Source: a virus
Length of the DNA stretch: 64,000 nucleotides
Direction: 5' to 3' (one strand)
IMG/VR virus record: IMGVR_UViG_3300021425_004041
Location: 1-64,000 of that record
The translations under genes and the position numbers were made by a program. The notes beneath the pieces were generated by a model. The model saw nothing but the letters and a program-made list of their open reading frames with translations, was not told the DNA's origin and did not search any database. Shown piece after piece: positions 1 through 64,000 of the stretch; position 1 is the stretch's first letter; every line of letters starts with the position of its first letter.

Positions 1-2199
1 TATTGCTGATGTAAGAGTTTGGAAAATCTCTGAGTTATTTCCAACATTTTCTTGCACTACGTTATTTTCATTTTTATTGTCATTTACTTTTTCTATTTCA
101 TCTGTTTTGATAGATGTCTTTTTCGTGTCTTGTGTTTCGTCTATTTGTGGAACTGTAACCTCTTTTGGATCTTCTTTTACTAGTTCTTCTTCTGAAAGAT
201 TTGTCTTTTTCGTGTCTTGTGTTTCGTCTATTTGTGGAACCGTAATCTCTTTTGGATCTTCATTTACTTTTTCTATTTCATCTGTTTTGATAGATGTCTT
301 TTTCGGGTCTTGTGTTTCGTCTATTTGTGGAACTTTTTCTTTATCCTTTGTTAAAAATTGTTGTAGTAAATCTTTATTATCACCTAGTAAATTTTGTAAA
401 ATCTCAGCTCCACTTTCAGTTAACGACTGTATTTCGTATTCTAACGCTTTTAGGTCCTCTGGACTTAAATTTTCTATTTCTCCTAGCTTATCTGCATAGA
501 GCTGTGCTAATTCCTGATTCTGTTTATCTTCCAGCTTCTTCCTCATGTCTGCTTTTGCCCTACCTGCTCCACCGCCTGCTTCTTCACTAAAAAATTCTGC
601 TCCTAATTCTCTACGCAATTTTGCCTTTTCAGACCCAATTTCAGTGTTAGCATATTGTTCATATAACTTCAATTGATCATCAGATATGCCTAGATCGGCT
701 CTCTCTTCCTTGGTTAATTTCTTTATTTCTTCAATTAAAGCTTTATCATCGTTTAACTTTAAAATATTTCCTGTCAAAGCATCTACTTTTTCTATCAATT
801 CTTTAGTAAAATTAGTAGCTGCTCCTGTTTGTACATCATCCTGGAACTCCCTCATCTGATCTTCATAATCAACTTCTGCTCCAAGTGCTGCCCTATTAAC
901 TGTCCGTTGAGCTTCAACCGTAACATCTGTTTGTGCTCTTTGAGCCGCTCCGATTGTCCTTCGTATTTCTCCACCTTCTGCCATCCCATCAAACTGTGCT
1001 GCAGTTTGATCAGTTGCTGCTTTAAGTGTATCATTCCATGCCCGTAAAAATGTAGCAGTGTCGCCGGTAATACCCTCAAGCCCTTCTATATTTCCTTTTA
1101 CCCTATCTATTATAGGTCCTATTTCTTCAAAAGCATCTGCTTGAGTTTTTGCAACATCACTGACTTGGGCAAGTGCAGCTAATCTTAATCCTTCCTCACT
1201 TTGAGCAAAAGCTGCAGCTTCTGCAGCAGCTTTTTCACTTAATTCTTTAGCTAATGCTATATCTCCTCTTTTTGTCGCTGCAGCAGCTTCTTCTAATAAT
1301 CCATATGTTTCGCTATTAAGTGAAGCAAAGTTTTTAGTTGCTTCACTCATAGGAACACCTGTTTGAATTAGATCATCTAATAAGTCTTGAACAACAGGTG
1401 CAGCTTGCTGTAACGCAGCCTGAGCACCTTCATATGCTTTACTTGCTCCTACTGCACCTCGTCTTTCAGCTAACTGCAGAGAAGCCTGGGTGGCACCAGA
1501 TTTTTTCCTTTGATTAATCTCATTTTGCATATCCTCTGCATTTTTGCCAGTTAATTTGCTAATAATTGTTAAAGATTTTGCATATTTGGCAGCTTGTTGA
1601 ATTTGTTGATTAGTTGATAGCCCTTGTAATCTCATACTCCTTTGATTTTGAGCAAGATACTTTACAGTAAATCCTGTTAATTCCTCTGTGCTGTATCCTA
1701 ACTCTCTAAATCTTACGTCCATTCCAGTATCACGCAGTGCTTGACCAATTGTACCAATTGCCTTTGCTCCGCCGTCAACTCCTCCTGCAAATCTCACAAG
1801 GTCTTTACTATTGCTGATAACAAGCTCAGCAAAGCCTGCTAATCCTAATCTAGAATCAGTTACAGATGTCCTTAATTGTATTAGATTACCAGATAATCCA
1901 CCTCCTACTTTGCTTAGATGTTCAAACGCAGTAATACCTGATTCAAAATAAGATGCAGCATCTGCTCCTACGTTTGCAAGAGATTGAAAAGTACTTCCTA
2001 ATACAGGAACTGCGCTTGATAGATTTCCAATGCCAGTAATTGTCTGTTGTAAACTTACAGTCCCTTGATTTAAAACTTGTGTAAACGAACCACTTGCACC
2101 TTCTAAGCTTTTAGTAAGGCTGTTGACCGATAAACCTGCTTTTTTTGCTTGCTCTAGCAATGTTTCCAATACTTTATCTAGTTCTTCTTGCGTTGGCAT
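1..2199 (-). CDS. Large Ala/Glu-rich tape-measure-like virion protein (3' end beyond window)
   Basis: The frame is open from an ATG at 2199 to the window edge: at least 733 residues, C-terminus missing. A TAGGAAA ribosome site lies upstream. The first ~350 residues are Gly/Ser/Ala-rich and helical with moderately hydrophobic patches. The middle is an Ala/Glu/Lys-rich, coiled-coil-like region. From about residue 620 there are three copies of an acidic linker built around VPQIDETQD. Size, composition and position beside gp26 suggest a tail tape-measure or internal virion protein; similar proteins occur in marine T4-like phages. No enzymatic motif is visible. Its strand is opposite to gp26, which is unlike the classical chaperone-then-tape-measure order. 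An alternative is another large structural protein. Confidence 0.6.
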   Translation of the reverse strand, partial: MPTQEELDKVLETLLEQAKKAGLSVNSLTKSLEGASGSFTQVLNQGTVSLQQTITGIGNLSSAVPVLGSTFQSLANVGADAASYFESGITAFEHLSKVGGGLSGNLIQLRTSVTDSRLGLAGFAELVISNSKDLVRFAGGVDGGAKAIGTIGQALRDTGMDVRFRELGYSTEELTGFTVKYLAQNQRSMRLQGLSTNQQIQQAAKYAKSLTIISKLTGKNAEDMQNEINQRKKSGATQASLQLAERRGAVGASKAYEGAQAALQQAAPVVQDLLDDLIQTGVPMSEATKNFASLNSETYGLLEEAAAATKRGDIALAKELSEKAAAEAAAFAQSEEGLRLAALAQVSDVAKTQADAFEEIGPIIDRVKGNIEGLEGITGDTATFLRAWNDTLKAATDQTAAQFDGMAEGGEIRRTIGAAQRAQTDVTVEAQRTVNRAALGAEVDYEDQMREFQDDVQTGAATNFTKELIEKVDALTGNILKLNDDKALIEEIKKLTKEERADLGISDDQLKLYEQYANTEIGSEKAKLRRELGAEFFSEEAGGGAGRAKADMRKKLEDKQNQELAQLYADKLGEIENLSPEDLKALEYEIQSLTESGAEILQNLLGDNKDLLQQFLTKDKEKVPQIDETQDPKKTSIKTDEIEKVNEDPKEITVPQIDETQDTKKTNLSEEELVKEDPKEVTVPQIDETQDTKKTSIKTDEIEKVNDNKNENNVVQENVGNNSEIFQTLTSAI
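81..333. repeat. In-frame degenerate tandem repeat in the tape-measure-like gene
   Basis: The block at 81-150 recurs at 261-330 with about one mismatch. A shorter core recurs at about 115, 202 and 295, spacings of 87 and 93 bases, both multiples of three. In the minus-strand protein this gives three copies of a VPQIDETQD-(T/P)-KKT linker separated by acidic segments such as EDPKE. It looks like an expandable hydrophilic spacer. Confidence 0.85.
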
Positions 2200-2236
2200 A
2201 AATATTTTCCTATAAAATTAACTGTTGTATTAATAC

Positions 2237-2244
2237 TATTTATT
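2237..2244 (-). promoter_or_regulatory. Putative T4-type late promoter for the tape-measure-like gene
   Basis: On the minus strand the bases read AATAAATA, one mismatch from the T4 late consensus TATAAATA. The site is about 38 nt upstream of the ATG at 2199, a suitable leader length with a ribosome site in between. The motif is weak on its own in such AT-rich DNA. Confidence 0.45.
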
Positions 2245-2253
2245 TGGAGATTT

Positions 2254-3096
2254 ATGGCAAGCTTTCTAGATCAATTTACCCGTCAGCCTAAGATATTTGG
2301 AACTTTACCTAGTCAAGGAATCACATATAATGATGAAATAATCAGTGACATGAATGTGACTAGCATTCCTATTTTTGGAATGAATACTATGGATGAATTA
2401 ATTTTAAAAACACCCGACGCTTTATTTTCAGGTGAAGCTACAACTCTAGTGATTAAGAGTTGCATTCCTTCCATCTTAGATCCCTGGAAAATTTTAACTG
2501 CTGATATGGATTATTTGTTGATCGGTGTAAGAATTGCAACATATGGAGATAGATTACCTATTACAACAACATGTCCTAAATGCAAAGAGGAAACTAAGAG
2601 CGATCTGCATTTGCCTAGCTTACTAGACAACTATACTTCCCAAGAAGCTGTAGAAAAAATTACATACAACGGATTAGATCTCGATATTGTCCCTTTAACT
2701 TATGAAATCTCAACGAAAATATCAAAAGACAACTATCAAATGCAAAGAAGACTGTTACATATTGATGAACAAAAAGATTTACCAGATGAACAAAAAGATC
2801 TACAAAAACAAACAATTTACAAAAGTTTATCTATGTTAAATTTTGAGACTGTCTTACATCATGTTTATAGTATAAGTGACGGACAAAATGTAGAAACAGA
2901 CAAAGAAGAAATTTTTGCTTTCGTCAAAAATTCTGAGATAGGTTTATATAAATTAATAGAAGATGCTACGAATATAATTTCTAAAAAGTTTGCCCTACCT
3001 ACAGTTGATGTTGCCTGTGCAAGTGAAACATGTAATCACGTCTATAAAAGTGAAACTTCTTTTGATTATTCAAATTTTTTCGAAGTCAGATCTTAA
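2254..3096 (+). CDS. 26: gp26-like baseplate hub subunit
   Basis: The chosen start is the ATG at 2254 after a GGAGA ribosome site; an in-frame upstream ATG at 2188 overlaps the divergent gene's start and has no good site. The 280-residue protein resembles T4 gp26-family proteins of marine myoviruses: a motif around ELILKTPDALFSGEA, then conserved IKSCIPSI and IRIATYGD segments, then paired cysteines in CPKC at about residues 109-112 and a second Cys pair near the C-terminus (CASETC). The four cysteines could bind zinc. gp26 acts in T4 baseplate hub assembly. The 3' end carries a slippery heptamer and hairpin that would join it to a downstream -1 frame, so it may have a chaperone-like short form and long form. 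Confidence 0.72.
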   Translation: MASFLDQFTRQPKIFGTLPSQGITYNDEIISDMNVTSIPIFGMNTMDELILKTPDALFSGEATTLVIKSCIPSILDPWKILTADMDYLLIGVRIATYGDRLPITTTCPKCKEETKSDLHLPSLLDNYTSQEAVEKITYNGLDLDIVPLTYEISTKISKDNYQMQRRLLHIDEQKDLPDEQKDLQKQTIYKSLSMLNFETVLHHVYSISDGQNVETDKEEIFAFVKNSEIGLYKLIEDATNIISKKFALPTVDVACASETCNHVYKSETSFDYSNFFEVRS

Positions 3097-3113
3097 AGCT
3101 CGATAGATCTGGC
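3072..3113 (+). promoter_or_regulatory. Candidate programmed -1 ribosomal frameshift site
   Basis: In the gp26 frame the codons tcA AAT TTT form the slippery heptamer A AAT TTT at 3072-3078, which fits X XXY YYZ. A perfect 7-bp stem follows: CAGATCT at 3087-3093 pairs with AGATCTG at 3105-3111, extendable by a G-U and a G-C pair to 3085/3113. The spacer is therefore 6-8 nt, the usual distance. The gp26 stop at 3094-3096 lies in the hairpin loop. The -1 frame is closed by stops up to 3065 and open from there to 3311, so the heptamer sits in the only usable overlap window. Confidence 0.75.
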
Positions 3114-3314
3114 GTAGAACAATTAATTACTAAGCATGAGCAAGATCAAAAAACTATAAAATATAATATGTATAAGATTGGTTGGTACATGCGCGGAAGT
3201 TTAAGCTACACTGATTTAATGCGAAATATATCGGTTGACGACAAAGAAATAATGAATACAATTATAAAAGAAAACATTGATCTAAGTGTTCAAGCAAAGA
3301 TGCCTCTGCTGTAA
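3078..3314 (+). CDS. gp51-like hub-assembly segment, probably read as a gp26 fusion by -1 frameshift
   Basis: This 78-codon segment in the -1 frame relative to gp26 has no ATG, GTG or TTG in its first ~30 codons; the first ATG is internal at 3168. It encodes a basic/acidic helical peptide containing YKIGWYMRGSLSYTDLM, which resembles short gp51-type proteins next to gene 26 in marine T4-like phages (from memory, not searched). Read through the slippery site, it gives a fusion of about 353 residues. Tail-assembly chaperone pairs of many phages (lambda G/G-T type) use this arrangement. If no frameshift occurs, only a 48-residue product from 3168 would be possible. T4 gp51 itself is much longer (about 249 residues), so the name is tentative. 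Confidence 0.6.
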   Translation, partial: FRSQILKLDRSGVEQLITKHEQDQKTIKYNMYKIGWYMRGSLSYTDLMRNISVDDKEIMNTIIKENIDLSVQAKMPLL

Positions 3315-3316
3315 AT

Positions 3317-4351
3317 TTATTGTTTTATATGAGGAAAAAACTCTTGTAATGTTGACGTAATACGTTCAATGTCTAGATTCCTAACCATTCTAAGGAAAGT
3401 GGTTAACTTATCAATTACCCATCTATAGTTTTCAGGAACAAGTGCGAGTAATTCTTTTTGCTTACTTTCTAAGAGTGCTGCTGTTTCTTTTCCTTCTCCA
3501 AACGGTGTCATATTGCCAATACCAGAAATTAAAGAACAATCATCCATCAAAGACAACGATGAATAAACTGCAGTTTTACACCAATCTTCAATAGGTTCTT
3601 TAAAGTCTGCAGCAGAGAAAACGCTGTTAACAGCTTCTCCAGTCAGATACCCTCCTGCCAAAGCTACAAGTGCGGTTATTATAGCTGCAGCTCCTACAGT
3701 TGGAGCTAGACCAACTATAATTGGAGCTAATATACTAACTGTTATATAGCCGCCAGTACCCATAAACAATCCAGTAACTAAACGGTCAGTTAACAGTTCT
3801 ACTGATTCATCTATTTTTTTTCTAAAATAAGCAATGTCTACTGCTACCGGTCTTCCTGTATACGGACTAATATTGTTTCTGTTAAGTTTTTCACTACAAC
3901 CATTCAGTTCATAAGCTATTATGTAGCGTCTACTGTAAGTGATTACATCATCAGCAGCAGGAACCGTAATGGCTAATTTGAATAGCCATCCGCCAAACCA
4001 ACTTTTTGACCATTTTCGTGTTTTTTCTACTGTCTTCCTTTTTGCCTTTTTTAATTTTTCTTTATCTTTTTCTTTTTGTTTTTTATATTTGTCTTTGTCT
4101 TGTTGCTGATCTTCATCATTATATTTTTTCTTTTTAGTATCTTTAAAACGCTTTTTTTGGTTTTTATCTTCAGCATTTGCAGTTTTTGTAAGATTCTTTG
4201 CTTCAATTTTACCTTCATCACCTACAAATTCTTTATTAATATAATTCTTGTTTTCGATATCATATATTCGATAAACTGGTTGTCCTTTATCAAACGTTAA
4301 AGTTTGATGAATTACAAATCTTTCTTCATTTATTATTTGAGATACTAACAT
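3317..4351 (-). CDS. Lys-rich protein with central hydrophobic hairpin, function unknown
   Basis: A 344-residue protein I do not recognise. Residues 1-50 are mixed. Residues 50-115 are extremely Lys/Asp/Glu/Gln-rich and probably disordered or coiled. Residues 191-238 form a Gly/Ala-rich hydrophobic stretch long enough for two membrane helices, with helical segments on both sides. The start ATG follows a near-perfect late promoter at 4372-4379, so it is probably a late virion, internal-head or membrane-acting protein. It ends 2 bases from the convergent gp51-like segment with no clear terminator between them. A viroporin, holin or ejection protein is possible, but nothing in the sequence decides this. 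Confidence 0.6.
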   Translation of the reverse strand: MLVSQIINEERFVIHQTLTFDKGQPVYRIYDIENKNYINKEFVGDEGKIEAKNLTKTANAEDKNQKKRFKDTKKKKYNDEDQQQDKDKYKKQKEKDKEKLKKAKRKTVEKTRKWSKSWFGGWLFKLAITVPAADDVITYSRRYIIAYELNGCSEKLNRNNISPYTGRPVAVDIAYFRKKIDESVELLTDRLVTGLFMGTGGYITVSILAPIIVGLAPTVGAAAIITALVALAGGYLTGEAVNSVFSAADFKEPIEDWCKTAVYSSLSLMDDCSLISGIGNMTPFGEGKETAALLESKQKELLALVPENYRWVIDKLTTFLRMVRNLDIERITSTLQEFFPHIKQ

Positions 4352-4371
4352 ATAATTTTATCCAATTACTG

Positions 4372-4379
4372 TATTTATA
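4372..4379 (-). promoter_or_regulatory. T4-type late promoter (exact TATAAATA)
   Basis: On the minus strand the sequence is exactly TATAAATA, the octamer recognised by gp55-type late sigma factors. It lies 21 nt upstream of the ATG at 4351. A gp55-like gene is in the same window, which supports use of this motif. Confidence 0.7.
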
Positions 4380-4380
4380 A

Positions 4381-4399
4381 TAATGAGCTACGCTCATTA
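4381..4399. terminator. Short perfect hairpin, possible terminator
   Basis: TAATGAGC (4381-4388) pairs perfectly with GCTCATTA (4392-4399) around a 3-nt loop. It sits between the end of the structured non-coding stretch and the late promoter on the minus strand, a place where early-operon transcripts would need to stop. No long U-tract follows directly on either strand, so intrinsic termination is plausible rather than shown. Confidence 0.45.
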
Positions 4400-4449
4400 G
4401 TGTTTTCGCTTACGCTCTAACACATTTCTTCTAGCATTAATAAATTAGA

Positions 4450-4760
4450 ATCAATTAATGGTTCATGTAGATTGTTTTGGTCAGACGGAACCTGTACAAA
4501 GGTTCCAAGTCTTTTAGAAAATGTTTCATGTGAGTTGCATTTGCCGTGACTATGAAGTAGGTGTTTTGTACGACCCCAAGGGCTCCTGCCTTTCCCTTAC
4601 CTACACCGACATCATGTAAGTTAAACCTACACTATCCTCTGCTTCGTTCCTACCGCTAGAGGTTTTTAGGGGTTATCGTGAGTGAGACGCACCAGTATCC
4701 GGTGTTGTGTACAAACAACACCTCAAGATGGATTAGGCAACCCTAATCAAACAATGTCTC
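4450..4760. ncRNA. Candidate structured non-coding RNA
   Basis: No ORF of useful length exists here, and GC is clearly raised (about 45-50% by hand count for 4561-4740, against roughly 30% in the genes). Stems: GGAACC 4487-4492 with 4501-4506; GTAGGT 4557-4562 with ACCTAC 4599-4604, enclosing AAGGG 4578-4582 with CCCTT 4594-4598; CCTCT 4636-4640 with 4658-4662; GGTGTTG 4701-4707 with 4716-4722; GATTAGG 4731-4737 with 4742-4748. The first and fourth hairpins have the identical loop TGTACAAA (4493-4500, 4708-4715), and TTTGTAC at 4565-4571 can pair with either loop. Most stems form on either strand, so orientation is not fixed. On the minus strand it would be the 3' end of the early operon transcript. 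I could not match it to a known riboswitch, ribozyme, tRNA or tmRNA. Confidence 0.55.
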
Positions 4761-4770
4761 GTATATAGCC

Positions 4771-5286
4771 TTAAGCGCCTGTACAACAGGATTCAAATGC
4801 TTCTTTGTTCAATTCAAAGAAGTCATTGTAACCTGTAAGTCTCCAAGTGTTGTTAGCCTTGTCTGTGTAGTCTAAGTGCCTATTGGTTTTGAAGTTTTGT
4901 GGTAATTGGTATGCGATATATTTGCCTATTCGGTCAAATTTCATAAAGAGGATGTTCACATCGCCTTGGTCAGCTGCCTCAAGTGTTTGTTGTAGCCAGT
5001 TTTCAAGTTGTGGTATGGGGCCTTTAGTGAGTAATTGATGGAAGGGAAACCCTGCATAGTTTTTACACTCTGCATTGAAGTATTTCCAATGGTCAGGAGG
5101 AATAATATCTCCTTTATGGGCTCGTATTTGTCCTTCCGTAAGTCTTTCTCGACGATAATTGTTTTTACCGCCAGTAAAAGCACCACTGTCTGGAACTCTT
5201 GTAAATGAATTATTATACATTTCAGAGAGATGCTTTGCTATTTCTCTCTCGAACCCTTTGCCTTTTGATTTGCTTTTCGATGGCAT
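4771..5286 (-). CDS. PD-(D/E)XK nuclease, Holliday-junction-resolvase-like
   Basis: A 171-residue protein with a basic N-terminus (KSKSKGKG), then GFEREI at 11-16, a conserved PDSGAF-GG segment at 32-40, GD at 59-60 and ECK at 73-75. E13/E15, D60 and E73-x-K75 fit the core of the archaeal Hjc-like/PD-(D/E)XK fold. Homologues in T4-like cyanophages are usually called putative resolvases. It would cut branched recombination or replication intermediates before packaging, like T4 gp49 (an unrelated fold). It overlaps the preceding 78-residue gene by 65 nt and is the last gene of the gp55-gp47-gp46 operon, which fits a recombination role. Confidence 0.72.
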   Translation of the reverse strand: MPSKSKSKGKGFEREIAKHLSEMYNNSFTRVPDSGAFTGGKNNYRRERLTEGQIRAHKGDIIPPDHWKYFNAECKNYAGFPFHQLLTKGPIPQLENWLQQTLEAADQGDVNILFMKFDRIGKYIAYQLPQNFKTNRHLDYTDKANNTWRLTGYNDFFELNKEAFESCCTGA

Positions 5287-5458
5287 ACTTCTCGTGGATT
5301 TCTTTTTGTCTTTGTTTTGCTAAAGTAATTATCTTTCTTAAAGATCTCCGGCTTGAAGCGTGAGTCCTATGTGATAATTTACGCTCAAACTTCTCATTTT
5401 CGACAAAATATTCCATATATGCTTTTGTAAGCAAGTCATGCGTATCGTCAATTATCAT
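5222..5458 (-). CDS. Small basic helical protein, conserved next to gp46
   Basis: A 78-residue, strongly charged, probably all-helical protein. The N-terminus is acidic (MIIDDTHDLL) and the rest is Arg/Lys-rich, with a run of SSRRSLRKIITLAKQRQKEI. Its ATG overlaps the gp46 stop by 4 nt (ATGA), so translation is coupled to gp46, and its 3' end overlaps the nuclease start. Similar small proteins follow gp46 in marine T4-like phages; I know of no assigned function. Nucleic-acid binding is possible from charge alone. Confidence 0.65.
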   Translation of the reverse strand: MIIDDTHDLLTKAYMEYFVENEKFERKLSHRTHASSRRSLRKIITLAKQRQKEIHEKYAIEKQIKRQRVRERNSKASL

Positions 5459-7230
5459 ACTGCTACCTCTAAATCATTACTGTAAGATGTAAATCCATTT
5501 TCCTTAATAACTTTTAACACATGGTTAACTCTTCCAATTAGTTCATCCTTGTGACTAATAAGGAAAACATTTTTTTCTCGTTCTCTACCCATTTTTTTAA
5601 TTACTGCAAGTGAACCTTCTACTCCTGCAGTGTCCATCCCGCTGTCAATAAGTTCGTCAATGAATAATAAATTAATGTTTTGGTACAAACTCTCCCATAC
5701 ATCACGGAATGCAAAGCTCATACCAAGTATTAATCGATTCCTTTCGCCTCTGCTAAGGTTATCAAAGTCTAAATCCTGCCCAAGCTGGGTAATTTCTACT
5801 GCTAGATCGTTTTGGAACGTAACTTGATGTGGTAAACCTAGCCTATCTAGGTAATAAGTAAGCCTATTGTTGAGATATGCAAGATTTTGATCAATAATCT
5901 TCTTCCTAATGAACGAATCCTTGTTGGTTAACAACTTTAATAGGAATTCTTGATGCTCTTTATAGTCTGTAAGTGTGTTTACAGTATCCCAAACAATTTC
6001 TTGTAGTGCAGTATGAGACAATTCTTCAATTTGTTCTTGGTATGGATCTGTTTCTGCTAAGGTACGTTCTAATGTACTACGTAATTGTCCTACATTTTCT
6101 TTATGTTCGTATGCTTCCTTAACAGTATCATAAAAAGTGTCAGGCCTGCCATTAATATCACCAATTTCTATTAATCCTTGTTCAACATCTGTTAATTTTC
6201 TTGTGATTTCTGTTTGATATGTAACAGCATCTTCCAGCTCTTTGGACTTTTTATCTACCATTTCCTGTTTTTTGTCTGCATGTAGCGGTTGGTTACATGC
6301 ATAACATATAGCAGTTTCCAATTCTTCGATATCCTTTTTGACTTTATCAACTGTTTTATCTGCACGAGATAGAGCGCTCTCTAATGTAGCACGTTCCTTG
6401 TTTAGTGCTGTAATTGCGTTGTTGTGTTCATTCCAATCAGCGAGTTTTGTGTGTAAGTTTAGCTCGTTTTCAATGTCTAACTCTTCTAATTCGGTAATGC
6501 TACGTTGTAATTTACCGATTCCTTTTTCTTTTTGAGCTTTCCAGGCAGATTGTTTTAGTTTTAAGCTATCGATGCTATCTTGTATGTGTTCGTTACTGGT
6601 TTGAACTGCTCTAATCCGTGCTTCTTCTTCAGATATAGCTTCTTTGGTACTCCGTACCTGTTCTTTTAGCCGTTCTGCCTTTTCTGATAACAGTGTAATA
6701 CCTAATAGCTGTTCAATAATCATCCTTTGATCATTCTGTCGCATGTTAAGGAAAGGTTCCGTATAGGTATTAAGTGCAACAACATGTTTAAACATGTCAT
6801 GACTCATACCAAGTAGCTCATTTATAGCCTCTTGTGTCTTCCTACTGTCTCCTTGGCTCTCGTCTAGGATTTCCTGTTCTTGATTGTTAATATAAAACTT
6901 CATTACATTAGGGGATCTACCTCTTTCTATCCTATAGTCAGTATTATTCTTCTCAAAATGTAATGTAACCAGCATTCCCTTACTATTTGTCTTATTAATT
7001 AAGTTATTTCTCTTGATATTAGTAAGAGCTTGCCCATATAATGCGTATGATAGTGCATTAATAATAGTAGTTTTGCCTGTTCCATTACGAGATCCAGTAT
7101 CATCACCACCTTGATCTAAGTTCTCACCTAAAACTAATGTTAATTGTTCTTTGCTAAAATCTATGGCTTGCGTTTGATTACCAACGCTCATAAAGTTTTT
7201 AACTGTAAGGTCTTTTATTTTAATTGGCAT
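5455..7230 (-). CDS. 46: gp46 recombination endonuclease subunit (Rad50/SbcC-like ATPase)
   Basis: 591 residues, close to T4 gp46 (560). Walker A is GSRNGTGKTT at about 46-55. Long coiled-coil arms flank a zinc hook CYAC near residue 310. The ABC signature LSRGERNRL is near 490 and Walker B NLLFIDEL near 522, followed by an ISHKDEL switch histidine. It pairs with gp47 to process DNA ends for recombination-dependent replication. The start overlaps the gp47 stop by one base (TAATG). All catalytic motifs look intact. Confidence 0.95.
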   Translation of the reverse strand: MPIKIKDLTVKNFMSVGNQTQAIDFSKEQLTLVLGENLDQGGDDTGSRNGTGKTTIINALSYALYGQALTNIKRNNLINKTNSKGMLVTLHFEKNNTDYRIERGRSPNVMKFYINNQEQEILDESQGDSRKTQEAINELLGMSHDMFKHVVALNTYTEPFLNMRQNDQRMIIEQLLGITLLSEKAERLKEQVRSTKEAISEEEARIRAVQTSNEHIQDSIDSLKLKQSAWKAQKEKGIGKLQRSITELEELDIENELNLHTKLADWNEHNNAITALNKERATLESALSRADKTVDKVKKDIEELETAICYACNQPLHADKKQEMVDKKSKELEDAVTYQTEITRKLTDVEQGLIEIGDINGRPDTFYDTVKEAYEHKENVGQLRSTLERTLAETDPYQEQIEELSHTALQEIVWDTVNTLTDYKEHQEFLLKLLTNKDSFIRKKIIDQNLAYLNNRLTYYLDRLGLPHQVTFQNDLAVEITQLGQDLDFDNLSRGERNRLILGMSFAFRDVWESLYQNINLLFIDELIDSGMDTAGVEGSLAVIKKMGREREKNVFLISHKDELIGRVNHVLKVIKENGFTSYSNDLEVAV

Positions 7231-8240
7231 TATAATTCATTGTAAATGTCTAACAGTGTGTTTTTGTTGAAGTTTTCGCTGTCAATTGCATTAATTTCTT
7301 TAGAAACAATTTCATCTACTGTTTCAAACTGGCTAATATCTAGTTCTGTTGATATTTCTTCAATCTGTTTCTGTGGAATAAGCACAATTTCTCTACAATT
7401 GTATTGCGATATATATGTTTCTTTGATAAATTGTGCTTCCTCATATGATATCGGTAGGTCTAGTGTAACCCTAAGATACATATTTGGTTTAATTATGTTT
7501 GCTTGTGGATCTAATAGCTTACTTAGTGTTGTAGTACGATACTTAGGAGCATCAGACCAATTAATATATTCAGGTGCAAGGTTATTTTCACGATCAAATA
7601 TCATCATACCACGTTCATCGTCACCTGCATCTGCATAGTTGTGGGGAAATGCATTACCGATATACTGTATCTTACCTTGTTTTTGACGTTTATGGAAGTG
7701 ACCACTGAACACAAGGTCTTGATTTTTGAAATGCTCAGGACGTAAATCACCATGTTCAGGCATTTTTACCATTGCATTCATATAAAAATGTGGTAATTCA
7801 AAGTGTCCAAACATGTATTTTGATTTACATTGCTCAATAAGTTTCCATTCATCGCCTACTAGCCAAGGTACAAGTGCAACATCGTCAATTTCTGTAAATG
7901 AGTTAACAAATTCTATACCTTCAATGTGCCTAGCAAAGTCAGTAGAACTTACATCACGCTTATCTTTATAGTATAAATCGTGATTACCTGTAAAAATATA
8001 AAAAGTGTCAAATGCTGCACCTAATTTTTCTAAACTACGGAGTGTGGCCTGCATAGTTGTGAGATTTAAACTATTACGATTGTGATGCCAGTCTCCGCAA
8101 AAAATTCCAGTATCGCATTTGTTTTCTTGTGCAGTTTTGATAAACCAGTCGATAAAGTTTTCACAATCGTCATTATGTATTTTACTATTACCTTTTAAAC
8201 CAAAATGTATATCAGTAAATACTGCTGCTTTTTTAAACAT
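7230..8240 (-). CDS. 47: gp47 recombination endonuclease subunit (Mre11/SbcD-like)
   Basis: 336 residues, nearly the length of T4 gp47 (339). The metallophosphoesterase motifs are present: TDIH (D10, H12), CGDWHH (D50), GNHD (N86-H87-D88) and SGHFHKRQ around residue 160. They coordinate two metal ions for exo/endonuclease cleavage. It partners with gp46, encoded directly downstream with a 1-base overlap. It starts 6 bases after the gp55-like gene in the same early operon. Confidence 0.95.
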   Translation of the reverse strand: MFKKAAVFTDIHFGLKGNSKIHNDDCENFIDWFIKTAQENKCDTGIFCGDWHHNRNSLNLTTMQATLRSLEKLGAAFDTFYIFTGNHDLYYKDKRDVSSTDFARHIEGIEFVNSFTEIDDVALVPWLVGDEWKLIEQCKSKYMFGHFELPHFYMNAMVKMPEHGDLRPEHFKNQDLVFSGHFHKRQKQGKIQYIGNAFPHNYADAGDDERGMMIFDRENNLAPEYINWSDAPKYRTTTLSKLLDPQANIIKPNMYLRVTLDLPISYEEAQFIKETYISQYNCREIVLIPQKQIEEISTELDISQFETVDEIVSKEINAIDSENFNKNTLLDIYNEL

Positions 8241-8246
8241 AAAAAT

Positions 8247-9032
8247 TTAGAATGTATTGTTTTCTTGGAATTCTTTTTCTCTCTTTAAAGCTACTTCCCA
8301 TTCGTCATTCGCTTGTCTAGTGTAGCTAGGATTCATATTATTCATTTCCAAAATATCGTCACGGATGTTTTGATTACGTTTTTCTAAATTAATTACCCTA
8401 ACAAAACTGTTAGTAACTGCGGCTGTATAGTATGCGAATGGATTTTGACTTTTAGATTCGTCAAATTGTAAACCGATCTGTGCTAATTGCAGTATTGCTT
8501 GTCCTCTCATTTCATCATTGTAAGTATAACCTCTAACATTACCTCTTGTAGCGTATCTTTCGCAAAGTTTCAACCACATTAAAGCAAGTTTATCAGTAGC
8601 TGTACCGTGTGACATAGAAAAACACCCACTATCTAGATCACCAATCCAATGACTTTTTCCAACACAAATTAATTCATTGTTGTCATTAAATTTCCAGTGT
8701 TGGAATGGTGGAAAATTTAGTTTTATTTTGGTGTCTGCAATAGATTTTGGATTTTTTTTCCTGCCAGGTTCGTCTGGAATATGGTCATACGTCATTAATC
8801 GAAATACTATATTTTGTATTTGTAAATTTGACGGATCGCTAATTGTTATGCCTTTTCGTTTAATTAGATTTTTTTTTGATTCTAATATTAAATCGTCATT
8901 TATTTCTGATAATGAGTAGATTATAGAATCAAACTCGTTATAAATTATATTAGTAAAACTGCAAAATGTAGTTTTACTTTTATGAATTTCGCTTAAAATA
9001 TCTCGATTATTTAGATAATTTTGTTTTTTCAT
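8247..9032 (-). CDS. 55: gp55-like late-transcription sigma factor
   Basis: 261 residues. The C-terminal half has the gp55/sigma region 2 pattern: RGNVRGYTYNDEMRGQAI, then FDESKSQNPFAYYTAAVTN and a FVRVINLEKRNQ helix, corresponding to core binding and -10 recognition in T4 gp55. T4 gp55 is 185 residues. Here about 110 extra N-terminal residues include a segment (about 105-140) with PPFQHWKFNDNNEL and a Cys-containing turn, which I do not recognise. The ATG at 9032 follows GGAG. It would direct host RNA polymerase to the TATAAATA-type sites seen in this window. First gene of its operon, behind a strong sigma70 promoter. Confidence 0.85.
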   Translation of the reverse strand: MKKQNYLNNRDILSEIHKSKTTFCSFTNIIYNEFDSIIYSLSEINDDLILESKKNLIKRKGITISDPSNLQIQNIVFRLMTYDHIPDEPGRKKNPKSIADTKIKLNFPPFQHWKFNDNNELICVGKSHWIGDLDSGCFSMSHGTATDKLALMWLKLCERYATRGNVRGYTYNDEMRGQAILQLAQIGLQFDESKSQNPFAYYTAAVTNSFVRVINLEKRNQNIRDDILEMNNMNPSYTRQANDEWEVALKREKEFQENNTF

Positions 9033-9054
9033 TTATTCTCCAAATGTTTATACA

Positions 9055-9083
9055 ATTATAATATACATGGTTTAAAAAGTCAA
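9055..9083 (-). promoter_or_regulatory. Near-consensus sigma70 promoter for the gp55-47-46 operon
   Basis: On the minus strand: -35 TTGACT (9083-9078), a 17-nt spacer, -10 TATAAT (9060-9055). This is one base from the perfect consensus with ideal spacing. The predicted start is about 10-15 nt upstream of the GGAG ribosome site of the sigma gene. It fits early transcription by unmodified host polymerase. Confidence 0.8.
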
Positions 9084-9089
9084 TAAATA
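9082..9089 (+). promoter_or_regulatory. Putative T4-type late promoter for the baseplate operon
   Basis: AATAAATA, one mismatch from TATAAATA, 18 nt before the ATG at 9107 with a GGATG ribosome site between. It overlaps by two bases the -35 element of the divergent sigma70 promoter, so early leftward and late rightward initiation would exclude each other. Confidence 0.6.
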
Positions 9090-9106
9090 CTTTAAAAGGA
9101 TGTACT

Positions 9107-10000
9107 ATGGCTATCACTAACAGAATTCCAACGCCTTCAGAGGCAATACAATCAGCTTCAAAAGCTACAAATGCTGCAGGTGCAAATCCAGTTTCTTCTG
9201 TAGAAGCTTCATTAGGAAGCGGAGATTTTAATCTAGGTGCTACTTTACAAAATGCAAAAAACTCAATTACAAGTAGTATTTCTGCATCTGCGGCAAACTT
9301 TTCAGCAAGTATTAGGAAAACATTGGGATTACCAGCAGGTGGAGAACCCCAAAAACCAGCCGAAGGTAATGAAGCAACATGGGCAGATAAAGCCTCTGTC
9401 GATGTTGATTGGAGAGTAAGACTGTCAATTGCACCAGGATATAAACGTCTTTTTACAAATCCTTTGCAAAAGTCAGATGATAATTTAATTTTTCCATTAA
9501 CACCTACTATAATGATTAATCATTCAGCATCTTATACACCTATTAAACCCATACATAGTAATTATCCTTTTTATGCATATCAAAATTCTGCATTAGAAAA
9601 TATAACTATTACAGGCGAGTTTCCGGTTGAAAATGAAGAAGATGGAAAATATTGGATAGCTGCAACGCATTATCTTCGGGCAGTATCTAAAATGGCATAT
9701 GGAAATACAGAAAATGTTGGTTCACCTCCGCCTGTTATTAAGTTAAATGGATATGGTGATTATGTTTTTAAAGATGTTCCGGTAGTTGTAACAAATTTTA
9801 ACTATGAATTAGCTAATGACATCGACTATATTAGGGTAGAAGGAATACAAGGCGGAAAAGAAGGAACATATGTTCCGACAAGAAGTACAATATCTGTAAC
9901 TTTAATTCCAATGTATAGTCGACGGCAAGTGAAAAAGTTTAGTTTACAAGCATTTGTTGCAGGTCGATATGTATCAGGTCCTATGAAAGGAATGTTATAA
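9107..10000 (+). CDS. Baseplate-tail tube junction protein (gp48/gp54-like)
   Basis: 297 residues. The first ~95 are Ala/Ser-rich and probably flexible. The rest is a beta-rich domain: WRVRLSIAPG, FPLTPTIMINHSASY, a YPFYAYQNS-ITITGEF segment, HYLRAVSKM, PPPVIKLNGYGDYVF and a PTRSTISVTLIPMYSR end. These match the pattern of marine T4-like proteins assigned to gp48/gp54, which cap the baseplate and start tail-tube polymerisation. I cannot decide between gp48 and gp54. First gene after the late promoter; its stop overlaps the next ATG (TAATG). Confidence 0.7.
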   Translation: MAITNRIPTPSEAIQSASKATNAAGANPVSSVEASLGSGDFNLGATLQNAKNSITSSISASAANFSASIRKTLGLPAGGEPQKPAEGNEATWADKASVDVDWRVRLSIAPGYKRLFTNPLQKSDDNLIFPLTPTIMINHSASYTPIKPIHSNYPFYAYQNSALENITITGEFPVENEEDGKYWIAATHYLRAVSKMAYGNTENVGSPPPVIKLNGYGDYVFKDVPVVVTNFNYELANDIDYIRVEGIQGGKEGTYVPTRSTISVTLIPMYSRRQVKKFSLQAFVAGRYVSGPMKGML

Positions 10001-10290
10001 TGAATAGGAATTCTCCTTGGGCTAAGACAGAATTAGTTGATGATTGGTATTTAGATATTTTATCCATACGTTCTGTGCCAGCAGAAGATGATGATGTTTT
10101 GTATACGATTCCAAATCATTACATTCATCGTCCTGATTTGCTTGCTTACGATTTATACGGAGATAAAAATTTATGGTGGGTATTTGCACAAAGAAACATG
10201 GATATTATACAAGATCCTGTATACGATATTGAACCTGGTGTTAAAATTAGGTTACCTAAAGGTTCTAACTTAAAAAAATTTTTAGGATAA
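10000..10290 (+). CDS. 53: gp53-like baseplate wedge protein
   Basis: A 96-residue protein with the conserved core NHYIHRPDLLAYDLYG, then LWWVFAQRN, IQDPVYDIEPG and a short IRLPKG tail that resembles a LysM-like end. This is the signature of T4 gp53 wedge proteins, although T4 gp53 is about 196 residues, so this is a short form. gp53 joins wedges during baseplate closure. It overlaps the upstream stop and lies before the hub genes, as gene 53 precedes gene 5 in T4. Confidence 0.75.
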   Translation: MNRNSPWAKTELVDDWYLDILSIRSVPAEDDDVLYTIPNHYIHRPDLLAYDLYGDKNLWWVFAQRNMDIIQDPVYDIEPGVKIRLPKGSNLKKFLG

Positions 10291-10293
10291 ATT

Positions 10294-12618
10294 ATGCCAA
10301 AAGGTACAACGCAAGTAACAGTTTCAAAAAATGCAGACCCAGGTGCAGATAACCCAGATTCTAATGATAACAGGGCAAAAAATGATTTAAATTCTGCCGA
10401 ACTATCAGCTGAAGATATTGAATTCCCATTTGCAAATGAATTAGATGATTATGTAAGTTATAATTACGTTTTTACATTGAGTTGTTTAACAAAGAATGAG
10501 TGTGCTGCTCCTGATGACACATATCGCAAAACTGATCCTAAGATTGTAATTTTACGTTCTGGAGGAGGTGTAGACGGCGTTGCTACTGAACCTGAACAAT
10601 CCTTAGGCTCAGTAGAATATTTTATTGATAATGTAGAAGTCCAAAGCTTAATTACTCCTAATAAAAAAACAAAACAAACAAATGCTACAAGTATAACATT
10701 TGATGTAATTGAACCATATAGCATGGGTCTTTTTTTACAAGAACTTAAAGTAGCAGCATTAACAGCTGGATATACAAATTACATTGAATCACCTTTTCTT
10801 TTAACAGTAGAATTTAAAGGATGGGATGATGATGGAAATTATTTAGAAAAAAAACATTTGCGTAGAATGTGGCCTATGAAATTAGTTTCAGTGAATTTTG
10901 CAGTTAATGAAGGAGGAAGCACTTATAATGTTGAAGCTATACCTTGGGGAGAACAAGCAACACTTGATCAAGTTCAAAGTTTAAAAACCGATATAAAACT
11001 TATAGGAAAAACAGTAAAAGAATTGTTGCAAACAGGACTTTACAGTTTATCTACGATATTGAATTCTAGAGAACAAGAAAAAAGGCGTGCAAAAGAAATT
11101 AAAACACCTGACGAATATGTAATTTTGTTTCCGACAAATCCTAAAGATAAAATTTTTACTAAAAATGATTTAGCTAGTAATGCAGGAGCAGATAGTGTCA
11201 TCAGTTTGCGTACTGACTTAGCAGTTTCTAAACTAGATTTATACAAACAATCTATAAACAGTTTTAATAATTCTCCTAGTTGGTTTGATTCAGAATTAGA
11301 TGATATTGAAAAAACGATTTTAGGAGTTATGGTTAGAAGAAGTTATTTAGGCGAAATAGCAAGAAATTTCGCGGATAACAAAAATAATAATAACGATATA
11401 GGAAGAGCAAAGCTTGTAGATGATTTGCTAGACGGTACAAAAAAACCATTTGGTAGACCAAGATTTGTAGAATTAGATGACAAAGATGGCATATTTGAAA
11501 GAGGGCAATTACAAATAAGCGATAATTTAACAACATTAACATTTAAAGCTGGAACAACAATACAAGATGTTATTGAAGAAGTAATTTTACTAAGTGAATA
11601 TGGGACTAGGATAGGGAGCGCAACTCCTGATGCTAATGGTATGATACCATGGTTTAGGATAGATACTGAGGTTTATGATTTAGATGATCCTGTAGTTGAA
11701 ACACAAACAGGTAGACCCCCTAGGATTTATGTTTTTCGAGTCGTTACTTTTTTAACTCATTTGAGTAGATATGCATCAGTAACTCAAACGAGTTCTACAA
11801 ATACGTTAAAAAAACAGTGTGTAAAAGAGTACAATTACATTTATACTGGTAAAAATGATGCAATTATTGATTTTGATATAACATACAATAGGGCTTTTCA
11901 TCAAGCTAGTACGCCTTTTGGAGGAAGAAACAAAGGAACTGTTTTAGATGCGAATGCTAGTAGGAGAGCTGGATCTGAAAATATTCCTAAAGCATTGCCT
12001 TCTTCAGGTGAAAAAACAAAGTCTAAGTCAGGATATACATCTAATGAAGAAAGTTTTAAACCTGGAACAGGATCGGAAGGTGGAGGACAGTATGATAAAA
12101 TTGCAAATGTTGTTGCAAGAGATTTTAATGATGCAATATTAAATAGTACAACTGATTTAATGAGTACAAGTTTGGTTATTTGGGGGGATCCGTATTACAT
12201 AATTGATAGTGGTTTTGGAAATTATTTTGCTATACCGCATAAAAAGTATATAAATTTGAATAAAGACGGGTCTATGAATTATCAAGATAGTGAGGTTCAT
12301 GTTATTATAAATTTTAGAACCCCTTTTGATTATCCCCATGCAAAAAATGGTACAGATTGGGATACGGAAGGATTTATGGATTTTTATGCAGACGGTTCGT
12401 ATAGTCCGTCTGCATTTAGTGGAATTTATCAAGTTACTGGAGTAACAAATAATTTTGCTGAAGGAAAGTTTACTCAAAAATTAGCTATGATAAGAATTAG
12501 GAATCAAGAAGGTGTTGATACAAATAATAAAGCAGATCCAAAGAAAGGTGTTGCTAGGACAGTAATATCGAATGAAGATTTAAATCGTGCTGCAGGCAAT
12601 GCAGGTGGAGGAGCATAG
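10294..12618 (+). CDS. Large baseplate hub-like structural protein
   Basis: 774 residues. It has an acidic Asp/Asn-rich N-terminus (to about 45), then a beta-rich domain with IEPYSMGLFLQEL and FLLTVEFKGWDDDG, a long variable middle, and a C-terminus where a GIYQVTGVTNNFAEGKFTQ segment leads into a KLAMIRIRNQ strand. It sits between gp53 and the gp5 spike. No T4 gp27 gene is otherwise visible, so I infer a gp27-type hub or a hub-associated protein. Marine phages have a similar gene beside gp5, sometimes called VrlC-like. ATG at 10294 after AGGAT. Sequence alone does not prove the hub role. Confidence 0.55.
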   Translation: MPKGTTQVTVSKNADPGADNPDSNDNRAKNDLNSAELSAEDIEFPFANELDDYVSYNYVFTLSCLTKNECAAPDDTYRKTDPKIVILRSGGGVDGVATEPEQSLGSVEYFIDNVEVQSLITPNKKTKQTNATSITFDVIEPYSMGLFLQELKVAALTAGYTNYIESPFLLTVEFKGWDDDGNYLEKKHLRRMWPMKLVSVNFAVNEGGSTYNVEAIPWGEQATLDQVQSLKTDIKLIGKTVKELLQTGLYSLSTILNSREQEKRRAKEIKTPDEYVILFPTNPKDKIFTKNDLASNAGADSVISLRTDLAVSKLDLYKQSINSFNNSPSWFDSELDDIEKTILGVMVRRSYLGEIARNFADNKNNNNDIGRAKLVDDLLDGTKKPFGRPRFVELDDKDGIFERGQLQISDNLTTLTFKAGTTIQDVIEEVILLSEYGTRIGSATPDANGMIPWFRIDTEVYDLDDPVVETQTGRPPRIYVFRVVTFLTHLSRYASVTQTSSTNTLKKQCVKEYNYIYTGKNDAIIDFDITYNRAFHQASTPFGGRNKGTVLDANASRRAGSENIPKALPSSGEKTKSKSGYTSNEESFKPGTGSEGGGQYDKIANVVARDFNDAILNSTTDLMSTSLVIWGDPYYIIDSGFGNYFAIPHKKYINLNKDGSMNYQDSEVHVIINFRTPFDYPHAKNGTDWDTEGFMDFYADGSYSPSAFSGIYQVTGVTNNFAEGKFTQKLAMIRIRNQEGVDTNNKADPKKGVARTVISNEDLNRAAGNAGGGA

Positions 12619-14639
12619 TGGCATCTACAACCCCTAGAGGACAATTTTCGAGAGGAGCGAAGCCTGTATGGATGAAGGGAGTCGGACCTTATTTGGGCAG
12701 GGTGGCTAATCATTTAGATACAGAGTATATGGGGACTATTGAAGTCGAAATTTTAAAAACTACCGAATCAGGTAGTCCTACTGAATCTAGTGGATATTAC
12801 ATTCCATGTACATATGTAAGTCCTTTTTTAGGTCAAACTCCAAGGAAAGGTGTACAAGAAACAGACAAATTTGATTATACACAAAAAAGTTATGGATTTT
12901 GGGCTGTTCCTCCTGACGTAGATACTAAAGTTTTGGTATTAATGGCTGAAAATAATTTTGGTTTTGGGTTTTGGATAGGATGTGTTCAAGATAAATTCAT
13001 GAATTTTATGATGCCTGGTAATGCATCAACTTCTTATAGTAGTCAACCGGGTGGAGGAAAAGGTGGAGGAGGTGGAAAGTATGCAAATAAGATTGTACCA
13101 GTAGGTGAATATAATAAAGTTATAACAAAAGGTACAGGCAATGATCCTACACAATATTATAAACCAGTTGATACACGGCATGCAGACATTTTAGAAAAAC
13201 AAGGTTTAACTAAATGGTCAGAAAGTATAGTTGATCAAACTAGGGGAACAACTACTTCGAGCGCAAGGCGTGAAGTTCCTAGTATGGTAGTTGGAATAAG
13301 TAGTCCAGGTCATCCTGACAGGAAAGGACCTAAAGTACAGTATGGAGAAAAGTTTGGACAAACAAATGTACCGTTTAGTAGATTAGGTGGCACAAGTTTT
13401 GTAATGGATGACGGAGATGAAAAAATTCTTCGTAAAAAACCTGCAAACACCGATCCTCCAGAATATGCTTATGTAGAAAAAAAACAATTTGATGGAGATG
13501 TAACATTACCTCATAATGAATTAACAAGATGGCGCACTCGCACAGGACATCAGATTGTAATGCACAATACTGAAGATTTAATTTATATTATTAATGCTCA
13601 AGGTAATGCTTGGATAGAATTAACAAGTAATGGAAAAATTGATATTTACACAGATGACAGTGTAAGTATTCATTCAGAAACTGATTTTAATTTAAAAGCA
13701 AATAGAGATATTAACTTAGAAGCCTCAGGTAATGTTAATATTAAAGCTAGAGAACAAATGCGTATAGAGTCTGGTAATGCTACGCATTGGAAAGTAGGAA
13801 CAGCAGAAGTTAAAAAAGATCCTGCATTAAGGCCAGAATTAGGCATTAAAAATGAAGACGGTACATGGAAATGGAATAGTTTTGAGGATTTACCAACAGT
13901 AGAACAACCCGGTGACAATTTGTATATAGATGTAAGTAGAGATGTTTATTGGAAGGTAGGTACCCATCCTAAATTAGGAGATTTTAAATTAGAAGTATCT
14001 CAAGACGGACATGCAACATTTGATAGAGATTTCTTTTTGCTTGCAAAAGAAAATATCCATCAGCATTCTAATCAAGCAACATTCCATCTTGCCGATACCA
14101 CTTTTGATCAAAAAGCAGGTGATAAGTTTTTTCAAGAATCTGCATCAGATATGAATTTAAAATCTGGAGCAAATATGAAAATTTTAGCTAGCTCAAATGC
14201 AGTTGTCAAAGCATCAAATAATTTTATAACTGCAAGTGCAGCTAATCATATTAAAGCAGGAGGCACAAATTATGTTACAGCAGGAGGAACTAATGAATAT
14301 AATGCACCTGTTAATAATATGAGCCAAATCCAAAATTTCGGAAGCGGATCTGCTACAGGGTCTGACGGAGCATCTGCGGATTCAGCTACAGATGCGCAAG
14401 ATGCGTTATTACCAGAATGTGCTCATCATGCTTATATACCAATTAGAATACCTATGCATGAGCCATATTTAAGTCATGAAAATTTAAAGCCGCAAGTTTT
14501 TTATCCAGACAAAACAGATAGTACAAATTCTATAAATGATGCATGCGAATTTGCAATAAAATATGAACAAGAAGAAATTAAAACACCTTTAATATTTAAA
14601 GGTGGTGCTCAAGAGGACACATTTAGGAAAGGTAGGTAA
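12618..14639 (+). CDS. 5: gp5-like baseplate hub spike protein
   Basis: 673 residues from a GTG that shares a base with the upstream TAG, with GGTGGAGGAG just before it. The N-terminal ~150 residues are OB-fold-like (YLGRVANHLDTEYMGTIEVEI, GFWAVPPDVDTKVLVL). A Gly-rich linker follows. Residues ~330-480 and ~500-600 have repeated strands (NLKANRDINLEASGNVNIKA) typical of the VgrG/gp5 triple beta-helix needle. The C-terminus has IPMHEPYLSHENL, shared with cyanophage gp5. I see no T4-lysozyme-like catalytic domain between OB-fold and needle, so peptidoglycan cleavage may be absent or supplied elsewhere. Confidence 0.8.
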   Translation: MASTTPRGQFSRGAKPVWMKGVGPYLGRVANHLDTEYMGTIEVEILKTTESGSPTESSGYYIPCTYVSPFLGQTPRKGVQETDKFDYTQKSYGFWAVPPDVDTKVLVLMAENNFGFGFWIGCVQDKFMNFMMPGNASTSYSSQPGGGKGGGGGKYANKIVPVGEYNKVITKGTGNDPTQYYKPVDTRHADILEKQGLTKWSESIVDQTRGTTTSSARREVPSMVVGISSPGHPDRKGPKVQYGEKFGQTNVPFSRLGGTSFVMDDGDEKILRKKPANTDPPEYAYVEKKQFDGDVTLPHNELTRWRTRTGHQIVMHNTEDLIYIINAQGNAWIELTSNGKIDIYTDDSVSIHSETDFNLKANRDINLEASGNVNIKAREQMRIESGNATHWKVGTAEVKKDPALRPELGIKNEDGTWKWNSFEDLPTVEQPGDNLYIDVSRDVYWKVGTHPKLGDFKLEVSQDGHATFDRDFFLLAKENIHQHSNQATFHLADTTFDQKAGDKFFQESASDMNLKSGANMKILASSNAVVKASNNFITASAANHIKAGGTNYVTAGGTNEYNAPVNNMSQIQNFGSGSATGSDGASADSATDAQDALLPECAHHAYIPIRIPMHEPYLSHENLKPQVFYPDKTDSTNSINDACEFAIKYEQEEIKTPLIFKGGAQEDTFRKGR

Positions 14640-15088
14640 TGTTTAAAGATAGGTCTATTTATCAAGAAGTTAATGTAAAAAGTAAAAATAGTACAAAAAA
14701 TTTTACTTCTGGAACAAAAATTTACAGAGGTATAAGCACAGCTAATCCTGAAAACACAAATATCGTATTATACGATATAGCATTAATTAAGCAAGATATA
14801 ATTAATCATTTTCATATAAGACAAGGCGAATGCTTGAGTGATTTACAATTTGGAACAATAGTGTGGGATGTTTTATTTGAACCTGTTACTCCAACATTGC
14901 GTAATTTAATAATTGAAAATGTAAATGATATAATTAATAGCGATCCTAGAGTTTCGGTAAGTTCAGTTGTAATAGATGAGTATGAATCCGGCATACAAAT
15001 CGAGTGTAATTTAGTGTACTTGCCTTACAATATTCAAGAAAGTATGCAACTAAATTTTGACAGAAATATAGGTTTTTTAGCGAATTAA
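14639..15088 (+). CDS. 25: gp25-like baseplate wedge protein
   Basis: 149 residues with the gpW/gp25 fold pattern: DIALIKQDIINHFHIRQGEC, FGTIVWDVLFEP, LRNLIIENVNDIINSDPRV and a final IECNLVYLPYN-ESMQLNFDR strand pair. T4 gp25 (132 residues) is the sheath-initiating wedge subunit, conserved in all contractile tails. The ATG overlaps the gp5 stop (TAATG). Confidence 0.88.
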   Translation: MFKDRSIYQEVNVKSKNSTKNFTSGTKIYRGISTANPENTNIVLYDIALIKQDIINHFHIRQGECLSDLQFGTIVWDVLFEPVTPTLRNLIIENVNDIINSDPRVSVSSVVIDEYESGIQIECNLVYLPYNIQESMQLNFDRNIGFLAN

Positions 15089-15106
15089 AAGGGTATTTTA
15101 AGTTGA

Positions 15107-15114
15107 AATAAATA
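15107..15114 (+). promoter_or_regulatory. Putative T4-type late promoter before gp6
   Basis: AATAAATA, 30 nt before the gp6 ATG at 15144, in the only intergenic gap (55 nt) of this part of the operon. A GGAAT ribosome site follows. One mismatch from the late consensus. Confidence 0.5.
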
Positions 15115-15143
15115 TTAGATATAAGATATATAAGGAATAGTTT

Positions 15144-18100
15144 ATGGCATCTACTGATAGACAAAATAGATTGTTAGTAGCTGAAGATTGGAAGAGAATT
15201 TATCAAACTTATCAAACAGCAGATTTTCAAAGTTATGATTTTGAAAGTTTAAAGAGAGTTATGATAAGTTATTTAAGAGAAAATTACCCTGAAGACTTTA
15301 ATGATTATATTCAAAGCTCAGAGTATATTGCCTTAATTGATTTAATAGCTTATTTGGGACAAAATTTGTCATTTAGAGTTGATTTAAATGCAAGAGAAAA
15401 TTTTCTTGAATTAGCTGAAAGACGAGAAAGTATTTTACGATTAGCTAGATTGTTAAGTTATAATCCCAAAAGGAACGTAGGTGCTAATGGATTATTAAAA
15501 ATAACAAGTGTTAGAACAACAGAAACTGTTACAGACTCAAACAATTTATCATTGCGTAATCAGAATATTGTATGGAACGATCCTAGTAATCCTAATTGGT
15601 ATGAGCAATTTATAAAAGTATGTAATTTAGCATTTGATAACATAAATTTGTTTGGCTCACCGTTAAAGAACGAAATGATAACAGGTATAGATACATCTAT
15701 ATATAGGATTAATAGTCCTGATTTAGGAGTTTTACCTGTGTTTACAATTTCAAAAACATTAGACGGGTCAAGCTATGATTTCGAAATTGTTCCAGCAGAT
15801 ATTAATGGAAGTATAGCTGAAGATGCACCGGCACCGGGCAATAAATTTAAAATATTGTACAGAGAAGATGGTGTTGGACCTAATAGTCCGAATACAGGTT
15901 TTTTTTGTCTATTTAAACAAGGAACAATGGATTATGGCGATTTTGAAGTTGTAACTCCTAGTCAAAATCAATTAGTAACTGTAGATGCAATTAATGTTAA
16001 CAACGATGATGTTTGGTTATACAGTCTTTCAAACAATACGGATTTAGATACTTTATGGACTAAGGTAGATTCAATAGAAGGTAATAATATAATTTACAAT
16101 GATGTTGCAAAAAATATTCGTACTATCTATGGAGTTTTAACCAGGGTAAATGATAGGATAAGTTTGATATTTTCTGATGGAATTTTTGGAGATTTGCCAA
16201 AAGGAAATTTTAGAATTTATTATAGGACAAGTAGGAATCAAAATTTAGTAATAACACCTAGAGATATGCTAGGAATTGGTTTAGATATAGAATATATTAG
16301 TGCAAGTAATAAGTTAGAAACTTTATCTTTAGTATTAGAATTACAGTATACAGTTAATAATAGTTCAGTTAGCGAAGGTAATGAATCTATTAGGAAATTA
16401 GCTCCTATGAGTTATTATACTCAGAATAGATTAATTACTGCAGAAGATTATCAAATAGGCCCTCTATTGTCTAATAATCAAATTATTAAAGCAAAAAGTA
16501 TTAACAGAATATCTAGTGGTATATCTAGATATTTTGATTTGACAGATGCAACAGGTGCTTATAGTAAAACAAATGTCTATGGTACAGATGGTATACTATA
16601 TCAAGAATCTTTTGTAGATAAGATTTCATTTAATTATAGAAATTTGACAGAAATTGAAAATGTTTTATATAATATAATTGATCCATTACTTAAAACTCAA
16701 AAAATAAAAAATTATTATTATGCTAATGTTACAAGAATACCTTATGTTGATCAAGGCATAAAATGGGTTTCAGTAACAAACAATATAAATTTAAATACTG
16801 GGTATTTAGAGAATGAAGCTAATATAAAACAAGTAATAGGCCAAAGCACTACATCAATTTTGCAGTTTATAAAAATTAATACGCATATTAAATTTTTTGC
16901 TCCTGCTGGATATTATTTTAATGCCAACAGAGAATTAGTACCTGGAGATGCAAATGTCCCTAATTCAACTACATATTTTTGGGTAAAAGTAGTAGGAACG
17001 TTTAATGATGGAACAGAATTAAATGAAGACGGTAGTGGACCTATATATTTCAATGATAGTATACCAACCGGAGCATTATTAGGCGAAATACGACCATTTC
17101 TATCAAAAGCAATTAGTGACGATGTAAAAACTGAAATGATAGATCAAATAACAGCTAATAAATTATTTGGCTTAAGATATGATCGTGTATTAGATCAATG
17201 GTTAATCGTTCTTGAAGAAAATTTAAATTTAGATAAACCTTTTAGTTTAGGTAAATCTGGAGATAGCACAGGGCAGAAATTAGATTCAAGTTGGTTGCTA
17301 AAATTTTCAACCGACTTAGTATCTTATACTGTAGAGTATAGAGCTAGTAGGTTTATATTTGAAAGTAAAAAAGAAGTTAATTTTTATTTTGACAAATCTG
17401 ATAAAATTTACAATTCTGTAAACGGTGAAACAACAAAAGATAAGATTTCAATTATGTCAATTAATACTAAACCTATAACAGCTACTGATAATTTACAGTC
17501 ATTTACAAAAGATTACGATTGGGCTATAACAGATAATTATAGAGATCAATTAGGATATATAACCAGTAAAAAAATTATAGTAGATTTTTTTGATAGTGAT
17601 GATGATGGTATATCAGATGATGAAGATTTATTCCAAGAAATTGTAGGACCTAGCGTAGATAATGAACCGTTTACTTTTATTTTTCTAAAGAAAATAATTA
17701 CAAAAAACGGTGTTGAAACATATAATTATGTTTCAAATGACGAACTTAATATAATAATAAAAAAGGGACTAGTGTATACAGGACCTCTAAGCCAATACTT
17801 AGATGGACAAATTGTTTACTTTGTATCTGAAAATATTTTTCAGATTTTTAATAAAAGCATAAATTCGTTTTCTATAACTAATGATTACAAAGGATTTATA
17901 GGTAGAGATAAATTACAATTTAGATATTTACACGCGGCAGATTATAGTAATAGAATAGATCCAAGTATTAGTAATATTATTGATGTATATTTATTAACAA
18001 AATCTTATGACGATGATTTTAGAGATTATATCTCAGGAAAAATAGAGAACGAACCATTGCCGATGTCTTCTACTGATTTATATCTAAATTTTAATGGACC

Positions 18101-18569
18101 ATTAGAAAGGATAAAATCTGTTACAGATCAAATAATTTATCATTCTGCTCGATATAGAGTACTTTTTGGCAGCCAAGCCCATTCCGATTTACAAGGAATT
18201 TTTAAGATAATTAAAAATGTTAATCAAGTACTCAATGATAATGATATAAAAGCAAAAGTGATTACTATTATTAATCAATTTTTTAGTATAGAAAATTGGT
18301 CATTTGGTGACACATTTTACATGTCTGAATTAACTGCATATGTAATGACGGAAATGGCCCCCGATATTTCATCTATAATTTTAACTCCGAGATCTCCAAA
18401 TTTGTCTTTTGGAAGTTTATATGAGATAAGAGCTGAAGATAATGAAATATTAATTAGCGGAGCAACAGTAGCTGATGTTGAGATTATTGAAGAAATCAAT
18501 GCAGAATCTTTAAATGGTGGTACAATTTCTAATTCAACAATTTCACAAAATAGAATTATAACCCAATAA
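15144..18569 (+). CDS. 6: gp6-like baseplate wedge protein, enlarged
   Basis: 1141 residues, compared with 660 in T4. The N-terminus (DFQSYDFESLKRVMISYL, DYIQSSEYIALIDLIAYLG, LNARENFLELAERRESILRL) is the gp6/baseplate J-type wedge pattern. It continues with YNPKRNVGANG and later a RLITAEDYQ segment. The extra length lies mainly in residues ~560-1000. gp6 dimers form the wedge ring that rearranges when the sheath contracts. The end is Asn/Ser-rich. The gene is 15 nt from the giant gene that follows. Confidence 0.88.
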   Translation: MASTDRQNRLLVAEDWKRIYQTYQTADFQSYDFESLKRVMISYLRENYPEDFNDYIQSSEYIALIDLIAYLGQNLSFRVDLNARENFLELAERRESILRLARLLSYNPKRNVGANGLLKITSVRTTETVTDSNNLSLRNQNIVWNDPSNPNWYEQFIKVCNLAFDNINLFGSPLKNEMITGIDTSIYRINSPDLGVLPVFTISKTLDGSSYDFEIVPADINGSIAEDAPAPGNKFKILYREDGVGPNSPNTGFFCLFKQGTMDYGDFEVVTPSQNQLVTVDAINVNNDDVWLYSLSNNTDLDTLWTKVDSIEGNNIIYNDVAKNIRTIYGVLTRVNDRISLIFSDGIFGDLPKGNFRIYYRTSRNQNLVITPRDMLGIGLDIEYISASNKLETLSLVLELQYTVNNSSVSEGNESIRKLAPMSYYTQNRLITAEDYQIGPLLSNNQIIKAKSINRISSGISRYFDLTDATGAYSKTNVYGTDGILYQESFVDKISFNYRNLTEIENVLYNIIDPLLKTQKIKNYYYANVTRIPYVDQGIKWVSVTNNINLNTGYLENEANIKQVIGQSTTSILQFIKINTHIKFFAPAGYYFNANRELVPGDANVPNSTTYFWVKVVGTFNDGTELNEDGSGPIYFNDSIPTGALLGEIRPFLSKAISDDVKTEMIDQITANKLFGLRYDRVLDQWLIVLEENLNLDKPFSLGKSGDSTGQKLDSSWLLKFSTDLVSYTVEYRASRFIFESKKEVNFYFDKSDKIYNSVNGETTKDKISIMSINTKPITATDNLQSFTKDYDWAITDNYRDQLGYITSKKIIVDFFDSDDDGISDDEDLFQEIVGPSVDNEPFTFIFLKKIITKNGVETYNYVSNDELNIIIKKGLVYTGPLSQYLDGQIVYFVSENIFQIFNKSINSFSITNDYKGFIGRDKLQFRYLHAADYSNRIDPSISNIIDVYLLTKSYDDDFRDYISGKIENEPLPMSSTDLYLNFNGPLERIKSVTDQIIYHSARYRVLFGSQAHSDLQGIFKIIKNVNQVLNDNDIKAKVITIINQFFSIENWSFGDTFYMSELTAYVMTEMAPDISSIILTPRSPNLSFGSLYEIRAEDNEILISGATVADVEIIEEINAESLNGGTISNSTISQNRIITQ

Positions 18570-18584
18570 AAAGGAAAATTTTAG

Positions 18585-21500
18585 ATGGCTTTTACAAATG
18601 ATCAAACAGAACCAAGTCTTCCTGCAGATAGTTCTCAACCAAGGAAGTCGGTAAATCATTTACCAAAATATTTTAGGACAGAATACAATCAAAAATTTCT
18701 ATCTACAACATTAGATCAAATGATTCAGCCAGGTAAAGTTGAGCAACTTAATGGTTTTTATGGTAGAAGAACAGCAAGAGCTTTTGATTATAACAAAGAT
18801 ATATATGTAAAAGATATAACACAAGAAAGGCAAGATTATCAATTAGAACCAGTTATTGTTCAAAAAGATGAATTAAATAATCTGAACTATTATGCAGATT
18901 ATGTAGATTTTATAAATTCATTGAAAATTAAGAATGGATCAGTAGTTGATCATAATGTAATTAATGGCCAAGAATATTATGCATGGAATCCGCATATAGA
19001 CTGGGATAAATTTGTAAATTTTAGAAATTATTATTGGTTACCTAACGGACCAGTTACCTTAACAGTTGCAGGGCAAGAAAAAGAAGTTGAAAGCGAATAT
19101 ACTATTAGATTACAAGATAATGCAGATAATTTTACATATATTTTTACACCAGATGGGTTAACGAATAATCCTACTATTACTCTTTATAGAGGACAAACTT
19201 ATGTGTTTGATATCGATACTACTAATTATCCAATAGCATTTGTTACAAGGAAAACCTTTACACCAGGAAAAGAATATAATGAACCTACAGAGAATACATC
19301 ATTAATCTACACAAATGGTTTAGTAAAAAAAGATGAAAATGGATTGATTACAGATGAACCTTTTTTATCAAAAGGTATAATTGAGTTTACTATTCCAGAC
19401 AATGCTCCTGATGTTTTATATTACATATCAAAAGATGATCCTAATTTATCAGGCACAATAAAAATTTATGATATTATAGAAAATACAGCGATAAATGTTG
19501 AAAAAGAAGTAATTGGTAAAAAAAATTATAAAACAAGTTCGGGTTGGAAGTTTTCTAATGGTATGAAAGTTGAATTTGCTGGTAATGTTTTTCCAGCAAT
19601 ATATGGCGAAGGAGAATGGTATGTAGAAGGAGTTGGAACTGCAATTAAATTAATTAATACAAAAGATTTAGAATTAAATTCATTATTTGTAGAGGACATT
19701 GAAGTAGAATTTGATAATAAAGGTTTTGATGACATGCCTTTTGACGAAGCTCTAGGTTATCCTGTAAAAAAAGATTATATTGTAATTAATAAAGCAAGTA
19801 ATGATGGAAACTTATGGAGCAAATATAATCGTTGGTTTCATATAGATGTTATAGAAAAATCGTTAGAAATAAATCAGCAAATTCCTAGTGTAGATCAATC
19901 TTTAAGAGCAAATAGACCTATAATTGAATTTGAACCAAATATTAAATTATATCAATTTGGAACACAAACAAAGCAAAATGTAAATTTGGTTGACACAATT
20001 ACTAAAGATGTTTTTTCTACAATTGAAGGTAGTATAGGTTATAATATAGATGGTATTGATTTGACAGAAGGTATGAGAATTTTGTTTTTAAATGATAATG
20101 ACATATTTGTTAAAAATAAAATTTTTAAAGTTTTTTTTGTAAACATTAAGAATAATATTCAAATAACATTAAAGGAAGAAACAGATGCAGTACCTTTATT
20201 AAATGAAAATGTTTTAATAACCCAGGGTAATCAAAATAAAGGAAAATACTTTTACTACGATGGCGAAACATGGCACAAAGGTCAAGAAAAGTATAGTTTA
20301 AATCAATCTCCTCTTTTTGATATGTATGATGAAGAGGATGTTTGGTTAAAAGATCTGTTAAAGTATCAATATAGTCAATTTATTGGAAATAGAATATTTT
20401 CGTATGCTGTAGGACAAGGTAATAATGATAGTGTATTAGGATTTCCATTAAAATATCAAAATATAGAGAATAGTGGAGATATTGTTTTTAATTTTGATTT
20501 GTTGAATAGTGAATTTTCGTATTATGATAATAATAGTGTGAAAATTTATAAAACAGATATTGCATTTTTAAGAAAGTACTATGATAAAGATAATTATGAA
20601 TTAATAAATGGATGGGAAAAGGCAAATACGTTTAGTCAGCAAGATGTAATTTTGCAGTTATTGTCTACTAATGATAATATGTATGCACTGGATATGTATG
20701 AGTCAATAGATTTAAATGATTTTAGGATAAAAGTATTTGTAGATAATAGATTGCAAGTAGAAAATGTGGATTACCAACTAATAACTAACGATAATAATGA
20801 TTATTTTCTCACATTTATAAAACAATTACCGCTAAACAGTAATATTGTTTTTAAAACAAGATCTAGTAAACCTAAGACTGCTAGCGGTTTTTATGAAATA
20901 CCGGCTAGTTTAGAAAAAAATCCTAGTAATGATAATTTGTATCAATTTACTTTAGGAGAAGTAAATGATCATGTAGGTTCTATTGTAGAAGAACTTACTA
21001 CTTTTACAGGAAATTTTCCAGGTATAGGAAATTTACGAGATTTAGGAAATTTATCAAGTTATGGTAAAAAATTTTTAAAGCATTCGGCATTATACAATTT
21101 GTATTCTTATCATATTTTAGATAAGCAAGCTAACGTTATGGATGCTATTAGTTTTGCTCAAAAAGAATACTCTAAATTTAAAAGATTATTTTTACAAACT
21201 ATTTCAACCATTGGGTTTCAAGGAGAAACGCAACAGACATTTGAAAAAGTTTTAGAAGAAATTGTAAAAGGCAAATCAAAAGATTTGCCTTATTATTTTA
21301 GTGATATGATTCCTTATACAGGTAAAAAAATAAATTCTAATTTGATTGTTGATGTAGATCAACAATTTTTTCCTTTAAGTTCAGATTTTAATTTAGATAC
21401 TCCTTCAAATAGAGCAGTTTTGGTTTACAAAAATGAAATTTTACTTTTGTACGGAGTTGATTATGATTTCTCTAATCCAGGATTTGTACGTGTATTTGGA

Positions 21501-24500
21501 AATAAAGAAGTAAATGATGTTATAGATGTTTATGAGTTTGAGAATACGTTTGGAAGCTTCGTTCCCCAAACTCCTACAAAACTTGGCTTATTTCCTAAAT
21601 ATGCTCCTCGAATTTATATAGATGACAGTGTTGTAAGTAAGCAGGCAGATAGCAGCAGTGGTCCATTTAAAATTTATGGATATACTAAAAAGGAAGGATT
21701 AGGCTGGTATCATCCAATTTTTACGGATTATGCAGCAGCTAAAGAATATGACAAAAATAATAGCGGAAATGGGGAAGTATCTTTAGTAAAATTTGATGAT
21801 GTTCCTACAGTTTTTTACATGCCTATGTCAAGTAAAATAATTAGTATGAATGATACTGAAAAATTTGAATCATGGCACCAAGACACAGTTATTATTCAAG
21901 GCCATGATGGTAGTAAAATTTTAGCCTTTAAAGATTATAGAGATACTTTAATTTTAGAATTAGAAACACGAATTTATAATAATATTAAAGTAAATTACGA
22001 TAGTGACTTGTTTGATCTACATAAAATTTTACCAAGTTTTTACAGGAAAAACTTGATAAAAAAAGAAAATTTATATAATGCAATGTTAAATGATTTTGTA
22101 AATTGGACAAAATTAATTAATATAGAATATTCCCCGCACTTATATTTTGATTTAACTAATCCTTATACATATAATTATGCAAGCTCTTTTCTTGAAAATG
22201 GACAACGAAGTCCAGGTTGGTGGAGAGCTATTTATGAATATGTTTATGATACAGATAGGCCTCATACTCATCCCTGGGAAATGTTAGGATTCACAGGAAA
22301 ACCAGACTGGTGGGATGCCGAATACGGCGTTGGACCTTATACAAACAATAATTTACCTTTGTGGCAAGATTTAGAAAATGGAATTATTAGAAAGCCTTTT
22401 TTTAAAATAGATGCAAGATTTTCTAGACCAGGATTAAGCAAAATTATTCCTGTAGATCAAAATGGTAAATTACTCAATCCTGCTTTTGCAAATGTTATTA
22501 AACAATATAACAGGCAAGAAATGCAAGAAAATTTTAAATTTGGAGACGGTGGTCCTGTTGAGACGGCTTGGAAAAGAACTAGTGAATATCCTTTTAGTTT
22601 GTTAAAAGCATCTATTTTGCTGCAACCTGCTTATGTTTTTTCAGGTAGTTTTGATAGGATACAACAAAAAAGAAATATTGCAGGACAAATAATTTATAAT
22701 GTAAGTAAAAATCATATACAGTTGTCTAGCTTACAGTTTCCAGATGAAGTATCAAATATGTTTGCAAGTGGGTTGATAAATTACATTGTAGAATATCAAA
22801 ATAAACATTTTCTAAATAGGTTTAATGAGTATGTTAATATTGTAAAAAATTTAAAAAATCAGTTAGGATTTAAAGTAGGCGGCTTTACTGATAAAAGTAA
22901 ATTTAAATTAATATTAGATAGTAGATCACCGCTTAATAAAGGTAATGTATTTGTTCCTGATGAAAATTATGATGTTTATTTGAATACAAGTTTTCCAATA
23001 AATGAATTTGTTTACAGTGGAGTAATGATTCAAAAAGAGTCTAATGGATTTGTTATTAAAGGATATGATGAAAATTTTTCTAAATTTCCTTATTATAAAC
23101 CTTATACAAAGAGTAGCAATGCAACATTCAATGTAGGAGGAATAAGCGAAACATTTGTTACATGGGATTCCGGAAAAACATATGCAAAAGACACTATAGT
23201 CAAGGTAGATACTGTATATTATAGAACAAAAATTACTCATGTAAGTGGAGATAATTTTGACACTTCAAAATTTGCAAAATTACCAAGGTTACCGATAATT
23301 GGCGGAGCTGTAGCAAAGTATAGACACATTTATGATGGTTTTTTAAGTTATTTAGAGTATGGAACTCTGTTAACAGGAGTACAAGATGTTGTTGATTTTT
23401 TGTTTGGTTATGGTCATTATTTAGAAACTGTAGGATTTAAATTTGAAAAATTTTTAGCAAATACTACAGAGATATCAGATTGGGTATATAGCATCAAGCA
23501 ATTTTTGTTTTGGACAACACAAAATTGGGGCGAAGGATCGATTATAACATTAAGTCCGGCTGCTGATGAAGTAAAGTTTCAAAATGATTATGCAGTTGTA
23601 GGCAATACCTTAGAATCATCTATAGGATTTAGTGTTCTTAAAGCTGACGGAACGGTAATTCCTAAAGAAAACTGTAAATTTTTTAGAGATACAGATAATA
23701 GTTTTTCAGTTAAGGTTGTAAATTATACTGGAGGTATTTATTTTATTAAAATTCCGTTAGTTACAAAAGAGCACATTGTTTTAATTGATAATACAACAAT
23801 TTTTAATGATATAATTTATGATCCTACTCCTGGCTATAGGCAAGAAAGGATAAAAGTAGCTGGCTATAGAACAGCAAATTGGAATGGATCTTTAAATATT
23901 CCTGGATTTTTTTATGACACAGCAACCGTCAAAAATTGGACTGTGTATACAGATTATAATGCAGGTGATGTTGTTAAATTTAAAGAATTTTATTATACTG
24001 CTAAACAAAAAATATTTGGAAGCGATAAATTTGAATTTAATAGGTGGAAAAGATTAGCTGAACCACCGCAAGCGAAATTATATTCTAATTTTGATTATAA
24101 AATAGAGCAATTTAAAGATTTTTATGATTTAGATAGCGATAATCTTGATACAAATCAACAAAAGATAGCACAACATTTAATAGGTTATCAGAAACGGAAA
24201 TATTTAGAAAATATTATTAATAGCGATGTTAGTCAATATAAATTTTATCAAGGCTACATACAGGAAAAAGGTACTAAAAATGCATTGACAAAATTATTTG
24301 ATGTTTTAGCAAGCTCTAGTAAAGATAGTTTAGAATTTTATGAAGAATGGGGTGTAAGAGTTGGACATTACGGTGGTACTGAAATTTTTGATGAATTTGA
24401 TTATATTCTAAAAGAGAATGATTTTAATTTAAAACCACAACCTGTTGTATTAACAAACACAACTTCTAAAAATATAGATTATATAAATCGCATAAAAAAG

Positions 24501-27500
24501 TATGAAACGTACAATTTTCCACCTAATTATGATCATAACCCATTTCCTGTGTTAGATAAAGAAAAAATTGATTACAAAACTTCGGGATATGTTTTTTCTG
24601 ATGATGTTCATCATGTTAAAATTGATTACTTAGATTTACTACAAGAAGACATAACTTTATATAATTTAAATGATATTATCTGGATAGGTAATACTATAAA
24701 AAATGATTGGTCTGTTTATCAAGTTTCAAAGTATAAAAGAAGTATTGTGCAAGTAATTGAAGGTGAGGTTTATACAGAACTACATCTAGATGGTATGGCG
24801 GATGATTTAAATGTTGATGATATTATAGGAATATACGAAATCAACAGCATAGAATTAGGAATTTCAACAGTTTTTGAAACAAGTAAATTAACAGGTTTTT
24901 TTGTAATAAAACAAATAGATAAATCTGTAATCTCAATTGATGTACCTGTTGAATTAAAAAGTGCTATAAATTACGATAAGTTACAAATATGCAAAGGTAT
25001 AATTGTAAATTTACAATCTCTCAGGGTAAATGCTTTAGACTCTGCAGCTTCGTTTAGTATAAAAAATCCTCAGCTTACTCGTTTGTGGTTAGATGACGAT
25101 GGGCAAGGAAATTGGAAGGTTTTAGAAAAGGGTAGCAACTTTGTGGAGAAACATGTTATTTCTAATCCAATTATTGATTTTAACACAAACTTTGGTGTTT
25201 CTGTAGCTACAAATAGTAAAAACACTGTAATGATTGTAGGAGCACCTAACGATGGTGATGGAAAAGTTTATTTGTATAAACGAGATAGTTATGCAAGTAA
25301 ATGGAAATTTTTAGACGTATTTGAGCCTGATGCTCCTACTAAAGAAGAAGTGATTGTATTACCAATAAATGGGCAGACTATCTTCGAGATAGAAACAAAT
25401 TTAGTACAACATATTAAACAAATATATGTAAATTCATTAAAAGTAAATAGCACCGAGTATACATTAAATTTAAATGCAAATCAAGTTGTGTTTGCTAATG
25501 TAATACCAAAAGATACTCAAGTTATTTTTGATTTTAATTCTCATACAATTCCTTATCGATTTGGATCAAGCATAGACATTGCAGAAGATGGAAATTTTTT
25601 AATTATCGGAGCACCTGATGCATCAAATGTTCTAACAAGGTATGAAGGAGATTTTGATAATTATACTGCTTACAATGCTGGATCAATTGTAAAATACAAT
25701 GGTTTATATTGGGAAGCCAGCGTTGACATTTCTCCAGGTACTAGTGCATATACTTTCGAAAGTTTTTTTAGTGTAAGTAATTTCTTAGCAGAAAATAATT
25801 TAGATACAGAAAATAGTCCTACGATTAGTATTTTGCTGACTGGAAATTATCCTTTCACTTATCAACAAGGAGAAGATCCTATAATTACAGATCATTTTTT
25901 AGTAAGATTAAAACAAGAAATGTATGACGGAATTGCAAAAAATGATGAAATTATTTTGAAATGGAATAAGTTAACTAATGCAAATCAAACACAAATAGAT
26001 CTTACTGCTACAGAACCTTTTGAAGGTAACCTAACATTTGTAAATGATGATACACTATTATGGAGTGATGTTATATCAAGAAGACACACTGTCCAAGAAA
26101 AAGTTGATCTTATTGTACAAATTGATAATGCATTGTTTACTCCTCAAGTAGGAGATACAGTAACATCGACAACAGGTATAGGAACAATAGTTTACATATA
26201 TAGAGAAACTCCTACTAGTAATAATTTTTTAATTTATATTAATGATGTTAGGGGATATTTTGAAACACTAAGTTATTTAGAAATTGATACAATTCTTTTA
26301 GGCGACTATCAAACTGTCACTCCTGCAGATAGCATGGACAGTTATTTTGGCGGTTATGCAATGATTTCCGTTGATGAATACTACTTATATCTTACTAATA
26401 GCGATGCGGCAAAAGGTCTCGTAATAACTGAAACAATCACTGACAGCAGTGATAGTGATCTTTATTTTTATAATATATTAGATTATCCTAACAATAGTTT
26501 AATTACAATCTTGAGTTACAAAGGAACTGAGATTATAGGCTCAGGAACGTATGCTGATATAGATTCAGAATTACGTTATATTGGTATTAGAGCACCTCAA
26601 GAATTAAGTAATACACTAAATGTAGGCGACGGTTTTTCTTTTTATTATAATCAGCTTAAAAAAACAGTTACTTTCCTAAAGGTTAGAAATACAAGATTTA
26701 CGTTTCCTCCTGTTGTTGAAAAAGGAGAAATTATCACACAAAAAAATACTAAAGCTTATGCAACGGTTTTCAGCTCTGAAGTATTAGAAGATCCAGATAG
26801 TGTCATTGCAGGGTCTTTTATTTTACAAGTACAATTTTTAAGTCAAAACGAAAATGGACCAGTATTCGATTTTATAAATGAACTAGTAGGAAGTGTAAGT
26901 GGAGAATTATTTTGTCGACCAATTGCTAATCCAGTCGAAGACATATATACTTCTATTCAAGAAATTGGAATACAAGAACCCGATCAATTGAATGTTAATG
27001 ATAATAGTAAAATTGTTTGGAATATATGGGATGGTTTTATTGATTATAACGAAAATAGATTTAGCGAAGAAGGATTACCTTATCAGCCTTATCCAAAATA
27101 TTATGAAGACGGAACTGGATTTTTCCTAACAGATGCAGGACGTTCGGGGCAAATAATAAGAGAAAAAGGAACAACAAATACAGCAGAAGTAGTTTATCTA
27201 CAGAGATTAAATCCTACAACTGTTAGAGTATTTGTCGATAATTTACAAGGAGAATGGGGAACCGGTACCCAGATTGAAATGCTTGCTATTACAATTAATC
27301 CACCAACTGATCCTTGGAATAGACCTAATATATATTCAGTTAATAGAGAAATAGGAACTTTAATATCTCAATCTCTTTCTTCTAATGAAATAGGTAAATT
27401 AGTAATACTAGAAAATTCTTACAATATTTCTGTTGCTTTTGATAGTTCTGGGTTGCCTTTTAGAGAATTAAAAGATCAAGAATATTGGATATATAAAAAT

Positions 27501-30500
27501 GAGACAGTTGATGGAATAGATCAATTACCGGAAATACCAAACAATCTTAGTAGAGTATGGAATGAAACATATAACATTCCTATAGATAATGCAAATGGGA
27601 CTCCTAGTGTATTGGCCAAAGAAGGAGCAGTTTATGTGTATGCCAAAGTTGGTGTACAGTATTTGTTACAAAACACGTCTACATCTATTAACAAAAAAAA
27701 TAATCACAGGTACGGATCTAAAGTACAATTAACAAAAAGCAATGATTTTTATACAGGCTACATACTTGCTTTAGATGGGGATTTTGATTTTGATAATCCT
27801 GGTAAAATTTATTTTATAGGTTATGGAGAGTATGACGGTAGAACATACAATTGGGACTCTACAAAAAATAAAAATTATAGAGGTGAGTTTAATGAATTGT
27901 TGACTTATTTTAAAGGTGATATAGTTTATGTAGATAAAATATTTTACGAAGCAAAAACAAATTTACTTCCTAATCTATTTAATGTTGTTTTTTGGACTCC
28001 AATAGAAGAATTAATTGATTTTGTAGGTTACATTCCTAATGATCTAAATTTGCCTGTTACCTTTGATGGAGTAGATATTAGCACAATTCCAATGACTGGT
28101 ATATATGATTATGCAACGAATTTTGCTGTTAGCAAAGACGGAGAAGTATTAGCTGTTTTTGTCAAATATGATATAGCAAATCCAAACGTTGTTGCAATAT
28201 ATAGAAGATATGAAAATACATTTACATGGAGCCAAAATATTAATGCACAAACTCCTGCATCAGCTTTTGGGGAAAGTTTAGAATTAAACGAAGACGGAAC
28301 TTTATTGTTTATTGGTGCTCCTAAAGATGATTCATTTAATAATGACGGTGGAGTTGTTTACATTTATAAATTAGATAATTTAGCATTTAATCTTTATCAA
28401 ATTATAAATAGCCCTTATTCCCATACTCTTGAAATGTTTGGTCATAATGTTAAAGTGTCTAATAATATTCTAGCAGTGACTTCTTTAAATGGAGACAGGG
28501 TAAAAGAAACAACATTTGATGATAACAGTACTATTTTCGATAATAATTTTACAAAAATATCTTACACTGTTGTTGACACAGGTGTGATTCATTTTTATTC
28601 ATACATTTTAGATAAATTTGTGTATAGTCATAATATATCGTATGAAGATGGGTTTAATAAAATATATCAAATAGGAGATAGTTTTATTTTGAATAATAAC
28701 TCTTTATTTTTAGGGGTTAATGATTCATTGTCCGGGCAGTCCATTGGTAATGTGATCCAATTTGATAAAGGAATCGATAATTTATATAATGTTCTTAGGG
28801 AAATAAAATCTCCTGTAGATGTTAGTAAAATTAAGAAGATTACACTATATGATAAGAGAAAAAATAAAGTAATAACAAATTTAGATTTTATAGATCCTTT
28901 ACAAAATAAAATTCCTGGTCCTGCAGAACAAAATATTACGTATAAACTTTTGTATGACCCTGCAGTTTATAATGTAGGAAATATCAATATAGACCAAACA
29001 ATGGCTTGGAATAAAGATCAAGTTGGACAGTTGTGGTGGGATTTAACAAATGTAAAATATTATTATCCATATTTAGGAGATGTTGAATTTTCATCAAATT
29101 ATTGGGCAAAGCTTTTTCCTACTCATACAATAGATATTTACGAATGGGTTCAATCAGATGTGTTGCCTGAGGTTTGGGATGAGTTAACAGGAACTGTTGA
29201 TGGTATAGCTGTTGGTATTACTGGAACAACAAAATATGGTAATAGTTCATATTCTACAGCAAGGGTTTATGATACTGTCGTTGGTACTTTTTTTAATCAA
29301 TACTTTTTTTGGGTAAAAAATAAAACATCTATACCGCAGCTAGATAATAGAAGTTTAAGTGCAGCACAAGTCTCCAATCTTATAAGAGATCCAATTGGAC
29401 AAGACTATTCCTTCATTGGTTTTATTAGTGAGAATGAATTTGCTTGTTATAATTTAGAAAAATATCTAAATGATGATAATGTAATAATTAGTTTCCAAGT
29501 TTACAACGAAGCCAAGATAAAAGATATAAACCAGCATTTACAGTATAAATTAATTACTGAAAACTATGCATCAAGTTTGCCTAATGAACAGATAGAGCAA
29601 AAATGGATTGATAGTTTAGTCGGTTATGATCTATATGGTAGATCTGTTCCAGATCCTTCAGTAAGTGTAAAATATAGATATGGGGTTTTAGATAATCCAA
29701 GGCAAGGAATGTTCAAAAATAGACAAGAAGCATTAAAACAATATATTGAATATATTAATTTAAAATTAAAGTCTATTTTGATAAAAGATAATAAAAATTT
29801 ATCAAATTTATATTCTGCTGATGAATATCCGACAGAAACCAGTAATTTTTATGATATTGCAGTAGATTTGCGTAGTGATTTAGATACCATAGGTATAGCT
29901 AAGGCTGAGCAAGCTGAAATATCTTTAAAAATTGTTAACGGGATTGTAATAGATTTTACTATTCTACAGTCTGGTAGAGGGTATTTAGTAAAACCTACTT
30001 ACGTAGTTATTGGTAAAGGTGAAGGATTAGAAATTGATTATGATTTAAATTCTTTAGGAGGGATTACAAATTTTAGAATTATTAATGGAGGTGTAAATTA
30101 TAATGATAGTGCATATATAATAATCAGGAAATTCACTGCATTAGTAAAAACTGATGAATCTATATTAGGTAAATGGGCGCTTTATGAAAGAAATTATAAA
30201 GATAAAGATTGGATTAGGATACAGAGTCAAGGATATAACACTTCTTTATATTGGAATTTTATAGATTGGTATGCTGCCGATTTCAGTGCTAATACAAGGA
30301 TAAATTACGCAATAGATTATGCATATGAATTGACTTCTTTGACAGATAATATTAATGATATAATAAAAATTTCAAATATTGGTGATGGAACTTGGTTATT
30401 ACTTCGTAAGATTAATAATTTAGATGATGTTGATTACACTGTTAATTATGAAACAATAGGTAGACAAAACGGAACAATACAGTTTTCTAATATATTGTAT

Positions 30501-33500
30501 GATCCTAATGTTGCATTTATTAATTTTGATTTAATCAGTTATGATACTAATTTTTATGATAGTATACCAAGTTTAGAAATTAGAGAAATTGCTAAAGCAA
30601 TTAAGAATGATATTTTTATAGATGACTTAGCAATAGAATATAATAAATTATTTTTTGCAACATTGAGATACGTGTTAAGTGAACAACCTCAGGTTGATTG
30701 GTTATTTAAAAGCAATTTTTTAAAAATTGTACATAATGTAGGTGAGTTGAAACAAGAAATAAATTTTAAAAATGATAATTTAGAAAGTTATGAAGACTAT
30801 GTAAACGAAGTTAAGCCTTACAAAGTAAAAATTAGAGAATTTATAAGTTCATATGAAAAGGTAGATGATATATTTGGAAAAATAGAAGATTTTGATTTAC
30901 CTCCGAAGTATAGTACTGTAGAAAACAAAATAGTTCCTTGGCCAATTACTGCTTTTTCAGATGGATTGTATAATGAAGAAATTATAAAATCAAATCCATA
31001 TAAAAGTTGGTTAGATAATTGCACTTATGAAGTAGTTGCTATAGAAATACACGATGGAGGTTCCGGATACAGTATTCCTCCTGTATTAAGGTTTGAAGGA
31101 GGAGGCGGCAATGGATGTATCGCAAAAGCTAGAATTGGAGATAATGGATCTTTGGTAATGGTTGATATAATTAATAGCGGATCTGGTTATTTTTCAGCTC
31201 CTAAATTAATTATAGACGGATCTATAGGAGAAACAGGTCGTCATGCTAGAGCAAGTGTAATTTTAGGTAATGGATTACCTAGATCAATCTTTACTAATAT
31301 CAAATTTGATAGAAACTCAAAAAAGTTTGAAATTTTAGCCTTAGAAACTTCAGAAAATTTTATAGGAACAGGATCAAAATATATTTTTGATTTATTATGG
31401 CCGTTATCACTAAACAGTAAAAATATTTCGGTTATTGTTAATGGGAACAAATTGTTAAGAAATGAGTACACATATCGAAATATATTAGATAAATCAAAAA
31501 GTTCTAATTATTTTGGACAAATTATTTTTACATATCCAGTAGCAAATTATAGTAATATCCAAATTAATTATTTAAAAGACTCAAGTTTGCTCAAAGCACA
31601 AGATAGAATAAACCTTTTGTATACTGCTTCTCAAGGACAGTACGGTAATGATTTAGCGTTACTTATGGATGGTGTAGATTACGGAGGAGTAGAGGTAAAA
31701 AGTTTTGAATTTGGAACATATAGCGGGTGGGATACTAGTGGTTATTTAGCAAATACATATGATACTTATGATGAGAATTACAATGATACATTTTATCGTA
31801 TTCCTGTACATTTGTTAGATATAGATGTGATAGATTATAAAGTTCATGTCAATTTTATCAACATTGCAAATGCAGTAAACGCAATAGTTAAGGGAGATAG
31901 CACAGCAATTTTAAAATATCAAAGATTTATAGAAATTTTTAGTGTAGATCAATTAGGTAATGCACTTGATAATTATTTAGACGGTAGTAGTATCTTAAAT
32001 ATTTTAGACGAATTAGTAGAAGTAATAGACGAAGATGGAAATATTAATTTAGTTTCCGCATTGACTTTCAAAAGTGCAGATCAATTCCAAAAATATGCAA
32101 TAGGAACAGCAGATAATCTTACAGCAATAACTAATATAGAATTGCAAATTATACCTAAATTAGTGACATTATCGTTAGTTGATGTAAATCAATTGTTGGT
32201 GGAAGGTATTTTGGAAGATTTAATTGTTAAATTTGTAAAACCGTTAGAAAATAATATTTCGTATAATGTTTACTATAACAATGTAAGAATAGATGATCCT
32301 AATTACATTGATGATCTTACACCTGTTGGTAATCCTAATGCTACAATGACAACTATTATTGGAGATGGAATAACACAATCTGTTAATGTTAAAAATTTAA
32401 ATATATCTCCTAATACAGATGACATTATTATTATTAGGAGCGCATATAGTGATGGTAGTTTTTTACCTACTGATTTAGATTATGATACTTTATTATTAGG
32501 CGGAAATATTGATTATAGTAATGCTAAAGGTATTGATGCTGCAGATATTATTGTTGACGGAGATAATTTTGTTACACCATTAAATTCAAAAGGTCCTGAA
32601 GAGCTAGTGCCAGGATTAATTAAAGATTCGGTTAGCATAACAGTATATGAAAGACCTACAGCAGGTACAAGTAACATTGTAAGTAGAAACTATATTGGAG
32701 ATGGGAACACAACACTGTTTTCTATAGATTTTAGCCCAATAACTGAGTTCACTGTTTTTGTAAAAGTTAATAGAGAACTTAAAAAAGTAAATGAAGATTA
32801 TACAGTTGATTTTAGGAATCAAAACATATTATTTATAACTGCACCTCCTGCATATTCTAAAATTAATATTACAACTTTAGATTATAGTGGTTCTAATATT
32901 TTAGACGTTGATACAATTACAATAGAGGAAAGCTTAGGAACATTTATTGTAAATGCAAGATGGGAAGAAAATCTAAGTAGTCAAGTATCTGTTAACGGAC
33001 AATCTTTACCATATGAGCTTGTGAAAGCAGATACAGAATTTTATGATAGCTCAAATAATATTTTAATTAAATTTGCAAATCCTTTACCGGTGGGTTCAGT
33101 CTTGCAATATTTGATTTTATCAGGAGAAGAACAAAGCTACAGTACAGTTTATGTAGATGAATTTATTGCAGATGGAAGTACAAATACTTTTACGTTAGCA
33201 CAAGCTCCTTTTAGGCAAAGACCATTAGAATGGCATACAATGGTAATTGTTAATGATAAATTGCTAAATCCTGGTTATGCTGAAACTTTTATCACTACAG
33301 ATAGTTTAGAGTATAAATTAAAATTGTATCAAGTTCCAGTTGCTTCAGTAAGTTCTAAGAATATCAGAGTCTTTTTAAATGGTAGCGAGCTAGAGTTATT
33401 AACACAATGGACATTTTTAGCAGCTGATTCATATGATCTTTTATTAGATGCTGACGAACAATTTGGTAGTACTGTTATAATCAAAAGAGGAGTAAGTCAA

Positions 33501-34943
33501 CCTGGAGATATTTTAAAAGTTTATATAAATGCGTGGGATGACAGCACTGATTCAGGAGGAGACTACAAATTTGGGTATTATGAAGATGAAATTTTTGTAG
33601 AAACTCCTGATACTGTAACTATAAATTTCGATTTGAATATTAGCGATAAAGTTAAAATTTATCAATTTAGTAATCATAATACACAAGACATCGATTGGCA
33701 AAGTTTTGATGTAACAGAAAGAACAAGATTAAGTCCTGGAGTTAATCAAATATCTGCAATTAGGCGGGTCACAAGTACATTTGTTTTAGAATTAGATTTT
33801 GAACTCAACACAAATCTTTATTATGCTGTTTATAGAAATGGTACAAGAATAGATGATAAAGAATATGGTACATCTAATGCTACAAATCCAAATGCAGAAA
33901 TTCAAACTCCGAAAGGCAATGCTACATATAGATTAAATCTAATTGACTATGGTATACAGGCAAATGAAGGAGATGTGTTTAAGATAGTTGAATTAGGAAG
34001 TAGTATTACTCTAGATGCAGGAACAGCAGATTGGTATGAACTTAGACAGTTAAGAAATGGTATTATACCGCTAAACAAAACTGCAATTGATGATCAATTT
34101 GTCTGGGTTGCAAAAAATGGAGTATTGTTGGATCCTAGCGTAGATTATTATGTTATGCAAGATAGGATGCATGTAAGATTAAATAATCCTTTACAAGAAA
34201 ATGATAATATTCAAGTAGTTCATTTTAGCAATAGTTTACAAAAAAATAAATTTGGGTGGATTCAGTTTAATGATATTTTAAATAAAACACATTATCTTTC
34301 ATTAGATGGCAAGCAAAATATAAAATTAGCTAAAGATTTGTATTGGTATGATAAAATAATTGAGGTAGTTGACGGCAGTGTCTTACCTCAGCCTGAAACA
34401 AATAGTAAATATCCTGGTGTGGTGTTGATACAAGGAGAAAGGATCGAGTTCCGTTTGAGAAACGGTAATATTTTAAGCCAATTAAAAAGAGGAACATTAG
34501 GAACTGGAGTAAAGGATGTGTATCCCGCTGGTTTAGAAATTTATAATCAAAGTGTAAATATGGTTTTACCTTATAAGGACGAAACGCTTATTACTAGTTT
34601 TATAAGCGATGGGCAAACAAAAGATTTTCATTTGGATTTTGTAGCTAACAGTATAAATGAATTTGAAGTATTCGTAGCCGGTAGAAGGTTAAGAAAAACA
34701 GAAATACTGCAATATAACATAGAATTAGGACCAAATTCGCCTAATGCAGATGTTATATTACCTCCAGAATTTGCATTAGATAACAATATGTTAAATTTGT
34801 TAGAAATACCTCAAATAAATCAAAAGATAATGGTTGTGAGAAAAATAGGTAAATTATGGACTGACCCAGGTGTAAGATTAAGTGATAGTGATAATAATAT
34901 ATCTAAAAAAATACAATCTGTGCAGGCAGACTTGCCAAGATAA
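18585..34943 (+). CDS. Giant 5452-residue baseplate/tail protein (gp7 position)
   Basis: A single uninterrupted 16.4-kb frame after an AAGGAAAA ribosome site. The N-terminal ~160 residues (LPKYFRTEYNQKFLSTTLDQ, DYQLEPVIV, WNPHIDWDKFVNFRNYYWLP) match the start of very large structural proteins that follow gp6 in marine T4-like phages. By position it replaces T4 gp7 (about 1030 residues). Visible modules: carbohydrate-binding-like strands with YNAGDVVK/YNAGSIVK near 1525, 1785, 2360 and 3105; FG-GAP-like repeats (LLFIGAPKDD, FLIIGAPDAS) near 2205, 2330, 3230 and 3285; GSGY-type Gly-rich repeats near 3800 and 4155-4210; and DGxTxxFxL beta-sandwich repeats in the last ~1500 residues. Probably an extended, multi-domain baseplate-peripheral or host-recognition protein. 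Confidence 0.75.
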   Translation: MAFTNDQTEPSLPADSSQPRKSVNHLPKYFRTEYNQKFLSTTLDQMIQPGKVEQLNGFYGRRTARAFDYNKDIYVKDITQERQDYQLEPVIVQKDELNNLNYYADYVDFINSLKIKNGSVVDHNVINGQEYYAWNPHIDWDKFVNFRNYYWLPNGPVTLTVAGQEKEVESEYTIRLQDNADNFTYIFTPDGLTNNPTITLYRGQTYVFDIDTTNYPIAFVTRKTFTPGKEYNEPTENTSLIYTNGLVKKDENGLITDEPFLSKGIIEFTIPDNAPDVLYYISKDDPNLSGTIKIYDIIENTAINVEKEVIGKKNYKTSSGWKFSNGMKVEFAGNVFPAIYGEGEWYVEGVGTAIKLINTKDLELNSLFVEDIEVEFDNKGFDDMPFDEALGYPVKKDYIVINKASNDGNLWSKYNRWFHIDVIEKSLEINQQIPSVDQSLRANRPIIEFEPNIKLYQFGTQTKQNVNLVDTITKDVFSTIEGSIGYNIDGIDLTEGMRILFLNDNDIFVKNKIFKVFFVNIKNNIQITLKEETDAVPLLNENVLITQGNQNKGKYFYYDGETWHKGQEKYSLNQSPLFDMYDEEDVWLKDLLKYQYSQFIGNRIFSYAVGQGNNDSVLGFPLKYQNIENSGDIVFNFDLLNSEFSYYDNNSVKIYKTDIAFLRKYYDKDNYELINGWEKANTFSQQDVILQLLSTNDNMYALDMYESIDLNDFRIKVFVDNRLQVENVDYQLITNDNNDYFLTFIKQLPLNSNIVFKTRSSKPKTASGFYEIPASLEKNPSNDNLYQFTLGEVNDHVGSIVEELTTFTGNFPGIGNLRDLGNLSSYGKKFLKHSALYNLYSYHILDKQANVMDAISFAQKEYSKFKRLFLQTISTIGFQGETQQTFEKVLEEIVKGKSKDLPYYFSDMIPYTGKKINSNLIVDVDQQFFPLSSDFNLDTPSNRAVLVYKNEILLLYGVDYDFSNPGFVRVFGNKEVNDVIDVYEFENTFGSFVPQTPTKLGLFPKYAPRIYIDDSVVSKQADSSSGPFKIYGYTKKEGLGWYHPIFTDYAAAKEYDKNNSGNGEVSLVKFDDVPTVFYMPMSSKIISMNDTEKFESWHQDTVIIQGHDGSKILAFKDYRDTLILELETRIYNNIKVNYDSDLFDLHKILPSFYRKNLIKKENLYNAMLNDFVNWTKLINIEYSPHLYFDLTNPYTYNYASSFLENGQRSPGWWRAIYEYVYDTDRPHTHPWEMLGFTGKPDWWDAEYGVGPYTNNNLPLWQDLENGIIRKPFFKIDARFSRPGLSKIIPVDQNGKLLNPAFANVIKQYNRQEMQENFKFGDGGPVETAWKRTSEYPFSLLKASILLQPAYVFSGSFDRIQQKRNIAGQIIYNVSKNHIQLSSLQFPDEVSNMFASGLINYIVEYQNKHFLNRFNEYVNIVKNLKNQLGFKVGGFTDKSKFKLILDSRSPLNKGNVFVPDENYDVYLNTSFPINEFVYSGVMIQKESNGFVIKGYDENFSKFPYYKPYTKSSNATFNVGGISETFVTWDSGKTYAKDTIVKVDTVYYRTKITHVSGDNFDTSKFAKLPRLPIIGGAVAKYRHIYDGFLSYLEYGTLLTGVQDVVDFLFGYGHYLETVGFKFEKFLANTTEISDWVYSIKQFLFWTTQNWGEGSIITLSPAADEVKFQNDYAVVGNTLESSIGFSVLKADGTVIPKENCKFFRDTDNSFSVKVVNYTGGIYFIKIPLVTKEHIVLIDNTTIFNDIIYDPTPGYRQERIKVAGYRTANWNGSLNIPGFFYDTATVKNWTVYTDYNAGDVVKFKEFYYTAKQKIFGSDKFEFNRWKRLAEPPQAKLYSNFDYKIEQFKDFYDLDSDNLDTNQQKIAQHLIGYQKRKYLENIINSDVSQYKFYQGYIQEKGTKNALTKLFDVLASSSKDSLEFYEEWGVRVGHYGGTEIFDEFDYILKENDFNLKPQPVVLTNTTSKNIDYINRIKKYETYNFPPNYDHNPFPVLDKEKIDYKTSGYVFSDDVHHVKIDYLDLLQEDITLYNLNDIIWIGNTIKNDWSVYQVSKYKRSIVQVIEGEVYTELHLDGMADDLNVDDIIGIYEINSIELGISTVFETSKLTGFFVIKQIDKSVISIDVPVELKSAINYDKLQICKGIIVNLQSLRVNALDSAASFSIKNPQLTRLWLDDDGQGNWKVLEKGSNFVEKHVISNPIIDFNTNFGVSVATNSKNTVMIVGAPNDGDGKVYLYKRDSYASKWKFLDVFEPDAPTKEEVIVLPINGQTIFEIETNLVQHIKQIYVNSLKVNSTEYTLNLNANQVVFANVIPKDTQVIFDFNSHTIPYRFGSSIDIAEDGNFLIIGAPDASNVLTRYEGDFDNYTAYNAGSIVKYNGLYWEASVDISPGTSAYTFESFFSVSNFLAENNLDTENSPTISILLTGNYPFTYQQGEDPIITDHFLVRLKQEMYDGIAKNDEIILKWNKLTNANQTQIDLTATEPFEGNLTFVNDDTLLWSDVISRRHTVQEKVDLIVQIDNALFTPQVGDTVTSTTGIGTIVYIYRETPTSNNFLIYINDVRGYFETLSYLEIDTILLGDYQTVTPADSMDSYFGGYAMISVDEYYLYLTNSDAAKGLVITETITDSSDSDLYFYNILDYPNNSLITILSYKGTEIIGSGTYADIDSELRYIGIRAPQELSNTLNVGDGFSFYYNQLKKTVTFLKVRNTRFTFPPVVEKGEIITQKNTKAYATVFSSEVLEDPDSVIAGSFILQVQFLSQNENGPVFDFINELVGSVSGELFCRPIANPVEDIYTSIQEIGIQEPDQLNVNDNSKIVWNIWDGFIDYNENRFSEEGLPYQPYPKYYEDGTGFFLTDAGRSGQIIREKGTTNTAEVVYLQRLNPTTVRVFVDNLQGEWGTGTQIEMLAITINPPTDPWNRPNIYSVNREIGTLISQSLSSNEIGKLVILENSYNISVAFDSSGLPFRELKDQEYWIYKNETVDGIDQLPEIPNNLSRVWNETYNIPIDNANGTPSVLAKEGAVYVYAKVGVQYLLQNTSTSINKKNNHRYGSKVQLTKSNDFYTGYILALDGDFDFDNPGKIYFIGYGEYDGRTYNWDSTKNKNYRGEFNELLTYFKGDIVYVDKIFYEAKTNLLPNLFNVVFWTPIEELIDFVGYIPNDLNLPVTFDGVDISTIPMTGIYDYATNFAVSKDGEVLAVFVKYDIANPNVVAIYRRYENTFTWSQNINAQTPASAFGESLELNEDGTLLFIGAPKDDSFNNDGGVVYIYKLDNLAFNLYQIINSPYSHTLEMFGHNVKVSNNILAVTSLNGDRVKETTFDDNSTIFDNNFTKISYTVVDTGVIHFYSYILDKFVYSHNISYEDGFNKIYQIGDSFILNNNSLFLGVNDSLSGQSIGNVIQFDKGIDNLYNVLREIKSPVDVSKIKKITLYDKRKNKVITNLDFIDPLQNKIPGPAEQNITYKLLYDPAVYNVGNINIDQTMAWNKDQVGQLWWDLTNVKYYYPYLGDVEFSSNYWAKLFPTHTIDIYEWVQSDVLPEVWDELTGTVDGIAVGITGTTKYGNSSYSTARVYDTVVGTFFNQYFFWVKNKTSIPQLDNRSLSAAQVSNLIRDPIGQDYSFIGFISENEFACYNLEKYLNDDNVIISFQVYNEAKIKDINQHLQYKLITENYASSLPNEQIEQKWIDSLVGYDLYGRSVPDPSVSVKYRYGVLDNPRQGMFKNRQEALKQYIEYINLKLKSILIKDNKNLSNLYSADEYPTETSNFYDIAVDLRSDLDTIGIAKAEQAEISLKIVNGIVIDFTILQSGRGYLVKPTYVVIGKGEGLEIDYDLNSLGGITNFRIINGGVNYNDSAYIIIRKFTALVKTDESILGKWALYERNYKDKDWIRIQSQGYNTSLYWNFIDWYAADFSANTRINYAIDYAYELTSLTDNINDIIKISNIGDGTWLLLRKINNLDDVDYTVNYETIGRQNGTIQFSNILYDPNVAFINFDLISYDTNFYDSIPSLEIREIAKAIKNDIFIDDLAIEYNKLFFATLRYVLSEQPQVDWLFKSNFLKIVHNVGELKQEINFKNDNLESYEDYVNEVKPYKVKIREFISSYEKVDDIFGKIEDFDLPPKYSTVENKIVPWPITAFSDGLYNEEIIKSNPYKSWLDNCTYEVVAIEIHDGGSGYSIPPVLRFEGGGGNGCIAKARIGDNGSLVMVDIINSGSGYFSAPKLIIDGSIGETGRHARASVILGNGLPRSIFTNIKFDRNSKKFEILALETSENFIGTGSKYIFDLLWPLSLNSKNISVIVNGNKLLRNEYTYRNILDKSKSSNYFGQIIFTYPVANYSNIQINYLKDSSLLKAQDRINLLYTASQGQYGNDLALLMDGVDYGGVEVKSFEFGTYSGWDTSGYLANTYDTYDENYNDTFYRIPVHLLDIDVIDYKVHVNFINIANAVNAIVKGDSTAILKYQRFIEIFSVDQLGNALDNYLDGSSILNILDELVEVIDEDGNINLVSALTFKSADQFQKYAIGTADNLTAITNIELQIIPKLVTLSLVDVNQLLVEGILEDLIVKFVKPLENNISYNVYYNNVRIDDPNYIDDLTPVGNPNATMTTIIGDGITQSVNVKNLNISPNTDDIIIIRSAYSDGSFLPTDLDYDTLLLGGNIDYSNAKGIDAADIIVDGDNFVTPLNSKGPEELVPGLIKDSVSITVYERPTAGTSNIVSRNYIGDGNTTLFSIDFSPITEFTVFVKVNRELKKVNEDYTVDFRNQNILFITAPPAYSKINITTLDYSGSNILDVDTITIEESLGTFIVNARWEENLSSQVSVNGQSLPYELVKADTEFYDSSNNILIKFANPLPVGSVLQYLILSGEEQSYSTVYVDEFIADGSTNTFTLAQAPFRQRPLEWHTMVIVNDKLLNPGYAETFITTDSLEYKLKLYQVPVASVSSKNIRVFLNGSELELLTQWTFLAADSYDLLLDADEQFGSTVIIKRGVSQPGDILKVYINAWDDSTDSGGDYKFGYYEDEIFVETPDTVTINFDLNISDKVKIYQFSNHNTQDIDWQSFDVTERTRLSPGVNQISAIRRVTSTFVLELDFELNTNLYYAVYRNGTRIDDKEYGTSNATNPNAEIQTPKGNATYRLNLIDYGIQANEGDVFKIVELGSSITLDAGTADWYELRQLRNGIIPLNKTAIDDQFVWVAKNGVLLDPSVDYYVMQDRMHVRLNNPLQENDNIQVVHFSNSLQKNKFGWIQFNDILNKTHYLSLDGKQNIKLAKDLYWYDKIIEVVDGSVLPQPETNSKYPGVVLIQGERIEFRLRNGNILSQLKRGTLGTGVKDVYPAGLEIYNQSVNMVLPYKDETLITSFISDGQTKDFHLDFVANSINEFEVFVAGRRLRKTEILQYNIELGPNSPNADVILPPEFALDNNMLNLLEIPQINQKIMVVRKIGKLWTDPGVRLSDSDNNISKKIQSVQADLPR

Positions 34944-34963
34944 ATAACTTAGTAGGATAAAAT

Positions 34964-35578
34964 ATGATTGATAAAATTAATGATAAAAGTGGAACATTGA
35001 TACAAGGGCATATAAAAATATTTGACCCTGAGACGCATAAAATTTTTGTTAATAAACGAAATGCTATACATTATGAAAATATGAGCATAGCATTGGCACA
35101 GTCGTTAAGCAATTCAGGTACTGGATTTATTTACTCAATGGGGTTTGGTAACGGTGGGACAAGTGTTGATCCTACAGGTATAATTACATATTTGAGTCCA
35201 AATAATACAGGAATAAATGCAAGTTTATATAATCAAACTTTTGAAAAGATAGTAGATGATCGCAATGTAAATAATATTGATCCATTTAGAAATAAAACTG
35301 AAGTAAGGCATGTTAGTGGAACTAATTATACAGATATACTTGTGACATGTTTGTTAGATTATGGAGAGCCTGCGGGACAAGATGCTTTTGACACTGCATT
35401 AAGTACAGAGGATTTGTATGTTTTTGATGAGTTAGGATTAAAAAGTTATGATACAAACCAAGAAACTATGTTACTGACGCATGTTTTATTCCATCCTGTG
35501 CAAAAAAGTTTAAATAGACTAATTCAAATCGATTATACAGTAAGAATACAAAGCCTGTCCGGCGTTCTTGGAGAATAA
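34964..35578 (+). CDS. Baseplate/tail structural protein, function unknown
   Basis: 204 residues, beta-rich. It begins with a short KINDKSGTLIQGHIKIFD strand and has a MGFGNGGTSVDPTGIITYL motif and a LSRLIQIDY-like end (SLNRLIQIDYTVRIQSL). The same type of protein occurs between the large wedge gene and the fibres in marine T4-like phages. It could be a fibre-attachment or wedge protein in the place of gp8 or gp9; nothing seen decides this. ATG at 34964 after AGGAT, 20 nt after the giant gene and 3 nt before the first fibre gene. Confidence 0.6.
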   Translation: MIDKINDKSGTLIQGHIKIFDPETHKIFVNKRNAIHYENMSIALAQSLSNSGTGFIYSMGFGNGGTSVDPTGIITYLSPNNTGINASLYNQTFEKIVDDRNVNNIDPFRNKTEVRHVSGTNYTDILVTCLLDYGEPAGQDAFDTALSTEDLYVFDELGLKSYDTNQETMLLTHVLFHPVQKSLNRLIQIDYTVRIQSLSGVLGE

Positions 35579-35581
35579 TAA

Positions 35582-37681
35582 ATGCCTTATCAAATAAATT
35601 TTACAGATGTAGATAATAAATTAGGTATTGTAATAGAAGATGCTACTATTAATCAAGAAACGTCTTTAAAATTACCAGGAAAAAATACAACTGCGTATGG
35701 TACTATTATAGCAGAAAATTTTTTACACTTACTAGAAAATTTTGCAGCGACATCTGCTCCGTCTACTCCAGTTGAAGGTCAAATATGGTATGATTCTAAC
35801 CCTGACATAGAACAATTAATGGTATATAATGGTGTAAATTGGATACCAGTTAATGGTGTTAATAAATCTATTAATGCTCCAACGCTAAAACAAGAAGGAG
35901 ATTTATGGATTGACAGAGAAAATTTACAATTATATATGTATACAGATGCAGGTGGTTGGATTCTAATTGGGCCAGAATACAGTGGAGGAGTTATAACTGG
36001 TGCAACTCCTAAGGTTGTATTAGGTATAGATGACAAAACTTATAATATCTTACAAATAGATGTAAATGGTATACCTGCAGCTTGTATATCAAATAAAGAA
36101 TTTACGCCAAAAGCAAGAATTGATGGATTTGTAACTTTAAAACCTGGAATAAATTTAAGCACTGCGGCGTTACCGGGCGAAAGTAAATTAAAATATAACG
36201 GCGTTGCAGAAAAAGCAGAAAGTTTAATTGTTGGAAATGAAGTTATTGCAGCAGGCAACTTTTTAAGAGGAAACGCAGTAAGCTCAACCAGTTTTAAATT
36301 AAACGTTTTAAATAATGATGGCATTGCTTATGGCAGGAATTCAGAATTAACAATTGGTATAGAAGGATCAATAGGGATAATAAAGCATAATGTGGCAGGA
36401 TCTGCTATAGATGTTAAGGTTAAAAATGATGGCATTTTTAAAACTTTGATGCGTTATGACAGTTCGATGAAAGTTGGAATAGGTAAAGATAACCCCGATA
36501 CAGAATTAGATGTTAACGGCGATGTAACTATTACAGTTCCGGTAGATGATGCTTCTAAAGGTAAATTTATTGTTACTAGTACACACGATAGCACACAGAT
36601 AGGTAACGGATCAATTGTTACTGCTGGAGGAATAGGAATAGCGTTAAATGCATCAATTGGTGGCAATTTATACATGAATACAAGCAATAGTAGTACGATT
36701 GTAGTTGATAAAATTTTACCTGATACAGATGCAGATGATATTCTCGGTACTGAAAGCACTTATATAGGACAACCTAGTTTACGATATGAAGGTATTTATT
36801 CAAAAAGATTCTATGGAGATTTAACTGGAACTGTTACAGGATCTGTAACAGGTAGAGCAGGTTCAGCAAATAAATTAGCGAAAGCGTCTAGTTTTAAATT
36901 TATAGGCGATGTGGGATTATTAAACAGTACTTCTGTCGAAGAAGGCGTTATAAATTTTACAGGGCAGGGCGAGTTAATTGAATTTGTAACACAAATCAAT
37001 CGTGATGTAATAAACTCTAAAGATGAAGTAATAACAACTCAGGTAGATGATGAATTGTTATTGGCCAGGGTTAGAGATGATATTGGTTTGAAAAAAATTA
37101 CAGTATCAAATTTATTATCATCCGTTCCTGTTATGCCAATCGGAACAGTTGTTCCATATGCAGGAGATGTTGCTCCCACAGGATGGTTGTTGTGTAACGG
37201 GCAAGAAGTTCAAACAGTTGATTACCAAGAATTGTTTAGCGTAATAGGTTATACATATAAAGCTGTTGGATCTGTAAAGGTAGGGTTTTTTGCAGTTCCT
37301 GATTTGCGAGGTAGAGTTGCTTTAGGTTTGCACAATATGGGCAATTTAGAGCCTGATGAGATTATAACAGATAATCCTAACGCCGCAGAGTTAGGAGGAA
37401 AAGGTGGTGCTGATGAAGTTGTATTACAAGAATCAAATCTTCCAGATCACAAGCACGACTTATATTACAATGATACACAATTTTATGCAACAGCCCGTAA
37501 AGAGTTTGAAATCATAGACGAGCAAGTAGAAAATTATCATTTCTACGAACAACAAACAGAGTTTACAGGAGTTGCATTAAAAAATACACAAGGTGTTAAA
37601 ACCGAAAACATTCTTAGTACTCCGGTGGATATTTTAAATCCATTCTTAACTTTGAATTATATTATATATGCAGGAAATTAA
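35582..37681 (+). CDS. Tail fibre with shared N-terminal domain and C-terminal phage tail collar domain
   Basis: 699 residues. The N-terminal ~125 residues are shared with the next two proteins: a TINQETSLKLPGKN-YG segment, a LLENFA helix, then GQIWYD and GDLWID beta-hairpin repeats ending in an ILIGPEY strand. The middle is beta-rich with a CxxxxD-less shaft. At about 517-575 there is a tail-collar domain: PIGTVVPYAGDVAPTGWLLC, then FFAVPDLRGRVALG. Collar domains occur in T4 gp12 and other receptor-binding fibres. It probably attaches to the baseplate by the N-terminus and binds host by the C-terminus. Confidence 0.8.
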   Translation: MPYQINFTDVDNKLGIVIEDATINQETSLKLPGKNTTAYGTIIAENFLHLLENFAATSAPSTPVEGQIWYDSNPDIEQLMVYNGVNWIPVNGVNKSINAPTLKQEGDLWIDRENLQLYMYTDAGGWILIGPEYSGGVITGATPKVVLGIDDKTYNILQIDVNGIPAACISNKEFTPKARIDGFVTLKPGINLSTAALPGESKLKYNGVAEKAESLIVGNEVIAAGNFLRGNAVSSTSFKLNVLNNDGIAYGRNSELTIGIEGSIGIIKHNVAGSAIDVKVKNDGIFKTLMRYDSSMKVGIGKDNPDTELDVNGDVTITVPVDDASKGKFIVTSTHDSTQIGNGSIVTAGGIGIALNASIGGNLYMNTSNSSTIVVDKILPDTDADDILGTESTYIGQPSLRYEGIYSKRFYGDLTGTVTGSVTGRAGSANKLAKASSFKFIGDVGLLNSTSVEEGVINFTGQGELIEFVTQINRDVINSKDEVITTQVDDELLLARVRDDIGLKKITVSNLLSSVPVMPIGTVVPYAGDVAPTGWLLCNGQEVQTVDYQELFSVIGYTYKAVGSVKVGFFAVPDLRGRVALGLHNMGNLEPDEIITDNPNAAELGGKGGADEVVLQESNLPDHKHDLYYNDTQFYATARKEFEIIDEQVENYHFYEQQTEFTGVALKNTQGVKTENILSTPVDILNPFLTLNYIIYAGN

Positions 37682-39712
37682 ATGAGTTATCGGATCAATC
37701 GTACAGATGGAGAATTATTAGTAGATCTTATTGACGGCGTCATAGATACTAGTTCAACAGATATTACATTAATTGGAAGAAATTATAAAGGATTTGGTGA
37801 GTGGATAAACGAAAACTTTGTTAAAATTTTAGAAAATTTCGCAAGCACAAGTTCTCCTCCACATCCGTTGACAGGGCAATTATGGTACGACAAGCAAGAT
37901 GAAAGACTAAAAATTTTTAACGGTACATCTTTCCGTTCTGCTACTGGTACTATTGTAAATAGCACACAACCTACTAATCTAGTTGCCGGAGATATTTGGA
38001 TTGATAATGAAAATAACAGGTTATATTTATATGATGGTAGTGACCTAACACTTGTAGGTCCTACATATGACGCAGGGCAAGGTAAGACTGGGTTTGAAGC
38101 AACAAGCCAAGTTGATATTAATAATGTTACAAGAACAATATTAAAATTATTTCTAGGAAATGTTCTTGTTGGTATATATTCTCCTGCAGAATTTATTGTT
38201 CCAGTTTCTTTTAAAATTCAAGGCTTTCATGTGTGGAGTGAAGATACACAAGCACAGAAAAGGCAAAAATTATATAAAGGTTTTAATATAGCAAATACAG
38301 ATGCCGAAACTGGAACAAATGGATTTTGGTATAGAGGAACGAGTGTTAATTCAAAATATTTGCTAGATGATTCGGGTGTTCAAAAAAGTGTAGTAAATTT
38401 CCTGCCTACTGATAATAATGGCGTAACTACTGGATATATTAACATTAAAAATAGTCAAGGATTAATTATAGGAGTTGGAGATAGACCCTTTATTAATACA
38501 CGAATATTAGGCTCGACTACTACTATGGACAATTTAGAAGTTGACGCTAATTTTGGTATACGTGTAAAAACGTCTCAATATGCAAATAGTTTTGTAAGTG
38601 CTATGTTTATAGATAGTTCAACGTATACATTAAAGTTTTGGTCAAATCTTCCCCCTTTTGATACAACAGGTGCTCCTAGACCTAATATTACGTCTCATTC
38701 TGATATGACTTTAGATGGTAATATGACCATAGGTGGCAAACTTACTGTTGGTGGTGAAGTTACTTATGTCAGTTCTGAAGATCTACGAATAAAAGATAAA
38801 ACAATAGAGCTTGCAATCGGTGAAGATAATGTTATAGGAGATGACTCGGCAATAGTAGGGGGTGGAATAATTATTAGAAGTTCTGACGGAGATAAAGAAT
38901 TTCTTTTTCAATTAGATGGTAATAGTGGACACGGATCATGGACAATAAACCAAAATTTAGAGTTATCTAGTACAGTAGCGAATTCTAATCCATCTTATAA
39001 GATAGATGGACAACTTGTTTTGTCTAATAATGAATTGCATCCTGTTGTAACGAAAGCAACTGGTTTAAATGAAATCGGAACATTGATCGAGCTAAACGTA
39101 GATAATGTTAATATTGACAGTGCAACTATAAGTAGGCAAAATGGCATTGGTCTTGTTATAGATGCAAATGGGACTGCTCAAACCGCTGGAACGGTAAGCT
39201 TTGCAACTCATAATAGAATAACAGATTTGGCTGATCCTGTTAATTTAAAGGACGGTGCTAATAAAGAATATGTTGATAGGGCAGTCGATGGTAAAGAAAT
39301 ACTTTTATCCTTAGATATCAACGGATTAATAGCTGCAGGTGATCCTGATTATACACCTTTTTACGCAGCAACTATTGATAATGTACGGACAGTTTTAGAA
39401 TACATGGTGCCTATAGAAGAATCGTTGCCAGGACAAAATGTTAAGATAATGGCTACACGAATTAGAGAGATAGTAGCGGTATTTCCAATTACAGTGTCTG
39501 AAGAAGAGACTGCTGTATTACAAAAATCAAGAGTTACTGTAAGGAATTTTGATAATTCTGGTACGGTTGCAGTTGTGCAAGATATTGTAGCTAATCCTGC
39601 ATATTCAGGCTCTACAACAAATATAGAATTTACTGTAGATCGATTTGTTTATAAATTTCAAAGTGACGGAAGTTATTGGAATAGCACAGGAGTAGATAGG
39701 ATAGTTGTGTGA
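37682..39712 (+). CDS. Tail fibre paralogue, second of three
   Basis: 676 residues. The N-terminus repeats the design of the preceding fibre: a DGVIDTSSTDITLIGRNY-GFG segment, KILENFA, GQLWYD, GDIWIDNENNRLYLYDG and LTLVGPTYD. Later there is a shaft with LTVGGEVTYVSSEDLRIKD (about residue 355), a motif common in trimeric fibre shafts near the tip, and NLKDGANKEYVDRAVDG, also typical of marine fibres. There is no collar domain. It starts directly after the upstream stop. Confidence 0.75.
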   Translation: MSYRINRTDGELLVDLIDGVIDTSSTDITLIGRNYKGFGEWINENFVKILENFASTSSPPHPLTGQLWYDKQDERLKIFNGTSFRSATGTIVNSTQPTNLVAGDIWIDNENNRLYLYDGSDLTLVGPTYDAGQGKTGFEATSQVDINNVTRTILKLFLGNVLVGIYSPAEFIVPVSFKIQGFHVWSEDTQAQKRQKLYKGFNIANTDAETGTNGFWYRGTSVNSKYLLDDSGVQKSVVNFLPTDNNGVTTGYINIKNSQGLIIGVGDRPFINTRILGSTTTMDNLEVDANFGIRVKTSQYANSFVSAMFIDSSTYTLKFWSNLPPFDTTGAPRPNITSHSDMTLDGNMTIGGKLTVGGEVTYVSSEDLRIKDKTIELAIGEDNVIGDDSAIVGGGIIIRSSDGDKEFLFQLDGNSGHGSWTINQNLELSSTVANSNPSYKIDGQLVLSNNELHPVVTKATGLNEIGTLIELNVDNVNIDSATISRQNGIGLVIDANGTAQTAGTVSFATHNRITDLADPVNLKDGANKEYVDRAVDGKEILLSLDINGLIAAGDPDYTPFYAATIDNVRTVLEYMVPIEESLPGQNVKIMATRIREIVAVFPITVSEEETAVLQKSRVTVRNFDNSGTVAVVQDIVANPAYSGSTTNIEFTVDRFVYKFQSDGSYWNSTGVDRIVV

Positions 39713-39748
39713 AATACGGTAAATACAACTAACAGATAGGGGAAATTA

Positions 39749-41323
39749 ATGGCGTATAATATTGATAATTATAATGGTGCACCACTTACTGTGGTTGAAG
39801 ATGGAACTATTGATCAAACAACTGATCTAAAATTAGTTGGAAAAAATTATGCAGGATATGGAGAAATACAAAATGAAAATTTTGTATTCTTATTAGAAAA
39901 TTTTGCAGGAGGCAATAAACCTCCAAAAGCTTTATCAGGACAAGCTTGGTTTGATACTGTCAACAGCAAGTTTAAGTTTTATGACGGGAGCAAGTGGAGA
40001 ACTGCTGGTGGTTCTGAAATAGGAGGACAAGCTCCTGCAGGTCTTACTATAGGAGATTTTTGGTGGGATACCACTAACGAGCAACTATACGCCTACAACG
40101 GAAACGAATGGATATTGATAGGACCACAAGGCGCAGGAGAAGGCGTAACACAGTTTCAAAGTAGGACAATCCAAGATATAGGGGGTAATAATCGATATGT
40201 TATAGCAAGTGTTGTAAATGATGAAATAATCCACATTATAAGTGGGTCTGAGGATTTTACAATAGGCGAACAAGATAGGGCAAAATATATAGGATTTGAT
40301 AAAATTCATAGAGGTCTTACCTTAAAAAATACTGAAAATGCAACAGGGGGAGTAACAAGTACTGACCATCGATGGTGGGGAACAGCATCAAACTCAGAGA
40401 GACTAGGTGGCCAGACTTTTGATAAGTTTGTACAATTTGGCGAAAACTTGACATTTTCTAGTCAAGTTGGATTTGGTGATACAGGTATAGCTATAGGCGA
40501 CAATGGTGCTTTACGTTTAAGAATTATAAACGATAATCAAGCAGTAATAGGAAATGAAATAGGGTATGATGTCTTTTTCCAAGTAAGAGATACTGATAAT
40601 CAGATAAGAATGCCTTTAAGATTAACGCATGATAAAGTATTACCTGGATATCAAACAGTTATAAATCCAGCTAGCGATTCTTACAACACAGGTGCGGCTG
40701 GTGTAAGAATAGTTGATATAGGAAGTTCTACGGCAAGTTTTCAAAATATTTATGCTGATAGATTCATTGGTACAGCAGATAAGGCAGATCAATTAGAAGT
40801 TTCATACCTTACGGCAGGCAGTACTTTACAAACTGGTTATTTTACAGCAGACACTAGAGCAACGTCTGGTGTGTCTATATGTGTAAGAGATATTACTGGA
40901 GATATACATGCAAATGTTTTTAGGGGTACAGCAACTGCAGCACAATACGCAGATTTAGCTGAGATGTATTTAAGTGATGTTGAGTATGAACCTGGTACAG
41001 TCTTAGTGATAGGGGGTGAAGCAGAAGTGACTCAATCTACTTCTGATTTTGATCACAAAGTAGTCGGAGTAGTATCTACAAATCCAGCTCATGTAATGAA
41101 CAGTGAATTAGAAGGATGTACTGTCGCAGTAGCATTAAGAGGAAGGGTGCCTTGTAAGGTAGTAGGACCTGTATCTAAAGGTGATCTGTTAGTAACTTCT
41201 GCTGTAAGCGGAACAGCGAAAGCAGCTAATGATTTAGAAAATATTAGTGATTTCTGTATTATTGGAAAAAGTTTAGAAGATTTTTTATCAGATTCAGTTG
41301 GAATTGTAGAAATTATTGTATAA
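39749..41323 (+). CDS. Tail fibre paralogue, third of three, with distinct C-terminal domain
   Basis: 524 residues. The N-terminal domain is the same as in the two genes before it: VVEDGTIDQTTDLKLVGKNY, FLLENFAGG, GQAWFD, GDFWWDTTNEQLYAYNG, WILIGPQ. The last ~125 residues (from about 400) have ADLAEMYLSDVEYEPGTVL, VVGVVSTNPAHVMN and a VAVALRGRVPCKVVGPVSKG barrel. This end is frequent in marine phage fibres and is suspected to be an intramolecular chaperone or tip. ATG after GGGGAAAT. A late promoter for the next gene overlaps its stop codon. Confidence 0.75.
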   Translation: MAYNIDNYNGAPLTVVEDGTIDQTTDLKLVGKNYAGYGEIQNENFVFLLENFAGGNKPPKALSGQAWFDTVNSKFKFYDGSKWRTAGGSEIGGQAPAGLTIGDFWWDTTNEQLYAYNGNEWILIGPQGAGEGVTQFQSRTIQDIGGNNRYVIASVVNDEIIHIISGSEDFTIGEQDRAKYIGFDKIHRGLTLKNTENATGGVTSTDHRWWGTASNSERLGGQTFDKFVQFGENLTFSSQVGFGDTGIAIGDNGALRLRIINDNQAVIGNEIGYDVFFQVRDTDNQIRMPLRLTHDKVLPGYQTVINPASDSYNTGAAGVRIVDIGSSTASFQNIYADRFIGTADKADQLEVSYLTAGSTLQTGYFTADTRATSGVSICVRDITGDIHANVFRGTATAAQYADLAEMYLSDVEYEPGTVLVIGGEAEVTQSTSDFDHKVVGVVSTNPAHVMNSELEGCTVAVALRGRVPCKVVGPVSKGDLLVTSAVSGTAKAANDLENISDFCIIGKSLEDFLSDSVGIVEIIV

Positions 41324-41326
41324 ATA
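41319..41326 (+). promoter_or_regulatory. T4-type late promoter (exact TATAAATA)
   Basis: An exact TATAAATA that overlaps the stop of the third fibre gene and lies 28 nt before the ATG at 41354, with a CGGAG ribosome site between. I found no other convincing late or sigma70 promoter from here to the window end, so it probably feeds the whole downstream glycosyltransferase/radical SAM operon. Confidence 0.72.
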
Positions 41327-41353
41327 AAACTAGTAGTTTACACGGAGTTAAGT

Positions 41354-42313
41354 ATGGTATCAACAGTTTCGCAAGCTGGGCCAATTAATGCACAGGATTA
41401 TAATAACCTGCATAATAAGGTTAATGAAATTTTAGGTCAAGGTTCAGGAGATTATGGCTATGGACAAACGGTAACAAGTAGTCCTGTAACAGCAACAAAT
41501 TATCCAACTGTAGACGGGGATTTAGTTACTGCAGCACAGTTAGATGCGTTACGGACTGATATAGAAAAATGTTGGAAGCATCAAACAAGTGCTAATTTCG
41601 GATTAGGAAACATAGGTGTTGGAGATGAAATAACAGCAGGTGCCCTTACAGGTGCAGATAATAACACCCATAATCAATATGTAAAGTATGTCAACGATAT
41701 TGATGAAAATAGGCTTAGCATAGATGCCCCAAACCAGTCTATTACGTCATTAGGTAACTCTGCTCAATTTACTAATGCATGGGGTGTTGGAGCAGCTGGC
41801 ACTGCAGTAGCTCAAATTAGATATACTGCCAATGTAACATGGAGTAGTGCAACAGCTAGAAGGCATTATTTCAATGCAGGAGGTCAGATTACAATAGATG
41901 CTTCAATGAATACATCTGAAGGAACAGGCACTAAAAATGGAAATTGGAAAGATTTGCTTAATAGGGCCGGTTTTAATTATGATAAAACAGCTGAGAATAC
42001 ACAGACAACAAGCGCAATATTAAGGCAAACTACTTATGGTTCTGCTGGAGTTTACAGCGATAACTACGCAAGAATTTATACAAAAAATCTTAGCGCCACT
42101 CAGTTGCAGTGTGTTATAGAATTTATAGATGGTGATATAGGTGACGATACAACTCCAAGCGACGGTTATAATTACAGGGTAGACGAAGCGGTTACAGCAG
42201 CTATTACTGCAAGTTTAACAGACAGAACAGCTGGTGGATCATCAGGGGTCGTAGTTACTAAACCAACCTATGCTTTTGTAGGATTTTCGACTTTTACTGG
42301 CACTTACACTTAA
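41354..42313 (+). CDS. Adhesin-like virion protein
   Basis: 319 residues, rich in Gly, Ala, Thr and Asn. The N-terminus has a short helical segment, INAQDYNNLHNKVNEILG, followed by GSGDYGYGQ. The rest is beta-strand-like, with a conserved RRHYFNAGGQITI segment. Proteins of this shape are common next to fibre genes of marine T4-like phages and are taken as virion proteins. No catalytic motif. It has its own exact late promoter, so it is probably made in high amount. It is a possible target for modification by the genes downstream. Confidence 0.6.
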   Translation: MVSTVSQAGPINAQDYNNLHNKVNEILGQGSGDYGYGQTVTSSPVTATNYPTVDGDLVTAAQLDALRTDIEKCWKHQTSANFGLGNIGVGDEITAGALTGADNNTHNQYVKYVNDIDENRLSIDAPNQSITSLGNSAQFTNAWGVGAAGTAVAQIRYTANVTWSSATARRHYFNAGGQITIDASMNTSEGTGTKNGNWKDLLNRAGFNYDKTAENTQTTSAILRQTTYGSAGVYSDNYARIYTKNLSATQLQCVIEFIDGDIGDDTTPSDGYNYRVDEAVTAAITASLTDRTAGGSSGVVVTKPTYAFVGFSTFTGTYT

Positions 42314-42325
42314 AAAATAGAATTT

Positions 42326-42679
42326 ATGGATTCTAGATTAAAAGATGCACTCGATTTTTCTAATTATCTCTTTTCTTTAACTAAACAAAAAGAATTAGCA
42401 TTACAAAAATTTGAAGAAAATTTAATTTTCTATAATAATGGCGGAACTTTTGTTATTACTTTAGATCTTATTAACTATTGTCAATTGTTAATAAATAATG
42501 ATCAAAAACAAACAGTACTAATAGATAAAAATTCTATACCTATCTTCATTAATGATTTACTAAACTTTTTTGGAAACTTAGTGCAGCAATACGAAAGAGC
42601 AAAAGAAAATTATTTTGAAGAATATTCAAAAATTATTAAATCTAGATCCATAGAACAGATAATAGGTTTAGATGAATAA
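42326..42679 (+). CDS. Small helical protein, possible fibre-assembly factor
   Basis: 117 residues, almost fully alpha-helical by composition: MDSRLKDALDFSNYLFSL, a FYNNGGTFVITLDLINY turn, then VLIDKNSIPIFI and a Tyr/Glu/Lys-rich helix. I recognise the type from marine T4-like phages, where it follows the adhesin-like gene, but know no function. The conserved pairing suggests a chaperone for that protein (inference). It overlaps the first glycosyltransferase by 8 nt. Confidence 0.6.
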   Translation: MDSRLKDALDFSNYLFSLTKQKELALQKFEENLIFYNNGGTFVITLDLINYCQLLINNDQKQTVLIDKNSIPIFINDLLNFFGNLVQQYERAKENYFEEYSKIIKSRSIEQIIGLDE

Positions 42680-43493
42680 AGGTATTTTAGTTTTTGCTAA
42701 AAATAATAACTCTATTAATTATGTAAATCAAGCTAAATTTTTAGCAAAACAATCACAAAAATATTTAGATTTACCTGTTTCAATTGTTACAGACAACCCA
42801 ATAGATAATAATGTTTGGTTTGATAAAGTAATTTTATATGATAATTATGCAAAGCAATATAAAAAGTATAATGATGGATATTTAGAAGGAAAAGTTGATT
42901 ATTTTTTTAATTCTGCTAGACAATTTGCTTTTGAGTTATCCCCATATGATCAAACTTTGATGTTAGATACTGACATTGTTATAATGAATGACAAATATTT
43001 ACAATGTTTTGAACAAAGTGATGATTTTTTGATTTATGATGATGCAGTAGATATCGCAAATTCAAGAGATTACTATGAATTTACATACATTTCTGAAGAA
43101 AGTATAAAATTTTATTGGGCTACTGCGGTTTATTTTACAAAATCTAAAAAAAATAAAATTTTCTTTAACTTACTTCAACATATATATGAAAATTGGAATC
43201 ATTATAGTTTGATGTTTAAAATTAAACAAAAATATTTTAGAAATGATCATGCTTTTAGTATTGCAATTCATTTATTGCATAGCTATACTAATAGTGGTGT
43301 AAAATCTATGCCTGGAAAATTATTTTATACTATCGATAAAGACATTTGTGTAAGTATTAATGAAAATAAAATTTTTCTTTTATTAGAAAAATCTAACGAA
43401 CCTATAAATTATTATCCTGTTTCTGTAGGTAATTTAAATTTACATATAATGAACAAGTTTAGTTTAGATAAATGTATTGCTAATATGATATGA
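42672..43493 (+). CDS. Glycosyltransferase-like protein (GT-A type)
   Basis: 273 residues. It begins GILVFAKNNNSINYVNQAKF, continues with a SIVTD strand, and has LDTDIVI with D99 and D101 as the DxD metal/nucleotide-sugar site. A conserved ARQFAFELSPYDQTLMLD stretch precedes it, as in GT8-like enzymes. It ends with a KSMPG-FYT segment. It is a paralogue of the next gene. The acceptor is unknown; late expression after fibre genes makes a virion or host surface glycan possible. It overlaps the next gene by 4 nt (ATGA). Confidence 0.7.
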   Translation: MNKGILVFAKNNNSINYVNQAKFLAKQSQKYLDLPVSIVTDNPIDNNVWFDKVILYDNYAKQYKKYNDGYLEGKVDYFFNSARQFAFELSPYDQTLMLDTDIVIMNDKYLQCFEQSDDFLIYDDAVDIANSRDYYEFTYISEESIKFYWATAVYFTKSKKNKIFFNLLQHIYENWNHYSLMFKIKQKYFRNDHAFSIAIHLLHSYTNSGVKSMPGKLFYTIDKDICVSINENKIFLLLEKSNEPINYYPVSVGNLNLHIMNKFSLDKCIANMI

Positions 43494-44308
43494 AATTAGG
43501 TATTGTAATTTGTGCATTTGGAAAAGATTATATAACGCAAGCAGAATTATTTGTTCTTAGCTTAAAATCTTGTAATGTAACCCTTCCTGTTACTATAATT
43601 ACTTCTTGTAAAGAAAATATATCTTTAGATTATTTTTTTGATAATATAATTGAAATTCCTAACAATATAGAGGATACATTTTATCATGTAGATATAAGGT
43701 CTAATATATATTTTTTATCTCCTTATGATTTTACTTTTGTCTTTGATACAGATATATTAATTTTAGAGAATTTATATGATAATTTAGTCAACCTTTCTAA
43801 TAAAGTTGATATGTTTTATACATCACAGGTTTTTACCTACAGAGGAGATGAAATAATTAAAGATTATTACTACCGTTCCGTTTTTTTAGATAATAATCTA
43901 CCTAATATATATAACGGGTTCTCTGCTTTTAAAAAAACAAACAAAAATGATATATTTTTTTCTTTACTAAAAAAAATTAATAAAAATTGGCAAGTTGTAT
44001 ATAAAATGTTTTGCCCATTAAATACACCTAAGAATGCAAGTATGGATGTGTCTACTGCAATTGTATGCAAAATATTAGATATTAATCCAATCTATAAATT
44101 TAATGCTAAATTTGTTCATATGAAAGCTAAAAATCAAAATTGGAAAACTAATCCTTATTATTGGCAAGATAAAGTGCAAACATTTTTAACACCAAATTTA
44201 GATTTTTATGTAGAAACTTTTAAACAAAAAGGAATTTTTCATTATACTGAAAATTCTTTTTGTAACGAAAATATGGTTAATACATATAAAAGTTATTTAA
44301 GTTTATGA
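43490..44308 (+). CDS. Second GT-A-type glycosyltransferase, paralogue of the previous gene
   Basis: 272 residues, with the same order as the preceding protein: KLGIVICAFGKDYITQAELF at the start, VTIITS, then DIRSNIYFLSPYDFTFVFD leading into FDTDILI, with D86 and D88 as DxD. The C-terminal half has NGFSAFKKTNKND and a KFVHMKAKNQNW stretch. Shared layout suggests a tandem duplication with diverged specificity. ATGA overlaps on both sides couple its translation to both neighbours. Confidence 0.7.
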   Translation: MKLGIVICAFGKDYITQAELFVLSLKSCNVTLPVTIITSCKENISLDYFFDNIIEIPNNIEDTFYHVDIRSNIYFLSPYDFTFVFDTDILILENLYDNLVNLSNKVDMFYTSQVFTYRGDEIIKDYYYRSVFLDNNLPNIYNGFSAFKKTNKNDIFFSLLKKINKNWQVVYKMFCPLNTPKNASMDVSTAIVCKILDINPIYKFNAKFVHMKAKNQNWKTNPYYWQDKVQTFLTPNLDFYVETFKQKGIFHYTENSFCNENMVNTYKSYLSL

Positions 44309-44856
44309 ATTATATATCATTTACTCCGGATAATGGAGAAATTTATAAAATTGCTCCGCATGCACCTTTACAAAAAGAAACATATATATGTGTAAAAACT
44401 AGTGAAGTTGTTCCTATTTTAACAGCTAAGTATCCTGTTTTATACAATTATCATGTTGTATATGATGAAAAGTCCTTTCAATATGTTTTAAAAAAGAAAG
44501 ATGCAGAGATTGCAAAAGATAAAAGTCTAGGTAAATTATTTAATATACCTAATAAAAATAGCAATGCTAGCGTACAGATAACTGTAGATAAAGTTTCTAA
44601 ACAATACATTGTAAAGATAAGTAAAACTGACGCAATAAAAATTTATGAAAAAAAAATATTGTTAAGTAAAATTTTCAGTGTTACAGCAGAAAATAATCCA
44701 TTTATTCTTTACGAATCATTTACAGTTTATTTTAATCAAAATAAATTACAAAGTACATATAAAATACCTATAACTGATTTAGATGTATATACAAAGAAAA
44801 ATTTTAGTATTTTTACAAAAAAACAATTTAGTTCATATTCTTATAAAATAAAATGA
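44305..44856 (+). CDS. Unknown beta-rich protein in the modification operon
   Basis: A 183-residue protein I do not recognise. It is Lys-, Tyr- and Ile-rich with alternating strands, has no cysteine cluster, no membrane segment and a basic C-terminus. The first residues, MNYISFTPDNGEIYKIAPHA, do not form a signal peptide. It overlaps the flanking glycosyltransferase and GT-GT-MT genes by 4 nt each, so it is an integral operon member. It could be a scaffold, acceptor or structural protein; nothing seen decides. Confidence 0.5.
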   Translation: MNYISFTPDNGEIYKIAPHAPLQKETYICVKTSEVVPILTAKYPVLYNYHVVYDEKSFQYVLKKKDAEIAKDKSLGKLFNIPNKNSNASVQITVDKVSKQYIVKISKTDAIKIYEKKILLSKIFSVTAENNPFILYESFTVYFNQNKLQSTYKIPITDLDVYTKKNFSIFTKKQFSSYSYKIK

Positions 44857-47336
44857 AAAATATACTACGTGTAATCGATAATGACGTCATTTTTTTGTCT
44901 TACGATGAACCAAATGCTGAAAAGAACTATGCAGATTTATTAACAAAAATACCTTGGGCTAAACGAATTCATGGTGTACACGGATCAGATTCTGCACATA
45001 AAGAATGTGCAAAGATAAGTGAAACAGAAAGATTAATAGTTATTGACGGTGATAATATTGTTGATAGTAATTTTGTAAACGAGGAAATAAAATTTAAAAA
45101 AAATGTTGATATAACAAAAAATGTAATCAGTTGGCCAGGAAGGAATATTATAAATGGTTTAATTTATGGTAATGGAGGTATTAAATGTTGGGACAAGCAA
45201 ACCTTGCTTAATATAAAGACGCACGAAAATGCTGATCCAGATAATGTACATGCACAAGTTGATTTTTGCTGGGATATAGAATATATTACAATGCAAAAGT
45301 CTATGAGTGTTGTAGAAAATAACTTTACACCTCAACAAGCATGGCGAGCTGGGTTTAGAGAAGGTGTTAAAATGTGCTTGTTAGAAGGTGTCAAACCGTC
45401 TATAGAAGAATTTAATAAAATACATTGGAAAAATTTGCATAGATTATACATATGGTGTATGACAGGACAAGATGTAAAAAATGGAATATATGCTATATTA
45501 GGTGCTAGGCAGGGTTTGTACAAGACTATGTGTACCGATTGGAATTTTATAAATGTTAGAGATTTTGCTTATTTAAATTCTTTATGGAATGACGAATTAG
45601 CAGGCATAGATGAAGATAGTGTTATTGATATTGCACAACAGGTTGGAGATAAAATTAAACAAAATTTAGATATACCTATTTCTAGTTTACCATTAAGCAT
45701 AGATCAAAGTAAATTTCATAAAACTACATTTACAAATAGCATTAGACCAAAGCATCCTTCGTTGGCTACCGATAAAGAAACAGCAAGTTATGATATTGTA
45801 ATGATAACATACAATGAATTGAATGGAACAGAAAATTACAATAAATTAAAAAACAGATTTACAAATGTAAAAAGGATTCATAAAGTAAAAGGAATACATC
45901 AAGCCCATATAGCAGCCGCAGAGATATGCGAGACTGATATGATGTGGGTAGTAGACGGTGATGCAGAAATTGTAGAAGATTTTTGTTTTGATTATATAGT
46001 TCCTGACAATGAAAAACAGTTTGTACATGTCTGGCGTAGTCGAAATCCTATAAACGATTTAGAATATGGTTACGGCGGTGTGAAATTATTACCTACAGAT
46101 ATGACACGTAATATGGATTTATCAAAACCAGACATGACCACAAGCATAAGTAGACATTTTAAGAAAATGGACGAAGTAAGTAATTACACACGATTTAATA
46201 CAGATGAATTTACTACTTGGCGGAGTGCGTTTAGGGAGTGTTGTAAGTTAGCAAGTGCAGTAATTGATAGACAAAAGCAACAAGAAACAGATGAAAGATT
46301 AGAACGTTGGTGCAGTGATTATGGCAAGGACAGGTTATTTGGAGAATATGCAATCAAAGGTGCTAATCAAGGTAAAGAATATGGTATTGAAAATACCGGT
46401 GATTATAATGCACTCTCAAAGATTAATGATTTTGATTGGCTTCTTTCTGTATTTAATAATGAAGATGTAAATAATTCCATTAATCAAAAAGAAAAAGATT
46501 TTGATAAAGTTAATAATATAGAGTTTATTCATGGTTTGCATGAATATGCAGTATACAAATCTGAAAAAGATGTAGCAGAAAATTTAGATAATATTTTGAA
46601 AATATTATATTCTGACAATATCTCTAAACATTTAATTTTAGATGTTTTAATGAATAGCGCAGGCGAGAATACAAGATATTTTAGATTTGCAAGAGATTTT
46701 GTAAAAAAAGGTAAGAATTTAAAAATTTTATCAGATGCATTTAGTCGTAGTCAAATGCGTAGTAAAATTTGGTTAGTTGATGAATTAGCTAAAATAATGC
46801 CTAATCCACGTAATGTTGTATTAATGGCAGGATGGTATGGACAGTTAATTGATTTGTTTGGTGACAAAGATATAGATAAAATAACCTTTAGGAAATTTAG
46901 AAATATAGAGATAGATAAAGAATGTTGTATAGAAAGTGATTATAATTTTAATTTACGTAGACTAGAAGAGCATAAAGTTAAAGCAGTAAACGCAGATATT
47001 AATAATCTCACCCTACATGAAAATGGATACGAATGGGAAGTGGAAACTTTTAAAACTGGAGAAAAATATGTAGAAAAATTTTTACCAGATTTAATTATTA
47101 ATACAAGTTCTGAACATATGACAACTGAATGGTTTAATCAAATTCGTTTTAAAAAATGGACAAAAAAACCTTTGGTTGTAATTCAAAATAATAATTTTTT
47201 TGGAATACCCGAACATGTAAATTGTGTGCATAGTGTTGATCATATGAAAAAAGTATTCCCTATGGAAAAAATATTATTTGAAGGAGAATTACAGCTTAAA
47301 GGTTATAAACGTGTAATGTTAATAGGATATGTATGA
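44853..47336 (+). CDS. Fusion of two glycosyltransferase-like domains and a methyltransferase-like domain
   Basis: 827 residues. The first GT-like domain (about 1-250) has RIHGVHGSDSAHKECA and VIDGDN (D65, D67). The second (about 300-480) repeats the plan with RIHKVKGIHQAHIAAAEIC and VVDGDAEIV (D368, D370). Both contain a WRS/WPGRN-INGL-YG(N/Y)GG segment and an AWRAGFRE / TWRSAFRE helix, so the halves are internal duplicates. Residues ~650-827 look like a Rossmann methyltransferase: NVVLMAGWYGQLIDLF, an IEID strand, and LPDLIINTSSEHM. This would suit glycan building followed by methylation. ATGA overlaps on both sides. Confidence 0.65.
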   Translation: MKNILRVIDNDVIFLSYDEPNAEKNYADLLTKIPWAKRIHGVHGSDSAHKECAKISETERLIVIDGDNIVDSNFVNEEIKFKKNVDITKNVISWPGRNIINGLIYGNGGIKCWDKQTLLNIKTHENADPDNVHAQVDFCWDIEYITMQKSMSVVENNFTPQQAWRAGFREGVKMCLLEGVKPSIEEFNKIHWKNLHRLYIWCMTGQDVKNGIYAILGARQGLYKTMCTDWNFINVRDFAYLNSLWNDELAGIDEDSVIDIAQQVGDKIKQNLDIPISSLPLSIDQSKFHKTTFTNSIRPKHPSLATDKETASYDIVMITYNELNGTENYNKLKNRFTNVKRIHKVKGIHQAHIAAAEICETDMMWVVDGDAEIVEDFCFDYIVPDNEKQFVHVWRSRNPINDLEYGYGGVKLLPTDMTRNMDLSKPDMTTSISRHFKKMDEVSNYTRFNTDEFTTWRSAFRECCKLASAVIDRQKQQETDERLERWCSDYGKDRLFGEYAIKGANQGKEYGIENTGDYNALSKINDFDWLLSVFNNEDVNNSINQKEKDFDKVNNIEFIHGLHEYAVYKSEKDVAENLDNILKILYSDNISKHLILDVLMNSAGENTRYFRFARDFVKKGKNLKILSDAFSRSQMRSKIWLVDELAKIMPNPRNVVLMAGWYGQLIDLFGDKDIDKITFRKFRNIEIDKECCIESDYNFNLRRLEEHKVKAVNADINNLTLHENGYEWEVETFKTGEKYVEKFLPDLIINTSSEHMTTEWFNQIRFKKWTKKPLVVIQNNNFFGIPEHVNCVHSVDHMKKVFPMEKILFEGELQLKGYKRVMLIGYV

Positions 47337-47551
47337 ATTTAGAAAATTTTAGTCTAAGAAAACTGCAAAAAGAAAGTGCTCGTGCATTAGCTACGATAGA
47401 AGCTACAAACGATAATATCTATCAATTTAATAAGCAAGCGCATCATGATAGTCAAAATTGGTATAAAACTGTAATTAAATGGTATGTAGGTAAATATAAT
47501 GGTCTTCCAAGTGAGATAGGTCCAGGAAAGGATATTAAGATAATATGTTAA
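47333..47551 (+). CDS. 72-residue peptide of unknown function
   Basis: A short protein between the GT-GT-MT fusion and the SGNH gene, overlapping both. The N-terminal half is helical (LRKLQKESARALATIEAT). The C-terminal half is polar with His, Asn, Gln, Trp and Tyr, then GLPSEIGPGKDIKIIC ending on a cysteine. I do not recognise it. Its size, leader-like helix and place just before a run of peptide-type radical SAM genes make it a candidate substrate peptide, but a small accessory protein is equally possible. Confidence 0.5.
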   Translation: MNLENFSLRKLQKESARALATIEATNDNIYQFNKQAHHDSQNWYKTVIKWYVGKYNGLPSEIGPGKDIKIIC

Positions 47552-48282
47552 ATAAAGTCCCTAACATAATTGTTATAGGCTGTAGTTGGTCTAAATGGGG
47601 AGACAACGATTTTTTCAGCAATTCAGCCTTAAAAAAAGATAGTGTAAGTAGTTGGCCATTATTGCTGAGTGAGCAATATGATTGTAATGTTGAAAATTTC
47701 TCGCTATTAGGTAACAGTATAGCTTTCCAGTTTTATACTTTTTTAGAAATACTAAAAAATTACAAATTAGAAGAAATTGATTTAATAATTTTACAAATAA
47801 CATCTTTTTATAGGCAATCTTTTAAAATATCAAATAGTAAGTTTCAAAATACGAATATTAAAGAAGATTTAAAGACTATTACACCTAAATATAGAAGTTT
47901 AAAATGTGATAGAATTGAACATCATAATCCTTATGCTCCGGCAAAATTTTTTAATCTTGGTAATAAGTCATTTTTTAGAAGATTATGTACAATGAATGCA
48001 AAATATTCTATTAATGCTGCTATAGAATTTGAAATAGCATGGATTGATAAAATATTAATTTTATGTAAAGAAAAAAATATACCTTGTCTTCCTTGGCAAT
48101 ATCGCAATGGACATAATTTTTGGGCATATGAAAAAGCTGAGTTTATTCTTGAAAAAGAATTATCTAATAAATTATGGCAAAAGTTTATAGTAGATGAAGG
48201 AAAACATTTTAACACAAAAGGACAACAATATATATTAGATCATTTTTTGTTAGACAGAATACGTAAATATGTACAATTATGA
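47545..48282 (+). CDS. SGNH/GDSL-type hydrolase-like protein
   Basis: 245 residues. Block I is IIVIGCSWSKWG with the likely nucleophile S14. ENFSLLGNSIAFQ supplies the block with N, and the last ~30 residues have DEGKHFNTKGQQYI, where D217 and H221 resemble the Asp/His block V. SGNH enzymes remove or transfer acyl groups, often acetyl on sugars. The middle is divergent and long. It fits a glycan O-acylation or deacylation role beside the glycosyltransferases. It overlaps the first radical SAM gene by 14 nt. Confidence 0.65.
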   Translation: MLNKVPNIIVIGCSWSKWGDNDFFSNSALKKDSVSSWPLLLSEQYDCNVENFSLLGNSIAFQFYTFLEILKNYKLEEIDLIILQITSFYRQSFKISNSKFQNTNIKEDLKTITPKYRSLKCDRIEHHNPYAPAKFFNLGNKSFFRRLCTMNAKYSINAAIEFEIAWIDKILILCKEKNIPCLPWQYRNGHNFWAYEKAEFILEKELSNKLWQKFIVDEGKHFNTKGQQYILDHFLLDRIRKYVQL

Positions 48283-49342
48283 AGATATAAAAACAATTCA
48301 TTTAGAAATAACACAAAATTGTCAAGCTTCATGTCCTATGTGTGATAGGAATCAAAATGGCGGCGCATTAAATCCTCATATTAATTTAGATGAATTGACA
48401 ATAGATGATGTAAAAAATATATTCACAGTAGATTTTATTTCGCAATTATCTACTATGTATATGTGTGGTAATTTAGGCGATCCTATTGTTGCTCGTGATA
48501 CTTTAGAAGTTTTTGAATATTTTAGGAGTAATAATTCTAAAATGTGGTTGAGTATGAATACAAATGCAGGTGCTAGAGATGAGAATTGGTGGCAAGAACT
48601 TGCTAAAATTTATGGCAGGATGGGTGCTGTTATTTTTAGTGTAGATGGATTGCAAGATACAAATCATATTTATAGGCAAGGTGTAGTTTGGGAAAATGTA
48701 GAACGGTCTATGCGTAGTTTTACAGGTGCAGGAGGTAGAGGCCGCTGGGATTTTTTAATTTTTGATCATAACCAACATCAAGTAGAAGAAGCAGAACGGT
48801 TAAGTAAAGAATGGGGTTTTGAAAAATTTATTAAGAAAAAAACTGGACGGTTTGTAACAGCAAATGTTGAAGCAAAGGACACACATCAAGCAGTCAACAA
48901 AAAAGGTAAAAAGACTGCAGAGATAGCAAAACCTAAAGATGAATTTCAAAACATTGCAATTAAAAATTTACCAATATTATTAGAAAAATATGGCACTATG
49001 CATAATTATTATAATAAAGTACCAATTTTTTGTAAAGTAAAAAAAGATGGTAGTTTATTCATTACTGCAGAAGGCTTAGCATTACCTTGTTGTTGGACAG
49101 CCGGCCGTATGTATAAATGGTGGCATGAAGATCCTAAAATAGAACAAATATGGAGTTTTATTGATAACAAATCTAAAATTAATGCAAAGAATGGCTTACA
49201 TCAAGTATTTGCCAGTGGAATTTTTGAAACTATAGAACAAAGTTGGAAGAAAACTTCTTGTGATAATGGAAGATTAAAAGTTTGTGCAATGAAATGTGGA
49301 GTAGAATTTGATCCTTTTTCCGCTCAATTTATTAAAAGTTAA
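48269..49342 (+). CDS. Radical SAM enzyme with C-terminal SPASM-like cysteines (rSAM 1)
   Basis: 357 residues. The core cluster is C18-x3-C22-x2-C25 (NCQASCPMC), placed at the N-terminus as in SPASM-type enzymes. The usual GGE is replaced by CGNLGDP near residue 67. A FSVDGLQDTNHIYRQG segment follows near 130. The C-terminal part has FCKVKKDGSLFITAEG, LPCCW and KVCAMKCG, enough cysteines for an auxiliary iron-sulfur cluster. It lacks the N-terminal Cys domain of the later paralogues, so it is a separate subtype, closer to free-standing peptide- or sugar-modifying SPASM enzymes. Confidence 0.82.
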   Translation: MYNYEDIKTIHLEITQNCQASCPMCDRNQNGGALNPHINLDELTIDDVKNIFTVDFISQLSTMYMCGNLGDPIVARDTLEVFEYFRSNNSKMWLSMNTNAGARDENWWQELAKIYGRMGAVIFSVDGLQDTNHIYRQGVVWENVERSMRSFTGAGGRGRWDFLIFDHNQHQVEEAERLSKEWGFEKFIKKKTGRFVTANVEAKDTHQAVNKKGKKTAEIAKPKDEFQNIAIKNLPILLEKYGTMHNYYNKVPIFCKVKKDGSLFITAEGLALPCCWTAGRMYKWWHEDPKIEQIWSFIDNKSKINAKNGLHQVFASGIFETIEQSWKKTSCDNGRLKVCAMKCGVEFDPFSAQFIKS

Positions 49343-49357
49343 TATGGGAAAAAATAA

Positions 49358-50764
49358 ATGACAAATATATCTAAAACATTTTGTGTTTTACCTTGGATAC
49401 ATTTAAGCAGTCGGCCAGATGGTAAAATGCGAACTTGTTGCACGTCTAACGCAAGTTCAGTGCAAAGTTCTGACAGTAGTAAGAAAATTGGAGGAGGAGA
49501 AGTAGGAGTAGTAAAAAATGACGACGGTATACCTGCAAATTTTAATCATACTTCTTTAGAAAATGCATGGAATTCTTCTTATATGCGTAATGTTAGAAAA
49601 AAAATGCTTGCAGGAGAAAAACCTGACAGTTGTTTGAAATGTTATAAAGAAGAAGATGCAGGACATTTAAGTAAAAGAAATTGGGAAACTGAATACTGGA
49701 GTCATAGATATGATATTGGCAAGCTAATCAAGGATACTAATGCTGACGGAACTATACCTACAAAAATTAGATATATTGATTTACGTATGGGTTCAAAATG
49801 TCAACTTGCTTGTGTTATGTGCTCTCCGCATGATAGCTCTGGATGGATAACTGATTGGCAATCAATATATCCTAAAATAGAAAATAAAAAATTAAAAAAT
49901 ACAAGTCAATGGAAAAATAAAGGACAAGTTCACGGCGCAAGTTATAATTGGCATAAAAACAATCCTAAATTTTGGAAAGAATTAATGGAACAAGTTCCTA
50001 ATATGTATCAGTTGTATTTTGCAGGGGGCGAAAGTTTAATAATTGATGAGCATTATGAGCTATTAGAAGAATGTATTAAAAGAAATTATGCAAAAAACAT
50101 TGAATTAAGATATAATTCTAATGCAGTAGAATGGAGAGAAGATTTATTTGATTTGTGGAAGGAATTCAAAAGAGTTAGATTTCATTATAGCATAGACGCA
50201 CATGGAGAGCAAAATGATTACATACGATTTCCTAGTAATTGGACTCATCAAGAGAAAGTGTTTCATTTATTAGATAATTCTCCAGATCAAGTTGAAGTTA
50301 CTACAGCTACTACAATATTAGCTTTAAATATTGCTTATATTCCAGAATTTGTAAAATGGAAAGTTTCTCAAGGATTTAAAAAAATCAATCAATGGCCATT
50401 AGGTGCAGGAGGAATAAATATGCATTTTGCTTATTGGCCTCCTCAATTAAATGTTAAAGTTTTACCAAAAAATATTAAAAAACAAATAACTGAAAAATAT
50501 GAGAAAGAATTTTATCCGTGGATAGATGAAAATTGGAATAAATTTACTGGAGTAGCAGAAAACAATATTTCTTATGATGAATTTCAAAATGCACCATACG
50601 GTAAAAAAAGATTCAAAGGAATTATAAATTTTATGAATGCTGAAGATTGGAGTGAAAGGCTACCTGAAACAAAAGAATATTTAAATTTAGTTAACGAACA
50701 AAGAGGATGGACTAACAAATTTTTACAAGTATTTCCTATTTTTGAGGAGATAATATATGGGTAA
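49358..50764 (+). CDS. N-terminal-twitch radical SAM enzyme (rSAM 2)
   Basis: 468 residues, the longest of the paralogue set. The N-terminal cysteine domain has C9 in TFCVLPWIHLSS, C27-C28, and CLKCYKEED near 92-95. This order, auxiliary-cluster domain before the core, is that of the 'N-terminal twitch' radical SAM group. The core is C148-x3-C152-x2-C155 (CQLACVMC), then SPHDSSGW, GGES near 222 and YSIDAHGE...DYIRFP near 275. An insertion at ~30-55 is Ser/Gly-rich. After a 15-nt gap it is the only gene of the array not overlapping its upstream neighbour closely; AATATGGGAAAAA precedes the ATG. Confidence 0.85.
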   Translation: MTNISKTFCVLPWIHLSSRPDGKMRTCCTSNASSVQSSDSSKKIGGGEVGVVKNDDGIPANFNHTSLENAWNSSYMRNVRKKMLAGEKPDSCLKCYKEEDAGHLSKRNWETEYWSHRYDIGKLIKDTNADGTIPTKIRYIDLRMGSKCQLACVMCSPHDSSGWITDWQSIYPKIENKKLKNTSQWKNKGQVHGASYNWHKNNPKFWKELMEQVPNMYQLYFAGGESLIIDEHYELLEECIKRNYAKNIELRYNSNAVEWREDLFDLWKEFKRVRFHYSIDAHGEQNDYIRFPSNWTHQEKVFHLLDNSPDQVEVTTATTILALNIAYIPEFVKWKVSQGFKKINQWPLGAGGINMHFAYWPPQLNVKVLPKNIKKQITEKYEKEFYPWIDENWNKFTGVAENNISYDEFQNAPYGKKRFKGIINFMNAEDWSERLPETKEYLNLVNEQRGWTNKFLQVFPIFEEIIYG

Positions 50765-51935
50765 GGGTATTTGCTCTGCAGTTCATCATGGTTTATGTAT
50801 CACTGCTTACGGTGCAGTAAATCCTTGTTGTGCTACAACACAAGATTTTTCTAATTTAGAAAATACTTCAAATCTTGTTGATTATTTTTATAATGATGTA
50901 GAATTAGAAAAAGCTAGGAAAATAGAAATCGAAACCGAAGAATGGTTAGAAGCTTGTAAAGGTTGCGAAATAAAATCAAAATCTGGGCTAGTATCTCGAA
51001 AAGATAAATTTTCTAATTGGTACAGATTCGTAAATCCTAAATGGACAGCAGAAAACAAACACGAGATACTTCATATGGATATAAGTTTTGGAAATTCTTG
51101 TAACCAAAAATGTATTATGTGCAATAGCAACTTTTCAAGTCAATGGTTAGATGATGATTTAGAAATGAAAGAAACTGCTCCATATATAAGGAATTGGAAT
51201 GGACTTAAATTAAAAAATTGGAGTTTGACATATGAGTATTTAGATCAAATTGCACTATTAGTAACAGATAAAACGCAAAAAATAGAAATTAAGGGCGGGG
51301 AACCTTTATATGATAAGAGATTTGAATATTTTGTATTAAAAGTTTTAGAGGTTAATGAGAATGTTATGTTTAATGTTAATACAAATGGTACACATTTTAG
51401 TATGAAAAATATAGAAATGCTGAATAAAATTAAAAATATTAACATTGATATTAGTTTTGACGGTATAAACAAAATATATGAATGGATAAGGGGGACCGAA
51501 TGGAAAAAGTCAGAAGAAAATTTCCAAACATACCTACAACATTGTAAACATTCTTGCAACTTAAATTATACCACTAGTATGTATAATATAGATCATTTTG
51601 AAATTTTTTACAATTGGGCAGCAGATTTATCCGAAAAATATAAAAAAGCTGTTCCTTGTCTTTTTACCCAAGTAGTTATGACTCCATCTTTTCAACAAAT
51701 TATGTACGCTGATAAAAAAAGAATACATCAAGGCTTAGAGCAGATAGAGCGTATTAAATACGATCCTCGAGGAACGCAATCAAGTACTAATTTATTTAGA
51801 CCAAGATTAGAAATTATTCAAAAATATTTAGAAAATCAATTATCTAAAACTGCTGATATTAACATATTTGAAAAAGCACATAATCATTTTGTAAAAATTA
51901 GGGGCTGGGATATAAGAGATTATGTTAACTTGTAA
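50757..51935 (+). CDS. N-terminal-twitch radical SAM enzyme (rSAM 3)
   Basis: 392 residues. N-terminal cysteines are C6, C14, C24-C25 (NPCC) and CKGC near 68; the usual PW motif is replaced by HHGLCITAYG. The core is C115-x3-C119-x2-C122 (CNQKCIMC), then NSNFSSQW, KGGEP near 178 and ISFDGINKIYEWIRG near 240. The end is helical, with FEKAHNHFVKIRGWD. It overlaps its neighbours by 8 and 14 nt. Divergent N-terminus suggests a different partner or substrate from rSAM 2. Confidence 0.83.
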   Translation: MGKGICSAVHHGLCITAYGAVNPCCATTQDFSNLENTSNLVDYFYNDVELEKARKIEIETEEWLEACKGCEIKSKSGLVSRKDKFSNWYRFVNPKWTAENKHEILHMDISFGNSCNQKCIMCNSNFSSQWLDDDLEMKETAPYIRNWNGLKLKNWSLTYEYLDQIALLVTDKTQKIEIKGGEPLYDKRFEYFVLKVLEVNENVMFNVNTNGTHFSMKNIEMLNKIKNINIDISFDGINKIYEWIRGTEWKKSEENFQTYLQHCKHSCNLNYTTSMYNIDHFEIFYNWAADLSEKYKKAVPCLFTQVVMTPSFQQIMYADKKRIHQGLEQIERIKYDPRGTQSSTNLFRPRLEIIQKYLENQLSKTADINIFEKAHNHFVKIRGWDIRDYVNL

Positions 51936-53082
51936 GGTACCTTGGATCTCAATTACATTAAGCGGTAATGGAGACATTAAGCCGTGTTGTGTGTTTAAAG
52001 GAGGAGAGCATAGTATTCATAAAGGAGATACGCTTGACTCGACGTGGAAAGATTTTGATAAACTTCGTGAACAATTTATTAAAGGATATAAACCTGATAA
52101 ATGTAATCAATGTTGGAAAAGAGAAGAAACATTAGGATACAGTAGAAGAACATGGTATGATGATAAAATAAAAATTTGGCCAGAAACTTTTGATTTAAAT
52201 CCTACAATGGAATTACGACATATGGATTTAAATTTTGGAAATACTTGTAATTTAAAATGTCGTATGTGTGGTAGTTGGGGCAGTACTGCATGGTTTAAAG
52301 AAGAAGAAAAACTAATGTCTTGTAATCCTGCATTACAAAGAGGAGTATCAAATCTTAAACCTACAATAATACCTGCTGATTATTGGGCTGATAAAAAAAC
52401 GATGTTTCGATTTTTAGAACGAATAGATTTCAAGGGCGGAGAACCGATGATGCAAGAAGGTATGTATGATTTCCTTGAGTATCTTGTTTCATGGGGATAT
52501 GCATCTAACATAACTATTGCTTATACAACAAATGGTACTAAAACTCCTGAAAGGTTAAAAGAGCTTTGGCCAAAGTTTAAGAAAGTAAAATTAGTAATAA
52601 GTGTCGAAGCAACTGGTAAATTGTATGAATATATTAGAGGCGGTGACGTTCAATCTATAGATTCCTTAAAAGATAACATACATTGGTTTGATCAATTTAA
52701 TAATTTAAATGGTAGTTTTAACAGTGCTATACAAATTTATAATATATTTGCTTTACCAAAATTACTTGAATGGTTTAGAGATACTGTAAATGCTAGCAAA
52801 AAATGGCACACAGATCCAAATACTTTTAAATTTGATTGTTTAGTAGTTAATCCGCCGTATTTAGATATAAACATTATGCCAAACAGTTTAAAGAACAAAG
52901 CTATCTCAATAATAGAAGAAAAGAATTATAAAAGCCTTGGTGTTATAAAAAGTGCATTACAGAAAAAAAATACTTTTGATGATTATAACTGGAAATTGTT
53001 TATAGATTTTACCAAACAATTAGATAAAATGCGGCATACAGATATTAAAGAAGTTGTTCCTGAGTTACAGGAGTATTTTTAA
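51922..53082 (+). CDS. N-terminal-twitch radical SAM enzyme (rSAM 4)
   Basis: 386 residues. C4 lies in CKVPWISITLSGNG, followed by C22-C23 and CNQCWKREET near 60-63. The core is C109-x3-C113-x2-C116 (CNLKCRMC), then GSWGSTAW, KGGEP near 170 and ISVEATGKLYEYIRGG near 228 (the Asp of the SIDA motif is Glu here). The C-terminus, FTKQLDKMR...VPELQEYF, is shared with rSAM 9. The TAATG junction couples it to rSAM 5. Confidence 0.85.
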   Translation: MLTCKVPWISITLSGNGDIKPCCVFKGGEHSIHKGDTLDSTWKDFDKLREQFIKGYKPDKCNQCWKREETLGYSRRTWYDDKIKIWPETFDLNPTMELRHMDLNFGNTCNLKCRMCGSWGSTAWFKEEEKLMSCNPALQRGVSNLKPTIIPADYWADKKTMFRFLERIDFKGGEPMMQEGMYDFLEYLVSWGYASNITIAYTTNGTKTPERLKELWPKFKKVKLVISVEATGKLYEYIRGGDVQSIDSLKDNIHWFDQFNNLNGSFNSAIQIYNIFALPKLLEWFRDTVNASKKWHTDPNTFKFDCLVVNPPYLDINIMPNSLKNKAISIIEEKNYKSLGVIKSALQKKNTFDDYNWKLFIDFTKQLDKMRHTDIKEVVPELQEYF

Positions 53083-54296
53083 TGTTTACTTTGAAAAATA
53101 GCTGTGTTTATATGAATAATTTTCCTTTCATTAATAATAAAGGACAATTAAAGCTTTGTTGTAAAAATAATACGTATACAATGGAAGGAAATATCAAAAC
53201 TCATTCGTTAAAAGAAATGTATTTTAGTTCTTTATACAATGAGTTAAGGGATAAAATGTTAGCAGAAAAGGTTATAGAAGGATGTGATATTTGTTATTCA
53301 CAAGAAGCTCGTAACGAAGATAGTTTTAGAATTAGAGCTTTGACAAATATTACTAGAGAAGATAGAGATAAGATAGTTCCCTTTCCAAAAGTAAAGATAC
53401 AAAATTTAGATCTAAGGATAGGTTCTACTTGTAATTTAATGTGTTCAATGTGTCATCCTACAGATAGTAGTAAATGGTATGCAAATTATGAAACATTTGC
53501 AAAAGAAGTTCATAATAAAAGTGACAATCATGTGAACATTATTAAATCAACAAATATTCCAACTGATTTAAATTGGGCAACATATGACGAAAGTTGGGAT
53601 AATATTTTTAAAAGTATTGATGATGAATTAAATTTTGTTTACATTGCGGGAGGAGAGCCTTTTTATATTAAAAAATTTCCTGAGTATTTAACACATTTAA
53701 TTGAAAAATCTCCTAATGCAATAATTGAAATAAACACTAATTCAACTGCTGCTATTCCAGAAAAGTATTTAGATAAATTAAAAGGAAAGTTACAATTACG
53801 TATTAGTATAGATGGTTTTAGAAAAACAGAAGAATATCAACGTGCAGGTACAAATTGGAATGAGAAAATTAAGATAATTGATTCATATTCAAAATATTTT
53901 GAAATTAAATGTTTTGATATTACTCTAACAAGTTTTACTATTAGATCTTTGCCTTCTCTTGTAAGTTTTTTAGAAAATAGATATCCAAAAGTTCGTTTTT
54001 TATTTAGACCTGTTGTAAATAGGCAAGGTCAAGATATTAGAAGTGTACCTAAAAAATTTTTAAGTCATGTAAAAACATTTTGTAAGGAAAAACAAGAAAT
54101 AATTAATGAAAATAAGGAAATGCGCTGGCATTATAACAATATTAATCAAATTTTAAATTTTTTAAATCAAGATTATATTGATGAAAAAGAAACATTACAA
54201 AAACTTGTAAAATATTGGGATGATTTAACAGGAATACATTTTAAATCTTTTGATACAGAATTTGGAAATTGGATAAATGAAAACCATAGCAGTTGA
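53082..54296 (+). CDS. N-terminal-twitch radical SAM enzyme (rSAM 5)
   Basis: 404 residues. C8 is in NSCVYMNNFPFINNKGQ, with C26-C27 and CDICYSQEA near 66-69. The core is C117-x3-C121-x2-C124 (CNLMCSMC), then HPTDSSKW, AGGEP near 189, ISIDGFRKTEEYQRAG near 245 (YIR becomes YQR) and a long helical end. It overlaps rSAM 6 by 20 nt. The divergent N-terminal motif and YQR change set it apart from the FC-LPWIH group (rSAM 2, 7, 9). Confidence 0.83.
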   Translation: MFTLKNSCVYMNNFPFINNKGQLKLCCKNNTYTMEGNIKTHSLKEMYFSSLYNELRDKMLAEKVIEGCDICYSQEARNEDSFRIRALTNITREDRDKIVPFPKVKIQNLDLRIGSTCNLMCSMCHPTDSSKWYANYETFAKEVHNKSDNHVNIIKSTNIPTDLNWATYDESWDNIFKSIDDELNFVYIAGGEPFYIKKFPEYLTHLIEKSPNAIIEINTNSTAAIPEKYLDKLKGKLQLRISIDGFRKTEEYQRAGTNWNEKIKIIDSYSKYFEIKCFDITLTSFTIRSLPSLVSFLENRYPKVRFLFRPVVNRQGQDIRSVPKKFLSHVKTFCKEKQEIINENKEMRWHYNNINQILNFLNQDYIDEKETLQKLVKYWDDLTGIHFKSFDTEFGNWINENHSS

Positions 54297-55023
54297 GCAT
54301 AGTAGTCCTAATCAAAGTAAAATTTTTAAAATAGAATGGAATTTAGGAAAACGTTGTAATTTTAATTGTAGCTATTGTGATGAATATACTCATGATAATT
54401 ATAGTAAGCATATACCTTTTGATATAGCAAAAAAAACTATAGATAAAATTATGGCTAAAACGCAAAATAAAAAAATTAAAATAAATTTAACAGGCGGAGA
54501 ACCTACGGTAAATCCTGATATTGAAGAAATAATTTCTTATATGTATGATAATAATATAGATATAGGAATAACAACAAATGGAAGTAGGAAGCTAAATTTT
54601 TATCAAAAAATCCTGCCAAAATTAGCAAGCTTAATATTTAGTTATCATATGGAATATCATGCAAGAGAAGTCCTTCCGGAAAATATTGTTGAAATATATA
54701 ATCTTGCTCAACAACAAAAAAAATATATTCACGTGCATGTTCATATGATGATGCTACCTACAAAATTTGATGAAGCAATTAATGCGTTTGATTTTTTTAA
54801 ACAGAATTCAGTTCCTGTTGTCATGCGCCGAATTAGACCAGCTTACAAAAAGGATAATGATGCAATTTATGAAAATAAAAAACTTATAGCTGGTAATATT
54901 GCAAGGCCTTTTTATGACGGTGTTGTTACATTGAAAATGACCCCAAATGGGCCAGATTATTCAGGTGCTGATGATTATTATAGTAATGATGAGATAACAT
55001 ATTTAGAAAATAACAATGTATAA
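54277..55023 (+). CDS. Core-only radical SAM protein (rSAM 6, core half of a split enzyme)
   Basis: 248 residues. The cluster is C27-x3-C31-x2-C34 (CNFNCSYC), followed by LTGGEPTVNPDIEEI near 70 and ITTNGSRKL. There is no N-terminal Cys domain and no C-terminal auxiliary cysteines, and the protein stops just where a SPASM/twitch domain would begin. The next ORF overlaps by 8 nt and encodes such a domain. It is therefore probably half of a two-gene enzyme. It lacks the C-x4-S-[STN]-x-W signature of the paralogues, so it is a different subfamily. Confidence 0.83.
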   Translation: MKTIAVEHSSPNQSKIFKIEWNLGKRCNFNCSYCDEYTHDNYSKHIPFDIAKKTIDKIMAKTQNKKIKINLTGGEPTVNPDIEEIISYMYDNNIDIGITTNGSRKLNFYQKILPKLASLIFSYHMEYHAREVLPENIVEIYNLAQQQKKYIHVHVHMMMLPTKFDEAINAFDFFKQNSVPVVMRRIRPAYKKDNDAIYENKKLIAGNIARPFYDGVVTLKMTPNGPDYSGADDYYSNDEITYLENNNV

Positions 55024-55405
55024 AATACTTAAAAATCAAAATAAAGCAGGTAGTTTTACGAATGTCGCTACTATAAGAAAAGATGGAAATGATATTTTTT
55101 ATGTAGAAGAAAATGTAAATGATATCACTGTAAGGCGAGAAAATCAGTATAAAGGTTGGTTGTGCTGGTCAGGTATCGAAAGTTTAATGATAGATGCAGA
55201 CGGAAATGTTTTTACTGCAACTTGTAGGACAAAAAAGTTAGGCAACATATATACCGAGTTTACTCTACCCGATGAACCCATTATATGTACAAAAAATTGG
55301 TGTGCTTGTGCAGCCGATTTAAATACAAGTAAAGCAATTGATATAGAATCAGCAAAATTATTAAGGAGGGCTAATAATGCATATTCTCGAACGTTGGGAA
55401 GCTAG
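55016..55405 (+). CDS. Stand-alone auxiliary-cluster (SPASM/twitch-like) domain partner of rSAM 6
   Basis: 129 residues. The order is LCWSGIESLMIDADGNVFTATC, then KLGNIY and ICTKNWCACAADL: five or six cysteines in the spacing of a SPASM/twitch auxiliary [4Fe-4S] domain (C..G...I...G....C...LGN......C...C.C..D). No CxxxCxxC core. It lies in the +1 frame relative to the upstream core and starts within that gene's last codons. It would bind the upstream core in trans or be a fixed gene split. A sequencing frameshift cannot be excluded, but both ORFs have clean ends. Confidence 0.7.
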   Translation: MYKILKNQNKAGSFTNVATIRKDGNDIFYVEENVNDITVRRENQYKGWLCWSGIESLMIDADGNVFTATCRTKKLGNIYTEFTLPDEPIICTKNWCACAADLNTSKAIDIESAKLLRRANNAYSRTLGS

Positions 55406-55982
55406 AAGAACAGAACGATGGTTTTCAGATACACCTATAGAAGAAGAAAAAATTAAAATATTATGTAATATTATACCGTGTATTCCCGCTCAACAAGGAG
55501 AAGCAGATCATTTTTGGTTTTGTATTTCACGTAAAGAAATAAGACTTAGAACTTTTATTTCCGTTAATGTCTTTCAAAATAATAACGAAGATGGAAATTT
55601 TGGTTTTGGATCTGTTTATTCAGCTCCTTTTATGTTTCTCTCATGTGATAATCAAGCCAGTAGTTGTAATAATGCTTGTTTAAATATAGGGCTGCATACA
55701 GGCGTATTGCTTTCTGTTGCGCTTGAGCTAGGTTTAGATGTTGCTACAATAGGATGCACGGCTGGTTTCAATACAGATAAAGTTTCAGAGTTTAATACAC
55801 TCATAAGGCAATGTAGATCTATACCCGGAGCTAAAGAATTATATCCTGTTACAGCAGTTTGTGTTGGTTATAAAGATAGGAAATATGCTAATAGAAATTA
55901 TATTCAGATACATGGAAAATATGTTGCAACACAGTTATCTAAGCCCTATCGAAGGAAACCTAACAATTTTATAGGAAAATAA
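55377..55982 (+). CDS. Nitroreductase-like flavoprotein
   Basis: 201 residues. The N-terminus, RRTERWFSDTPIEEEKIKIL, is the classic FMN-binding start of the nitroreductase family (RRSIRxF). NIGLHTGVLLSVALELGLDVATIGCTAGFN is the dimer/FMN segment, and a VCVGYKDR end follows. A cysteine-rich insert (SSCNNAC) is unusual. The family includes NAD(P)H-dependent reductases, the azoline dehydrogenases of peptide natural products, and tailoring oxidoreductases. AAGGAGGG eight bases upstream supports this start. It overlaps the auxiliary-domain gene by 29 nt, inside the radical SAM operon. Confidence 0.72.
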   Translation: MHILERWEARRTERWFSDTPIEEEKIKILCNIIPCIPAQQGEADHFWFCISRKEIRLRTFISVNVFQNNNEDGNFGFGSVYSAPFMFLSCDNQASSCNNACLNIGLHTGVLLSVALELGLDVATIGCTAGFNTDKVSEFNTLIRQCRSIPGAKELYPVTAVCVGYKDRKYANRNYIQIHGKYVATQLSKPYRRKPNNFIGK

Positions 55983-55983
55983 A

Positions 55984-57273
55984 ATGGATTATAAAGAAAA
56001 AGCATTGTCTAGTAGTACATTTTGTCTATTGCCTTTTATACATATGGCAACAAAAACTGACGGGGACTTAAAGTTATGTTGTAGAAGTTGGCCAATTGGT
56101 AATATATCTAAACAAAGTATAAAAAGTTTATGGAATGGTAATACATACAAAAGGGTAAGAATGCAAATGTTAAACAGTCAACGCCCTCCAGAATGTGATG
56201 CATGTTGGCGTCATGAAGACATAGGTGTCACAAGTATGCGACAAAGATACAATAAATCAAGATCAAAGCAATACCTAAATACCTTAGATAATTTGTCAGA
56301 TAATTATACAATGCCTTTACAAATTCCTATAATAGAAGCCAAATTAAGTAACTTTTGTAATTTAAAATGTAGAATGTGTCATCCATTAGACAGTACAAGT
56401 TGGAGTAAGGATTGGAAAGCAATTGAGCATTTGATGAAGGATGCAAATGAAAGCACATATAAAAAAGTTATAGAATATGATTTAACAGAAAAACCTTATA
56501 TAAATGCTTATGAAAATAATAATGAATTTTGGAGTGAATTTAAAGAAATTGCTCCGTTTTTAGATAGGATAGAATTTGCAGGGGGAGAACCACTTATTGA
56601 TCCCGTGCATTATAAAATTTTACATATACTTAAAGATTATGGAGATAATATAGAAATTAAGTATTCTACAAATTTAACTAGATTGAATTACAAGAAAGAT
56701 GATGTAGAAGTGCTTTGGAATTACTTTAAATGTATTGATTTAAATATTAGTATTGACGGTATATATGATGTTTATAATTACATAAGACAGTTAGGTGATT
56801 ATAATATTGTAAAAGAAAATATAAAAAAAATATCTAATCATAAAAAATTGCGTTATATAGGCGCAGCTATTACTTTACAAATTTATAATAGTTTTCAAAT
56901 ACCTGCCATGTTTGACGAATTTGTAGAGGAATGTAATATTGACATACATACTCATAGAGTAAATTATCCTAAATTTTTAGATGCAAGGGTTATACCACAA
57001 GATATACGAAATAGTATTATAAAAGATCTAGAAAAATATATACATACTGTATCACAAAAAACCCATACAAATTGGACAAAAGAAAGGAAAAATAAGGCTA
57101 TATCTCATTTAGAGGACGCAATAGCTATGTTTAAAGGAGGAGATATGTCAGCGCAAATAAACAATTTTATAGAATTTAGCGATATATTAGATAAAAAACA
57201 AGAGGTTAAAAAGACGTGGAGAGAATTGCTGCCAATATTAGTAAAAGGTATTAATAAAAATGATCACAGCTAA
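55984..57273 (+). CDS. N-terminal-twitch radical SAM enzyme (rSAM 7)
   Basis: 429 residues. C14 lies in TFCLLPFIHMATKTDG, with C32-C33 and CDACWRHED near 78-81. The core is C125-x3-C129-x2-C132 (CNLKCRMC), then HPLDSTSW, AGGEP near 198 and ISIDGIYDVYNYIRQ near 255. It begins one base after the nitroreductase stop. Residues ~330-400 are a helical, charged extension. It is very similar in plan to rSAM 2 and 9, so recent duplication is likely. Confidence 0.85.
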   Translation: MDYKEKALSSSTFCLLPFIHMATKTDGDLKLCCRSWPIGNISKQSIKSLWNGNTYKRVRMQMLNSQRPPECDACWRHEDIGVTSMRQRYNKSRSKQYLNTLDNLSDNYTMPLQIPIIEAKLSNFCNLKCRMCHPLDSTSWSKDWKAIEHLMKDANESTYKKVIEYDLTEKPYINAYENNNEFWSEFKEIAPFLDRIEFAGGEPLIDPVHYKILHILKDYGDNIEIKYSTNLTRLNYKKDDVEVLWNYFKCIDLNISIDGIYDVYNYIRQLGDYNIVKENIKKISNHKKLRYIGAAITLQIYNSFQIPAMFDEFVEECNIDIHTHRVNYPKFLDARVIPQDIRNSIIKDLEKYIHTVSQKTHTNWTKERKNKAISHLEDAIAMFKGGDMSAQINNFIEFSDILDKKQEVKKTWRELLPILVKGINKNDHS

Positions 57274-58624
57274 ACAACAAAGAGAAATTTTGCAATTTGG
57301 TTCTGTTGCTGTAACCTATGTTGCAGAAAAAGAACATAGATACAGTGATAAAGTTTTTGCCAGACTTTGTAAAAATGTGGCAGAATATGATGTTATTCAT
57401 CTTATAAAAAATGGAATTGCAGCGTCTATAGAAAACAGTTTAGTAGATAGTCTAAAATTTGCAAAAGCATATGACAAAAAATTTCTTTTATATTGCCAAG
57501 TAGGAAATTTAATTATTTGGGAAGAGATTGCAGAGCATTTAAAAGAAATTTTATTATTAAATCCTACGGTAAAATTTATAGGACATATTTTACAGCATAA
57601 TAATAAAAGTTTTTATATTCATCCTCAATTTTTTTTAATAGATGTGAAATGGGCTATTAGTAACAAATGCGTTACCATTTGTAATGAGCATTCGGATATT
57701 AAGTGGGAAGGCCCGTTATTAAGCAGGAGTAAAGAAAATTTTCATGATAATTACACTCCTATTTGGGTGCAGGCTACAGGTAAATATAAAAATTTTGTTG
57801 GAAGAGGTAAAGGAGCAAATATTATTGATATATTGGCACGATCTGCTGCAGATTTTATGCCTTGGCAAGTGAATGTTAGAAAAAATAAAAAATTTTTGTA
57901 TCCTACAGTAAAACAAGAATTAATTAAACAAAAAAATGAGATTTTTGAGGAAATGTTGTTTACTAGACCGTATGTTGCTAATACAGAAAATATTACACCT
58001 AAAGCAATGTTATCAAACATAAATCCAAAAATAAAGTTTAATATATCTTTTTCTCCTGCTAGTGGAATATTTTGGTTTTTATTACCTTATTACTTAAAGG
58101 TCACGTCGTTTGTTTATGATTCGTCGCCATATGCACTACGTATGGTTGAAAAAATTAGAATGGATTGGAATGGTAGGAATTATAAAGAGTTTGTAATTAA
58201 AAATTTTTTAAACGAAAGTCCTAATATAGGTTTGTATGCCGCTCATACAGGACCATTTTTAGATCAAGCAAATGATCTGATTGATTCTTTAGGGGAGGAT
58301 TTTGTTAGATGGTGGCATAAAAATAATAAAGGTCCTTTACGACAAGTTAATTTATGTAATTTTTCTAATTTTCAAAGATTATTAGTAGATGATCATAAAA
58401 ATTTAAATGTTTTTTTTAATTTTTCTAATATTTTTCATTTTAGACCAGTAGCTGTTTTTAATAGTTTACAAGAAAGGGTTAATTTGCTGAAGGAGCTAAG
58501 AAATTTTATGTTAGAAAATTATAAATTTGTACATTTTCTTGGTACATCTCCTATTGGAAAAGACAAGATAGATGGAGATATAATTGATGGAAAATTAGTT
58601 TGCCCCCTAAAATTATTCGAATAA
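57260..58624 (+). CDS. Unknown protein with methyltransferase-like C-terminal half
   Basis: A 454-residue protein I do not recognise. The first ~180 residues have alternating strands and helices (VAVTYVAEKEHRYSDKVF, FLLYCQVGNLIIWEEI) and could be a Rossmann-type domain. About residues 265-320 contain FNISFSPASGIFWFLLPYYL, FVYDSSPYALRMVEKI and DWNGRNYKEF, which recalls the 'YD-S-A' and 'WNG-Y' segments of a methyltransferase-like family seen in marine phages and bacteria. No clear GxGxG was found. It overlaps rSAM 7 by 14 nt. Modification of a sugar or peptide is the likely setting; function is not shown. Confidence 0.5.
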   Translation: MITAKQQREILQFGSVAVTYVAEKEHRYSDKVFARLCKNVAEYDVIHLIKNGIAASIENSLVDSLKFAKAYDKKFLLYCQVGNLIIWEEIAEHLKEILLLNPTVKFIGHILQHNNKSFYIHPQFFLIDVKWAISNKCVTICNEHSDIKWEGPLLSRSKENFHDNYTPIWVQATGKYKNFVGRGKGANIIDILARSAADFMPWQVNVRKNKKFLYPTVKQELIKQKNEIFEEMLFTRPYVANTENITPKAMLSNINPKIKFNISFSPASGIFWFLLPYYLKVTSFVYDSSPYALRMVEKIRMDWNGRNYKEFVIKNFLNESPNIGLYAAHTGPFLDQANDLIDSLGEDFVRWWHKNNKGPLRQVNLCNFSNFQRLLVDDHKNLNVFFNFSNIFHFRPVAVFNSLQERVNLLKELRNFMLENYKFVHFLGTSPIGKDKIDGDIIDGKLVCPLKLFE

Positions 58625-58633
58625 ATAAAATAT

Positions 58634-59353
58634 ATGGATAAAAATATAATAGATTTATTTGAAAAGAACAAATCAATTGGTCATTATTCTAAAGGTGTGC
58701 CTGCCTTGCCAAAAGAAATGATTCCTTGGCAAGGCAATTATGATCAAGCTGCAATGTGGATAATAAAAAATAGTTATATACCTACTTTACTTTTAGATTT
58801 AGAAATTCCATTTAATGAAATGCTTGCAGAATCTGTAACCAATGACGAATATTACGTAAAACATAGAGGTAATAGATCACCTGGGTGGTATAGCATGGCT
58901 ATACATGGAACTGCAGTAAACCATACCCAACCTGCAGAATATTATTACAAAAAAAATAAACCTAAATATGATTGGACTGATTTAGCAGAAAAATGTCCTA
59001 TAACAAAAGATTGGTTAAAAAGTTTAGAATTTGAATCTTTTAGTAGGGTTAGATTTATGAAATTATCTCCAGGAGGATGGATAGAACCACATCAAGATAC
59101 ACATATTGCAGGAATTCAGGCATGGAATGTTGCTTTGAATCATCCCCCAGGACATGAATTTGTAATGGATAATTATGGGTTGGTTCCTTGGCAAGAAGGG
59201 CAAGTTAGAGGAATAGATATTAGTTCTTTGCACAGTGTAAGAAATGTAGGAAAAAAGGATAGAATACATATAATTATTCATGGTAGTATTGGAGATAAAT
59301 TTAAAAAGATAATTTGTAAAAGTTATTTAGATCTGTATGAAAAAACCTATTGA
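58634..59353 (+). CDS. 2-oxoglutarate/Fe(II) oxygenase, aspartyl/asparaginyl beta-hydroxylase type
   Basis: 239 residues. The iron ligands are visible in EPHQDTH (H153, D155) and SLHSVRN (H200), with R210 of DRIHIIIHG as the likely 2OG-binding arginine. WNVALNHPPGHEF lies between, as in the Asp/Asn hydroxylase-like family. A tryptophan/tyrosine-rich segment precedes it. The enzyme would hydroxylate a peptide or small-molecule side chain. It sits after the methyltransferase-like gene and before the class B radical SAM gene, overlapping the latter by 17 nt. Confidence 0.8.
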   Translation: MDKNIIDLFEKNKSIGHYSKGVPALPKEMIPWQGNYDQAAMWIIKNSYIPTLLLDLEIPFNEMLAESVTNDEYYVKHRGNRSPGWYSMAIHGTAVNHTQPAEYYYKKNKPKYDWTDLAEKCPITKDWLKSLEFESFSRVRFMKLSPGGWIEPHQDTHIAGIQAWNVALNHPPGHEFVMDNYGLVPWQEGQVRGIDISSLHSVRNVGKKDRIHIIIHGSIGDKFKKIICKSYLDLYEKTY

Positions 59354-60824
59354 TATTGTGTTGTTAAGCACACCAGTAATGGAAACAAGAGTGCCTGCGC
59401 CTGCAATTTATTATCTAAAAGGCGCATTAAATCCGCATGGATTTAAATCTCGGTGTTTTGACTTAGTAAGAGATAGTGAAGAAAAATTTGGTGTAGAAGA
59501 CAATAAGAAAATAAACAGTTTTTTGTTAGCTAATTGGCATGCTGGAATGCTTGTTGATGAAGATGATAGAAGTATTTATAATAAAATTTTTCAATATTAT
59601 AGAGAATATGTAAAAGAAAAAATATTATGTTTAAATCCTAAATATATCGGTGTGAGCGTTTTCAGTCAAAATAGTCAAAAATCAAGTCACATATTATGTA
59701 AAGCTTTGAAAGAATTTTTACCGCATACTAAAATTATTTTAGGAGGAACTGGGTTAGGTATTTCTATGGGCGGAAAAAAAGAGTTTGGATCTAATTTAAT
59801 CGATCAAGGCTTAGCTGATTATTTTATTGACGGAGAAGGCGAAATTGCTTTAGTTGAACTGTTAAAAGGTAATTTAAACTATCCGGGAATAAATTCTACA
59901 GTCTATAAACAAATTGATAACATAAATGATTTGCCTTTTCCTGATTATAGTGATTACATGCAAGATTACGGTAATATTAATAAAATTACTTTGACAGGAT
60001 CTAGAGGGTGCGTAAGGCGTTGTAGTTTTTGTGATATAGGAGCATTTTGGAAAAAATTTAGATATAGATCTGGTGAAAATATTGCTGAAGAAATTATTAG
60101 AAATAAAGAATTGTATAAATCCCGAACGCACTTTTTTTCAGACAGTCTTATAAATGGAAGCATGAAAGCATTTAGAGATTTTTGTAATGTTATGGCAGAT
60201 TATCATAAAAAGTATCCAAGAGCCAAGGACCGAATTAGATGGGGAGGACAGTTCATAATAAGGAGTGAAATGCAGAGTCCTGCAGAAGATTATGAATTAA
60301 TGCGTAAAGCAGGTATGTCTTGGGCTAGCATAGGAATAGAGAGTGCAAGTGAAAAAGTTAGAGATCATATGGATAAACAATTTAGTAATAAAGATATGTA
60401 TTTTAGTATTGATAGATTAATAGAGAATGACATACCTGTTACTGCTATGTTTATAGTAGGCTATCCTACAGAGACTGAGGAAGAATTTAAAGAAAATATA
60501 AGATGGCTACAGTATTATGCAGATAGAAATAGCAGTAAAGTAAAACAGGAATGGAAAGGGCAAATTAAAGATATAAATTTAGGACAAACCTTAGGTGTCT
60601 TATCGGATAGTCCGTTAGGAAACATGGACATTTTTGAGGGAAAAGATACGTGGGTGTCAAAAGTTGTACCTGGTTTGGATTTTGAAGAACGGGTAAATAG
60701 ACGTAAATTGTTATCAAAAATTGCTAAAGACTTAGGCTACACAGTAAGGTGGGACGAAAAACAATTACATTTTTTAAATAAAAAATTAGAAAGATGGCAG
60801 AGTAAAGGACGTCCTATAACATGA
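59337..60824 (+). CDS. Class B-type radical SAM protein with N-terminal B12-binding-like domain (rSAM 8)
   Basis: 495 residues. The N-terminal ~190 residues have the layout of a cobalamin-binding domain (IDIVLLSTPVMETRVPAPAI at the start, IGVSVFSQNSQKSS, IILGGTG, DYFIDGEGEIALVELL) but the DxHxxG cobalt-ligand motif is not seen. The core cluster is C225-x3-C229-x2-C232 (CVRRCSFC), followed by HFFSDSLINGS, GIESASEKVRDHM and FIVGYPTETEEEF, as in the B12-dependent/methylthiotransferase-like class. It might act as a methylase or ring-forming enzyme. Unrelated in design to the N-terminal-twitch set. ATGA overlap with rSAM 9. Confidence 0.82.
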   Translation: MKKPIDIVLLSTPVMETRVPAPAIYYLKGALNPHGFKSRCFDLVRDSEEKFGVEDNKKINSFLLANWHAGMLVDEDDRSIYNKIFQYYREYVKEKILCLNPKYIGVSVFSQNSQKSSHILCKALKEFLPHTKIILGGTGLGISMGGKKEFGSNLIDQGLADYFIDGEGEIALVELLKGNLNYPGINSTVYKQIDNINDLPFPDYSDYMQDYGNINKITLTGSRGCVRRCSFCDIGAFWKKFRYRSGENIAEEIIRNKELYKSRTHFFSDSLINGSMKAFRDFCNVMADYHKKYPRAKDRIRWGGQFIIRSEMQSPAEDYELMRKAGMSWASIGIESASEKVRDHMDKQFSNKDMYFSIDRLIENDIPVTAMFIVGYPTETEEEFKENIRWLQYYADRNSSKVKQEWKGQIKDINLGQTLGVLSDSPLGNMDIFEGKDTWVSKVVPGLDFEERVNRRKLLSKIAKDLGYTVRWDEKQLHFLNKKLERWQSKGRPIT

Positions 60825-61984
60825 ATACTAAAACGTTTTGTATATTGCCGTGGATGCATCTTGCAACTAATGCTAGTGGGAATTTACGAGTATGCTGTAA
60901 TTCGCTTCCTGGAAAAAATTTTGTAACAAAAGATAACGGTCAACCTTATAAAATTTATAAAGATAACTTAATTGAAGCCTGGAATAGTGATGTTTACACT
61001 AAAATAAGGGAAGAAATGTTAAATGGTATAAGACCTGAAATGTGTACCCGTTGTTTTAGAGAAGAAGATACTGGAATAAAAAGTTCTAGGCAGGCCTGGA
61101 ATGAAAAATGGATGGAAAATAAAATTTACAGTAAGAATCCTGATTTTGAAATTAAATATGTAGATCTAAGATTAGGCAATTTATGTAATTTAAAATGTAG
61201 GATGTGTAATCCTTATGCAAGTAATCAATGGGTAAAGGAATGGAATTTAGTAGAAGAAGCTCTGTCGCCAAGTGAATATGATAGGTTAAGTAATATGAAT
61301 TGGCCTTCTGCAGAAAAAACTTGGATAAATTTATTTGCGATAGCAGAAACAGTTGATGAAATATATCTTACAGGAGGCGAACCTACTATTATTAAAGAAC
61401 AGCATAGATTATTAGATTATTTTATTGATAATAATATTTCTCATAAAATCAAATTAAAATATAATACAAATTTAACAAATATTCCTGCAAAGCTTATAGA
61501 AAAATGGAAAAAATTTAAAACAGTTCAATTAAATTGTAGTATTGATGCAGTAGGTGATTTAGATAGATACATACGTTTTCCTAGTAATTGGAATCAAATA
61601 CAAGAGAATTTTAATCAGGTTAGACTGTTAAAAAATGTAAATATAGAAATACATTGTACAGTGCAAATGTATAACATTTTGCGATTAGATGAATTTTTAG
61701 ATTGGGCAGGACCTTATAATAATAAAATTTATTTAAACATATTGAATCATCCTGAATATCTTAATATAAGGGTTTTACCTGTAGAGTTAAAATTTATTGT
61801 AGAAAAAAAATTAAAAAAGTATTTACATTTTCCTAAAGTTAAAGGGGTTATTGATTATATGTTAGCTGAAGACTGGGTTGACCAATACAAAAATTTTGTT
61901 GATTATACGTGTAAAATTGATAAATCAAGAGAGCAAAATTTTGCAAACTTTGTACCTGAATTTCATTTAGAGAAATATGTATAA
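60821..61984 (+). CDS. N-terminal-twitch radical SAM enzyme (rSAM 9)
   Basis: 387 residues. C7 lies in TFCILPWMHLATNASG, with C25-C26 and CTRCFREED near 73-76. The core is C122-x3-C126-x2-C129 (CNLKCRMC), then NPYASNQW, TGGEP near 184 and CSIDAVGDLDRYIRFP near 242. The end, IDKSREQNFANFVPEFHLEKY, matches that of rSAM 4. Same layout as rSAM 2 and 7. It overlaps neighbours by 4 and 8 nt. Confidence 0.86.
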   Translation: MNTKTFCILPWMHLATNASGNLRVCCNSLPGKNFVTKDNGQPYKIYKDNLIEAWNSDVYTKIREEMLNGIRPEMCTRCFREEDTGIKSSRQAWNEKWMENKIYSKNPDFEIKYVDLRLGNLCNLKCRMCNPYASNQWVKEWNLVEEALSPSEYDRLSNMNWPSAEKTWINLFAIAETVDEIYLTGGEPTIIKEQHRLLDYFIDNNISHKIKLKYNTNLTNIPAKLIEKWKKFKTVQLNCSIDAVGDLDRYIRFPSNWNQIQENFNQVRLLKNVNIEIHCTVQMYNILRLDEFLDWAGPYNNKIYLNILNHPEYLNIRVLPVELKFIVEKKLKKYLHFPKVKGVIDYMLAEDWVDQYKNFVDYTCKIDKSREQNFANFVPEFHLEKYV

Positions 61985-63191
61985 TAAAAAAACATATTGT
62001 CCTATGCCTTTTGTGACAATGACTGTGAATCCAGGAAATTACATTTCACGATGTATGATGAGTGTAAAATCAATGGGAGAAATACAATCAAAAACTTTGC
62101 AAAATTTAGCGTTTGAAACGCTTAGATCTAATATGCTAAATGGAGTTTGGGATAAAGAAGGTTGTAAAGTTTGTTATAGTAGAGAAAATGCAAATTTAGA
62201 TAGTCAAAGGTTAAAATGGTTAAAAAATGAAAAAATATATTTAGATGAAGAAGGTATATATGAAAAAAATATTAATTTAAGCAGAAATAAAATTTATCAT
62301 TTATATTTAAATTTTAGTAATATTTGTAATTTTAAATGTAGAATGTGCGGACCGCATTTTAGTAATGCATGGTTAAGTGACCATAGGAAATTGTTAGAGA
62401 AAGGAATATATAAAGAAATTTATATTCCACCTAAAAGTCAAGTAGATATAGATAAATTTTTATTAGAATTTGGTAATGATTTACAAAATTTACGGCAAAT
62501 TTGGATCACAGGAGGAGAACCGTTTATTGATAATAAATTATTTGATTTCTTTGAAAAGCTAGAAAGTTATGCAGATTTAAAAAATATAAAGGTAAGTGTA
62601 AACACAAATGGTAGCAAGTTAGATGTTAATAAATTGAAAATTTTAAGGAATTTAAAACAAATTGTAATTAATTTTAGTGTAGACGCTGTAGGTGATTTGT
62701 ATAAGTACATGCGTGGTTATAATTATGATTTTAAAGAAATTGATAAAAAGATAAACAATTGTTTAAAATTACAGAATGAGCAAAATAATTTAAATATTGC
62801 TGTAAATGGAACTTATCAATTATATAATATTTTGAATGTAGAAGATTTTTGGCTATGGGGTAAAAAAGTTGCTAATTCTAAAAAAGGAAATTGGATAGAA
62901 TATAGAACACTTTCTGGTCCAAATTTTCTTGCTGCTCGTCATGCACCTTTAACAGTAAAAAATAAAGCAGTAAAAATTTTGCAAAAACTAATAGATGACG
63001 ATAAAGATTTTATTCATAATCATTATTTGCAACAGGCTATTTGTGAATGTAAATTAAATGCTGTACCAGAGTATATAAAAAAATTTGTTAATTTTAATAA
63101 CGAACTTGATAATATAAGGAATGAAAAGTTAAATGATTATTGCGAGTTTTTATTAAAAGGCTGGCGTGAAGAAGGTAATTTAGATGAATAG
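61977..63191 (+). CDS. N-terminal-twitch radical SAM enzyme (rSAM 10), with altered N-terminal cysteines
   Basis: 404 residues. C8 lies in TYCPMPFVTMTVNPG, but the usual CC pair is a single C26 (RCMM); CKVCYSRENA follows near 60-63. The core is C117-x3-C121-x2-C124 (CNFKCRMC), then GPHFSNAW, TGGEP near 177 and FSVDAVGDLYKYMRG near 237. The missing cysteine means the N-terminal cluster may be coordinated differently. It overlaps the next gene by 8 nt. Confidence 0.84.
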   Translation: MYNKKTYCPMPFVTMTVNPGNYISRCMMSVKSMGEIQSKTLQNLAFETLRSNMLNGVWDKEGCKVCYSRENANLDSQRLKWLKNEKIYLDEEGIYEKNINLSRNKIYHLYLNFSNICNFKCRMCGPHFSNAWLSDHRKLLEKGIYKEIYIPPKSQVDIDKFLLEFGNDLQNLRQIWITGGEPFIDNKLFDFFEKLESYADLKNIKVSVNTNGSKLDVNKLKILRNLKQIVINFSVDAVGDLYKYMRGYNYDFKEIDKKINNCLKLQNEQNNLNIAVNGTYQLYNILNVEDFWLWGKKVANSKKGNWIEYRTLSGPNFLAARHAPLTVKNKAVKILQKLIDDDKDFIHNHYLQQAICECKLNAVPEYIKKFVNFNNELDNIRNEKLNDYCEFLLKGWREEGNLDE

Positions 63192-64000
63192 GTATTGCGA
63201 AGCAGGCAAAAATCATGTATGGATACGGTCTATGGGTGTAGGACCAATGGCTCAATTGTGTTGTAGTTTAGACAGGAGTGATATACATAGATATCCATTA
63301 GATAAGGTATCTGATTTTTTAACATTGTTAGATTCTGCAGAATGGAAAAAAAAGTATGATGTGCTTGAAAAAGAAAGATTAGACGAATGTAGTAATTGCT
63401 ATAAAGCTGATCAACAAAAAAAAGATAGTCAAAGAAGAAAAATAAATAGTTTTTGTAAAAATGGCAAGTTTTTTTTAAAAATTGATTTTAGTAATAAATG
63501 TAATTTAAAATGTTTAATGTGTAGCAGTGCTAGAAGCACATCTTGGATTAAAGATGAATACCAATTAAAAAAAGATTTAGATTGGTGGGATTGGGTGCCT
63601 ATAAAGTATTCTACATTAGGAGACGATTGGTGGCATAATTTACCAAACTTGTTTTGGAATAGTGTAAGCACAGTTGAAATTTCAGGAGGCGAACCATTAT
63701 ATCAAGAAGATGCAATTGCTTTTTTAGAGTTTTTTGCTCATTCTTATCCAAATATCACAATAAGAATAATAACAAATGCAACTTTGTTAAATGACAATGT
63801 TAAAAAAATTTTTACAAAAATAAAAACATTAGATGTTTTAACAAGTATAGATGCATGGGAAGATGAAATTTATAGATATAGTAGAGGCGGAGTACATTCG
63901 TTAGATAAAATAAAAGAAAATCTTAAAATAATTAATTCTATTGTTACAAGGCATGCTGTTGTAGATACCTTACATCCAGTAAACTACGATCAATCTCTTA
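63184..64000 (+). CDS. N-terminal-twitch radical SAM enzyme (rSAM 11), cut by window end
   Basis: The frame opens at an ATG at 63184 inside the last codons of rSAM 10 and runs to the window end (272 codons seen). N-terminal cysteines: C5, C26-C27 and CSNC near 63-66. The core is C106-x3-C110-x2-C113 (CNLKCLMC), then SSARSTSW, SGGEP near 166 and TSIDAWEDEIYRYSRGG near 225. It shows the array continues past 64 kb. The C-terminus is not visible. Confidence 0.84.
   Translation, partial: MNRYCEAGKNHVWIRSMGVGPMAQLCCSLDRSDIHRYPLDKVSDFLTLLDSAEWKKKYDVLEKERLDECSNCYKADQQKKDSQRRKINSFCKNGKFFLKIDFSNKCNLKCLMCSSARSTSWIKDEYQLKKDLDWWDWVPIKYSTLGDDWWHNLPNLFWNSVSTVEISGGEPLYQEDAIAFLEFFAHSYPNITIRIITNATLLNDNVKKIFTKIKTLDVLTSIDAWEDEIYRYSRGGVHSLDKIKENLKIINSIVTRHAVVDTLHPVNYDQSL

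Follow-up and report, generated by a model that had tools for sequence, protein, structure and literature searches.

Large sets of radical SAM (rSAM) genes have been known in phages since 2010, when the Campylobacter phages CP220 and CPt10 were described as encoding 11 and 12 rSAM proteins, respectively (PMC2853527); our own re-count for CP220 also gave 11. A T4-like marine genome of 183 kb, TARA_ERS488813_N000010, was reported in 2017 to possess 12 rSAM genes (PMC5332604), and in 2020 rSAM cassettes were described within the host-recognition cluster of pelagimyophages (PMC7029224). These publications contradict two statements in an earlier note on the DNA analyzed here, namely that rSAM genes in phages mostly occur singly and that such an array was not known to have been described. 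What is new relative to the previous phage rSAM sets is the conserved core, the late-operon logic, and the breadth.

The window, the whole stretch of 64,000 nucleotides that was analyzed, belongs to a virus record of 86,115 bp from an uncultured marine jumbo phage. A PF04055 search of the virus record identified 14 rSAM open reading frames, all of which pass the cut-off and contain the CxxxCxxC motif. Eleven are inside the window on a single strand, as had been claimed, and the further three start at 65120, 66685, and 73664. The weakest is the protein encoded at 48269, which scored 31 bits in the record search and was marginal by hmmscan (29.0 against the cut-off of 29.5). Eight of the proteins are of the N-terminal-twitch type, three are B12-type-like, and three are composed of a core plus SPASM, one of these being divided between two genes. 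A search of the record for an Fe-S assembly gene (PF01521) found none.

The rSAM paralogs are divergent (21–34% identity), which would fit an assembly chimera or a pile-up of duplicated nonfunctional genes; that explanation is, however, scarcely credible. The catalytic cysteines are intact across all of the paralogs, and the N_Twi proteins are under purifying selection (median dN/dS 0.05, with dS near saturation). An independent contig, L246, spans the phage-island junction at 91–98% identity, and in the relative G002 (gp6 66% identical) an island of different content, including a protein that resembles an NDP-sugar dehydrogenase by its N-terminus, lies between the same two fiber genes, the flanks being identical in kind. 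These two independent assemblies rule out a chimeric assembly. All 18 records that have this core and were tested also carry the gp6 of the source phage, and together with the G002 flanks this identifies a genuine phage system. The two doubts that the earlier note had raised, absence from all relatives and a chimera of phage and host DNA, are therefore both removed.

The core genes are conserved, and the tailoring genes are hypervariable. The recurrent order in the jumbo lineage is adhesin, hypothetical protein, GT8, GT8, hypothetical protein, a tandem glycosyltransferase and class I methyltransferase fusion (GT-GT-MT), a 72-aa helical protein, rSAM, and N_Twi_rSAM, and this order is preserved in the loci examined. 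All features given here are on the + strand. The conserved 117-aa core protein (42326..42679), possibly a chaperone, has homologs in 40 viral loci between the adhesin and GT8 genes. The first GT8-like glycosyltransferase (42672..43493) matches glycogenin weakly (E=0.001 for a profile of 34 homologs, in which D101 is invariant and D99 almost so); the second (43490..44308) is homologous to the first (E=6e-8) and adjoins it in core loci. They are followed by a 183-aa protein with no assigned function (44305..44856), which is conserved in position and weakly in sequence.

The GT-GT-MT protein (44853..47336) is 48–95% identical across relatives. Its description as a fusion of glycosyltransferases and a methyltransferase is borne out by the predicted fold, for which both tandem glycosyltransferases and class I methyltransferases are matches, but not by Pfam, where it has no match; its profile also found no match among PDB sequences. 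A Foldseek search with the AlphaFold2 (AF2) model, whose overall confidence is low (pLDDT 71, pTM 0.41), returned K4 chondroitin polymerase (E=7e-6), the S-glycosyltransferase SunS, and several SAM methyltransferases, all with low TM-scores. The Escherichia coli K4 enzyme, the best fold match, likewise has two glycosyltransferase domains per chain but differs in lacking a methyltransferase domain, with 9% sequence identity and a low TM-score. None of the glycosyltransferase, SGNH, and adhesin genes has a significant Pfam match.

The gene for the 72-aa helical protein (47333..47551), which the earlier account had passed over, is directly 3' of the GT-MT gene in 75 of the 78 copies examined, and the protein has 512 relatives in IMG/VR. 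Its sequence is evenly conserved, and the AF2 model (pLDDT 93) is well folded and helical, with no fold match in the PDB. An acyl or peptidyl carrier protein (ACP/PCP) was considered for its invariant serine at a helix start and was rejected, no ACP being among the PDB fold matches. An SGNH-like protein (47545..48282) is a variable insert with homologs in eight loci; the SGNH label is that of the earlier note, and the SGNH proteins have no family match. The core rSAM with a C-terminal cysteine cluster (48269..49342) has homologs in 130 viral loci and is 49–95% identical among relatives, with a dN/dS of 0.08 against L246. The N_Twi_rSAM in the core position (49358..50764; NF033640, 413.8 bits) is up to 99% identical in relatives.

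The previously described systems share parts of this arrangement. CP220 has an rSAM cluster near baseplate genes, two nucleotide-diphospho-sugar-transferase-like genes, and an amidinotransferase, but in CP220/CPt10 neither the N_Twi query nor GT-GT-MT nor the 72-aa core protein had a detectable match, the rSAM genes are partly scattered in the genome, and no adhesin-led late operon is described. The TARA_ERS488813_N000010 genome, going by its published description, is comparable in being marine and T4-like and in having 12 rSAM genes, which its authors list under Fe-S metabolism and for which they give no gene order, core, or substrate hypothesis. The pelagimyophage cluster is a hypervariable island beside tail fibers with GT8, rSAM, 2OG oxygenase, aminotransferase, and desaturase genes; the island of pelagiphage Mosig encodes aminotransferases, a carbamoyltransferase, and MoaA-like rSAMs, and its aminotransferase and desaturase are 48% and 36% identical, respectively, to those of the source phage. 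The pelagimyophage isolates nevertheless lack a match to GT-GT-MT or the 72-aa core protein, Mosig has few rSAMs, and their lineage is Kyanoviridae. Bdellovibrionota chromosomes contain NF033640 arrays with up to nine N_Twi genes per locus; these are cellular, with mixed gene strands and mostly without the GT-MT/72-aa core.

The explanation that we favor, tentatively and with slightly less than an even chance of being correct, is a late, phage-encoded pathway for glycan assembly and tailoring in an uncultured jumbo myovirus lineage, probably decorating the tail fibers. The earlier suggestion of what looks like one dedicated pathway is supported, and glycan tailoring is the best reading of it. 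The two GT8-like transferases, GT-GT-MT, the 72-aa putative helper protein, one rSAM, and one N_Twi_rSAM would start and extend a sugar chain and then methyl-modify or cap it. The hypervariable set of N_Twi and B12-type rSAMs, Asp-hydroxylase-like 2OG oxygenases, sulfotransferases, aminotransferase, and SGNH-like proteins may oxidize, epimerize, methylate, or sulfate the chain into phage-specific forms, and on the tail fiber or adhesin the chain would alter receptor binding or recognition. A more specific proposal, which we consider fairly unlikely, is that this widespread lineage makes its own "phage O-antigen", a methyl-modified chain on the tail adhesin that is built by the core and diversified by a hypervariable set of 5–23 rSAM and other oxidative enzymes, with the result that its phages would vary fiber chemistry in the way that bacteria vary their surface. 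If glycan tailoring is correct, phages devote upward of 30 kb of their late genes to making and varying their own glycan, using a radical chemistry that is not known from virions. The locus would then offer much new rSAM chemistry and would give a concrete function to phage rSAM sets unexplained since 2010, with the testable rule of a conserved core, late expression, and the fiber as acceptor.

The operon structure bears on where such a chain would be attached. A single operon of 35 genes (41354–75223; largest gap 33 bp), which takes in all 14 rSAM genes, is headed by the gene for an adhesin/fiber-like protein (41354..42313), a homolog of which is encoded ahead of the GT8/rSAM operon in many relatives. 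The protein has no match in Pfam or PHROG; its gene comes after tail-fiber genes, one of which (35582–37681) encodes a Collar domain (PF07484), and this position suggests that the product is a virion adhesin. The element TATAAATA (41319..41326) is 28 bp 5' of the adhesin-like gene and is a putative late promoter of the phage T4 type. The motif occurs seven times in the window, where 21 occurrences would be expected by chance, and three of the 10 copies in the 86-kb record precede a start codon by 10–45 bp (P=4e-4). It is kept upstream of the homologous adhesin-like gene in three other loci (L250, L251, and L314), and in G002 one copy precedes the next gene by 22 bp. Scans for generic sigma-70 promoters and for terminators gave no clear excess over shuffled sequences. 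A convergent operon, also behind the late promoter motif, begins with a gene for a protein with the Mtd_N (tropism determinant) domain (PF18454, 32.7 bits; cut-off 26.3) and continues with desaturase-like, aminotransferase-like, 2OG, and sulfotransferase-like genes. Both here and in G002 a hypervariable island lies between adhesin-like and Mtd_N-type genes, as in a host recognition cluster. The motifs suggest that the island and the convergent operon are expressed late. The chain is most likely to be on the tail fiber or adhesin because of the adhesin-like gene at the operon head, the preceding tail-fiber genes, and the late promoter. Divergence of the adhesin and GT8 is weakly correlated (rho 0.32–0.35), and co-divergence was consequently rejected as proof of the acceptor.

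The main rival, which we consider fairly unlikely, is remodeling of the host surface, in which the enzymes build or alter the O-chain of the host LPS or the host capsule, with superinfection exclusion as one possible purpose. Such a role was proposed for GT8 and LPS genes in the host recognition cluster of pelagimyophages (PMC7029224), the comparable Mosig island lies between tail fibers and VrlC, and the bacterial relatives sit among sugar-modifying genes. However, the late promoter motif and an operon shared with a fiber gene argue against it, since exclusion would need early expression, and nothing in the operon was recognized as a flippase, ligase, or polymer export gene.

The tailoring genes, most of whose products are less than 50% identical to any relative found, include several N_Twi_rSAMs. 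With the core protein at 49358, seven meet the curated NF033640 cut-off of 170 bits, the others being at 50757..51935 (175.9 bits), 51922..53082 (286.6), 53082..54296 (197.5), 55984..57273 (330), 60821..61984 (390.1), and 61977..63191 (231.7). An N_Twi-like protein (63184..64000), truncated by the window end and 351 aa long in the record (to 64239), has the N_Twi cysteine pattern and scores 143.6 bits, below the cut-off. The twitch cysteines C7, C25, C75, and C78, N-terminal to the core, are invariant in 8 of 8 aligned N_Twi proteins. The twitch weakly matches BtrN, an aminocyclitol dehydrogenase, and bacterial N_Twi neighborhoods contain glycosyltransferases, carbamoyltransferases, DegT aminotransferases, and dTDP-sugar enzymes. 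The top PDB score of the N_Twi profile is to SkfB, a peptide maturase, so a peptide substrate is possible.

It is distinctly unlikely, in our judgment, that the rSAM and 2OG enzymes directly modify a phage protein, with glycosylation as a second layer and with residues epimerized, cross-linked, hydroxylated, or C-methylated as in proteusin or ranthipeptide maturation. RiPP-maturase-like profiles fit this idea (SkfB for N_Twi; TIGR03975, 100 bits, for 73664), but among the matches listed none of the 14 rSAMs meets a maturase equivalog cut-off. PF05118-type hydroxylases act on protein Asp/Asn, and the 2OG-Fe(II) oxygenase of this family in the operon (58634..59353; 48 bits, cut-off 22.6), the identification of which was confirmed, would be consistent with such hydroxylation. 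Polytheonamide biosynthesis uses a B12-type rSAM, a 2OG enzyme, and a methyltransferase, a set resembling the one here; the B12-binding-type rSAM (59337..60824; PF04055, 75 bits) is PhpK/BchE-like without an equivalog (TIGR04479, 98 bits; cut-off 600). Against protein modification, no leader-core precursor was seen: the sole conserved short gene seen encodes the 72-aa protein, which was rejected as a RiPP precursor for its even conservation and predicted fold. For the peptide product that the earlier note had allowed, a RiPP precursor is not evident, although one may be encoded elsewhere. A diffusible small molecule or antimicrobial produced during infection is very unlikely: the array size and enzyme variety are like those of natural-product clusters, but thiolation domains, NRPS/PKS, transporters, and resistance genes were not recognized, the 72-aa fold is unlike carrier proteins, and the late operon includes a fiber gene.

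Among the remaining genes of the proposed glycan-tailoring island, the nitroreductase-like label (55377..55982) has behind it a PF00881 match (E=0.003) that falls below the cut-off, and the protein at 57260..58624, labeled methyltransferase-like, has no family match. A single-sequence search with the latter gave no relatives; they surfaced by other routes, and its pairing with the 58634 gene is kept in the viral loci L095 and L106 as well as in the Bdellovibrionota loci L203 and L205. Several more 2OG oxygenases are encoded in the record beyond the window. The separate auxiliary-cluster open reading frame is real: it is the SPASM half (55016..55405) of a split enzyme whose rSAM core half is at 54277..55023, and both halves have homology to the 65120 protein, which is intact (E=2e-21 for the core half; E=1e-10 for the SPASM half, to the C-terminal half). 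Two viral loci (L095 and L106) and two Bdellovibrionota loci (L203 and L229) show the same two-gene split, so it is not a sequencing frameshift.

The radical SAM (rSAM) genes lie in a run of 35 plus-strand genes (41354-75223; genes are named by start coordinate) in which no gap exceeds 33 bp and the majority of genes overlap. All eleven rSAM ORFs claimed by the earlier note were found in the window, and three more past its end bring the array to 14 genes (48.3-75.2 kb of the record), every one with intact CxxxCxxC cysteines. The additional plus-strand genes, positioned by adding 62999 to the coordinates of L009, the part of the record reaching past the window, are 65120, encoding an rSAM core with a SPASM domain, and 66685 and 73664, both B12-type-like. 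Seven of the rSAM proteins pass the cut-off of NCBIfam model NF033640 (N-terminal twitch rSAM, N_Twi); 63184 is an eighth of the same build, yet scores below it. Within the window, an rSAM core and a SPASM domain are encoded by two separate, overlapping genes (54277-55405), a split kept in further phages and in Bdellovibrionota. Judged by sequence, 54277 and 55016 are the core half and the SPASM half of one enzyme type, whose intact homolog is 65120.

The premise of the earlier note that phage rSAM genes are usually single, with no description of such an array known, is not supported by the literature. Campylobacter phages CP220 and CPt10 encode eleven and twelve rSAM proteins, termed "highly unusual" in 2010 (PMC2853527; our re-count for CP220 is also 11), a 2017 paper lists 12 rSAM genes in a T4-like marine genome (PMC5332604), and the host recognition clusters of two pelagimyophages are set apart by rSAM cassettes (PMC7029224). 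Pelagiphage Mosig has a comparable island, with an aminotransferase and a desaturase 48% and 36% identical to those found here. No description of the core or the order of its genes, or of a late fiber-led operon like this one, was found in the literature searched, which included few subscription journals and no preprints.

The word TATAAATA, which we take to be the late promoter word known from T4, is rarer than chance in the window (7 copies vs 21 expected), and one copy lies 28 bp upstream of 41354, the adhesin/fiber-like gene heading the operon. Another lies 33 bp upstream of the gene that heads a convergent minus-strand operon; this gene (78265-79848; L009:15266-16849) encodes a protein with an Mtd_N domain (PF18454, above cut-off), as in phage tropism determinants. 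The whole record has ten copies, three of them 10-45 bp ahead of a start codon (P = 4e-4). The word precedes the 41354 homolog in the relatives L250, L251 and L314; in the related phage record G002 it precedes the gene after that homolog and also an Mtd_N-type gene. From this placement at 41354, at the Mtd_N-type gene and in relatives, both tailoring operons look late and fiber-led. The minus-strand operon also holds desaturase-, aminotransferase-, 2OG- and sulfotransferase-like genes.

The 86,115-bp IMG/VR virus record, whose bases 1-64000 make up the window, probably represents part of the genome of an uncultured jumbo myovirus, because its gp6-like baseplate protein (15144-18569) shares 33-37% identity with those of jumbo myoviruses including Phosso, SCTP-2, PA5oct and Atu_ph07, and roughly 50% or higher identity with proteins of many uncultured contigs, one of 364 kb. 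Between the baseplate and fiber genes, a single ORF of 5,452 codons (18585-34943) encodes a giant protein.

A 72-aa ORF (47333-47551) sits between the gene for a tandem glycosyltransferase-methyltransferase fusion (GT-GT-MT, 44853-47336) and an SGNH-like gene. It belongs to a conserved family of more than 500 viral relatives (512 by IMG/VR scan). We examined the best 80 of the 512 loci, which include several near-identical contigs and so represent fewer independent cases; the 72-aa gene is directly 3' of the GT-MT gene in 75 of 78 copies. Among loci found through this protein, the recurring order is adhesin-like, 117 aa, GT8-like glycosyltransferase (GT8), GT8, ~180 aa, (GT-GT-)MT, 72 aa, rSAM (48269 type) and N_Twi (49358 type), with variable inserts, and gp6 of this lineage was present in all 18 records tested. 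The 72-aa protein is predicted to be compact and helical (pLDDT 93), with no fold match and no significant Pfam or PHROG match. Cultured phages are without the core: neither the 72-aa protein nor GT-GT-MT had a match among 50,697 records.

Several lines of evidence bear on function. The GT8 profile, in which D101 is invariant and D99 almost invariant, weakly matches glycogenin (E=0.001). The predicted GT-GT-MT fold resembles K4 chondroitin polymerase (two domains; E=7e-6) as well as SunS and class I methyltransferases, at low model confidence and TM-scores. The substrate of the N_Twi proteins may be a sugar or a peptide, since the twitch weakly matches BtrN and the core best matches SkfB. Their bacterial neighbors include glycosyltransferases, carbamoyltransferases, DegT aminotransferases, epimerases and dTDP-sugar enzymes, each a small share of the 109 neighbors scanned. 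From the GT8, GT-GT-MT, 72-aa and N_Twi matches and these bacterial neighborhoods we infer that the island would encode a late pathway for building and tailoring a glycan, with a fiber as its most likely target; operon position and timing are what point from glycan to virion.

The earlier note had raised conservation of the array in relatives: core order and, in G002, the flanks do recur, whereas the tailoring genes mostly differ. Core identities span 48-95% (GT-MT), 62-92% (72 aa), 49-95% (rSAM) and 30-98% (GT8), and most tailoring enzymes are below 50% identical or without a relative among the loci compared. G002, with gp6 66% identical, has the same flanks around a different tailoring gene set. 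Although gp6 differs to that extent, its 65120-type rSAM is 94% identical to the present one, which suggests recent exchange of this gene between phages. Core dN/dS against the viral contig L246 is 0.07-0.35, and the N_Twi proteins have a median of 0.05 (83 pairs; dS high).

N_Twi matches number 3 to 22 per record in 49 viral records picked for an N_Twi or rSAM match, and nine large records hold 5 to 23 rSAM genes; the maximum, 23 matches in one virus record, is in G056 (L128; 242,646 bp). Among 31 records with gp6 relatives, 8 have rSAM genes, and most others are short fragments that may stop before the island. Bins assigned to Gammaproteobacteria MED685, Rickettsiales MED657 and Pelagibacter (L171, L193, L219) also hold gp6 of the present phage; the contigs with N_Twi genes in these bins are probably viral, grouped with bacterial DNA during binning. 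Bdellovibrionota and unclassified bacterial MAGs (L191, L192, L229, L236) include contigs with 5-9 N_Twi rSAM genes within ~20 kb.
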